Shown here piece by piece: positions 1-64,000 of a stretch of DNA of 64,000 nucleotides. Below the pieces are notes generated by a model, which did no database searches, had not been told where the DNA came from, and was given only the letters and a program-made list of their open reading frames with translations. The DNA comes from Hirudinaria manillensis (lineage: Eukaryota > Annelida > Clitellata > Hirudinida > Hirudinidae). Within the stretch, counting starts at the first letter, position 1; every line of letters begins with the position of its first letter. The translations under genes were made by a program, and so were the position numbers. The stretch lies in contig CM067536.1 in assembly GCA_034509925.1 (NCBI GenBank), positions 6,275,501-6,339,500 on the forward strand, in the 5' to 3' direction.

Positions 1-642
1 ATTTAGTAATATAATTTTTTTTGTATTTTTTTTTGTTTTGAAGGCTATTTTTGCTTATTTTCATTGAATCAAACGAGATAAACCTTTATGATATTAGAGT
101 TAATCATTTATGCCTTATGAATTGCTTTTTGGCGATGTCATTTGAGGGGTTTAACAAGTTTGCCTCAAACGTTTGATCCATATCTGATTTAATTTGTCCT
201 TGCTTGGCTTCCCGTAAAAGAATTTCTGGCGAAGTTCCATTCATCACGTTCTGCTAGGGTTTATTTAAAAAATAATTATTTATTTTAAAATCTGCTTTAT
301 TGTTTATTTAAAATTATTTTAAAATAAACGATTTAATAGATTAAGATTAAATTAAATGATTTGGAAAGTAAAATTGTTAATATTACTTATATTACTGTTT
401 TACCTATATTTTCCGCACTATAACCCGTAATATAGCCCGCATACCCCCTTTTGAGTCTTAATTTTGGGCAAAAAGTCGATAATTGTTTGAAAATTACGGT
501 TTTTCATAAATATACCAAAAGGTTCGGTTTTCAATGAATCTAAAGATAGAAAACATGCCAATACTTTTACTAAAATTTAGCTAGATTTAAATATTTACAA
601 AAAACGGTAACGATTTCGATCAAAATGACCTTTTTATTGCAG
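1..642. other. no gene recognised
   Basis: AT-rich sequence with no exon I can support. The upstream exons of the partial CAP gene that follows (CAP domain and first Cys-rich exon) were looked for here and not found, so they lie before the window or have been lost. Confidence 0.5.
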
Positions 643-952
643 ATACCGTGTTGAAGGTGTGTATGATGGTTGAACCAAATTGCGTTGTGACAGACACAGA
701 GTATTGCTTATGTAATGTTCCATTTCAGTTTTCAATTGAATAGATTTCAGTTTCTAAACTGGTAGAGATTGAATAGATTACGAGATAAGAAAATTTACAG
801 TATATAATTATCTGCATTTTGTTTACTTTTGAACAGGCGACAAATATCTCACATCAGGAGCAATCCCTACAACATCGAACGGCATTTTCGTTTTAACAAT
901 TATTGTCTTTGGCCAAACTTTTTTAAAAGATAAAGTTCATATTGTGTTTTAG
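643..952 (+). CDS. CAP/SCP family protein, last two exons only (partial)
   Basis: Two exons match the last two exons of the complete CAP genes downstream. Exon 643-711 has the same 69-nt length and phases as the equivalent exons at 5192-5260 and 10015-10083, and shows the Cys pattern ending in TEYCLC. Exon 837-952 carries a hydrophobic C-terminal stretch after a TTSNG motif, comparable to the SPNG-plus-hydrophobic tail of the other copies, then a TAG stop. Both exons have GT-AG borders. The rest of the gene is outside the window or lost, so it could be the end of an active gene or a relic. Confidence 0.6.
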
Positions 953-1850
953 GCTGGATTTGTTTTAATTGTTTTTTAAGTGGATTATTTTGTTGTAAAC
1001 AACTGTTGCCTGCATGCATTTGTTTGATTTGTTTTTCTATTATTTATCTATCAATTTATCTATCAATTTGATGATTTATTTATTTATTTGAAATTACATG
1101 AAGTGACAACGAGGGTCGCAAGCTACTAAATTGTTGTAACACCTTTATTAGAAACCAAACTCGAAGCATTATTAGGAATACAAGTACATTGTACTTAGTA
1201 CTATCATTTAAGTGCCGGGGATTCCATTACAAAAATTTGTGGATCTAGGAAAGAGAGAGGTAAGATTGATCATTGGAGTTGACCAGCAAACTAAAAAAAA
1301 GTCATTTACAAATGTATTCGCCAGTCACAAAATAACAAATAAGATATTCAAATTAATTTATTTATTTATTAATACGTTAATTAATTTATTAATACATTAA
1401 TTAAGGCTCTCAAAGCCTTCAAGTTTACAAGTTAGCTGCCATTATAACAATCGAAATTCATCAAATAAATGTAGAGTAAATAGATATAAAACCTTTTCCT
1501 GTTTCTAATGTTGCATAACTCTGTTTATTTTGGATTTTAAAAAAAAGTTTCAGTAGGTCTGGTAATAGATAATTTGTTGAGCATTAAGTATTTTGCTCTA
1601 AGACAATGACTTACGTCTTCATAGTTTCTCACGGAATAATTAGTAACTCAGTTCTTAGGAAATGCCTCGCGAAGATGTTGTGAGGTAAACGTAGAAACGA
1701 AGCATTTTTAAATGTTATTCAATATGTTTATCGTTAACAAAATCGAACAAATCAATTCGCATGTGCAAAGATAAACTGAAAGCTCAATTAACTCAAGATG
1801 TTAACGTAAGTAAATTAGTATCGTTTTATCATTTTAAATATTTGATAAAA

Positions 1851-2300
1851 ATGGGTGTTTTGATGCCAAATTTACAGTTATCTTTAATTTCAAGTGTTGC
1901 AGTAGACGACAGAAATAAGGTGAGTTTAGTAATATTCCTAGGCATAAAGACGGCCAATGTAAATCTGGTTTTTGCGAAAGTCTTTTCAAGATAAAAGTTA
2001 CTGTAAATAGATTGCTTTAAAAGAATGCGCGATAAGACGGAAAGTTCAGTTAATACTGAACCCATCGGACTATCTACCCCAATCCCTTTGAAAAAAAACG
2101 TCGAGATGTAACAATATCATGTTTCTAGGGATACATGTGCCGCCTGAAATCTTTCTTAAATAATTAATTTAATTAAAAAAATATTAAAAGAGTTGGCACA
2201 CTATCGTCAAGAGATCAGAAAGACAAAATGGACTAACGAATGATGAACGAATTGATTAAAGCCCACAATTACTATAGGAGCGTTATTAAGCGTTAGATGT
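1851..2300 (+). pseudogene. CAP/SCP pseudogene (exons 1 and 2 only)
   Basis: Exon-1-like sequence at 1851-1919 ends in RNK followed by GTGAGT, in the same position as exon 1 of the two intact copies, but its hydrophobic signal is shorter. Exon-2-like sequence starts at 2191 (SWHTIVKRS, then LTNDER). Near 2250 a small deletion relative to the copy at 7884-8015 removes codons, shifts the frame and puts a stop just before the HN-Y-R motif. No exons 3 to 8 are visible between here and 3098. The flank from about 1490 onward is also similar to the sequence upstream of the gene at 7535, so the whole 5' unit was duplicated and then decayed. Confidence 0.75.
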
Positions 2301-2701
2301 TAAAGTACTTGAAAAGATTTGAACACTGAGGATTCGATTAAGAGATCCGGGGGTGAGTGGGCTGGTTGATGCTACCATTAAAGGTGGATTTAGTTTGCAC
2401 TAAAACAAAGTCATTTACAAAGTCATATACAAATGACAGATGTTAACCACAAAATAAAGGAGGAAATATTTAATCAATCGATTTGATAATGGGTACTTTA
2501 ACCGTGTGTGTTCAGGTTAACGATCGAAAGTTATCATTCATTAGATAAAAGCGAAGCAAGATATTTTTTAACATAAACGGCTTAACTTGGTGTTTATTTG
2601 TGAAGCAAAATTGTATTTTCGTTTTATTGGATAATTTGTATTTTATGGTCCTCCTATGATATAATCAATGAAGGTGAAGCATTTCGCTTAACAGGAATTG
2701 A

Positions 2702-2715
2702 TTTACGTCATCATA
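2702..2715 (+). promoter_or_regulatory. conserved TTACGTCATCATA element upstream of CAP gene 1
   Basis: The motif TTACGTCATCATA lies about 395 bp before the first ATG of the CAP gene. It recurs at 7161 upstream of CAP gene 2 and as TTACGTCTTCATA at 1611 upstream of the pseudogene. TKACGTCA is the known binding core of CREB/ATF-type bZIP factors. Because the whole flank is duplicated, conservation alone does not prove function. Confidence 0.4.
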
Positions 2716-3097
2716 ATAGTTTTTAAATTTTTAATAACAACGTTCAAATTACAACATTCAGCAAACATTTGCGTTTTATGGCATTAACAAAATGTTTCTG
2801 GTTCCTAGGAATTGTCTATCAGTGAAGATATTACGAAAGGTGAAAGTTGAAATCAAACATTTTAAAATGCTATTTAATTAGTCAATTGAAAATCACTTTG
2901 ATGCAGTGTATCTTGCCTTAATTTGTTATAACCATGATACACCATGAAAGTTTAATTAACAGAGTTTTTTGTAAAAGAAACATAAATGTAACTAATTTAA
3001 CACAGTTTCACAACTTCAGATATTTATTAAAAAATAGTTTCAGTGACATTAATAACAAGAGTCTATTTCATACTTCTTACGGAGAAATTACAATACC

Positions 3098-5434
3098 ATG
3101 GAATATTCCTTCTATTGTTTTGTGTTGGGAATTATGGTGTCAAACTTAGATATCTGGACTTTGGTTTCAGGTGTTGCAATTGACGGCAGAAACACGGTGA
3201 GCCCAATGCTATTCATGGACATAGAATCGAGCAATATATATCTAATATTTGCGAAACTCTGTGCAAGATAAGAAGTAACTTAATTGCAATAAATTTCTGG
3301 TTTTAAAAGAATGGTCAATAATTCGAAAGTCTACTCACAACCGTTGCATCATTCGGACCGTTTACTCCAATCCCTAAACAAGGAAAATGCAAAATATCAT
3401 TTTAAATGCTCCGCAAAACATTATTCTTAAAATAAATATTTTTATTTTAAATAAATATTAACAGAATTGGCACTCCATTGTCAAAAGATCAAAAGAAAAG
3501 AACGGGTTGATGAATGAAGAACGAATCCAATTGATTAAAATCCACAATCACTTTAGGACAAGTGTTGTTCCTTCAGCCACTGATATGCTCAGAATGGTAA
3601 TGACGAGTTTTTGTTATTTTTCATTTATTTAACTGCAAAAATATTTTAAATGACTAAATACGATCCTAAAGGGTGTGGAGTCACTGAGGTTAACGTAGAG
3701 TTAATATAAAAATCAATGTAATTTATTTTATTTATTCGTGTTAAACAAGTGATGGAGAAATTAACATTAGTGTAATGCAACTATGATTTAACGGAGTCCA
3801 GTTTAATTGTAAATATACAAACAAAACTTTATTTTTATTTTCGCTTCAGTACTGGTCAGCAGAGTTAGAATCAGCAGCCCAATATTGGTCTAAAAAATGC
3901 GTTATGGAGCACGGCTTTCCTGATCTCTCGAAAACTAGATACAAACAACACGGGCAGATTTTATATTTAGGACGTAATATTTTTTTTTTGCTTCAAATTT
4001 ATTTGATTTATGCACAAGAAGTGACTTTATTTATCGTTTTGAAGCCTCTCCTATCAATATAACTCTTGCGATTATGCGGTTTGCAAGCGAAGAGGGAAAT
4101 TATAATTTCGACACCAATGCCTGTAGAAACCAGGAACTCTGTAAACAATACATCCAAGTATCGTCTGTTTACCCTTTCCGTTATTTTACACTGATCTATT
4201 TTTACAGATTTAAGTTAATTAAAAATTACAATCATTTAAATTATATGTTTAAACGCAATCTATTTTCATCTATTATGCTTTAAAGTCTAGTTAGATATAA
4301 ATGAAGTCATTATTTTAATATTACGTGATATAAAAATGAATATAGGTTGTTTGGGCAAATACCTTCTTGGTAGGATGTGGGATAACCAGTTGTCCGAATT
4401 TGAAAGGGACCGTACTGGCCTGCAACTATCATCCACCGTAATTAGTTGAAATTACATTATGATCCATTACGATTTAACTTAAGGACTACATTTATACTAT
4501 ATTGGAAGATATTGTAATATTCAATAAAATATAGATATTATTTTAATATAATAAAATCCAGGGTCATTTTTATCCGAGATATAAAATAATATTTTGAAAT
4601 AAGACTCTAAAAACACGGTTAATGAATAAAATAATTGTTAGTGCATTTAATAAACAAGATAAAAATGGTAAAGGACTGCACGGAGCATCGTGAATCGTAA
4701 CTGTGAACATCGAATTAAAAATAGTCTCATAAAAACAAAATATATTGATTAAATATATTACGTTTGTCGTATTTATCTATTTATTTATGTAATACCCGCC
4801 CGGGCGCACCCCCGTCGATATCGTACAAGACAATGTATTATGCAGAGTTGCTATCTTCTGCACTGCCTCGATATTCCCTGTAAAGACCTGCCCGTAAGGC
4901 AAACAGTATCAAATAATAGTAAATGAATTACTTAATAGAAACCACTTAATTAATATTTTATTAACGACTAATTTTGATTTAAGCGGTAACTCGAATGGAA
5001 CCAAGCCTTATACTACCGGAGGTGATCCTTGTTCCGGATGCAAAGTTGGGACATCTTGTAAGGATAATTTATGCGGTTGGTACTTTTTGTGAGAGATTTG
5101 AGTAAAAATTTGTCCAGATTTGATTATTTAAATTTTGAAATGCGGAATAAAGTGATGCATAAATCAATAAAGTATTCTGATCCTACTGTAGATTCAGTGC
5201 AAGGGAAATGTCCAGCGGAGGCCCAATGCATTGCCATGAACACCGATTATTGCTTGTGCGGTTAGTATTTCTATCCATTTCGAAATTAATAATTCATTAA
5301 TCCAATTTTCATTAAAATTTTATAATTTATTTTTCACAGAAGGACTAAGCTACTTAGAATTTTCAAACAGATTGTCACCGAATGGCCTGCTCATTTTTTA
5401 TTTTGTTTTTTGTGTCATTAATTTGAATAATTAG
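3098..5434 (+). CDS. CAP/SCP (CRISP-like) secreted protein, gene 1
   Basis: Eight exons: 3098-3196, 3465-3596, 3850-3973, 4045-4157, 4346-4437, 4984-5075, 5192-5260, 5340-5434. Phases agree and give 816 nt, or 271 residues. A hydrophobic signal peptide starts the protein. The CAP domain follows: HNHFR, then YW-ELE, then WSKKC, HGFPDLS, the Y-C-YIQVVWA block and GCG. Next come a Cys-rich hinge (KPY, CSGC, CKDNLC) and a third Cys cluster ending YCLC. The C-terminus is a hydrophobic tail after SPNG, which could be a GPI signal or membrane anchor. Oddities: the family's HYTQ motif reads QYIQ, so the conserved His is lost, and the usual GEN motif is GQI. Paralogue of the gene at 7535. Family members are usually extracellular; no substrate can be inferred. 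Confidence 0.87.
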
Positions 5435-6235
5435 GTGACTTGCTATATTAAATATTTTATAACATGTAAAATTTAATTTTTTAAAGTTTTTTAAACTAAC
5501 CTTATTTACCATTTATTTATTAATTCAACGTCCATTCTTATTAACTGTCACACCATTTATCGCCGGCATATTTTAGCAGAGCAACGAAATCTTTACAAAT
5601 TAATAAAATTACGGAAAAATCGCAAATTATGAAGCCGAAACTTTAAAAACAAAATGTAAATAAATGTTCGATTTAAAAATACTATTTTATCCCGATTTCC
5701 AGTTAATGGCAGTTTATAACTTGCACTCAAAATGCTAAATTTAAATTATCCACATTTGATTATTAAAAATCTTTTATGACCGATGAAAAAAAAATTAATT
5801 TCCAAAAATCTTTTAATGTTAAATTTTAAATTAAAAGTGAATTATTTTTAAAATGTTCAATTTTGTCCCCTTGACACTCTATATATCATAGTTTACCTGA
5901 AAATGAACAAAGATTAATGAAAATTTAAAATCAAACGCAGTAGCCCTTAGAGAAAAAAATTATTTCTAAATAGCATAAAACACACAGAGGTGAAACTGTA
6001 CTTAATCCAATGCAAAACATTAAGGTCAATCCTTTGCCGAATCTGGCAACCTTCCCATCTTAGATATACATCTATGAATCGTTTTTTTATTTTCAACTAA
6101 GGTAAATAGCTTGGAGTATCGTTGACATAATTCTGTGAGCGTCGTGCTTCTGTGCGACTTTTGTTATCTGGAATTAAAAGGAAGAAAATTAGCAAGTTTT
6201 AAAGCTGGTCAGTTTTCTTGGGCTTTTCCGGGCCC
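5435..6235. other. intergenic, duplicated 3' flank of CAP gene 1
   Basis: No gene seen. Scattered similarity to 10300-11100, for example around 6005-6070 against 11030-11105, marks this as the 3' part of the CAP duplication unit. Confidence 0.5.
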
Positions 6236-6342
6236 TGCGGAATACCCGATATTAGCCCAATTCGATTTAATGTGCTTTTCTCTGGTTTTGCTAATTTGTT
6301 CTCAAGTTTCATAAGACGATTAGATTATGGCTCTGTAAGGAT
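6236..6342 (-). pseudogene. inverted fragment of the proline-rich membrane-protein gene's last exon
   Basis: The reverse complement matches 12847-12956: the last codons (YPYRAI region), the stop area and the proximal 3' UTR, including a shared block AGAAAAGCACATTAAATCGA. The matching position in the CAP gene 2 flank (about 11107) lacks this piece, so it sits in an insertion of roughly 270 bp specific to this unit. Confidence 0.75.
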
Positions 6343-6345
6343 AAC

Positions 6346-6425
6346 TTTTGGCTGAATGTCAAGGCAATCCACTTCAAAACACCAAATGCGTTTAGAAACA
6401 ATCTCTTCAACACGAGGTAGTAATA
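6346..6425 (+). repeat. end of CAP duplication unit (copy at 11107-11185)
   Basis: The block beginning TTTTGGCTGAATGTCAA and ending CGAGGTAGTAAT matches 11107-11185 with modest divergence. Similarity stops soon after in both copies, marking the distal end of the duplicated segment. Confidence 0.6.
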
Positions 6426-6759
6426 TCGACCAAATAAAATATTGTAATAACCCGGGGTCCTCAAACTAATTATGGAAGGGCAGGTTTATTGAAAGTGTTC
6501 AGATGGCTTGGAAGATGTGCAATGCTCAAATGTCTAAGTCTTGAAATCTGCTGTTTCTCTAATTCTCGCTCTGCTTTTCGAGATAAATCTATTTGTCTAG
6601 ATTCATAACCAAAGACTCTGAATAGTACCAATTAATTAATTCTCAAATTATATTGCCACTCAATTTAATTAATTACTAAATTAATTAATCAGCAATATAA
6701 TTTTAATTATTCTTCAATTATCTGGATCCAGGGATTCAACAATATATAACGACCAAATC

Positions 6760-6995
6760 GGAAAGAGGTAGGTTGGAAGTCCGGCGAAGGTGGAAAAGGA
6801 TAAGTCCACGGATGTCTTCAAATGAGGATCTGCATTGGAATTTATAGCATTGATTCTTAATTATGATATACTGACAATTTAATTTCATAATGTTTTTACT
6901 CCAAATCGGTGTGCAATAGCCGTTGCACAGCCATAATTTATTACTAAAATAATTTAATCTAAAGCTGAATGCCACATATTGACTGGAAATTAACG
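6760..6995 (-). pseudogene. fragment of the LIM kinase terminal exon plus adjoining intron
   Basis: On the minus strand this reads SSFEDI at the position of PSFEDI in the last LIM kinase exon (16279-16435), with further similarity over the Pro/Ser-rich tail. Similarity continues across the acceptor into the intron (6840-6995 against 16440-16600, for example TTATAGCATTGATTCT and ATTGACTGGAA). Intron sequence is present, so this is a DNA-level duplicate and not a retrocopy. The reading frame has lost the LIM kinase tail sequence. Confidence 0.75.
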
Positions 6996-7160
6996 GTTAT
7001 TATAAAAATCGATATTAAAAAAGTCAAATAAAAGTAGAGAAAACATTTTCCAACGATTAATATTGCATAATTCTGTGTTTATTTTATATGTTTTTTTTTT
7101 AAATTCACTTAATATTAGATCAGTTGTCGAGCATTAAGTACTTTGTTTTAGGACATCGAC

Positions 7161-7174
7161 TTACGTCATCATAG
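7161..7174 (+). promoter_or_regulatory. conserved TTACGTCATCATA element upstream of CAP gene 2
   Basis: The same CRE/ATF-like motif as at 2702, about 375 bp before the ATG, inside the duplicated upstream flank. Confidence 0.4.
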
Positions 7175-7534
7175 TATTTTTTACGGAATGCTTAGTAACA
7201 GAGTCTACCTTTCTAATATCAACTTTAATATTATAGCCGATCATTCAAACGACGTTTTATGGTAGCAAGAAAGTGTTTTTAGGAATTGCCTAGAGCAACA
7301 TGTTGTGAGGTAAGAAATAGAAATAATTTTATTGCTTATAAAATCGAACAAATCATTCACGTGCCAGGATAATCTGAATTTGTTGCGAAAGATCAACAGA
7401 AGCATAAACGTAAATAAATTAGTATCGTTTCATAATTTTAAATATTTGATTAAAAAAATGTTTATATAATCAATATCACACAGGTCTTCAAATTACTTCA
7501 GATTTCTTTTCACATACGTATGTGTCACAAAACC

Positions 7535-10297
7535 ATGGGATATTCCTTCTGTTGTTTTGTGCTGGGAATTTTGACATCCAACTTAAAGTGGTCTTTGGTT
7601 TCAAGTATCGCAATAGACGCCAGAAATATGGTGAGTCCTAATAATAGGCTTAAAGACAGCCAATATTAAGTTAGTATTTGCGAAAGTATGTGCAAGATAA
7701 AAGTTACTTGGTTGCAGTAAATTCATGGTTTTTGGTTGCTAAGCCGGAAGCCAATGGACGTTCTCTATCACTCCAATCCCTAAACATGGAAAATGAAAAT
7801 ATTTTTTCATTTTATTTATCTAAATTTTTGCTCCGCAAGATATTTTTCTTAAAATAATTTTGATTTTAAATAAATGTTAACAGAGTAAGCACTCTATCGT
7901 CAAGAGATCAGACGGACGGGTTGGACTAACGAATGACGAACGAATGGAACTGATTCGAGCCCACAATTACTTTAGGAGTCATGTTCAACCTGCAGCCGCT
8001 GAAATGTTGAGAATGGTAATGACGAATCAGTTTACTATTACAAAATTTACATTACAAAATTACACCAACAACAGAGATAAATAACGCTACAACATCTACA
8101 TTAATTCAATCTGTCAATTTTAATTGACACTGAATTGGAAAAAGTTTAGTACTGCAATAATAAATTTAACAAAAACAATGAAGCTTGTTCTTTTAATTTA
8201 AGTACTGGTCGAAGGAATTGGAATCTGCAGCCCAATATTGGTCCAACAAATGCATTTGGGATCACGGCTTTCCTGATCTCTCGCAAACCAGATACAAACA
8301 ACACGGGCAGAATATGTATTTAGGATGTAATAAATTATTATTTTCTTTGGATTACATTTATTGATATTTCTTGCTTGTAATTGTTTCACATCGTTGCATA
8401 AATAACGCTTCAAATTGAGAGCCTAACCTTTTTTTGTCATCTATGGATTATGGTTGCTATTCTAACGCTTTTTTAGCTCACTAGTTATATATAATGGAAT
8501 GTATAGCAAACTGACGACGATGAAAGTAATGATCGCTTGAGATAATAATCAAATAGTCGTTTAGTATAGGATTATCTCTTTTTGTTATTATATCATTTAA
8601 GGTTGACAAGGTTATTTTCTCAAATTTAGCTAATTTGTACAAAAAATGAATTTAACTTTTTTGTGGTTCTATAGCACAAAACTCGAACATGACAAATATC
8701 ATAAGCTTGTTTGCAAGCGAAGTGGCGCATTACACCTTCGATACCAACGCCTGTACAAAAGTCTGCGGACATTACACCCAAGTATCAATTTTTGTTTTAC
8801 GTTTTTACGGTCATCTCATTTTTTAGGTTTCAGTTAAAGTGATAACACATTTTATTTTCATTTATATTTTAAAATACGGCTAGACATATATTAAAATGAT
8901 TTAATTTCACACATTGCATGCGTTACATATGCCATAAAAATAAATATAGGTTGTTTGGGCAAGTTCTTACTTAGTAGGATGTGGATTAACTCACTGTCCG
9001 AGTCTCTCAGCGGCCGTGGTGACCTGCAACTATCACCCAGTGTAAATAGTCAATTTTCCATTATGATTCATTGCAATTTAACTTTTAGAAATGCATTTAT
9101 AAAAAGTGCTTGGAAAATATTGCAATAATTCAAATAAAACAATATCAATATCATATTAATAAAATATCATATTATACAAATATTATATTAATATTTTAAT
9201 CTCAGACATAAAATATTACCATGAAATAATACTATCACGCGTATATTGGACAAAATAGTTAGTGCATTTAACCTATTTAACAAATAAATGCTAATGGAAA
9301 ATTCATTGCCGGAAAATTCGTCGCCTCGACATTTTATAGCGTGCCTACTGAAGGGTAGCTGAATAAAGACAATTCAAAGATTTGATATTTTTTTTGATTT
9401 GCCATGGATATCCAGAGTCAGGAAGTAGAGTAGGGTCTGGTAGCTTGTGTAGGGTCTGGATAAGGTTTGGGTAGGGGTAGGTTAGTATTTTAGTGGGTTA
9501 AATACCTTAATCTTGTTTTTTTTTTTGTCTATTTAAAAAGTCATTCGTATAATTTTCTCTTTAGAATTATAATGCGGTAAATTTTCCTGCGATAAATTTT
9601 CCATGATCAACAAATAAGGTCAGAATGATAAGGAATAATACAGACCTACATGGAGGATCGTGAATTAACAGTGACTAACATGTAACATGTGACATATATA
9701 TAGTCCCATAAAAGCATTAAACATTTATTTTTCAATTAGGATATTAAACAACTCTTAATAAAAATTACCTGATTAATAAATTATTAGACTTTTCAATAGT
9801 AATTAAATCAATTAATTAATTTTAGCGGTAACTGGGTGGGAGAAAAGCCTTACGTGGCTGGTGCTTCTTGTTCCGGATGCAAAGATGGGGCACCTTGCAA
9901 AGATAATTTATGCGGTTGGTACTTGTGTGTGGGATAATATTTGATAATTTAAATTTAATAAATGCAGAATAAAGTTTTTGAGTGATTCTTTGAAGTACTT
10001 TGATCTTGTTTCAGACAAAGTGCAAAGAAAATGCGAAGAGGAGATCCATTGCACTGTTACTAACACCGAATACTGTCTTTGCGGTTAGCATTTCTATTCA
10101 CTTCGAAATTAATAATGTAATAATGTGCAATTGCAAAATTAATAATGTAAAATAATGTCACATTTCATGATCCAAATCTAAAAAGAGATTTTATAAATTA
10201 TTTTTTAACAGAAGGACACAGCTACTTACAATTATCAAGCCAGTTGTCCCCGAATGGCCTGCTCATATTTTTATTTGCTTTTATGTTACTAATTTGA
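7535..10297 (+). CDS. CAP/SCP (CRISP-like) secreted protein, gene 2
   Basis: Eight exons: 7535-7630, 7884-8015, 8203-8326, 8675-8781, 8950-9041, 9826-9914, 10015-10083, 10212-10297. They sum to 795 nt, or 264 residues, with the same intron phases as gene 1. Visible parts are a signal peptide (residues 1 to about 24), the CAP domain with AHNYFR, YWSKELE, HGFPDLS, an intact GHYTQ followed by VVWA, and GCG. A Cys-rich hinge (KPY, CSGC, CKDNLC), a further Cys cluster ending YCLC and a hydrophobic C-terminal tail follow. The GEN motif is GQN. Since HYTQ is intact, this copy is closer to the family norm than gene 1. The protein is probably exported; the tail suggests GPI anchoring (inference). Confidence 0.88.
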
Positions 10298-11984
10298 ATA
10301 ATTATGTTAAATGCAATATTAAATATCTGCTGTTAAATTCAATCACATTGGATTACATTGATTGAAGGTCAATTTTTTAATATTATTAACTAACTATTAT
10401 TGACTTAACTATTATTATACTACATTAACATCAACTTCCATGTGTAACTTTCATATTTCATGATGCACAAAAACATCTTTGTAATTACTTAACTACACGG
10501 TTCATAATCAGTTCGTAGTTTCCATACCTGCAGCCACATATCTTGTCTCTTCGTCATCATATTGTATCAGAGCAGCGAAATCTTTGAGAACTCTTATTAA
10601 AAAATTGTAAATTATAAAACTGAAAACATAGAAAAAACGAAAACCTCTTAAAATTGTCAACAATTTATCATTGCGAACCAGATCAATAATCAATGTTAAT
10701 AAATTTATTTTCAGTCGAGTGATATTTTTTCATCTTTTTAAAAGCACTTTATCTCCTTTTCCAGTTAATTGCAATTTATAACATATACGCTCAAATGTTA
10801 AAATCATATCTTCAATATTTAATTAGTAAATATCTTCCGATAAAAATCTTTCCATTATACATTAGTGACCTGAAAGTGAACAAAGATTAATAAAATTTAA
10901 AATTAAACATTGTCTTTCGGAGAAGAATATTTTCTTAAAGAACCTAAATCAGATAAAAATGAAATCATAGTCATCATCGGTGTGCTTTCCACGATAAAAA
11001 TAGCATACTGTTCATGAATTATTACTTAATCCAAAACATCAAGGTCAGTCGAATCTATCCCAAGGTTTGCCAAATTTGTCAACCTTCCTATCTTGGGTAA
11101 CATCTACTTTTGGCTGAATGTCAAATCAATGCACTTCAAAACGCTGATATGTTTGGAAACACTCTCCAACACGAAGTAGTAATGACGGGTACATTCTCCC
11201 GGTTTTATTTTAGAGGTCGATTTCTCGATATTTTGGAAAATTTACACTTTTTAAATAAATAAATAAATAAAATACGCTTCCTAAAACATTGGCTCTTCAT
11301 CCGTGATCACCGATGTACATATAATTCGAGAAGATTATTTCAAACTTAATGAATTTCGAAAGACGCCTTCAGATGTTCTTAAGATGGAGTTGTCAGATCA
11401 TGGAAATTGTCGAGACTGTGAACTCGCCGATGGTTTCTTTGATCCTTTATTTACTATTTAGCACGTAATTATTCATAATTACTTATAATCAAATCATCCG
11501 TTTGAGCTACTACACTCACCAAAAGAAGAAAAAATTCCGCGCTCAAATCAATGTTGCCTTCCTTTTGTGTTATGTTCAGTCATGCATGAAGTTAAACCCA
11601 GCAAGATTCCAAATAGCTTCTCAATCACCGGTGTTGTTTAGTCCTATGTTCGATACACTGTTTTGAGCAAAATTTAGCTAAGTTTATAAATAATTGAGGT
11701 ATTATTTTAAGATGAATTAAGAATTAATTCAACTGATGTAATGGACAATTACTTCACAACTTTTCCTCCGCTGGGTTGGTTTTTATTTCGAAATCAAATC
11801 GAAATCATTAATCAGTAAGGTCTCATTTGCCTTTTATCTGTAACTGATGTAGCCATTGTAAATCAAAATAAGAATGATGATGACGATGATGGTGATGATG
11901 ACAATGATGATGGCAGTGGTTAAGATGACGATGATGATGACTTGCTTCTCAAGTGCCGAACTGAATCTTGATTATCGTCATCAG
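10298..11984. other. intergenic; possible upstream exon of the next gene not resolved
   Basis: The segment 10300-11185 is the duplicated CAP 3' flank. A short plus-strand open stretch around 11340-11430 contains a C-x2-C motif and could splice in phase at GATG|GTTTCT to the membrane-protein exon at 11985, but this is not established. GAT-type simple repeats occupy about 11875-11940. Confidence 0.4.
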
Positions 11985-12872
11985 TTGTGGCCGAAACGTG
12001 GGTGGTGGCAGTTGTTTCGACGCTGATCATCGTCTGCTTCATCTTCCTCATCGTCCTTCTTGTACTCAGCCACAGGGCCAAGTCTGCCATTCCAAAACCC
12101 TACACGAACGTGAGGAGAAAAATCTTCTACGCCGAACCTAAAAAGTGAGTTGTTTTTTTTTTGCATTTTATTAAAACGAATGTTTAATCGAAACAAAAGA
12201 AATTTTGTTTAATAGATTCTTAGTTGTCAGATTAATTCCGATTAAACCTTCATAACTGTTAAAACGTTGCAGCAATGAAACGAAGGTGACAACATCGACG
12301 ACAGAATCTTCCAACCAATCGTCTACACCAATTGTCTTGAACAGCGTAGTTCCCTACGCCCCCGTTGTTATGGTTCCTCCTATTCCTCCTCCTCCTCCTC
12401 CTCCTCTTCGTCGTTTTCGTCCTCCCATCTTTGAACGTGCTCGAAGGTTAGGGATATGAATGAAAGTCTAAGAATAGGGCTTAGAGTTTAGACAAGCTCA
12501 ATTATAAGCTCAATATTTATGTATTTAATTTTTATATTAATAAAAAACAAAAGAAACAAAAATAAATACAAAACTAAAATAAACTTCTTCCCAGTTATTT
12601 TGCAATCGAAAGACATCTTGATTCTGAAAGAAAAATTAAACTTTAAGATCGACCTATTTCTTATGCTTATGCCGCTCCAATCCTTGTGAAATTCTTGTCG
12701 TTATGTCGAAAAATGACAGAAAACTGAGATAATCAAGAAATTATGAAATTTCAGGGCCTTTGTTCCAACACCAGTACCAGTACCAGTTCCTGTGCCAATG
12801 AGCTATTATCCAGGTAGGATGTTTGCAAAGAACATGCCAAGACGCTATTATCCTTACAGAGCCATTGTCTAA
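11985..12872 (+). CDS. single-pass membrane protein with proline-rich cytoplasmic tail (5' end missing)
   Basis: Three phase-matched exons are supported: 11985-12144, 12273-12446 and 12755-12872, ending in TAA. The first encodes a strongly hydrophobic stretch of about 25 residues (VVAVVSTLIIVCFIFLIVLLV) followed by basic residues, typical of a type I membrane segment. The second is Thr/Ser-rich and then has a run of seven prolines and a basic patch (LRRFRPP). The third has alternating Pro-Val repeats and ends in a Tyr/Arg-rich tail (RRYYPYRAIV). The start codon and ectodomain are not found; a TGA lies in frame just upstream of the first acceptor. The layout recalls Shisa-like or WBP1-like adaptors, but no diagnostic Cys domain is seen, so I do not assign a family. 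Confidence 0.65.
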
Positions 12873-13085
12873 GCGTCCTGTGAAACTTGAGAACAATTTA
12901 ACAAATTTAGAGAAAAGCACATTAAATCGAATTGGTATAATAATCGGGTATTTTAAAGAATTTTAATATTCCGTGTGAAGTGTTTTCGACGCTTTTTAAA
13001 AAAAAAACTACTATGTGGAATTTTATTTTCTCAAACATTCATTTGCTTGTTAAAATTGTTTGTCTTAGGGTTTTTCCGGTTATTA

Positions 13086-24749
<11,664 letters not shown>

Positions 24750-25831
24750 GACCACAAGTTTTTTATTTACACACGTAGTCCGCCGCTAAAGTACTCCATT
24801 ATTATTGACACCTTCAAGTTGAGTGCTGAATCAGACTTCGGTACAATTTAGCCTGTAATCCTCCTTTCTATTAATTGGATGCTTGGTGTGTCTGATCTTA
24901 AAAGTAAAAAAATTAAAATTAAAATAAATAAATGAATTGGTTTTTATCAGTAAACTGAAGGCAATAATAGTTAACATCAAAAAGGTGATTAAGAAAGTTA
25001 AGAATAGCGTTTATAGTCTTGTGCCATGGTTTAAATCATTTGAAATGTGTTCTAATAAATCTTAGAATATGTCTCGCAAATTATTAGTGTTATTAATTTT
25101 TTAATTGTTGTGTACTTATGACCAGTCCGACCGACTTAATGTATCCTTAATTAATTTGGAATTTAAATCTAAATATTTAAAGACAAACCCCGGGGAAATT
25201 TCAAAATACTATTATAATATGTAACTACCCCAAAAGGAAATTATCTCTGAGTCACCTGATATTCTGGACCAATGTTAGTAATTGCAATGTAAGATTCACC
25301 AGAGACTGCCCGAAAGCAATTTGGGTAAATAAGAATCTAGCTAACGAAAAGCTCATGTTAGGAGCATCAGCAACAAATACTTATTTCATTATTTTCATTT
25401 CTTTGATGAAATGTTCAACAACCTTTAGTGTTTTTTGTGATTATTCTCGCACCCACACTTCAAGTTTTCTTGACGATTCAAATCAAACAACAGAAGCACA
25501 TGGAAATATCTAAATAGAGAAGCATAAAGGATATCAATATGGACATCAATATTTATGGATATCAAAGAAGCTTCAATAAAATAATGTTCACTTAAAATTT
25601 AAAAAAAAATCATTAATCTTATATTGGGATCTTACTCGTAAACAAAAATGATTAATGTTTTAATATGTGTTAATTTGAAATTAGTAATTAAAGATCCAGA
25701 TATTATCTCTCTATAATTTGGCAATCCACAGCATGCAATATAAATCAAAATTGAAAAAATAATAATTACAATGTCAGATACAATTTTGGTATAAAATTAA
25801 ATAGCACCAGACAAAAATAAGTTTCACTGCT
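24750..25831. other. interval between LIM kinase 5' end and B9D2 3' end
   Basis: No exon recognised. It should hold the LIM kinase promoter (minus strand, just above 24749) and the B9D2 3' UTR. Confidence 0.5.
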
Positions 25832-26569
25832 TTAAAATTCAACACCATATCTCTCAAAATTCCTGGTTATGATGCTTAATTCAAGATGAACTGTGCCCAT
25901 CGTTTTTGTTCTTAGTTTGAACCTGTCAGCACCAGTGTAAATAATGTCTGGAGATTTCAGTTGGGGTCCTCCACCCAAAAAGGCTGAACTCATTTCCTCC
26001 CAAAGGCTCCCAACTGGTCTCCATGTGCAACAGTCAAATTTATGGATTCCAGGGGATGATGGAACATGACAATAGCCATATCCATACAATTCAGTTCTTC
26101 CGAAGGAATCAAGATGCCAAACTTGGAAATGAAATTTGGGCCAGCCTATAAATACATATAACAAAAAGATAAATAAATTTTAAACCTCATGAGAAAATGT
26201 TAATTTCAGACCTTGTAAACCTTTTGTAGCAAAATGTATATCTATTGGATGAGCCCAGGTCGAGACTTCGTCGAATTCTGGGTCATCCACTTGAGTTTGC
26301 CCTTCCTTTAAACCACTGAGAATTTTCCAACCTCCTCCTATTAAATAATTAATATTTTAATTAAGCAATCTTGATGAATACTTGAGTATTCAATTAAGTA
26401 ATTATTCTACTTGAACATTTTATGAAATAAATAAAAGTAGAATGCCCGTAGTGTTAACTTAAGTGTTACAAAATAAACTGCCTGCATGAATTCCCCATTT
26501 GCAGAACAATCGCTTCATTGGAAATCCGCTTGCTCCAATGATTTGTCCAATAATGTGTAACTCCGACAT
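25832..26569 (-). CDS. B9D2: B9 domain-containing protein 2
   Basis: Three exons on the minus strand: 26479-26569, 26212-26337, 25832-26145. They sum to 531 nt, or 176 residues, against 175 in human. Landmarks are [16 protein letters not shown] at the N-terminus, [70 protein letters not shown] and the end NFERYGVEF. These cover the whole B9 (C2-like) fold. In animals B9D2 works with B9D1 and MKS1 in the transition-zone (MKS) complex that gates the primary cilium. The gene is divergent from ULK3 with 284 bp between the two ATGs. Confidence 0.96.
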
Positions 26570-26853
26570 TGAAGATCTCTCCAGAAGCAAGATGTGCAAA
26601 CCCCATCAAAAAAGAACCCGCTTCGCATTGTTTTGGTTGACAACCGACTTGGTAAATCATGTTTTAGATATTATGAGCCAAATAAATAGTTTTTAACATT
26701 TTAGATTTTTTTTAAATTTTAGTATTGCAACATGTTTTTTACTTTAACTTTTACAATATGTTAAATAATTTGTTTGTTGATTTCTTAAAAGGAGATCTAA
26801 ATTTGAGGCGATTAAGTGATGTTTATAAGAGAAAACAAATGATTCGACTATAA
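26570..26853. promoter_or_regulatory. shared divergent promoter region, B9D2/ULK3
   Basis: This 284-bp gap separates the B9D2 start (minus) from the ULK3 start (plus), so both promoters and 5' UTRs must lie here unless an upstream non-coding exon exists. I see no clear TATA box on either side. Confidence 0.6.
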
Positions 26854-29800
26854 ATGGCAACTTTAAGAAATATGGGAGTGTTGAAACAGCCTCAATTAGC
26901 CGATTTTACTTTTACTGAAAAGTTAGGACAAGGCTCTTATGCATCTGTACATAAAGCATTTAAAAAGGTACCTTGAATGCCATTAGGTGTAAAAGTTCTC
27001 ATCACATAATTTAATGTTTCAGGTCGGACAAAGGGAGGTTGTGGCAGTTAAATGCATTTTAAAGACATCGTTGAATAATATTTCAAAGGAGAATCTCCTC
27101 ACAGAAATCGAGGTTCTTAAAACCCTCAAACACAGGCACATCATTCAGCTTAAAGATTTTATGGTTATAAATATTTTCTGCCTCTAACTATGATTATAAT
27201 TCTGTTACAACCATCTCATCCTTGCTAAACTTATTAGTTTATTTTTAGTGGGACGACAATTATGTTTATCTCATCATGGAATATTGTGGAGGTGGTGATC
27301 TCAGTTCATATTTGAAAAAGTACAGAATCATCCATGAAAATGTTGCCAAGTTTTTTCTTCAGCAACTAGGTAGAGTTTAATTGGAATTAAATTTATTTTA
27401 TGATAATTGAAAAAATCTTTTTTTTTTTTAAATCTTAAAGTAATTTCCTGAGATGGAAAATCGTTTTTGCTCTATAATATATTACATAATTTATAAGAAT
27501 ATAAACTATTATGTAATTACAATAGATTAATCGTTTCATTAAATCCTGAAATATTTAAAATCACTATTTTAAATTTTCTTTTCTTCAGCTATGTGAACAT
27601 ATGTGAATCATAATTTGCTCGTCTAAGTAACAAAAATAACAATTAAAATTATAGCAGATATTTAATAATAAAAGAATAATTTGTTGTTTTTTGTTTATTT
27701 ATATCAGCTTCAGCTCTTCAATTTATGAGGTCAAAATTTATTTCACACATGGATCTAAAACCATCAAACATTTTGCTAACATCAGCACAACACCCAGTTT
27801 TGAAAATAGGAGGTGATTATCAATTATCATTTTCAATTCTTCTTTATTTCTAAAGAGCTTCATTAACCCAATTATCATAGTTTAAATTATAACTTAACTA
27901 TATAAATTAATAAAATACTAAATAAATCATTAAGTATCTAACGTCTTTGCGATTACTACAACTACAAGCCAAATGTCTTCCTACAGACTTCGGATTTGCT
28001 CAGTACTTGGACGGACAGACGGAAGCTTTGTTTCTTCGAGGGTCACTGCTTTACATGGCCCCAGAAATTGTCACATCGAGGCAGTACAATGAAAAGGCTG
28101 ACCTCTGGTCTGTAGGGGTCATTCTTTATGGTCAGTTTGCATTTCTCTCCATTGCCATTGGTCGAAACTTGTCTGAGACTGGCCAATGGGAAGGGTCGAA
28201 TTTCTTTTTTTATCATTGACATTATTTTTGGGGCTTATGATGTCATTATTAATAAGCATTTATTTGATTATTTTATAATTTTACAGGTTTATTAGTTTAA
28301 AATTTATTAATTAAATAAATTATTTCATTGATAATTATTAATTACTTTGAGAATTTTATTTGAAAGAATGTCTTTATGGGAGGACGCCTTTCCACTCAAG
28401 CTCGGAAGCAGAACTCAGAGCGAAGCTGAAGAGTGATGCTCCAATTAAAGTTCTGGAATTTGTTTCTTTTATTTGTTTTATTCATTTTATTAAATATATT
28501 CTCACTAATTAAACTTTATTTATCTTCAATTAATAAATTTTATTAAATAAAATTAATTTAAAATATACAATAATAACAGTTATGAGAAATATTCATAATT
28601 TATGACTTAAATTGATTATTATTTGATTAATTCATTAAACTCAACCGACACCAAACCCGTATTCCAGCTTCCTCCTCTAGCATCTGTATCTAGGTCATGT
28701 CAGGACCTTATGACCCGATTACTCGAAAGAGATCCCGACAAGAGGATGGGTTACGAGGAGTTCTTTAGTCACCAATTTCTCGATCTGGAGCATGCGCCAT
28801 CTGCTGAATCAATCAATAAAGCTGTCAGTTTTTAAGTTAACATTGCATCTGATGGGCTTTTCTATATAGGCTTTAAATATCTTCTCAGGGAATTTTTAAG
28901 TGATTATTTGTTTATAATAACAAATTATTTTATTGTAAATTAATTTACGTTTTACACAATATTAATAATTTATTAGTAGATTTAAGATATGAATACTTAT
29001 TAATTAGAATTATTAATTTATTAAATAAATTAAATTTTAAATAATTTAAATATCTTTTAAGTCGGAACTGGTTTGCATTGCCGTATCGAAGGACGGCAGA
29101 GGAGATTACGAGGAAGCATTGAGTTATTATTGTCAGTCAATTGAGCATTTCACTGCTGCCATCAAGTGTCAGTGGTTTTTATTTTTGAATTTTTATTAAA
29201 ATTTTAAATATGCACATTTAATGTCATATTTATACTTTACTTTAAAATATCTTAAATATAATAATAAAATGATATTAAATTATAATATGTGAATATGTTG
29301 TATATTTTGTTTTTATTATTTCTTCCAGACACAGATAGTCAGAAAGAAAAACAGCTTCTTAGAGCCAAAGTCATGATTTTATTTTTATTTAAATTATATT
29401 TAATATAACTTTTCGAGGATCATTATCAAAACCTTTCAATCCGAACAGGTAAATCAATACCTGAGCAGAGCAGAAGAACTGAAACTGATACTGAAACCAG
29501 ATTCCCCTTCGATTTTACCTGAGGAAGATTTAAATAACCAAGAGGATGGAAAGACAAAGATGGGTGAATAATAAAAGAAAATAGATCCTTAAAAAAATAA
29601 TATTTTGAAATAATAAAACTTAAAAATGCATCAATAAATACTAATAATAAGGTAGTCTATGCTATAAATAATTAGCTAGTTGTTATGACATCTATACATC
29701 TTCTGTAGTATCAGGCTTATTTGTTAAGACTTTATGATGAACTAATGAATCATTAGTGAATAACCTCCTTGAATTTATTCTGATGTGTTTTTATAATTTG

Positions 29801-31292
29801 TATTTAAAATTTATTTAATTATATATAATTATTTTAATGATATATCATGATAATAATTTAAAATGTTATTTAATTATATTTGTTATAATTATATTTTCTT
29901 CCAGTCCGACTGTGGCAAAGTAATAAAAACTTTGTGTTGGCTTTGAATCTCATCAAATCTGCAGAAGCCAAAGTAATTCAAGGAATATTTTTACTTCATA
30001 ATTTTTTTATGTTTATGTTTTTTTTTCATTATTCTAAAAATTAACTTAATTAGCGTTTTAATTAATTAAATTTTATTAATATGAATATTAATATAATGAA
30101 TAATACTGCTCATAAAGAATTTCTTCAGCAAATGATGAGCCAATAAAAAGTTTATTGGTTTGTTAATTAATTATCTTAACCTAATTAATTAATTTTTAAT
30201 TAATTGAGTCATACCAGTAACCTATCGGAATCAATGAGTTTGTACGATTCCCTCTTCCATTTTGTTCTTTACTTTTCTATGACAAATCATTTAAACGAAA
30301 TTAAAAATTAAAAATTAAATTTGAAGGAATTTGCAGAGCAATACGATTGTGCTCTCGAAAATTACGAGGCAGGTCTGGGCATTCTACTCAACTTGCTCAA
30401 AGGTTTGATGACAATCAGACTTTTTTTTTATTTTCTTAATATTATTTAATATTTATTTTAAAATAAATGTTTAAAATTAATATTGTTTAATAAACTAGGA
30501 ATAAACATTGTTTACTTAAAATATTCCATTTTTGTTGAACCTAAGACTTAAATTGAACAATTTGTTTGTCATCAGTTTTCAGAAATAATGTTTATAATTT
30601 AATTCAAATAATAAAGTTATTAATTAATTTTGAACAAAATTCAGTTTTTATTTTGTAAAGAAAATATTTTTTTTGCATAATTTTAGTTTATTTTTACTTT
30701 TAATGGGATTTCAGATGAACCTCAGAGTGAGAAAAAAGATGCTCTCCTGACCAGGGTTTGAAAAATAATTATTATTTGATAATAATTACATTTAATCAAT
30801 TGATTGTGATATTAATCGTGTTTAGTGTCGATAATGTTGTTGATAACAAGCCATTAACGGGTCATTAAATATTGTTGTTCCTGATTATTAAGTATTTATC
30901 AATAAATCAATTAGAGTTAATAAGTTAATTATATACCAATCATTACATCAAATATTGATTTAAATTGATAAATTACTTGCAACCTAAATACCTACGACCT
31001 GACGTTGTTTTCACCAGATGTCGTCCTGGATGTCGAAGGCGGAATATTTGAAGCACAACATCACAATCAGGAATCTGAGAGCAAGGAACGACCAATCAGA
31101 GCCTGAGTTTGGAAGCAATTCTTGTGAGTTTTTATTGGGAATGAATTGTTATTTCAAATTCAATTTAAACTTGTATTAATTAAATTAACATTTTAAATTA
31201 TTTAAATTAAATATTTTAAGAATTTAAATAATTTGATTTTAATAGTGTTGCTAATTAAATACTTTTTTTTTAGATTCCTGCATCATACAGTA
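26854..31292 (+). CDS. ULK3: serine/threonine-protein kinase ULK3
   Basis: Fifteen exons: 26854-26967, 27023-27163, 27249-27369, 27708-27812, 27987-28130, 28367-28449, 28668-28823, 29062-29167, 29329-29369, 29449-29563, 29905-29972, 30327-30402, 30715-30755, 31018-31123, 31273-31292. They sum to 1437 nt, or 478 residues (human 472). The kinase domain (about 14-270) shows [29 protein letters not shown] (139-146), DFGFAQ at 161 and YMAPEIV. The HxD variant without Arg (HMD) is expected, since human ULK3 has HLD. Two MIT domains follow: residues about 285-360 with SRAEEL, and about 375-465 with AEYLK. The last residues (SCIIQ) resemble the human end. ULK3 phosphorylates Gli factors and ESCRT-III proteins in other animals. 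Confidence 0.96.
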
Positions 31293-32103
31293 ATGTCTGT
31301 TGCTGTTGACAACGTATCACTTATGTTATGTTGTGATGTATTTTTATCTTTATTTTTAAATAACATCAAATAACATCTCATTTCAATCTAGAAAAATTCT
31401 TTAACGAGGTCAAGAGTTCAAGACTTAGGCCATTCAAACAATGTAACTTAATGTGATCGTATGTGTAAATACATCCTTTCGCAGACTGAGTTTTTGTCAG
31501 TTACTTTTGGGAGGAATTAGTAGTTCTGAATTATTACTTAACTAAGCTGTTAGAAGCTGTAGCTTAAGAATTCATTTCTTGACAGATCAGTTTTTAGCTT
31601 GTCAAATTATATCTAATTATTTGTTGTTTTTTTTTTATCTTGGTAAATTACTGGTGTTGGTAGGAAGGGATTTTGAGTTTGTGTTTTCTGGCTGAGGTTT
31701 ATCGTTTATGTTAGCCAAGTATGTGATTAAACATTTTGTGATGTTAAGGAAGTGTGATGATGTTGTTGTTGTTGATACTGTCGTTGATACTGTTGTCAAT
31801 GTGTTTCAGTCATCTCTTGTGACCAATATTTGGAATATGCCATCAGTTGTCAGATGTATTTATTATTTGTGCAATAAACCACTGAATTTTATCTTTAATT
31901 CCTAAATATCTTCTTAAAAACAGTTCTATCTGCAAGTTTTCATAATTGCTCAGGAGGTGTTCCAACGGATTTATCATTTATTTGAAGCAATAATTATCAG
32001 TTTAAAAAATATTCGATAACAAAAAGCGTTATTATAAAGTCGTTAGATGTAATCAGAACTTCAAGTTTTAGATAGTGACATGAAATTTGCAGGGCTTTCT
32101 GAG
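31293..32103. other. ULK3 3' UTR and intergenic
   Basis: No further exon recognised. An AATAAA at about 31871 could serve ULK3 polyadenylation. The gene below is convergent. Confidence 0.4.
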
Positions 32104-33967
32104 TCAAGCGATTCTCTTTTTCCTCTGATTGACATTTATGTTGAATTCGATGTTCCTGATAGTAGTTCCGTTCATCGTATTCAACCTGGAGCCATACTTC
32201 TCTGCCTCTGTTTTGAATTTAACGTTCGAACGCCCTTCTCCAATCTGCAGTTGTTGTTCCAGCTGATTTGAATTCTTAAAATAATAATTCAACAAATTAG
32301 TCCTAAATTCGTGCAGCCTTTCGACTAACTATTTCATAGTTATTTCTATGAAAGTCTTTCTTCAATTTATAATTAAAATTGTTTATCACTTGATTAATTA
32401 CGAAAGAATTAGTTATAAAACAGTGTGAGAGTTACGCAACACATCGCTTACTAGTTAGAGTTATGTAATGCTAGTTATAAAATACTCTTACTCACTCACC
32501 TCATCTCTCAAGGAGTCAAACAACGGTGCCCAGTTTGTTTCCCTGTTGTTATAATATTCAAATTGATATAATTAACATTAATTAAATATTAAAGTAATCT
32601 CTTATTAGATGATATCAGCAGATTATAGTAATTATAAATGATTAATATTATTACAGTTAGAGGTAATTTTAGACTACAGAACATTTTGAGGTTGGAATGT
32701 GGACCAGAATACAACGCAATATTCTGCTAATATCTTTGACCAAATGTAACTTAAATTACATCATGTTGAAACACTTTGGACCTCTTTCTTAAATTTTAAA
32801 TTTGAAAAGCATAATTCTGCATAAAATTCTCTCGCTTTGACTTTCTAACAATAAATGTTTGTTTTGCGTTCCTCTGTTCCATGAAAATAAAAATAAATTT
32901 GTTAGATGTATCCGTTCATTCCGGAACGTGAACAAATCTTTAACCGACAGGATAAACCAACCACCTTTTAGGAGATAATTATTCCATATTTTACATACTT
33001 TCTATTGCTGGCAAGGTACTCGTAATTGATGCAACTTTTGGAAACACAATGTGTAAGTACTGCGCTTGTAGTAATTGTAAATTGTTCTTGTTGAAAGATC
33101 TGCTTTGAGGCTTTCATTACATTCATCAGTCTCGTTGTATCTCTAAATTAGTAAATTAAGCAGGAGAAAAATTATCAAGTAAGTCCAAATACATGCAGTG
33201 GTTGTTTATATCTGTGGTTATGATGACGATGATCTCCACATCTAAAAGAGTTTCGTTCTTATCAGAGAAACAAAACCTAAATTCAGTCCTAAATGTTCCA
33301 AATTGACTGTGTTTACAAAATAATTTCACACGTAACTTTATACAATGTCAGGTGATGGCCTAGATGATATCATATAGCCATAGAATATATAGAAGTATCC
33401 AACCCTTTTTTTAGATTATATCGAAAGAAGTTAACAGACGTGTTTCTTTCGTGGAAATTTACGAACTTAGCTTTGATAACGTTAAGTACGTTGCACCGAA
33501 GCAAATGCAAAGCAGACGGGAAAAAGCATTTGAGACGCTCGCCAAATTTATCTCTTAAACTGCAAACTTGTGAAGAATTTCAATCGTTATGCACCTATTT
33601 CATCGTTCGATTATTTCATCATTAGATTATTAAATACCTTAAGAATCATCATGCTATATTTACTGAATTATTTGGCAGACATTAATTAATTAACGTAGTA
33701 TAAGAATTAAATATGATAAAATGTTATTAAATAACAATAACATAGGCAAAGGGGATAAATACGTTCCAATCGAAAATAAATACTTGTTCAATTAATTCAC
33801 AGAAAATCCACAAACCACGATTTCCTGCACTGCTTTTCCTTTTCCAAAGCTGCAGTCCAAATCCTGTTCTGGACGATCAGATCCCTCTTTTCCACCTCCT
33901 TTGCGTTCATTCCGCCCGACGTTCCTGAATCGTTAGCGACATTCGACGCCTTTGCCTTGTCGGCCAT
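32104..33967 (-). CDS. small basic protein, 117 residues, three exons, unrecognised
   Basis: Exons on the minus strand are 33816-33967, 32500-32542 and 32104-32262. They have canonical splice sites, matching phases (2, then 0) and a total of 354 nt including the stop. The start is ATGGCCGACAAGG, with a good context. The N-terminal 20 residues are Ala/Ser/Gly-rich. Then come RDLIVQNRIWTAALEKEKQC, SWETNWAPLFDSLRDE (spanning exons 1-2) and a Lys/Arg/Gln-rich third part ending RKKRIA. There is no signal peptide or membrane segment. The helical W-x(n)-W pattern resembles small ciliary microtubule-inner proteins such as the C20orf85 type, but I cannot assign it. It is convergent with ULK3. Confidence 0.72.
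33415..33558 (+). CDS. possible terminal exon on the opposite strand (unassigned)
   Basis: A pyrimidine-rich acceptor (CCCTTTTTTTAG) is followed by 47 open codons to TAA, reading for example VNRRVSFVEIYELSFDNVKY and a Lys/Arg-rich end. Composition looks coding, but no partner exon was found upstream on the plus strand, and it would lie inside the first intron of the minus-strand gene. It may be chance or a relic. Confidence 0.25.
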   Translation: MISKEVNRRVSFVEIYELSFDNVKYVAPKQMQSRREKAFETLAKFIS

Positions 33968-34471
33968 TTTCGAACAATTAAGTATTGCAAATTCCCTTCA
34001 CGTGTTTGTCTAATTAATTATGCAAGATTTAACAGAATATTTTATATGCTAAGTTGGTTTACCATTTTTGGTTTCTTTAATTTTGATTTAATTCAATTTA
34101 TTCAATAAAATTGTTTTGCAAGTTTTCATCAAATGCGACAAAAGTTCCACTGACCAAACGATTTGAAACTCTAATCCCTTCCATGCATCCATGTTTAAAC
34201 ATGTTGTCATGGAGATATTGAGACTGGAATAAATTATCTCCTCAGTAATAATACTTGAATTAATTAATTTATTTGCTCGGTTAAATAAATTCAATTCAAA
34301 ACAAATAAGACCAAATTTATCGATAAACAAAGTTAAGTTGTTTGTTGACTACTTTGTATTCATTTGATTCAGTTGGTGGTTCGAACATGTTTGCAGTTGT
34401 TGTTGTTGTTGGTGGCTTCCACGAGTGGCTTTCATAAATCAATACTCTTTTCAACAAGCCGTTCGCTTGGC

Positions 34472-34472
<1 letters not shown>

Positions 34473-34533
<61 letters not shown>
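34473..34533 (+). repeat. (AAT)n microsatellite
   Basis: About 60 bp of perfect AAT repeats. Confidence 0.97.
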
Positions 34534-34534
<1 letters not shown>

Positions 34535-35142
34535 GATAATGCTAATGATGATAATAAGCAGAGTAACAATTACTATGCGGACACGATTTCTAATAGTAAT
34601 TGGCAGTAATTGGATTCGCTTAATTCAGCTAAATTATAAAAAAAAAATTATGAAATTATAAAAATAAATAATAAATAATGGTTCAGTAACAAATTGATTC
34701 TTCGTGACTGCTCATCTGCATTTCTGCTTATTTTTTTTTGTTTACCAATGACTCCGAAAAAGGAGAAATTTATAAGAGATTTAAAAAATATAAAAAGTAC
34801 GATGCTGCATTCCAACGTTAGGGGGGTGGAGGTGAAAGAGTTGGATGAAACATGTCTTTGTTATTGCTTTATCTTTCTATGGTAGGACGATAAAACATTA
34901 TGATTGTTTAATAATTCAAACTAGCTGGTAGGTTACTAGTGCCAACGAGTGAGGTAAATAAATAAATAAATAAATAAAATAATTATTAAAACAAAACTAT
35001 GCTACAAATATGCATTACATTTCCAACTAAATTAAAACTAAATTATAAGATCTTCGATTGAATGCATCAATCGTGCTATTTGATCTCAAAGATCAGCAAA
35101 TCATCTGATAAGATTACATGGTCCCATTGAGATTAAAAGGCA

Positions 35143-35155
35143 TTTATTATTATTA

Positions 35156-35213
<58 letters not shown>
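35143..35213 (+). repeat. (ATT)n microsatellite
   Basis: About 70 bp of ATT repeats with one early interruption. Confidence 0.95.
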
Positions 35214-35887
35214 TAGTTATGTTTATAATAACGTAATTAATTGGATTATTAGATCAAAAGTTTCATCATTAAATTTGCTTTGCAAGTGGGCACTTGTATC
35301 TTCAAACATTCCTTTGCTTTTAATTAACACGGAGACATTTCTTCAAATCATTCCTCCATCTATCATTGCCATCATTATCATCATCATCGACGTCGTCGTC
35401 GTCGTCATCATCATCACCAATTAATTTAGGAGATGTTAAAATTATAGTGTATTGCTTAAAATATTTTTCATTTAAATCGTGGTTTTCAGTGATCTACGAT
35501 GACTTAAGCGATTGCAATATATAACTTATTATAGGTATTATTGAATGTATTTTAAATATTATGATAAATTTATTCACGATATTATGTTATTAAATGGTTA
35601 ATATTAAAATATAATTATGGTTAATATTTAAATAAGACTTTAATATTTAAAAATATAAACATTTCACAAACAGGAAAGACTAAATTATACGCGTCTTTAT
35701 CTAAAGGAAAAATTATTATTCAAAACAAAGACGAGAAATCAACCGGATTATTTTAAGAATTTCGAAAAGAAAATATTTTTATTGAATTATTAATAAAAAA
35801 AGAAATATTATTATTATTATTAGTTATGCCATGTCATTGCAAGTGGTAATGAGAGTGCAACTATTAAAATTTTTTAATAATGAGATT

Positions 35888-35997
35888 ACAACAGCAACAT
35901 CATCAACAACATCAATAACATCAACCTCAACAACAACAACAACAACAACATCAACCTCAACAACAACAACAACAACAACAACATCAACAGCAACAGA
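35888..35997 (+). repeat. (CAA)n/(CATCAA)n tract
   Basis: Interrupted CAA and CATCAA trinucleotides over about 110 bp. Confidence 0.9.
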
Positions 35998-36161
35998 ATC
36001 CAGTCGATGACGTCTGCCAATGAAATTTCTTAACCCGCCATTAAATCAAATTACTAAAAGTTACGCTAAAAATAGATTCAATTATAATCTTTATACGCTG
36101 TTTGATTTATTTAGCTCGATTGCAGGTACAAACCTAAATGGTTTAATCACCTGGATAATCA

Positions 36162-36243
36162 TGATGGTGGATGATGATGATGACGATTGTGGTGGACGTG
36201 ATGTTGACGATGACGACGATGACGACGACGACGATGATGACGA
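36162..36243 (+). repeat. GAT/GAC trinucleotide tract
   Basis: Mixed GAT/GAC repeats read as poly-Asp in one frame. No gene context supports coding. Confidence 0.85.
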
Positions 36244-36867
36244 CTATTTTGTTCATGATTTCGTTCATTGTTCATTACTTTGTTCATAAATTATTCAACT
36301 TTAAATAGATGATTTGAAAAGGGATAGTCATTTAGTTAGAATTCTATTTGAACTTTTATCAATCTAATTAATTAGTTTATTATTTTGTTATTCGTTGAAG
36401 GTTTATTTATGTTAAAGTAGTATTTATTTTTTCCTCTATTCGCTGATTTTGATAAGATCAGTTCTATGTAGACCTCCAAGTCTAGTCATACATGGATGTG
36501 TGCGTGAACAAACTCGTTCTACACGCACACATGGCAATCACACGTGCTCAGAATCATTCCTGGAAGTGAACCGAATTCTGGACTCATTAGAAAGTTTTGC
36601 AAGATGGTGAGTAAGTGAGCGCAAGGAGGTGGAGCTGTTTATCCACTCCTGATAAACTCTCTTCCACAGTCGATGTTTGCATCGAGGAACTTGTTGTTGT
36701 TGTTGTTCGTTCTTGGTCGTGTTGAAGTGTTTTCGTAACAACAACATCGGCATAATTACAATCATTTTTTGGTTAACTGATTAATAAGCAGAGGCTTACT
36801 TAATTTTTTTTTCTTTCATTGAGTTGATTTCTTTCATGTTTTCTCCATTCTTCCTCGATCGCCAGCC

Positions 36868-39800
36868 ATGACCTCAGATCTTCAAGCCAGTGGATTACGG
36901 CACCTGGTCGATGAGATACAGGAGCACTTTCTACTTTGCCAGATTTGCAGAAAGTCCTACAACAGACCCAAAAATCTCTCGTGTCTTCACACCTTTTGCC
37001 TCAAGTGCATCGAAACAGCCCACGAAAACGAGGTCTCCAGCAAGAAGTATGGCGACCCCAGGGAGGTCACATGTCCCATTTGCCTCAAGAAGTCCCAACT
37101 TCCGGTCGGCGGACCGCGGAACTTGATGGACAACTTTCTAGTCTTGAACCTCTCAGAACTTGTGGAGAAACAAAAGTCCTCGGTGGAGGAAACTCCGCAG
37201 TTGATGTGCGACATCTGCAGGGAAAACAATCCAGCCCTTGAGCACAAGAAGGACTCGAGACAGGAAAAGGTTCAACAACAAGAGCAACAACAACAACAGC
37301 AACAACGTCAACCCAAACCTTTGAAGAGAAAGTCTTTCATGAGTTCTAGTTTCGCTCTCAGCATTTTATCGGACAAGCATTACGAGACAGGAAAGAGAAG
37401 TGCCGACGTTGACGACGACGACGACGAAGACGACAAGGACGACGATGAGGCCACTCAGTGCAACGGGGAGGTGACAGATGAGGAGGCCAAGGACACAGTC
37501 GATCATAACCACTTGGTAAACGGAGGAAGTCAATCAGAGTCTGAGTCAGAGGGTCAGAAAGTGGCTGTTTCCAAATGTCTTGAGTGCAACAAGTTGCTGT
37601 GTTCAAGTTGCATCAAGAAGCACCAAAGCATGAAAGTGACGAGCAGGCATTCGATGATCGACGTTGAAACCGAGAAGGATGTCGAGTGCAAGGAACATCC
37701 TGGAGAAGCAGTTAGGTTGGTCTCGAAGGAACCACTGACTAACTAATCAACCAATTAACCAACTGATTATTAAAAATACCAGCAAATTAAAATTATTTCT
37801 TTTTTAAACACAGAATTTAGATTTATATAAACTAACTTAGTAATGAACTGACAATACTATCAAATTAAAGCCTTATATATTCAAGTAGGAATAAATTTAT
37901 ATTTTACAATAATAGTGAATGCTGGAAACATTACAGAGCATTGGTGAGCAATTATTGAAATTACATTGTAACCTAAACGTTTTATAAATAAACACTAGAA
38001 GCATCACAATTCTTAGCTGCGCGCATGAAAACATTTCTGATTTACAACTGAATCGATTATCGAATTAGTGATTTCTTTATTCTTGCAACTTTCAGATTTT
38101 TCTGCGATCCTTGCCAAACGTGCGTCTGCGTTCTCTGTGCTTTCAACACCCACAGAGAACACGACGTCGAGCACTTCTCCGACGCTGCCGTCAAACATCG
38201 AGAGCCGCTGAAGTCGCTCATAAAGGTCTGCGAGGAAAAGGTCACGGAGTTGAAGGACACTTTCCAAGACATCTCGCGACTGGAGAAGAATCTCCGGGAG
38301 ACTGAGGAGAAGATACGAGAAGCATCCTCGAACCTGGTGATGCAAATCAGACAACAGGAACGACAACTCATCGAGAAGTTGAGGCTGGATGTCGATGCCA
38401 GGATTTTTGATTTCATCGACAATAAGAAGGACTTGAATCTCCAGGTTGATTACTGATTTTTCTGATTTAAAATTGAATTTTATTGATTTTTTTAAATTTT
38501 AAACGCAAGGATTTATGTCAAAAATTTTAATTCATGTAGCTTAAAACATATTTAAAGTTTTTTTTTATTGAAATTCTTTATCCTGCCATAACCTTTGAGC
38601 GTCAATTTACTTATAAATATGCATTGGCTTAATAGCATCATCAATTTCAATAGCTAGGTTATTAATAATACTTATTATAATAAACTATTTGTGACTCATT
38701 TTATAATAAATTTACAGCATTTCTATTTACAATCCTTTCTTCATTTGCTAGGACTTATTCCTAGATGTAAATATTATTTCCTAATAAATGTTTTATTATT
38801 AAAGACCTGCGAGTACTTAACAACAACTTTACGTGAATGAATAAGCTCGTAACCATTAATATTAAATTATTTATTTATCATTATCATCATCGTCGGAATG
38901 TAGCTTCGCAGCCAATCGGGCTCAGCAGAAATACAAGCTTCAGTTACGTGGTTCACGAGAAGATGGATTTCTTCATTCATTCCATTGCATTCCATCCATC
39001 CGTCAAAACTATTTATAGATTCTCTCTCGTACGATGTTCAATTGAAAAGGAAGCAATGATTTCACCATCTCATCATCACAGATGTTATTCCACGATCAAT
39101 ATTTATCTGTGCAAAATTGTAGTGCTTTAAATAAATTAGTTAAATTAACTAATTTATTTATTAATTTATTTATTTATTAATCTGTGATTAGTGGCGAATT
39201 AGTGGTTTCTGTGAGTAATTATTAATCTGATATGGTTTTATAGTTAATTTCTTGAAATTGTAATAATAATATATTTAAAAAATAGACTCTAAAAAAGTAA
39301 TATTTATAATTATTTTAATACATTAACTGATGTTATGTGTTCATTTCAAATTCAAAAATTTCAAATTATTATGTTAAAATAAGTTTCTTATTGGGGACAA
39401 TTCTTTGAAATATTGTGTTACATAACTACTTCACTTGGAACATTTGGAGTTGTTCCAAAAGATTCGAAAATTATGTTCTGCAACTTTTGCCAATAATTGT
39501 TTTTTTAATGTTTATAATTACTTTCCCTTTTTTTCATTATTGAGTTAAGTTGTTGTCAAAAACTGATTTTAAATACTAAACCATAAAAACAAATAATATC
39601 AACTACTAAAATAATTACTTCAATTTTATCTCACATATGCTTCAATACTGCTTCAATAAGTTTCCCCTTACCATCTACCTTTCACTTCTATTAATATCCT
39701 AGACAGTATGATTATAATTATATAAAAATAATTAATAATTTATTGTCATTAATTCCAAAATTCAGATGGAGACCTTGCACAACACCTGCTGTTTGGCAAA

Positions 39801-39999
39801 CATCGTGGTCGATTCCAACGACGTCGAGATGTTGTTGTTGAAGAAGGAAGTCGAAGAAAAACTGACCAGCCTCAGCCTCGTGGGTCTGAAGGAGTTGCCA
39901 GAGGGGGCATTGAAAGGGGAGTTGGTCTTCACCCCTGGACAGGCCAACCTCGGTGACGTGGTCAGGGTTCTGTCAGAGACGACAGAGGAGGAAAGATGA
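36868..39999 (+). CDS. TRIM-family RING/B-box/coiled-coil protein (candidate E3 ubiquitin ligase)
   Basis: Three exons, 36868-37715, 38096-38444 and 39766-39999, in phase: 1431 nt, 476 residues. RING finger at about 20-85 (CQIC, CLHTFCLKC, CPIC). The first B-box begins MCDIC at 113-117, but its next Cys pair (CLEC) is at 237-240, followed by LCSSC and K-H-Q----H spacing. About 120 residues rich in Gln (QEQQ runs), Ser and Asp/Glu sit inside this zinc-binding loop, where about 7-11 are usual. B-box 2 is at about 273-312 (CKEHPGEAV, FFCDPC, CVLCAFNTHREH), split by intron 1. A coiled coil runs to about 400. Residues 400-476 form a short tail (LVFTPGQANLGDVV) with no NHL, B30.2 or filamin domain. 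Architecture suggests a RING-type E3 of the TRIM2/3/56-like kind. Confidence 0.88.
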
Positions 40000-42233
40000 A
40001 ACACGTTTCGAGTTATTTTTGTTTCTCTTGTAATAGGCGCTTCGTCGTGGGGTTGTTTAATTTTTTTGTTTAATTATTTTTGTGATGTAAACATATTTCG
40101 TGGTGGTTTTATTTAAAAAAAGGGAATTTTTTTATTTTAAAAAGAGGAGATCCTGATGAGTTTTAAAGTTATCTCGGATAGCAATTTTTGCACTCATGAT
40201 TTTTCCTGAATTTCATTTTCCAAAATCGCCCGTACGAATGCTTTTCCAGCTCCAACACGAAGATTCATTTCTTTCCAACAACTGCAGATGATTCACTCCG
40301 ACAGTTGATGTACTTTTTCCATCATAAATCAACTCTCATTTCGAGTCGTAACATGTCGAACGTGGTCCTAATTCTTGCTTTCTGTTACGAAGTGTCTTTC
40401 AGTTACGCGTACCTCCTCTGGATTTCAAACGATTTCGTGCCACAACAACCTTGGCCATTGGCAGTCTTATGCTTTTGAAAGAATATAAATTAACTGCTTT
40501 TGCAAAATAACAATTCAATTTATTACTAAAGAATTGTTATAATAACTAGGTTTTTGACTTCAGGATTTAATGAATATCGATAAAATAATATTTATAAAGC
40601 AAGGAATGCTCTTGAAATTACATCATTTGAGATCCACGCTACGGCCTATTATTTTTGCGTTCGATCCTCCTCTAAATATTAAATAGGAGCCAAGCGTTGC
40701 GTTGGAAACGTTCCTAGAATTCCAAGGCTTGAAAATACGAGGTCATGCAAGGCTACACAACGTTAGAAATCGGAATCGACATTATTCACTATTTTATTAT
40801 TTTATTTATTTTACTTATTATTGTTACAACAAGCAAGGAACAACAAAAACAACCGACATGGTTTTTGTTTTTGATGTATGGCCTAGGAATTTTGAGAAGC
40901 AACAAATTTGGGTTTTCCTAATTTGTTAGTTAATTGCCATCAATGACTTAGCTCCCAATTTTACGTGAAGATAAGATAATAAGGCAAACAGTAGCGGAAG
41001 CCAATCACACCTCTTCGAGTTCTTACCTTATCATTAGCATAGCAATGCAACATTGTCTTTCGAGTGCCTGAGTCAAGCTCTCATGTCATACAAAAAAGTT
41101 GAGGTGTTCAATTCCCGTCTTGACCATTTACAGTCGAATTTCAGATAACATGATTACAAGAACAATCATTTAGATTATTTGTAATTTATATAAAACAAAT
41201 ACATAATAAATTATAAAATACATTGGAGCTGCTACAATATCATACCCATTGGCCAAGCATGCAAACTGATACCAATGCATCACAAGTTTGTAATACCTGT
41301 AATAGTTCACTTGCTGTGTGATATAAAGGGCTGCTTATTTCATCTGAAAGGGATCCACTTTGATCTGATATCAAGCCCGAATATGCCTATACTACATACT
41401 AAAATTGTGCTTTAAGATATTGTCTATTAACCCTTGAATGGGGATAACCAAAGTTTCCTTTTTGAAATCTTAGAATCTCTTTTTTGACTTCTGTCATGAG
41501 TTCCGTGATAATTTTCATGATAATTATCTTCAACAGGTATGTGATAAGGGCGTCCAAATAAGAGAAAAGCCTCTTTTCCACGAAAGTTCGAGAAACGTGG
41601 GGTAAATTTGTTAGGCAATAAAGTTATTGACAGACATGTTCATAAAACTTACAGATATCTTTTAGCAATCATAAAGTTACGTGCAGTATGTAAAACCTAT
41701 GATATGCAACGTACACATTGTAAAATCCCGAGTTGATAATAAACGTACATTTCATTGCAATTCCTTCATTTAAGTATTAACATTATCACTAGACAGTACT
41801 GTACTAGATATGGAGAACTTCTGTGGTGCAATGGGAAAATAAAAATAGCACCATCTCTGCTTGGGATTAGCAGACTAAAAATAATTATCCCAAACAGTTT
41901 TCCAAAAATTGAACACCACTGATTCACATTTATTTGAGGAGTCCCAACTTAGACAAATAGGTTTATAATTTAGCATTCGTAGCACGTAACGTTATTTCAT
42001 CAACTTCTTTGTCTGAGCAGATATAACAGGCTCATTAATGGTCATTTGGATAGAGCCATTAGAATTAATTGGCAGTAATGTTGGAAGCCAGACGTTGCCT
42101 TATAAGATCTCTCAAAAACTGCTAAAGTTAGGATGTTGTTGTGAAGAAAATATACATTTCATAGCAGTTTTTAAGCGATTCATTTAAATCATTTAAAACA
42201 TCAACTTTACATCGTTGAATAACAACTCATAAA
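40000..42233. other. TRIM 3' flank and upstream region of receptor A1
   Basis: No complete gene. Blocks here recur at about 52430-53400 and 59210-60240 (for example AATATCGATAAAATA and CTTGCTGTGTGATAT), defining an ancestral TRIM-3'-end/receptor block. A piece at about 41385-41620 has no counterpart in the other copies. It carries two overlapping open minus-strand readings of about 60 codons, which I do not recognise. Confidence 0.5.
42101..42106 (+). promoter_or_regulatory. conserved TATA-like core promoter of the A receptors
   Basis: TTGCCTTATAAGATCTCTC lies about 130 bp before the ATG. Matching elements are at 43947 (TTGCTTTATAAGATCTCC), 53327 (TTGCCTTATAAGAT) and 60158 (TTGCCTTATAATATCTCTC). 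Each is preceded by ATTAATTGGC about 35 bp upstream. Confidence 0.6.
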
Positions 42234-43619
42234 ATGAATACAAGTTTGTTCGAAAATGTAAACACGTCAACGACGTTTTCAAGAAATTCAAGTTCAAACT
42301 TCTCGGTGTTTGTGACGAGGTCAGGACCTTACGTGAGAGAAATCCACTCAACCATTGGCTTCATTGCATTCTTTACCAACTTTTTGGTTATTTGCGTTTT
42401 TCTAGCTTGTAGAAAATCGCTCGGAAAACAGATGACAACAGTCAGTAGTAATTTCCACATAACTTGGCAGGTTCTTACGTTATTTGCTATGAATACACTA
42501 ATTCAATATTTGATAATATTAATTACATAATATTGCCGATTTTTAAGTAATAAATAATACTTTTATAAGTATTCCTATGCAAAAGAACTGTGAAAATTAG
42601 GAAAACTGACCTAACAGTCGCTGATCAAAGGTGAGAGGAAGCCATAGCTCCTCGTGGTGTAGAAAGTCCTTATTTTTTAAGTATTGGCAACTGCGGAAAC
42701 ATATTTAACTTAAAGTTAATTAAAAGCTTATTTATTATTTCTCAAACAGTCCTGCGTTGATGCAACAATTGGATTGATCCTCATCCTTAACATGTACTTG
42801 GAGGACGACGGAACCCCAAGGTACGTGATGGGAAACATTGGACATGAATTCGTTTGCCGACTCTGGAACAGCAAATTGATTTTGTCGTCTGCTATGGACA
42901 TGTCAGCTTTTGCAGTTCTGATGTTGAATTTTGAAAGATATTTGGCCGTGGTCCATCCAATACACCATAGAACAAAGTTTGCCAAAAACAGACGATTGTC
43001 GATGGTTATGATCGCAATCACTATCTGCGTAACAGTTATGTACAGATTATCTTTCGGTATTTTAACCTGCCGCATACTTAGCGATGGAAGATGTGCTGCC
43101 TTCATAGAAAGAATCAGTTCAACTTATCAGATGTTTATGGGAGTGTCAACCTTTCTCCTCAACTATGTCATACCTTTTTCACTCACTTTCTTCTTTTACA
43201 TCAGCATGGCCCACAAATTGCACCAAAAAATTGCACCCGAACAACAGAAAGTCAGTGAAATTGCTTGCGTAAGTTCATCGAACGGTTTTAATATTTCGGA
43301 AGAAAAGAACGCACAGAAAAACGATGCCCAAGATGGTAACTTTGACCTTGTGAAGACTAGAAACAACATACTGAGGACATCATTGCTTTTATCCATTTCA
43401 TTCATCGTTTGTTGGTCAACTAATCAGTTCTATAGATTTTTATATTACTTTGGAATGATACCTTTGGGCGAACTTATCCCTTTGTACCATTTCTCAGTTT
43501 CTATGGTGTTTGCAAACAGCTGCATCAATCCATTCATATATTGTCTCAAGTACAAACCATTTCAACAGTCCGTAAAAGGTATTTGGTTATCTCTCGTCAA
43601 GATGATTCGAAAATCTTGA
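42234..43619 (+). CDS. rhodopsin-class GPCR, subfamily A, copy A1
   Basis: Two exons, 42234-42470 and 42750-43619, joined in phase 0: 368 residues. The extracellular N-terminus has several N-x-S/T glycosylation sites. TM1 is in exon 1 (FIAFFTNFLVICVFL), TM2 is split by the intron (HITWQ|SCVDATIG), and TM3 ends LNFERYLAVVHP (E/DRY motif). TM5 holds the VIPFSL Pro. TM6 reads CWSTNQ, so the CWxP proline is missing. TM7 ends NPFIY (NPxxY). The ICL3 is long and polar, and the C-tail is short. Ligand unknown; the receptor is probably lineage-specific. Its first exon shows 'TN' where 'GN' is usual in TM1. Confidence 0.92.
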
Positions 43620-44088
43620 ATACCGGACTTATTTGTGTTTTTAGCAATTCAGTGATAAGAACATATTGGTGTTACATCAGTTGCTTTAGTTGTTGTCATA
43701 TTTGTTTGTGCTTGAGACAGAAAATTGCTTTTATTTTATGCATTTCCTATTAATTTTCCAATAATGATGCACATTGATTTGATGAATCCTAATTTAGACA
43801 AATACCCGAAAAATTCATCACACGTTGTCACGTAGCTTTAATCCATCAACTTATGCATGGTCTGAGAAAATAAATTACTCTTACTAATGGTGATTTGGCT
43901 GGTAATTGAAATTAATTGGCTGCAGTTTTGAAGCTAGACATTGCTTTATAAGATCTCCAAAATTCGTGAAGACAGTATATTAATGTGATGAATGTATTTC
44001 TCTCACAATATATTTATAATCGTTTCAGTTAAAATTTAAAAAGATTAAAATATTTATTTGACTTTAATTTAATTCTATTTAAAAAAAA
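43620..44088. other. A1-A2 intergenic and A2 promoter
   Basis: Holds the A1 3' UTR and the conserved TATA-like element of A2 at 43947-43952. Confidence 0.5.
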
Positions 44089-45446
44089 ATGAATTCTAGT
44101 TTGTTTGAAAATGTTACCACTACTGCGGTTTTACCAAGAAATTCAAACATCACGGTGTTTGCAACGTGGACGGTTCCATACATGAAGGACGTCTATGCAA
44201 CCATTGGTTTTATTGCATTCTTTGGAAATTTTTTGGTTCTTTCTGTTTTTTTAGCTTTTAGAAAGTCGCTTGGAAAACAACTGACTACAGTTAGCAGTAA
44301 CTTCCACATAACTTGGCAGGTTATAATTGCAATTATTAAGTTATGATCTGAATTAGTTCAAAGTAATTTTACAAGAAGTTTGAAATGATAGTTTTATAAA
44401 AATGTTTTCTGCATGTACATCTCTGCAAACCCCAGATTTTGTAAAAACACCTCTCTAACAAATGTTGAATAAATTTTACGCTTAAATATTTAAACAAGAG
44501 TCGATGATAAATTATGAGTTATTATTAGACAATAAAAACTCAATTAAAAGTTAATTCAATATTAATTTATCAAAAGTCCTGCGTTGATGCAACAATTGGA
44601 TTGATCCTCATCCTAAACATGCAAACGGAGGACGATGGAACTCCAAGATACGTCATGGGAAACATTGGACACGAAATCGTTTGCCGCCTCTGGAACAGCA
44701 AAGTCATTTTGTCGTCTGCCATGGACATGTCGGCTCTGGCAGTTCTGATGTTGAATTTCGAAAGATATTTGGCCGTGGTCCATCCAATACACCATAGGAC
44801 AAAGTTTGCCAAAAACAGACGATTGTCGATGGTTATGATCGCAATCACTATCTGCGTAACAGTTATGTACAGATTATCTTTCGGTATTTTAACCTGCCGC
44901 ATACTTAGCGATGGAAGATGTGCTGCCTTCATAGAAAGAATCAGTTCAACTTATCAGATGTTTATGGGAGTGTCAACCTTTCTCCTCAACTATGTCATAC
45001 CTTTTTCACTCACTTTCTTCTTTTACATCAGCATGGCCCACAAATTGCACCAAAAAATTGCACCCGAACAACAGAAAGTCAGTGAAATTGCTTGCGTAAG
45101 TTCATCGAACGGTTTTAATATTTCGGAAGAAAAGAACGCACAGAAAAACGATGCCCAAGATGGTAACTTTGACCTTGTGAAAGCTAGAAACAACATACTG
45201 AAGACATCGCTGCTTTTATCCATTTCATTCATCGTTTGCTGGTCAACTAATCAATTCTATAGGATTTTATATTACTTCGGAGTGATATCTTTGGGTGGAC
45301 ACCTTTCTTTATACTATTTCTCAGTGTCTATGGTATTTGCAAACAGCTGTATCAATCCATTCATATATTGTCTCAAGTACAAGCCATTCCAACACTCGGT
45401 GAAGTGTATCTGGTTATCTCTGATGAAGATGATACGAAAATCGTGA
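44089..45446 (+). CDS. rhodopsin-class GPCR, subfamily A, copy A2
   Basis: Exons 44089-44319 and 44577-45446, phase 0, 366 residues. Same layout as A1: glycosylated N-terminus, TM1 with the usual GN (FFGNFLVLSVFL), ERY after TM3, CWSTNQ in TM6 (no CWxP proline) and NPFIY in TM7. From TM4 through ICL3 it is identical at the nucleotide level to A1 (44799-45181 against 42972-43354), while intron and flanks differ strongly. Confidence 0.92.
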
Positions 45447-46649
45447 ATACACAATTAAACTGTGCTTGTACCAATTCAATAAGAACATCTTCGTGTTACA
45501 TCAGTTGCTTTTGACGATATCATTGTTGTTATTTTTTTTCTGTGTTTCTGGCAGAAAATTGCTTGTAATTTCAAGGAAATAGTGGAATTTCGAGGGAAAT
45601 CCTAATTTGGAATTTTGTTGATTATCCTATCAGCTAAATTGTATTAGATTCTTTTTAAAAAATTAAAAGATAATGTCATTAATATTCATATAAATAAATC
45701 TGATTACAATTCAATTTGTCAAATTTACCAAAAATTCATTTTATAATTTTTTTTTTGATGAAACTCCATGAATTTTGTTCCGTTTATTTTAATTTCACTT
45801 ATTACACGATTTAAAATATTTTCAAACAATAAAGAAATACTAAACTGCTCAATTTGTCATGTTCCTTTCGACGGTCATAGAATCATCCGAAATAATTATT
45901 TAATTAATTTTAACAATGGAATGGAGAAGTAACAAGACGGACGACAAAAGCTCCCCAAAAGCTACGTGACCAATTAACATGATCCACCTAATTGGATCCC
46001 AATTTGAGTATAAATTTGAAATGATTTATTGCTTGCATTAAAAGATTTTCTAAAGTTTATTAATCTTTAATGTTGACTTTCTTAATCGGTTGGTTTAACT
46101 TTTTTGCCGCATTTGATGTCAACGTATTTTATCATTATTAATGAAGAATAAACTTTTGACATGATCTTGGAAATTTTAAAATAAAATGTCTATTATGTTT
46201 CAAAGTTTTAAGTAAAGTGATTGCAAGTGATTAAACACTGTTTAATTCATTTAACTTCATGAGTTTAGCAAGGAGCTAATAAAATAGTTTTATTATAAAT
46301 TTTAAAAAGTGAACATGCCGGATTTTTTTGAAGCAAACAAATATAGTGAAAATGTTAAAATATCGCAAAATATTATGTGAAAATATTATATTCATTATAT
46401 GGCAAGCGAATTACCCTAGGAAAACATTGAGATTTTAGGTTATTAACAATTGGTATAAACGTATAAAAACCTATTTCAAAACAAAATAGCTTTAAAATAT
46501 TTGGGAATGTGACATTTGTTGGGGTGAAATATGTAAAAAAAAAATTACTTCTACCGAATAAATACATATGTTCGAGAAACAGTTATTTAGGCTATAGACG
46601 TAGTTCAAAATAATCTGAAAATATACAAAATATTCATCGCCAGGTTGAA
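45447..46649. other. A2-B1 intergenic and B-type promoter block
   Basis: No coding exon. 45889-46022 is a conserved block (CGTGACCAATTAACATG, then a TATAAATTT) repeated almost perfectly at 62386-62519 and less well at about 56545-56690. Confidence 0.5.
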
Positions 46650-47832
46650 ATGAATTGTTGCATGGTCAATTCATCAGTTCAGTTCTTAAACTTTTCAACT
46701 TCCAATTTAACCACTTTCAACTTCACCTTCGTTCCGCAAGTCACTTCGTGGGAAGTCAAGCTGTCTTATAACATTATGGGGGTCATTGGGTTCATTCTGA
46801 ACTCTTTTGTTGCTGGTGTTTTCGTGGCATTTGGGAATTTAAATCAAAAACAGGGCACCACCTCCAGCAGTAACTTCCTCATCTTCATGCAGGTTCGGAA
46901 GTGTTATTATTTTTATTATAAACTTTGATATTAGAAGCCTTAGAAGCGCTTGAAGTTTGACCCAAATTGGGGCCAAAATTGTTGTAATTATTTAATCTGA
47001 GTAATTGTATTCCATTTCTTAAATAAATTTTAAGGCCTGTGTCGATGGAGTTGTTGCACTTCTGCTCGTTTTGAACACGGACATCGAAGATGACGGAAGC
47101 AAGAAATTAACTTCTGGAAACTTTATAGACGAACTGTTGTGTCGCTTGTGGTACAACAAGACTATTCAGGTTGTGGGTTTGTATGTTTCCATCTGTTCCA
47201 TTCTCACATTGAATTTTGAAAGATACCTGGCCGTGGTTTATCCCATCTTCCACAAGGCCAAATTCGTGCAGACTAGGACCTATTCGGTGGTGATGTTCGT
47301 TACTTCATTGGCTTTAGGATTTGCTTATCAAATTCCGTATGGCATTTTGACGTCAACAGTTTCCGCGAATGGTAGGTGCTCCCCTTATTCAATCAATATG
47401 AGCAAAGGCTTTAAAGAGTCTGTAGGGATGCTTGCATTTGCTTTTGAATATTTATGTCCACTTGGTTTCAATATATTCCTGTATTTGAGTATGGCTATCC
47501 AGTTGCACCATAAAATTAAGCCTCAAAGCTCGTACGAAAGTTCCTCGGATGATGGTATCGACATGGTAAGGGCAAGAAACAATGTTTTGAAAACTAGTCT
47601 TTTGTTGACCGTTTTCTTCATTTTGTGTTGGAGTCCTTATCAGTTTTGTCGCATTTTGTACTTCTTTGATCGTGTTTCTCTTATCAGCATTGCACAATTC
47701 TTCAACTTCACTGTTTTTATGGTCCATTCAAATTGTTGCGTCAATCCCTGCATTTATTTCTTCAAATACAAACCATTTCACAAATGTGCCAAAGAATTTC
47801 TGATCAAATTGAAATCGTTCTTTAAACGATGA
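46650..47832 (+). CDS. rhodopsin-class GPCR, subfamily B, copy B1
   Basis: Exons 46650-46892 and 47035-47832, phase 0, 346 residues. The N-terminus has several N-x-S/T sites. TM1 reads VIGFILNSFVAGVFV. The intron falls at the same place as in subfamily A (IFMQ|ACVDGVV). TM3 ends LNFERYLAVVYP. TM6 keeps the canonical CWSPYQ and TM7 ends NPCIY. ICL3 is shorter than in A. This is the only fully intact B receptor in the window. Confidence 0.92.
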
Positions 47833-49416
47833 TTACCAGCTGCTTTAAATGTCGCCCGCCTCCTCAATTAGGGACTTAGCGTCAAGACTATTAAATAACA
47901 TTATTTATTCACATATGTTTGAATGTCAAATTTGATTTTAATGCTAAAAAATTTTTCGGACTTAAAATTGAAATTGAACTTTCAGTAAGACACTTTTACG
48001 AATGTTTCAAATGAAGATAAAGCCATTAAATTTCTCAAAATGAACAATTATTGTGTTGCTAATTAAAATAGAATCTTCTGAAATCGTGATCGTATTTTGT
48101 ATTTTTAGCTTTTAAATAAAGAAATAAAAAGAAATATTTTCATTGTCAGAGTCTCAAAAGGTTTTGTTTTCTGCTTTGTCTTTAATTTTCTGTTGCTTCA
48201 ATTAAAGACGACTAATTAACAGAAGCACAATGGCTGATAGCCTTAAATTTAAATTTGAAATTTTTTTATTAAAACGTGGTCTTCACAGAAAAAATGTTAA
48301 CCCACAAGCGGGTAATTAGACGACCTTTGAACCTTTTACTTAATAAATTAAGTGGATAAGCTGACTAATAAACAAACAAGAGTAATAACACCGAAGTCGA
48401 GAATAGTAACAGAGCTCAAAATAAATTCTCATCCGAAGATAAAGCTGCATTTTTGTGTTTATACCTGCTTAAGAAATCCTATGTAAGCTATTCGGAAGTG
48501 GAGCAATATTGTGAGTCCGAGAGGAATGAAACATTCGAGAATTACTGGGAAACTTTCACTGAATTTTTCGTAACCTACGCTTAGACAGGAAAAGAAAATC
48601 CTACACTATTTCACTACTTGAGATTCTAGAAGATATGATTGTTGACGATGTTCAGGCAAAGGATACTGGATAAATGATGATCGAGTATTTCCTCGTCTGT
48701 GAAAACTTCACCTTGTGAAATATTGATTGGACGACTGACATGTTCCTTTCAAAGTTGAGAGCCAAGAGTGAGAAGGTTGATGTGGTTAAAACAGTACAAG
48801 CAGTTAAAACAGTACCATTTTAAATATGAGCTCCTAAAAGAAACTGAATCTCACATAAACAGGTATGGTGTCACTATTTGTTACATGTGGTATTTGTGGT
48901 TAGCAGAAGCAGAGCCATTGTTGCATATTTGCAGCCCTGAATTGGTTCAGTTTTTTTTTATTTAATTAACTTTTACTTTATTTTAAAATTACTTGAAAAA
49001 TATTGCATATTAATTAATGACATTTTAGGTAACCAGGCGAAAGTAGAACTCATTTGCAATATCTTGACGACATTTGGTGACATCTGGTGACTATTTAAAT
49101 ATCGAAGTGCTTAAAGACGAGATAAATATACTTATTTAGAAGTTTATCTTATTACTAGAAATAAAAGATACCTCTCCATGAGACGAAAATCTCCTAACCT
49201 GTCAATAACTGTGGAAAGGGCAGCTAGCAGTGGTTTATCAAACCAAGAAAATCTGAAAGTTTATTGCCCAATGTGCTCTTATAGTTGCATAAATAATAAG
49301 GTATTGTTTTAGCGATTACAGTTCAAGCGAAACATGATAATATGAAAAATGTAAATTGGCGAAAGCCAGGTCATTTCATAAAACAGTTGGTATTCCACTG
49401 CAGCGCTGAGATTTAA
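47833..49416. other. B1 3' flank with antisense receptor relic
   Basis: The block around 48055-48150 (ATCTTCTGAAATCGTGATCGTATTTTG) recurs at about 50470, 57485 and 63290. The antisense relic inside this interval is listed separately. Confidence 0.5.
48430..48800 (-). pseudogene. antisense type C GPCR relic 1
   Basis: The sequence parallels 57785-58480 and, in part, the minus-strand receptor at 63623. The stretch around TM3 (complement of CTTTCAAAGTTGAGAGCCA) and around TM5 is recognisable. The ICL3-to-C-terminus portion is missing, and the reading frames are broken. Confidence 0.6.
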
Positions 49417-50241
49417 ATGCCTCTTCACAACGTCAGGAGAATGGTGACCGCAAACAGGTTTAAAATAAGTCAACCGCTCGTTTTGAACACGGACATCGAA
49501 GATGACGGAAGCAAGAAATTAACTTCTGGAAACTTTATAGACGAACTGCTGTGTCGCTTGTGGTACAGCAAGACTATTCAGATTGTGAGTTTATATGTTT
49601 CCATCTGTTCCATTCTCACATTGAATTTCGAAAGATACCTGGCCGTGGTTTATCCCATCTTCCACAAGGCCAAATTCGTGCAGACTAGGACCTATTCGGT
49701 GGTGATGTTCGTTGCTTCATTGGCTTTAGGATTTGCTTATCAAATTCCGTATGGCATTTTGACGTCCACAATTTCCGCGAATGGTAGGTGCTCCCCTTAT
49801 TCGATCAATATGAGTAAAGGCTTTAAAGAGTCCGTAGGGATGCTTGCATTTGCTTTTGAATATTTGTGTCCACTTGGTTTCAATATATTCCTGTATTTGA
49901 GTATGGCCATCCAGCTGCACCATAAAATCAGGCCTCAAAGCTCCTACGAAAGTTCCTCGGATGGTATCGACATGGTAAGGGCAAGAAACAATGTATTGAA
50001 AACTAGTCTTTTGTTGACTGTTTTCTTCATTTTGTGTTGGAGTCCTTATCAGTTTTGTCGCATTTTGTACTTCTTTGATAGGGTTTCTCTTAGCAGCATT
50101 ATGCAATTTTTCAGCTTCAGTATTTTTATGGTCCATTCAAATTGTTGCGTCAATCCCTGCATTTATTTCTTCAAATACAAACCATTTCATAAATGTGCCA
50201 AGGAATTTCTGATCAAATTGAAATCGCTCTTCAGACGATGA
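49417..50241 (+). pseudogene. rhodopsin-class GPCR, subfamily B, copy B2, 5'-truncated
   Basis: From about 49480 (LVLNTDIEDDG) to the stop at 50241 this is a close copy of B1 exon 2 with an intact frame: ERY, CWSPYQ, NPCIY. Upstream of that point the sequence is unrelated: TM1, intracellular loop 1 and the first half of TM2, including the conserved Asp of CVD, are gone, and no exon 1 was found between 47833 and 49417. An ATG at 49417 is in frame but would begin an unrelated 24-residue leader. It is probably a recent 5'-truncated pseudogene; a six-helix product is possible but unlikely to signal. Confidence 0.8.
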
Positions 50242-51778
50242 TTATCAGCTGTTCTAAATGCCAATAGTGGCAAGTAGATACTTATCGTCAAAACTGTCGA
50301 ATAATATGATTTATTCACGTAATTTGATTGTTAAATTTGATTTTATTGTTAAAACATTTTGCGAACTTAAAATTTGTTTGAAATTCAACTTTTAGTGAAA
50401 TACTTTAATGAATGCATAAAATATCGTCGTCAAATTTCCTGAAGTGGGCAATTATTGCGAGGCCCATTAAAATCGAATCTTCTGAAATCGTGATCGTATT
50501 TTAGTTTTTAGTCATTAAACAGAGAAATAAAAAAAATATTTTCATTGTCTTAAAAGTTTTAGGCCTCTTCTGTGTCATTCATTTTCCGTTGATTCAATTA
50601 GGTACGACTAATTAGCAGAAGCACAGTGGTGAATCGCTTTAAATTTAACATTGATTTTTTGTTAAAATGCAGTCTTCACAGAAAAACTGTTGACCCAAAA
50701 TCAAGTGATTAGACCATCTTTGAACCACTTAATTTATTATTTTTAACAACAACCATAATAACACAGAAACAGCGAATAATAACCGACCTCAAAATACATT
50801 CGCATCCGAAGATAGACTGCATTTTTGTGTTTATACCTGTTGGAGAAGTCCTATGTAAACCACGCGAAAATGGAACAAAATTGTGGGTCCCAGAGGAATG
50901 AAACATTCGAGAATTACTGGGAAACTTCCCATGAATTATTCGTAAGCTACGCTTGGTCAATAAAAGGATAATACTATACTTTTCCATTCATTGAAATTTT
51001 AGGTGAAATTAATGTCGATTGTCTTTTGAGACCTTTGTTCAGGCAAAGGATGATTGTTAGAACGATGATCGAATATTTCCTCGCCCACGAAAACTTTACC
51101 TTGTGAAATATTGGCTGGACGACTACCTTTCAAAGTTGAGGGCCAAGACTAAGAAGGTTGACGTGGTCAGGGCAGCCCAAAGAACCACTTCAAATATGAC
51201 AAAAGAGTTCCTAAAAAAAATGAATCTAACATAGACAGATATGATGTCACTGTCTCTGTTAAATTCGTGGTTAGCAGAAGTAGGGCCACTGTTGCTTCCA
51301 TGCAGCTCTGAAATGATTAATTATTTTTATTTAACTAACTTTTATTTTATTTGTAAATTACTTTATAAGTACTGCATATTAATTAATGGCATTTTAAGTA
51401 ACCAAGCGAAAATAGAACTTATATGGAATATCTTTACCGCATCTGGTGACAACTTAAATATCGAAGTGTTTAATTTCAAAGCTGAGATAAGTAGACTTAA
51501 TTAGATTTTTATCTTATTAGTGGAAATAAAATACACCTCTACACGAGGTGAAAATCTCCTAAAATTCCAAGAAATGTGGACGGTGCCTCTAGCAGTTCTG
51601 AAGTGGAGCATCAAAGCAAAGTATGTAGAAGGGGACCGCATTTTGAACGGGTATAAACTAAAAAACTCAAAAAATCTTAAATGTTTTTAAATGATGTGGC
51701 TTCAGTGAAAATTACAGTTCAGGCAAAATATGTTAATATGGAAAGTATAATAAGGCGAAATGAAGATCATTTCAACAA
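50242..51778. other. B2 3' flank with antisense receptor relic
   Basis: Duplicate of the 47833-49300 interval, with its relic listed separately. Confidence 0.5.
50780..51200 (-). pseudogene. antisense type C GPCR relic 2
   Basis: Matches relic 1 over most of its length, for example AGAGGAATGAAACATTCGAG and the TM3-adjacent CTTTCAAAGTTGAG block. Frames are broken and the same C-terminal portion is missing, so the deletion predates the duplication of the B block. Confidence 0.6.
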
Positions 51779-51943
<165 letters not shown>

Positions 51944-52083
51944 TTATTTATACGGTTCCATTTGTATGTCGACATTCTTTTTAAGATCGTTTCAGGATTA
52001 AATAAAATGAGATGATATGTAGTATTAATACCATCACAATTTCTCATTATATTTATATTTATTATAATTATTTCCACAATTTA

Positions 52084-52301
52084 GATGGAGACCTTTTACA
52101 AGATCTGCTGCTTGATAAAGAGTGTCGATTCCAACGAGATCGAGATGCTGCCATTGAAGATGGAAGTTGGAGAAAGACTGACTAGCCTCCCATGGCATTG
52201 AAAGGGGAGTTGGTCTTCACCCCTGACCATGACAACCTCGGTGACGTGGTTACGGTTCTGCTGGAGTCGATAGAGGTGGAAAGAAGAAACACGTTTTTAG
52301 A
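52084..52301 (+). pseudogene. degenerate copy of the TRIM last exon
   Basis: Starts after TTTAG with ATGGAGACCTTTTACAAGA, like the true exon (39766). It keeps GTCGATTCCAACGA, GAACTGGTC-type and GGTGACGTGGT blocks, but has an internal deletion (the LVGLKELPEG region) that causes a frameshift and stop. The TGA of the true exon reads AGA. The 3' UTR match continues to about 52640. No other TRIM exon accompanies it. Confidence 0.85.
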
Positions 52302-53326
52302 TTTTTGTTTCTTTTGCTATTGGTGCTCTATCGAGTTGTTTTCAGTTACAAAGTGTTTTTCATTTATGCATACCTCATCTGGATTTCAAACGATTACTTG
52401 AAACGACAACCTCCGCAATTGTGGTATTTTGTTTTTGAAAGAAAAAATAGCGCTCTTTTTGCAATAATTCAATTTAGTATTGAAAGATATAAAAAGTAAA
52501 TTTTCGTCTTAAGGATTTGGTGAATATCTATAAATATAGATGATAACGAAGGAATGTCTATTCCTTGTCTTAGTGAATTAATTTTACAGTTGATACATTG
52601 CAGATGGTTTGCTTTGCTCACAAAAACAGACATTGACCACATTTCAGTTTATGTTCGCCATAATATAAAGCAGAATATGCTGAAACTGTTATTGCTATCA
52701 GACAGTTAAGACGTACCGATATTAACGCATCATAAGTAATAAATAAAATAATAGGACAAAATATAATAATAAATATAATATATATAATATTCTCACTTGT
52801 TATGTGCTATCACTATTTGGATGCAGAGGTGAAAATATCTAGTTAAGCCACTTTTCAAGTTTCTACTAAAAATACTGAGCTATCTCTGGCCTGCCGAGAT
52901 ATGAACTGGCGAACCAAAGCCGCACATTTCGTCTTAAATGTTTCCATTTTTATCTAACATCATTTCAGAATAAGCCCGGTCAAGAAAACATTTCTCTTAG
53001 TCCATTTTGACCATAACAGAAATGTCGATTTAGAAACAAATGTAAGGTAATGCATGAAAAAAATAAAGATCTCAAGAGAACAGTACATTATCCATCGATA
53101 AATTTGGTTTTCGTCAAATAATCTACTAGTGATTTACGTTGATTTGTCGAGTCCTAATTTAGACAAATAGGTGTAAAATTTAGCAACCGTTGTCACGTAA
53201 TAACATTTCATCAACTTCTTTGTCTGAGCAAATATATCAGACTTATTAGTGGCAAAAATTTAGAAGCCAGGAGTTTCGCTATTAATAAAAATTAATTGGC
53301 ATTAATTTAAAAACCGGGCATTGCCT

Positions 53327-53332
53327 TATAAG
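53327..53332 (+). promoter_or_regulatory. TATA-like element of A3
   Basis: TTGCCTTATAAGAT, 141 bp before the A3 ATG, preceded by ATTAATTGGCATTAAT as in the other A promoters. Confidence 0.55.
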
Positions 53333-53467
53333 ATATTGCAGAAGTTGCCGAAGATAGAATATTATCGTGAAGAAAATATACTTTTCACGCAAGAGTTTGA
53401 CTGCTTATGTTAACGTTTACATTGATTAAAATATCAATTATATCTTCGCCAAATCATAACTCAAAGA

Positions 53468-55009
53468 ATGAACTCCAATTGGAATAGAAATAATAACACT
53501 TCTGTGGCATCTCCGAAGAATTCAAGTTCCTCAAACATTACGGTATTTGTGACGTGGTCAATACCTTACGTGAGAGATATACACGCCACCATGGGTTTCT
53601 TTACACTTTTAAACAACTTTTTGGTAGTATGCGTTTTTCTAGCTTTTAGAAAATCGCTCGGAAAGCAGATGACAACAGTTAGCAGTAATTTCCACATAAC
53701 TTGGCAGGTGCTTAGAATTTTTGAATTTCTTGATATTAATTTGTTGATATTGTTTATAATAAATATTTTATAATATTAACCATATAACTTATAACTAACC
53801 TTATACATTCACCGTGGCCAATCTAGTGAAAAGCCATGGTATAGAAAGAACATTTTTATAATTTGGGCGAACATATCTACTGACAGACTTACAGATATTA
53901 ACCTTTGAGAGGAATATCTTATTAATTAATTAGTAACATTTTACTATACTTCGATTCTTCTAAAATTATTTTACTTCAATATTCTACAAGTTATTTCCCA
54001 TACACATGGCAAAGTTCAAAATCCGTCATCTTACTCAATCATTAAATGTGAAAGAATATTAAGTTAACGGAAACTTTAATCTTAATTCGTTGAATTACTT
54101 TATAAGTTGTTAATTTAGAATTCATTAAAAGTCTGTTCATTATTTCTCAAACAGTCTTGCGTTGATGCAACAATTGGATTGATCCTCATCCTTAACAAGT
54201 TCTTTGAAGCTGACGGAACTCCGAAGTACGCGATGGGAAACATTGGACATGAATTCATTTGCCGGCTCTGGAACAGCAACACGATTTTGTGGTGTTCCTT
54301 GGACGTATCCGCTCTGGCAGTTGTGTTGTTGAATTTCGAAAGATATATGGCAGTGGTCCATCCAATACATCATAGGACAAAGTTTGCCAAAAACAGACGA
54401 TTGTCATTGGTTATGGTCTCATTCACTGTTTGTCTAGCTGTTACGCATAGATTCTCTAATGGCATTTTAACCTGCCGCATACTTAGTGATGGAAGATGTG
54501 CTCTCTTTATCGACGAAGTTAGTTCTACATATCAGATGTTCATGGGAGTGTCGGCCTTTCTTCTCAACTATGTCATACCAATCTCTCTCACTTTCTTCTT
54601 TTACATCAGCATGGCCCTCAAGTTGCATCGAAAAATTGTTCCCGAGCAACGGAAAGTCAGTGAAGTTTCCTATGTAACTGCTTTGAGCGATTCTAAAGAA
54701 AAGAAAGCACAGAAAAACGATGCCCAAGACACCAACTTTGACCATGTGAAGACTAGAAACAACATACTGAAGACATCGCTGCTTTTATCATTTTCATTCA
54801 TTATTTGTTGGTCAACTAATCAGTTTTATAGGATGTTATTTTTCTGTGGAGTGATACCTTTGGGTGACCTCAACGCTTTTTACCATTTCTCAATCTTTAT
54901 GTTATTTGCAAACAGCTTCATCAATCCATTCATTTATTGTATCAAGTACAAACCCTTCCAGCAGTCCTTGAAGGCCATCTGGTTCTCTTTGACCAAGATG
55001 ATTCGCTAG
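53468..55009 (+). CDS. rhodopsin-class GPCR, subfamily A, copy A3
   Basis: Exons 53468-53707 and 54155-55009, phase 0, 364 residues. N-glycosylation sites lie in the N-terminus. TM1 reads FFTLLNNFLVVCVFL, TM3 ends LNFERYMAVVHP, TM6 is IICWSTNQ (no CWxP proline) and TM7 is NPFIY. It is more diverged from A1/A2 than they are from each other, and closer to A4 in TM3-TM4 (LSLVMVSFTVC). ICL3 is five residues shorter than in A1. Confidence 0.92.
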
Positions 55010-55266
55010 TCATGAACATGTGGACGATTATGTCTGTAGCAATAGGATGATGAGGGGCTACACGTTAGATCAATAGCCGTGTTTACGCTTTCAATGTTTT
55101 GGTTTTTCTGATAGAAAATTTCTTGTAGTATCAAATAGCTGCATTATAGGGGAAATTTCGATTTTATTGATGCTCCAATTTCTGCTAACGTTACGAGTTT
55201 TATTATTATACTAATTCCCTCATTTAACACAAAAAAACTGAAAAGAGCAGCAAAAAAAAAAAAATA

Positions 55267-56309
55267 AAACTCAAAGGGCCGGCCTTAAGGAAGCACATGC
55301 TTCCGCTAGTAGACTGACCCATGAAACACAATAAGCAGAAAAGTTAACACAAAAAATTAGGAATGATGGTATATAATTAAATGGTTCCATTAATCAGAAG
55401 GTGCATGTTTTTAAACAATAGATATAGTACAATAACATGTAGTTAAATTAATCCGATAGAGTTAATAATAAAATGTTTTAATGCTTTCTTATAAGCATAA
55501 AGATTAGAAATGTTGGTAATATTAAGCGGGACAGCAGAGTAAATTTTTGGTCCCATACAGACAATAGAACGAGAGCCAGTGACAGATTTAGCAAAAGTCG
55601 GTCTATAATTATTAGACGTTCGAACAGAGTATTAGTGTAAGGAGGATATTTTTGAAAACAAGCTATCGAAAAGACGAGGCAGCATGTGATGATCTACTTT
55701 ATACATGAGAATGGCCAAATGGAAATTATTAATTTGATGAATTTTAAGTATGTTTAAATTTGTAAATGCATAATCGGTATGAGAATTATATGGCAAACAA
55801 AGGGCAACACGTAAGAATTTTTTCTGAAGATTAAGTAAGGGTTTTAAGCAAGTTGAGTAGTTACAAGCCCAAATTAAATTACAATAGTTTAAATATGGAT
55901 AGATCAATGAATAATACAATGTAATTAATGTTTTTATATTTATATAACGACGTATGCGATAAATTAAGCCAATATTTTTGGAGATCTTTGCCGCTATGTA
56001 CTGAATATGTTGTTTGAATGACAGATGCTGGTCTATAATGACGCCGAGAACTCTACAAGATTCAACCCTAGATATAGAAGAATTACTAATATAAATGGTA
56101 TGATCGTCCAAGACGAATTTTTTCCTTGCTTTATGAAAAAACATGTATACTGTTTTTTTAGTGTTGAGAGACAACAGGTTTGCCCTAAACCATTCTGCCA
56201 ACTTCTCAAGTTCAGTATTCATGGTAGAGTAGAGTTCAGTAATATTATTTCCAGACAGAAAAACAGTTGTGTCGTCTGCGAACAGTAAGCAATTAGCTAA
56301 ACTGTATTT
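55267..56309 (-). mobile_element. 5'-truncated non-LTR retrotransposon (LINE) with reverse transcriptase
   Basis: The minus-strand frame opens just below 56310 and gives the reverse-transcriptase catalytic box FADDTTVF (56271-56279 encodes ADD), then LNTKKT, SRVESCRVLGV-ID, and the LIYPYLNYCNLIWA block, to a stop at 55632. The family's usual C-terminal part (GPKIYSAVPLNI) continues in another frame near 55540-55600, so the copy is frameshifted as well as 5' truncated. Endonuclease and ORF1 are absent. The 3' UTR holds a two-part stem-loop (55276-55320). It is inserted between receptors A3 and the B3 relic. Confidence 0.9.
55276..55320 (-). other. stem-loop at the LINE 3' UTR (second copy)
   Basis: Outer arms GGGCCGGCCT and AGACTGACCC with inner stem GGAAGC/GCTTCC. 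Read as RNA on the element's sense (minus) strand, most of the outer-arm changes relative to 17300-17345 become G-U wobbles. Confidence 0.7.
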
Positions 56310-56937
56310 GTATTATATTATATGTTGTATACATCAAAATACAATTATATGTTCATTGAAATATGTTAAAATGATCGTCTGGTTATAATTAGATTTAACA
56401 AAATATTATTTTTTTAGTCATTTTTAATTAACTATATATTGATCTGGTATTTTAATTTCAATTATTAAACGATTTAAAATGTTTCTAAACAATAAAGAAA
56501 CACAATACAGCTTAATTGTTCATATTTCTTTCGACCTTCTAAAAAATATCCGAAATAATTACTTAATTAATGTAGCAATGAAATTAAGAAGTAACAAAAG
56601 GACTGCCGAAGCTCCTCAAAGCGACGTGACCAATTAACATGTTCCATTTAATTCTAATTAAATCCTAATTTGAGTATAAAATTCAAATGATTCATTGCAT
56701 GCAGTAAAAGATTTTTAAGAGTTTATTAATTTTTATCGTTGACTTTCTTAACCGGTTGGTTTAACTTTTTATCAACATTTGATATGAATTTATCGTCATT
56801 ATTTAGGAAAAACTTTTGAAATGATCCTGAAAATTGTAAAATATAATGTTTAATTTGTTGCAATGTTTTCGATATATTAACTTTTTTAAGGAAACTCTCG
56901 GGATGTAATACCACGTGGTGACACTATATTCCAGTAA
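56310..56937. other. B-type promoter block without its gene
   Basis: Similar to 45780-46300, including GCGACGTGACCAATTAACATG at about 56620. It runs directly into the relic below because exon 1 and most of exon 2 have been deleted. Confidence 0.55.
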
Positions 56938-57258
56938 ATGGCTGTTCAACTGCATCATAAAATCAAGCCTCAAAGCTCCTATGAAAGTTTCTCGGATGAT
57001 GTTATCGACATGATAAGGGCAGGAAACAATGTTCTGAAAACTAGTCTATTGCTGACTATTTCTTTTATTTTGAGTTCGAATCTTTATCAATTTCGTCGCA
57101 TTTTGATAGTGTTTCTCTTATTGCACAAAGTTAATATTCTTTAATGGTCCATTTAAATTAATGCGTCAATCCCTGCATTTACATCTTCAAATACAAACCA
57201 TTTCATAGATGCCAACGAATTTCCGATAAAATTGAAGTCTCTCTTCAGACAATGGTGA
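56938..57258 (+). pseudogene. subfamily B GPCR relic, copy B3 (TM5 end to C-terminus)
   Basis: Matches B1 from the end of TM5 (MAVQLHHKIKPQSSYES) through ICL3 and TM6, with frameshifts. CWSP is replaced by SSNL, and the TM7 region (NPCI) is in another frame. It is non-functional. Confidence 0.85.
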
Positions 57259-57784
57259 CAAATTGATTTGATTATTTGCAGTCACTGGCATTTAGATACC
57301 TATAGGCAAGATGATCAAATAACTTTATTTATTCCTACAATTTGATTATATTCTTAAATAAATTTGTGAACATGAAATTTGATTGAACTTCAAATTTCAT
57401 TGAGATACTTTCAAGAATGTTTCAAATGGAGGTAACGTCATTGAATCTCCCTAAATGAGCAATTATTGTGATGCTAATTAAAATGGAATCTTCTGAAATC
57501 ATGATAGTATTTTTGTTTTTAGCTTTTAAATACAGAAATAAAAAAAATCAATTTCATTGTCAGCGTCTGAAAAGCTTTCGTGCTCTCCTTTGTCTTTCAT
57601 TTTCTGTTAATTCAATTAAATAAGACTAATTAGCAGAAAAACGTAGTTTTCACATAGAAAACTGTAAACCAAAAAGTAGTTGGTTAGTTGAACTTTGAAC
57701 CTATAAAATGAATAAACAAACAAATAAACAAAATAAAGAAATTACGAATAATTACCGTCCTTAGAGCACATTCTCGCACGAAGA

Positions 57785-58480
57785 TAAACTTGAAATTCTG
57801 CGTTTTCTAATAATGTTATCGAAGCTCCTTTAAAACGGTTTGTATTTAAGACAATAAATGGCTTGATTCAAAACTTCTATAAAATCGGAGAATTTAGCGA
57901 TTGCCATTCCGAATTGGTACATGGTATGTACATGGTATATGAATTGGTACACCCAATTTGGAGATCAGCATATAATGCAAGCGGCCGATAAAAGGGCAAA
58001 GATTAATAAAACTTTATTTTGTGCTCTGAGCATTTCTTGTTTGGAAGCTTTTCCTCTTCTTTCTTTGACCCAGGGTCCTATATCTGATTTACTGAACTGA
58101 TAGTGATGGATTTTCAGAGTCGTGTTAATACATGTTGAAGAGATCCTATGATGGAGTTTGTATTATGAGTGAGGAGAATGAAATAATCGAGTTTTATCGA
58201 GAAACTACCAATGAATTTTTTGTACTCTATGCTTGAACAATAATAAAACTATACTTATCCATCCATTGAAATTTTTGATGAAATGATTGTCGATTGTCTT
58301 TTGGACCTTTGTTCAGGGAAAGGATACTGGCTAGAATGATGATCGAATATTTCCTCGTCTGAGGAAACTTCACTTTATGAAATATTGGCTGGACAACTGT
58401 CACATACCTATCAAAGTTGAGAGCCAGGACTGAAAAGATTGATGTGGTCATTTTATTGATTCATATTCGACAAAAGATAT
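57785..58480 (-). pseudogene. antisense type C GPCR relic 3
   Basis: Read on the minus strand: TM3 with LALNFDRYVTVVQP (DRY motif) at about 58380-58450, TM4, broken TM5 (58150-58250), ICL3 (58000-58100) and remnants of TM6-TM7 (57840-57960). Several frameshifts. It keeps the C-terminal half that relics 1 and 2 lack, and parallels the partial gene at 63623. Confidence 0.75.
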
Positions 58481-58954
58481 CGTAAAATAACCTGAATTTC
58501 CTTTACACGGGTGTGATGTCACTGTCTGCTAAATTTGTAATTAGCGTAAATAGAGCCACTACTGAGTCTCTGCAGCCCTGTTTAATTTAGTTTTTTTATT
58601 TAATTAACTTTTCTTTTCTTTTTAAATTACTTGATAAGTATTTCAATATTATTATATTGCATCATCTATTAAATTCATGTATATAATTGGTCGTTGAAAG
58701 AGAAACTTCAACTGATTGTCGATAGGTGTTGATAAATTGAGTCGTTGGATGTCATTTTGTCAAAGATTTAACCAGTAATAAATTTTTAGAATTGACCACC
58801 AATCATACAAAATATTTGTTTTACAAATTCGAAATTAATAATTCCAGGAAATATTTATTTAGCACTTAACTTAGTCTGTAATTTTAATTTTCCACAAGAT
58901 GATCTGAATTGTGAGAAATACACTATATTATTACTAACCAATTTATTTTAATTT

Positions 58955-59195
58955 ATTTTTTTACATCAGAATGGCTATCAAATTTTACAAAAGAAATTGC
59001 TCCCGAACAACGAAAAGTCAGTTGAAGTTGCTTGTTTTTGTAAATTTGTGAGCGATTGTAGAAGTTGAAAAGAAATGAACTCGCAGAAAAAAAAGCTCAA
59101 TATGCTAAATTCGATCACTTAAAAACTTAAACATAACACTTAAAAGCCCACTGCTTTTATCCATTTCATTCATCTTTTTTTTTTGTAACCTCATA
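58955..59195 (+). pseudogene. subfamily A GPCR relic (TM5 to TM6)
   Basis: Begins in sequence matching TTTTACATCAGCATGGC of the intact A genes and continues through ICL3 (AGAAATTGCTCCCGAACAAC, AAAGTCAGT) to the start of TM6 (CTGCTTTTATCCATTTC). It then breaks off into sequence resembling the TRIM 3' flank. Frames are disrupted. Confidence 0.75.
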
Positions 59196-60328
59196 TCGAT
59201 TTGAACACGGCGATGTTATAAAATGATTGTAGCAGGGATCCAATGATTTTCTTTGAGACCACGTTGTGGTCTTGTGCTTTTGAAAGAAGATGATTGAAAA
59301 TTTAATGCTTTCCAAAACGTTAATTCAATTTAGTAATTAAAAATGTAAAAAGTTGATGTTTGTCCTTAGGATTTTGTGAATATCGATAAAATATAGCTGA
59401 TAATGCAAGGAATGTCCGATACCTGTCTTGGTCAATTTTACAGATGATATGCTTTGTTCACATGAACATTTATTTAGCAAATCAAATTTCGGTTTGTGTC
59501 TGCTACAATATGCACCAGACTACATTGAAGCTTTTAAAATTATTAGACCGGTAATAAAAAACACCAAACGACATAACAATACATAATCATAAGTGCGTAA
59601 TACCGGTAATGTCTCACTTGCTATGTGATATCGAAGCAATGATACAAAGATACAAAAATAGGGTATTATCTGCCATAAGAAATATGGCACTTTCAAGTCC
59701 CTAGTGAAAGTGCTGAGCTATCTCTGGCCTGACCTACCAAGGTTGAATATTTCATCTGAAAGGCTTTCACTTTGACCTAACATCATTTCAGAATATGCCC
59801 TTAAACATTACCTTTAGTCTATTTTGTCTATAACAGAAATGACAATTTAGAAACCATAATAAGACAATACATGAACAAAATTTAAGTATTCAAGAAACCA
59901 GCACTTGCTGAGTAAATTTAGATGTGATTTTTGTGATCATCGGCCAAAAATTCCGACCGTTTTTCAAAAATATTCCGCTAATGATGCACATTGATTTGTC
60001 GAGTCCTAATTTAAACAAATAGGTGAAAATTCGGCATTCGCTGTCACGTAACATTATTTCATCAACTTCTTTGTCTGAAAAAAATATAACAGACTCATTA
60101 ATTTAGCCATTTGGCTTAAAATTAATTGGCAGTAATTTTAGAAGCCAGGCATTGCCTTATAATATCTCTCAAAAATTGCTCAAGTTAAAATATAATTGTG
60201 GAGAAAATATACCTTTCATACCAGATTTTGATCGCTTCAGTTAATATCTAAAAAAGTTAAAAATTAAAAAAGTTAAACTATAAACTACAAAAGGACAACT
60301 ACATCATCGCCAAATCACAACTCAGAGA
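59196..60328. other. TRIM-3'-flank-like block and A4 promoter
   Basis: Parallels 40440-42230 and 52430-53460. The A4 TATA-like element is at 60158-60163 with ATTAATTGGCAGTAAT at 60121. Confidence 0.55.
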
Positions 60329-61836
60329 ATGAACTCCAGTTTGTATGGAAATGATACTACTTCTGTGGGATCTCCGAAAGATTCAAGTTCCTCAAACATT
60401 ACGGTATTTGTGACGTTCTCAGGATCTTACGTGAGAGAAATACACGCAATCATGGGTTTCATTACATTCTTAAACAACTTCTTCGTTGTATGCGTTTTTC
60501 TGGCTTTTAGAAAATCGCTTGGAAAACAGATGACAACAGTTAGCAGTAATTTCCACATAACTTGGCAGGTCCTTAAAGTTATTAATTTATAAATTAAATT
60601 TCATAATAATAATTAGTTAGTATTGATAATAATAAATATATAATCTATATACGTTTTTATAAGTATTCTTATATATGCATTGAAAACAAATTTTTCAACT
60701 TGGAGACTGGGAGTCAAAACCAAGGAGTTTAACATATACAAATAACTTTCCATATCCTGTTTATCAGTCAAATTATTTTACCTCAATATTACTCTTCAAG
60801 TTATTTCCCATACACCTGGCAAAGTTCAAAATCCGTCAGTGTACTTGATCATTAGATGCGAAATAATATATTTGTTTGCATAGATTATGCCTCACCCGTT
60901 GAATTACTTTGTAAGTTGTTAATTCGAAGTTAGTTAAAAGTTTATTTATTATTTCTCCAACAGTCCTGCGTTGATGCATCAATTGGATTGATCCTCATCC
61001 TTAACAAGTTCTTGTTAATCGACGGTGCCCCAAGGTACGTGATGGGAAACATCGGACATGAATTCATTTGCCGTCTCTGGAACAGCAACACGTTTTTGTG
61101 GTGTTCCTTGGACTTATCCGCTCTGGCAGTTGTGTTGTTGAATTTCGAAAGATATATGGCCGTGGTCCATCCATTACATCACAGGACAAAATTCGCCAAA
61201 AACAGACGTTTGTCTTTGGTTATGGTTTCATTCACTGTTTGTCTAGCTGTTGTGTATAGATTCTCTAACGGTATATTAACCTGCCGCATACTTAGTGATG
61301 GAAGATGTGCTGCCTTTATCGATTTAGTAAGTTCTACGTACCAGATGTTCATGGGAGTGTCGACTTTTCTCCTCAATTATGTCATACCATTCTCTCTCAC
61401 TTTCTTCTTTTACATCAGCATGGCCATCAAATTACATAAAAAAATTGCACCCGATCAACAGAAAGTCAGTGAAATTTCCCACGTAAGTTCTTTGAGCGAT
61501 TCTAACAATTCGGAAGAAATGAACGCACAGAAAAACGATACCCAAGTTGCTAACTTTGATCTCGTGAAGACTAGAAACAACATACTGAAGACATCGCTGC
61601 TTTTATCCATTTCCTTCATCGTTTGCTGGTCAGCTAGCCACTTCTATAGGATTTTATATTACTTTGGAGTGATACCTTTGGGCGGACTCATCCCTTTGTA
61701 CCACTTCTCACTCTTTATGTTGTTTGCGAACAGCTGTGTTAACCCGTTCATTTATTGTTTCAAGTACAAACCCTTCCAACAGTCCGTGAAGGCAATGTGG
61801 ATCTCTCTGATGAAAGTTCTCTCAAAACGAAGATGA
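60329..61836 (+). CDS. rhodopsin-class GPCR, subfamily A, copy A4
   Basis: Exons 60329-60568 and 60964-61836, phase 0, 370 residues. N-terminal glycosylation sites are present. TM1 reads FITFLNNFFVVCVFL and TM3 ends LNFERYMAVVHP. TM6 is IVCWSASHFYR, again lacking the CWxP proline but with Ala-Ser where the other A genes have Thr-Asn. TM7 is NPFIY. The C-tail ends in basic residues (SKRR). Confidence 0.92.
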
Positions 61837-62178
61837 TTCGTTGGAATTCTTGGACGAATTATGGTTGTAACTTGATGATGAGGACGTCTTCACATTAGAT
61901 TAGTCGCTTTTGACGGTATTTTTATGCTTTCAATGTTTTTGTGTATCTGGCATAAAATTGTTTGTAATTACATGAGAACTTATAATTTGGATTTTGTCAG
62001 TTATCCTATCTACACTGTAGTTAGGTAATATGTTACATAACTCACAATATAACCGATAGCCATTATAATATTTTACTTTTATCTAATTAGACAAATTTAT
62101 CATACATTATTTCTTATTGTTTTTTTAAACATTATGCATTTTATTTCGGTTATTTTCAATTTCAATTATTAAACTTCT
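61837..62178. other. A4 3' flank
   Basis: No gene seen. It ends where the LINE fragment begins. Confidence 0.5.
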
Positions 62179-62281
62179 TAAGACTGACCCTATGAGTTTA
62201 TTTTGTATTTTAAGTTTAATTTGTTTCGTTGGTGTACATAATTGTTTGTTCAATTGTTTGTTCAATAAACTCTAAACTCTC

Positions 62282-62305
<24 letters not shown>
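62179..62305 (+). mobile_element. LINE 3' end fragment with poly(A) tail
   Basis: Starts CTTAAGACTGACCC (the distal arm of the stem-loop), continues through AATAAACTCTAAACTCTC and ends in about 24 A. Over about 100 bp it is essentially identical to the reverse complement of 17205-17310. The empty site is visible in the B1 flank (45800-45825) and the B3 flank (56460-56485), where ATTAAACGATTTAAAAT is uninterrupted. Confidence 0.93.
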
Positions 62306-62312
<7 letters not shown>

Positions 62313-62689
62313 ATAATTCCAAACAATAAGGAAATACAAAACAGCTTAATTTATCATGTTCCTTATGACCTTCGAAGACATATCTGAAATAATTATTTAA
62401 TTAATTTTAACAATGGAATGGAGAAGTAACAAGACGGACGACAAAAGCTCCCCAAAAGCTACGTGACCAATTAACATGATCCATCTAATTGGATCCCAAT
62501 TTGAGTATAAATTTGAAATAATTTATTGTATACATTAAAAGACATTTTTGGAGTTTAATTATTTTTAATGCTGGCTCCCGTTACCGGTTGGTTTAAATTT
62601 TTAGTTACATTTCATGTCTCCTCACCGGTATAATACTGGTAAAAAAAAACATTTTAAATTAAAAAATAAAATGTTTATTCTGTTGCAGC
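62306..62689 (+). repeat. B-type promoter block, near-identical to 45889-46022
   Basis: 62386-62519 differs from 45889-46022 at about one position. The downstream receptor is dead (see below). Confidence 0.8.
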
Positions 62690-63035
62690 GCTTTCTAAAT
62701 ATGAGCAAAGGCTTTAAAGAGAATGGAGGGATGTAGTCTTTGACAATTATTGATGTTTGCTTTTGATTATTTATGTCCATGTGGCGGGAAACAATGTTTT
62801 GAAAACCAGTTTTTGTTGACTGTTTTTTTCATTTTTATATTGGAATCCTTGCCAATATCGTTGCATTCTTTGATCTTTGATCGTGTTTACTTATTAGTTT
62901 TGCACAAGTTTTCAATTTAATTATTTTTATTGTCCATTCAGATTTTTGCTTCATTCTTCTCATTTGTTTCTTCAAATACATCCTATTTCATAAACGCGCC
63001 AAGGAATATCTGAACCAATTCTGACCAAATTGAAA
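62690..63035 (+). pseudogene. subfamily B GPCR relic, copy B4
   Basis: Recognisable pieces of B1 exon 2 run from the TM4-TM5 loop (MSKGFKE) to the C-terminus (FKY, FHKRAKEYL), with deletions, frameshifts and stops. Exon 1 and TM2-TM4 are missing. Confidence 0.85.
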
Positions 63036-63622
63036 TTGCTTTTTAGACATTTGTTTTGAATGTTTGCCACTGCTGGCATCTTCAAACTTATCGCCAAGAC
63101 GATTAGATGATTTTATTTAAATTATTTATTCATTCCTGAGAACAAAATTTAATTTGTTTGTTAACAAAATCTTTTCTGAAGTTAAAATTTTTCAACATTT
63201 TTAGTTTTAACTTTTACGTATTATTCAGTGGTAGTCAACGCCAATAAATCTCCCAAAATTAGCAATTATTGTGATGTTAATTAAAATCGAATCTTCTGAA
63301 ATCATGATCCTATTTTGTATTTTTAGCTTTTAAATAAAGAAATTAAAAAAAAATATTTTCATTGTCAGCGTCTCAGAAGCTTTCGTGCTCTCCTTTGTCT
63401 TTCATTTTCTGTTGATTCAATTAAATAAGACTAATTAGCAGAAGCACAGTGGGAAATCGTTTGAAATTTAAAGTTGGACGACTCAATTTTGCTGAAACGT
63501 AGTCTTCACAGAAAAAAAAACTGTTGACCCAAAACAAAGCTTGGGATTTTACCATTGAACCATTGAAATGGATAAACAATCAAACATAATAACACAAAAA
63601 TAACCGACCTCGAAACACATTG
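63036..63622. other. 3' flank between B4 relic and antisense receptor
   Basis: Shares the conserved flank block (AATCTTCTGAAATCATGATC at about 63290) with the other B units. No gene. Confidence 0.5.
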
Positions 63623-64000
63623 TCATCCAAAGGTCGATCTGCATTTTCTAACCATGTTCTCGACGCTCTTTTGAAACGGTTTGTACTTGAGACAGTAGAT
63701 GGCAGGATTGAAGCAGCAGTTCAGAAAGACCATAAGAACAGAGAAATGATAAAATGCGGTCCCTAGACTTGCTATTCCAAATTGGTACATGGTATAGTAC
63801 ACCTGATTTGGAGACCAGCATGTAATGAAAGCTGCCGATAAAAGGGCCGAGGTTTTTAGGACGTTATTTCGTGCTCTGAGCATTTCTTGTTTGGAAGAAT
63901 CTTCCTCCTCTTTCTTTGATCCAGCATCCAATGTGTGGTTTATTGAACTGACAGAGATGGATTTCTTCTGAGTGATGTTTAGACCTGATGGAGAAATCCT
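63623..64000 (-). CDS. rhodopsin-class GPCR, type C, C-terminal part (runs off window)
   Basis: The minus-strand frame is open from the window edge to the stop at 63623, giving about 125 residues: the polar ICL3 (with N-x-T and KKEEEDSS), the conserved ARNNVLKTS entry to TM6, CWSPNQVYY (CWxP kept), TM7 with NPAIY, then KYKPFQKSV and a basic C-tail. It is clearly related to the A and B receptors but distinct, and the only unbroken representative of the antisense type seen here. The 5' part lies beyond 64000. Confidence 0.85.
   Translation of the reverse strand, partial: RISPSGLNITQKKSISVSSINHTLDAGSKKEEEDSSKQEMLRARNNVLKTSALLSAAFITCWSPNQVYYTMYQFGIASLGTAFYHFSVLMVFLNCCFNPAIYCLKYKPFQKSVENMVRKCRSTFG

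What the first reader, a model, noticed from the sequence alone, without database searches (positions are those of the whole stretch)
42234..64000. Alternating A/B/C GPCR array built from compound duplication blocks
Order: A1, A2, B1(+antisense C relic), B2(+C relic), A3, LINE, B3 relic(+C relic), A relic, A4, LINE end, B4 relic(+partial C gene). A and B genes are plus strand, C is always minus. Each B is followed by an inverted C at similar distance, so B+C duplicated as one unit. A genes carry TRIM 3' sequence upstream. All A genes are intact while most B and C copies are decayed, which suggests different selection on the three types.
Basis: partly seen in the sequence, partly recalled or inferred. 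Interest (0 to 1): 0.75.

Follow-up and report, generated by a model that had tools for sequence, protein, structure and literature searches.

The report
Leech receptor gene cluster, still reshuffling
In a leech genome, a cluster of related cell-surface receptor genes has grown by copying a three-gene block, lost some copies and patched others from their neighbours; this is a clear new example of an ordinary way in which such gene families evolve.

Summary
The array is real: all 11 listed elements are at the stated places. It is a cluster of two-exon class A (rhodopsin-like) GPCR genes in a genome matching the leech Hirudinaria manillensis. Corrections: (1) the 'partial C' is an intact gene cut by the window end; (2) the cluster runs ~25 kb further, with one D and four F genes, minus strand, intact; (3) the copied block is TRIM 3' end-A-B-C, not only B+C; (4) B2 has no exon 1, so B1 is the only complete B; (5) 'different selection on A, B and C' is not supported: dead copies share deletions (B3/B4 ~1.2 kb; C1/C2 325 bp), so few losses are independent, and 4/5 intact A versus 2/8 intact B+C gives P = 0.10. 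A1 and A2 share a 383-bp identical tract (dS 0) between stretches with dS 0.3-0.8; B1/B2 exon 2 and the F genes look homogenised or mosaic; B1 and B4 share a 98-bp identical noncoding tract. An assembly artefact is unlikely. Most likely birth-and-death evolution plus gene conversion in an orphan, possibly chemosensory, receptor family: a new member of a known kind.

The parts
36823..40041 (+). TRIM-type gene (RING frame 36823-37746, B-box frame 38052-38456, 3' part to about 40041; exact ends not worked out), left neighbour and source of the TRIM 3' copies
   Evidence: Pfam zf-RING_UBOX 4.4e-9 and zf-B_box 1.3e-5; 39738-40041 matches 52057-52327
42234..43619 (+). A1, intact two-exon class A GPCR, exons 42234-42470 and 42750-43619, 368 aa
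   Evidence: Pfam 7tm_1 1.6e-21
42972..43354 (+). 383-bp tract identical to A2 44799-45181 (gene conversion)
   Evidence: exon 2 only: 0 of 5000 random placements as long; dS 0 in tract, 0.79 in exon 1, 0.32 just before, 0.63 after
44089..45446 (+). A2, intact, exons 44089-44319 and 44577-45446, 366 aa
45889..45986 (+). 98-bp noncoding tract upstream of B1 identical to 62386-62483 upstream of the B4 relic
   Evidence: 0 of 20000 random placements
46650..47832 (+). B1, intact, exons 46650-46892 and 47035-47832, 346 aa; the only complete B
   Evidence: Pfam 7tm_1 7.2e-28; exon 1 single-copy in 113.5 kb by blastn
48442..49232 (-). C relic 1, with frameshifts and stops; 325-bp deletion shared with relic 2
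   Evidence: lesion counts are rough because that alignment runs through the intron
49476..50241 (+). B2, 5'-truncated copy: exon 2 only, frame open, TM1 and part of TM2 missing
   Evidence: tandem-copy junction 47064/49476
50811..51599 (-). C relic 2, same 325-bp deletion as relic 1
52057..52534 (+). TRIM 3' fragment in front of A3
   Evidence: two matches to 39738-40041 and 40375-40584, both 74%
53468..55009 (+). A3, intact, exons 53468-53707 and 54155-55009, 364 aa
55260..56291 (-). young LINE fragment between A3 and the B3 relic
   Evidence: 27 of 39 other listed matches 98-99% identical; Pfam RVT_1 8.9e-6, below its curated cut-off
56448..57260 (+). B3 relic with its upstream region; ~1.2-kb deletion removed exon 1 and half of exon 2
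   Evidence: deletion junction shared with B4 relic; 2 frameshifts and 2 stops
57788..58802 (-). C relic 3; does not share the 325-bp deletion
58952..59181 (+). A relic, part of exon 2 only
   Evidence: 69-73% to A1-A4; 5 frameshifts
59269..59414 (+). remnant of TRIM 3' end (downstream part) in front of A4
   Evidence: 73% to 40464-40608
60329..61836 (+). A4, intact, exons 60329-60568 and 60964-61836, 370 aa
62177..62306 (+). LINE 3' end with poly-A, 5'-truncated insertion
   Evidence: 39 other matches listed (capped), 95-100%
62307..63048 (+). B4 relic with its upstream region; same ~1.2-kb deletion as B3 relic
   Evidence: 4 frameshifts
63623..64000 (-). C4, intact two-exon GPCR cut by the window end (exon 2 63623-64477, exon 1 64739-64978 in continued coordinates)

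Best explanation
This is the left part of a ~47-kb cluster of an orphan class A GPCR family in a leech genome (matches Hirudinaria manillensis). Inferred starting order: TRIM, A, B on the plus strand, then C, D, F on the minus strand, so that B and C face each other. Unequal exchange then copied the block TRIM3'-A-B-C (giving units 2 and 3) and smaller pieces (A1/A2; B+C as one 2.4-kb unit; F1-F4). Some copies died; the B ancestor of units 2 and 3 and the C ancestor of unit 1's two relics died before they were copied again. Survivors are under purifying selection, and ectopic gene conversion or unequal crossing-over exchanges stretches between neighbours, mostly in exon 2 (TM2-TM7). Shown: block homology, shared lesions, conversion tracts, omega well below 1. 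Inferred: order of events, and the role as surface receptors for ligands that vary, perhaps chemosensory.
For: Block alignments; TRIM 3' copies before A3 and A4; A3+A4 sister in exon 1 (500/500), first part of exon 2 (500/500) and tract (487/500); B3/B4 shared deletion junction and C1/C2 shared 325-bp deletion; 383-bp A1/A2 tract, dS 0 versus 0.79, 0.32 and 0.63 around it; B1/B2 fourfold sites 7/82 different versus spacer 124/564, P = 0.003; F2/F4 alike in exon 2 and unlike from the intron outward, F1/F2 the reverse; protein tree puts plus-strand A+B together at 0.98, with the minus-strand C, D and F outside.
Against: Segment trees conflict: A3+A4 is only 321/500 in the 5' flank and 45/500 in the last part of exon 2, where A4+A8 has 395/500; A2+A8 has 338/500 in exon 1; the C body groups C1 with C4 in 450/500, against B1+B2 in 471, 477 and 400/500 in three other BC segments. 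B3 and B4 are less alike (75-76%) than either is to B1 (79-82%) upstream and in exon 2, so their sisterhood rests on the shared junction and the four-taxon trees; conversion could also have spread the deletion. D groups with genes of another cluster on C3 at 0.962, and the node that joins F to that group has 0.331, so the minus-strand arm is not one clade. B1/B2 have no single long identical run (84 bp, 2419/5000) and the F2/F4 exon contrast is modest (P = 0.026, uncorrected). No expression or ligand data; no second leech genome to date the events.
Confidence: 0.85

Rival explanations
1. B and C are being lost because selection on them is relaxed while A is kept.
For: 4 of 5 A copies intact versus 2 of 8 B and C copies.
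Against: Fisher P = 0.10; lesions are shared, so copies are not independent; C4, D and F1-F4, the minus-strand relatives, are intact; B1/B2 exon 2 has omega 0.19.
Confidence: 0.1
2. Copies are haplotypes or misjoins left in the assembly.
For: A1/A2 share 383 identical bases; F units are about 95% identical over 6.7 kb.
Against: The identical A1/A2 tract is flanked on both sides by stretches that drop below 90% identity; A/B/C units differ by private LINE insertions, deletions and mostly 18-30% divergence; no N in the stretch; the matching paper reports HiFi reads of mean 18.73 kb.
Confidence: 0.04
3. The identical A1/A2 stretch reflects very strong constraint, not conversion.
For: Exon 2 is under purifying selection (omega 0.14-0.29).
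Against: 0 of 78 synonymous sites differ in the tract, while the pair A1-A4 differs at 68 of 182 synonymous sites across exon 2; A1-A3 and A1-A4 are only 0.82-0.84 identical over the same stretch.
Confidence: 0.02
4. B2, although it lacks TM1, is a working gene kept by selection (a shortened receptor-like protein from an ATG at 49417).
For: Frame open for 274 aa; omega 0.19; if the B2 branch were neutral and the B1 branch at omega 0.25 (my assumption), about 47 replacement changes are expected against 15 seen, P = 2e-8.
Against: Conversion from B1 gives the same pattern, and synonymous divergence is below flank divergence, which constraint on the protein does not explain; TM1, exon 1 and the splice acceptor are gone.
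Confidence: 0.1

Closest known systems
Mammalian chemosensory GPCR clusters (V1R, OR): birth-and-death with gene conversion (PMC2644715, search listing and start of abstract only; the rest recalled)
   Same: Tandem GPCR clusters with intact and dead copies, duplication, deletion and conversion
   Different: This is a leech; genes have a conserved phase-0 intron after TM1; far fewer copies; no evidence of sensory expression
Cephalopod GPCR expansions (PMC6408891, passages)
   Same: Lophotrochozoan tandem GPCR clusters of lineage-specific copies
   Different: There expression data and positive-selection tests exist; here no expression data, omega 0.08-0.51
Nematode chemoreceptor families (NEMCH; PMC11526382, passages)
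   Same: Lineage-restricted rhodopsin-superfamily receptors (arrays: recalled)
   Different: Over 1,300 genes in C. elegans there; here 12 full genes of the window's family (11 in the cluster, one on another contig) and two more distant clusters

Membership tests
Class A (rhodopsin-like) GPCR, Pfam PF00001 | 7tm_1 profile match above curated cut-off | tested here: met
   A1 77.4 bits, B1 98.2 bits, cut-off 30.5 (2 of 12 full proteins scanned); exons of the others also match in the genome search
Class A (rhodopsin-like) GPCR, Pfam PF00001 | N1.50, D2.50, E/DRY, CW in TM6, NPxxY, TM3-ECL2 cysteines (motifs and numbering recalled) | tested here: met
   N49, D83, ERY141-143, CW300-301, NPxIY339-343, C115 and C194 invariant in A1, B1, C4 and F1, the 4 of 12 proteins aligned; the proline after CW is absent in A1 and F1
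A named class A subfamily (amine, peptide, opsin and so on) | clear best match to one receptor family | tested here: inconclusive
   Only solved structures were searched: single-sequence best E 5.7e-10 to muscarinic M3, profile best 6e-17 to apelin receptor, then angiotensin, muscarinic, bombesin; no family stands out
Chemosensory receptor family | expression in sensory cells and response to external cues | not testable with these tools
   no expression or ligand data
Gene cluster evolving by birth-and-death with gene conversion | tandem copies, intact and dead; converted tracts between paralogues | tested here: met
Collapsed or misjoined haplotypes | copies nearly identical throughout, gaps or N between them | tested here: not met
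   (A/B/C units; the F units are closer, about 87-95%); read depth not tested

The most novel reading that the evidence does not exclude
An annelid-restricted clan of class A GPCRs (this cluster, one copy on contig C8, two more distant clusters on C3) is a leech GPCR chemoreceptor family, in which frequent conversion keeps TM2-TM7 (exon 2) alike among neighbours while exon 1 (N-terminus and TM1) diverges, giving hybrid receptors with new specificities.
Probability: 0.15. Interest if true: 0.6.

Novelty: new member of a known kind. Interest (0 to 1): 0.3.

Why it matters
Annelid genomes are reported to hold homologues of insect IRs and GRs but apparently none of mammalian ORs, and the physiology of annelid chemical sensing is called scarcely known (PMC6223215, passages). 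A small, fast-turning GPCR cluster in a leech is a concrete set of candidates, if it proves sensory. It also shows why decayed-copy counts in tandem arrays must be corrected for shared lesions and conversion before selection is inferred.

Tried and rejected
Different selection on A, B and C: rejected as unsupported (shared lesions; P = 0.10). B+C as the only unit: replaced by TRIM3'-A-B-C. Variable-first-exon sharing (B1 exon 1 spliced to B2 exon 2): rejected, B2 has lost the acceptor and the start of exon 2. LINE-mediated copying: not supported; the two insertions do not match each other, and both have near-identical copies elsewhere, hence are probably younger than the blocks. A8 on C8 as a retrocopy: rejected, it keeps the intron and ~230-290 bp of upstream homology. 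Maximum-likelihood trees of the segments timed out; distance trees with 500 bootstraps were used instead. The cluster near C3 6.3 Mb was not put into the protein tree, only three genes from C3 13.15 Mb. No structure prediction was run. The organism name rests on matching assembly figures, not on a sequence comparison.
Full report
SETTING. The window is C11:6275501-6339500 of a 148,429,096-bp genome in 23 contigs. The mitochondrial contig C23 is 15,581 bp with, on one strand and read with code 5, cox1, cox2, cox3, nad6, cytb, then (after a masked stretch) nad4, nad1, nad3, nad2 (gene names are mine from the translations), which is the annelid order as I recall it. The published Hirudinaria manillensis assembly has 13 chromosomes, 9 debris scaffolds and a mitochondrial genome of 15,581 bp, 148.59 Mb in scaffolds, HiFi reads of mean 18.73 kb (PMC10671345, passages and section 3.1 whole). 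13+9+1 = 23 and the mitochondrial length match exactly; the total differs by about 0.1%. I take the organism to be this leech.

ANATOMY. Coordinates past 64000 continue the window's numbering. Plus strand: A1 42234-43619, A2 44089-45446, B1 46650-47832, A3 53468-55009, A4 60329-61836. Minus strand: C4 63623-64978, D 66302-67544, F1 75739-77274, F2 79336-80880, F3 83455-84999, F4 87571-89311. These 11, and a further A-type gene A8 on contig C8, are open two-exon genes with the intron at the same place, phase 0, between ...Q and (S/A/T)C(V/I)D (12 of 12). Dead or cut copies: C relics at 48.4-49.2, 50.8-51.6 and 57.8-58.8 kb, B2 (exon 2 only), B3 and B4 relics, one A relic. A genome search with A1 exon 2 listed 35 matches; beyond this cluster they are A8 (74%), 13 weaker matches on C3, 12 of them near 6.31-6.32 and 13.15-13.16 Mb, and one each on C7 and C5 (clusters read).

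WHAT THE PROTEINS ARE. A1 and B1 match Pfam 7tm_1 over the cut-off. Hallmark residues are invariant in the four proteins aligned of twelve. No named subfamily stands out among solved structures. They are orphan class A GPCRs.

BLOCK DUPLICATION. A3's and A4's upstream regions and first exons align over 1.4 kb (69%), and both upstream regions hold pieces of the TRIM 3' end: 52057-52534 matches TRIM 39738-40584 at 74% in two pieces, 59269-59414 matches 40464-40608 at 73%; A2 and A8 have only the proximal flank of roughly 230-290 bp. Upstream regions of B1, B3 and B4 are alike at 75-82% and the B-C spacers at 72-78%. So the unit is TRIM3'-A-B-C. B2+C2 is a tandem copy of B1+C1 whose left junction cuts B exon 2 (47064/49476). 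In a protein tree of 15 sequences A and B group at 0.98, with C, D and F outside; D groups with three genes of another cluster on C3 at 0.962, and the remaining node has 0.331. My inference: the 'inverted C' is the innermost gene of a minus-strand arm, and the facing pair B-C is the boundary between the arms; the minus-strand genes are not one clade.

SHARED LESIONS. B3 and B4 relics align to each other straight across the point where about 1.2 kb is missing relative to B1 (from about 46.2 to 47.4 kb): most simply one event before the copying, though conversion could have spread it, and B3 and B4 are overall less alike (75-76%) than either is to B1 (79-82%). C1 and C2 relics both jump from 63647 to 63973 in C4 coordinates, and both lack 64002-64011; C3 shares neither gap. 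Three dead C copies thus reflect about two deaths, and three broken B copies about two events. The intact fraction, 4/5 A versus 2/8 B+C, is not significant even when copies are treated as independent (P = 0.10).

SELECTION. Nei-Gojobori values: A genes, 10 of 10 pairs, exon 2 omega 0.14-0.29, exon 1 0.17-0.51; B1-B2 exon 2 0.19; F genes, 4 of 6 pairs examined, exon 2 0.08-0.30. C4 against D, A1 and B1 is saturated for dS in exon 2. Nothing sets A apart.

GENE CONVERSION AND MOSAICS. A1/A2: 383 identical bases in exon 2, 0 of 5000 random placements as long; dS 0.79 in exon 1, 0.32 before, 0 within, 0.63 after. None of the other nine A pairs has such a run; the lowest tail among them is A2-A4, 154/5000, uncorrected. 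B1/B2: exon 2 about 95% identical, 3' spacer 78%; fourfold sites 7/82 versus spacer 124/564, P = 0.003, whereas in A3-A4 fourfold divergence in exon 2 (19/85) is no lower than flank divergence (65/315), though in their exon 1 it is lower (4/30); B1/B2 have no single long run (84 bp, 2419/5000). B1 and B4 upstream: 98 identical noncoding bases, 0 of 20000, with one partner a dead gene. F genes: F2/F4 windows are 90-99% alike in exon 2 and 53-77% from the intron outward; F1/F2 are 92-100% from the 5' half of exon 2 to the 5' flank and 77-96% 3' of it. Segment trees disagree accordingly, so one gene tree would mislead.

ARTEFACT CHECK. No N in 113.5 kb. A/B/C units mostly differ by 18-30%, by private LINE insertions and by deletions. 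HiFi reads of the reported length would span several units. Read depth could not be tested.

LITERATURE. Searches listed no paper on this array or on GPCR clusters in leeches (I saw titles and abstract starts of 15 of 160, 15 of 53, 12 of 43, 12 of 26 and 9 of 9 papers; only open-licence papers are held). In PMC10087013 'protein-coupled' does not occur and in PMC10671345 'receptor' does not occur in the main text. Other leech and annelid papers were seen as passages only: PMC10887747, PMC10494388, PMC11371463.

VERDICT. A well-read observation of a real, ordinary process. The selection claim falls; conversion, the longer cluster and the intact C are added.

Noticed in passing
genome C9:3026446-3027786 (L008): At least 2.87 kb, 99.7% identical to the mitochondrial cox1-cox2 region, lies inside a chromosome: a recent nuclear mitochondrial insert or a misjoin.
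   Followed up: partly
genome C3:13267648, 13283753, 13299865: Three LINE matches of equal length and identity spaced ~16.1 kb apart suggest a 16-kb tandem repeat on C3.
   Followed up: no
L013-L016 (C3 6.31-6.33 and 13.15-13.16 Mb): Two further tandem clusters of distant relatives; near 6.3 Mb the coding region is split by more introns, near 13.15 Mb TM1 to about TM6 lie in one open frame.
   Followed up: partly
L007 (C8:2056001-2066000): The dispersed A-type gene A8 lies amid repeated unrelated open frames.
   Followed up: no
51780-51942: Long TAA microsatellite at the end of the second B-C unit.
   Followed up: no
17191-17313 and 18542-19024: Another copy of the LINE 3' end, minus strand, and nearby a minus-strand frame that reads like a LINE protein to me but has no Pfam match.
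   Followed up: no
42471, 44320, 53708, 60569: Splice donors of A1-A4 look weak (GTTCTT, GTTATA, GTGCTT, GTCCTT), unlike the GTAAGA of the F genes.
   Followed up: no
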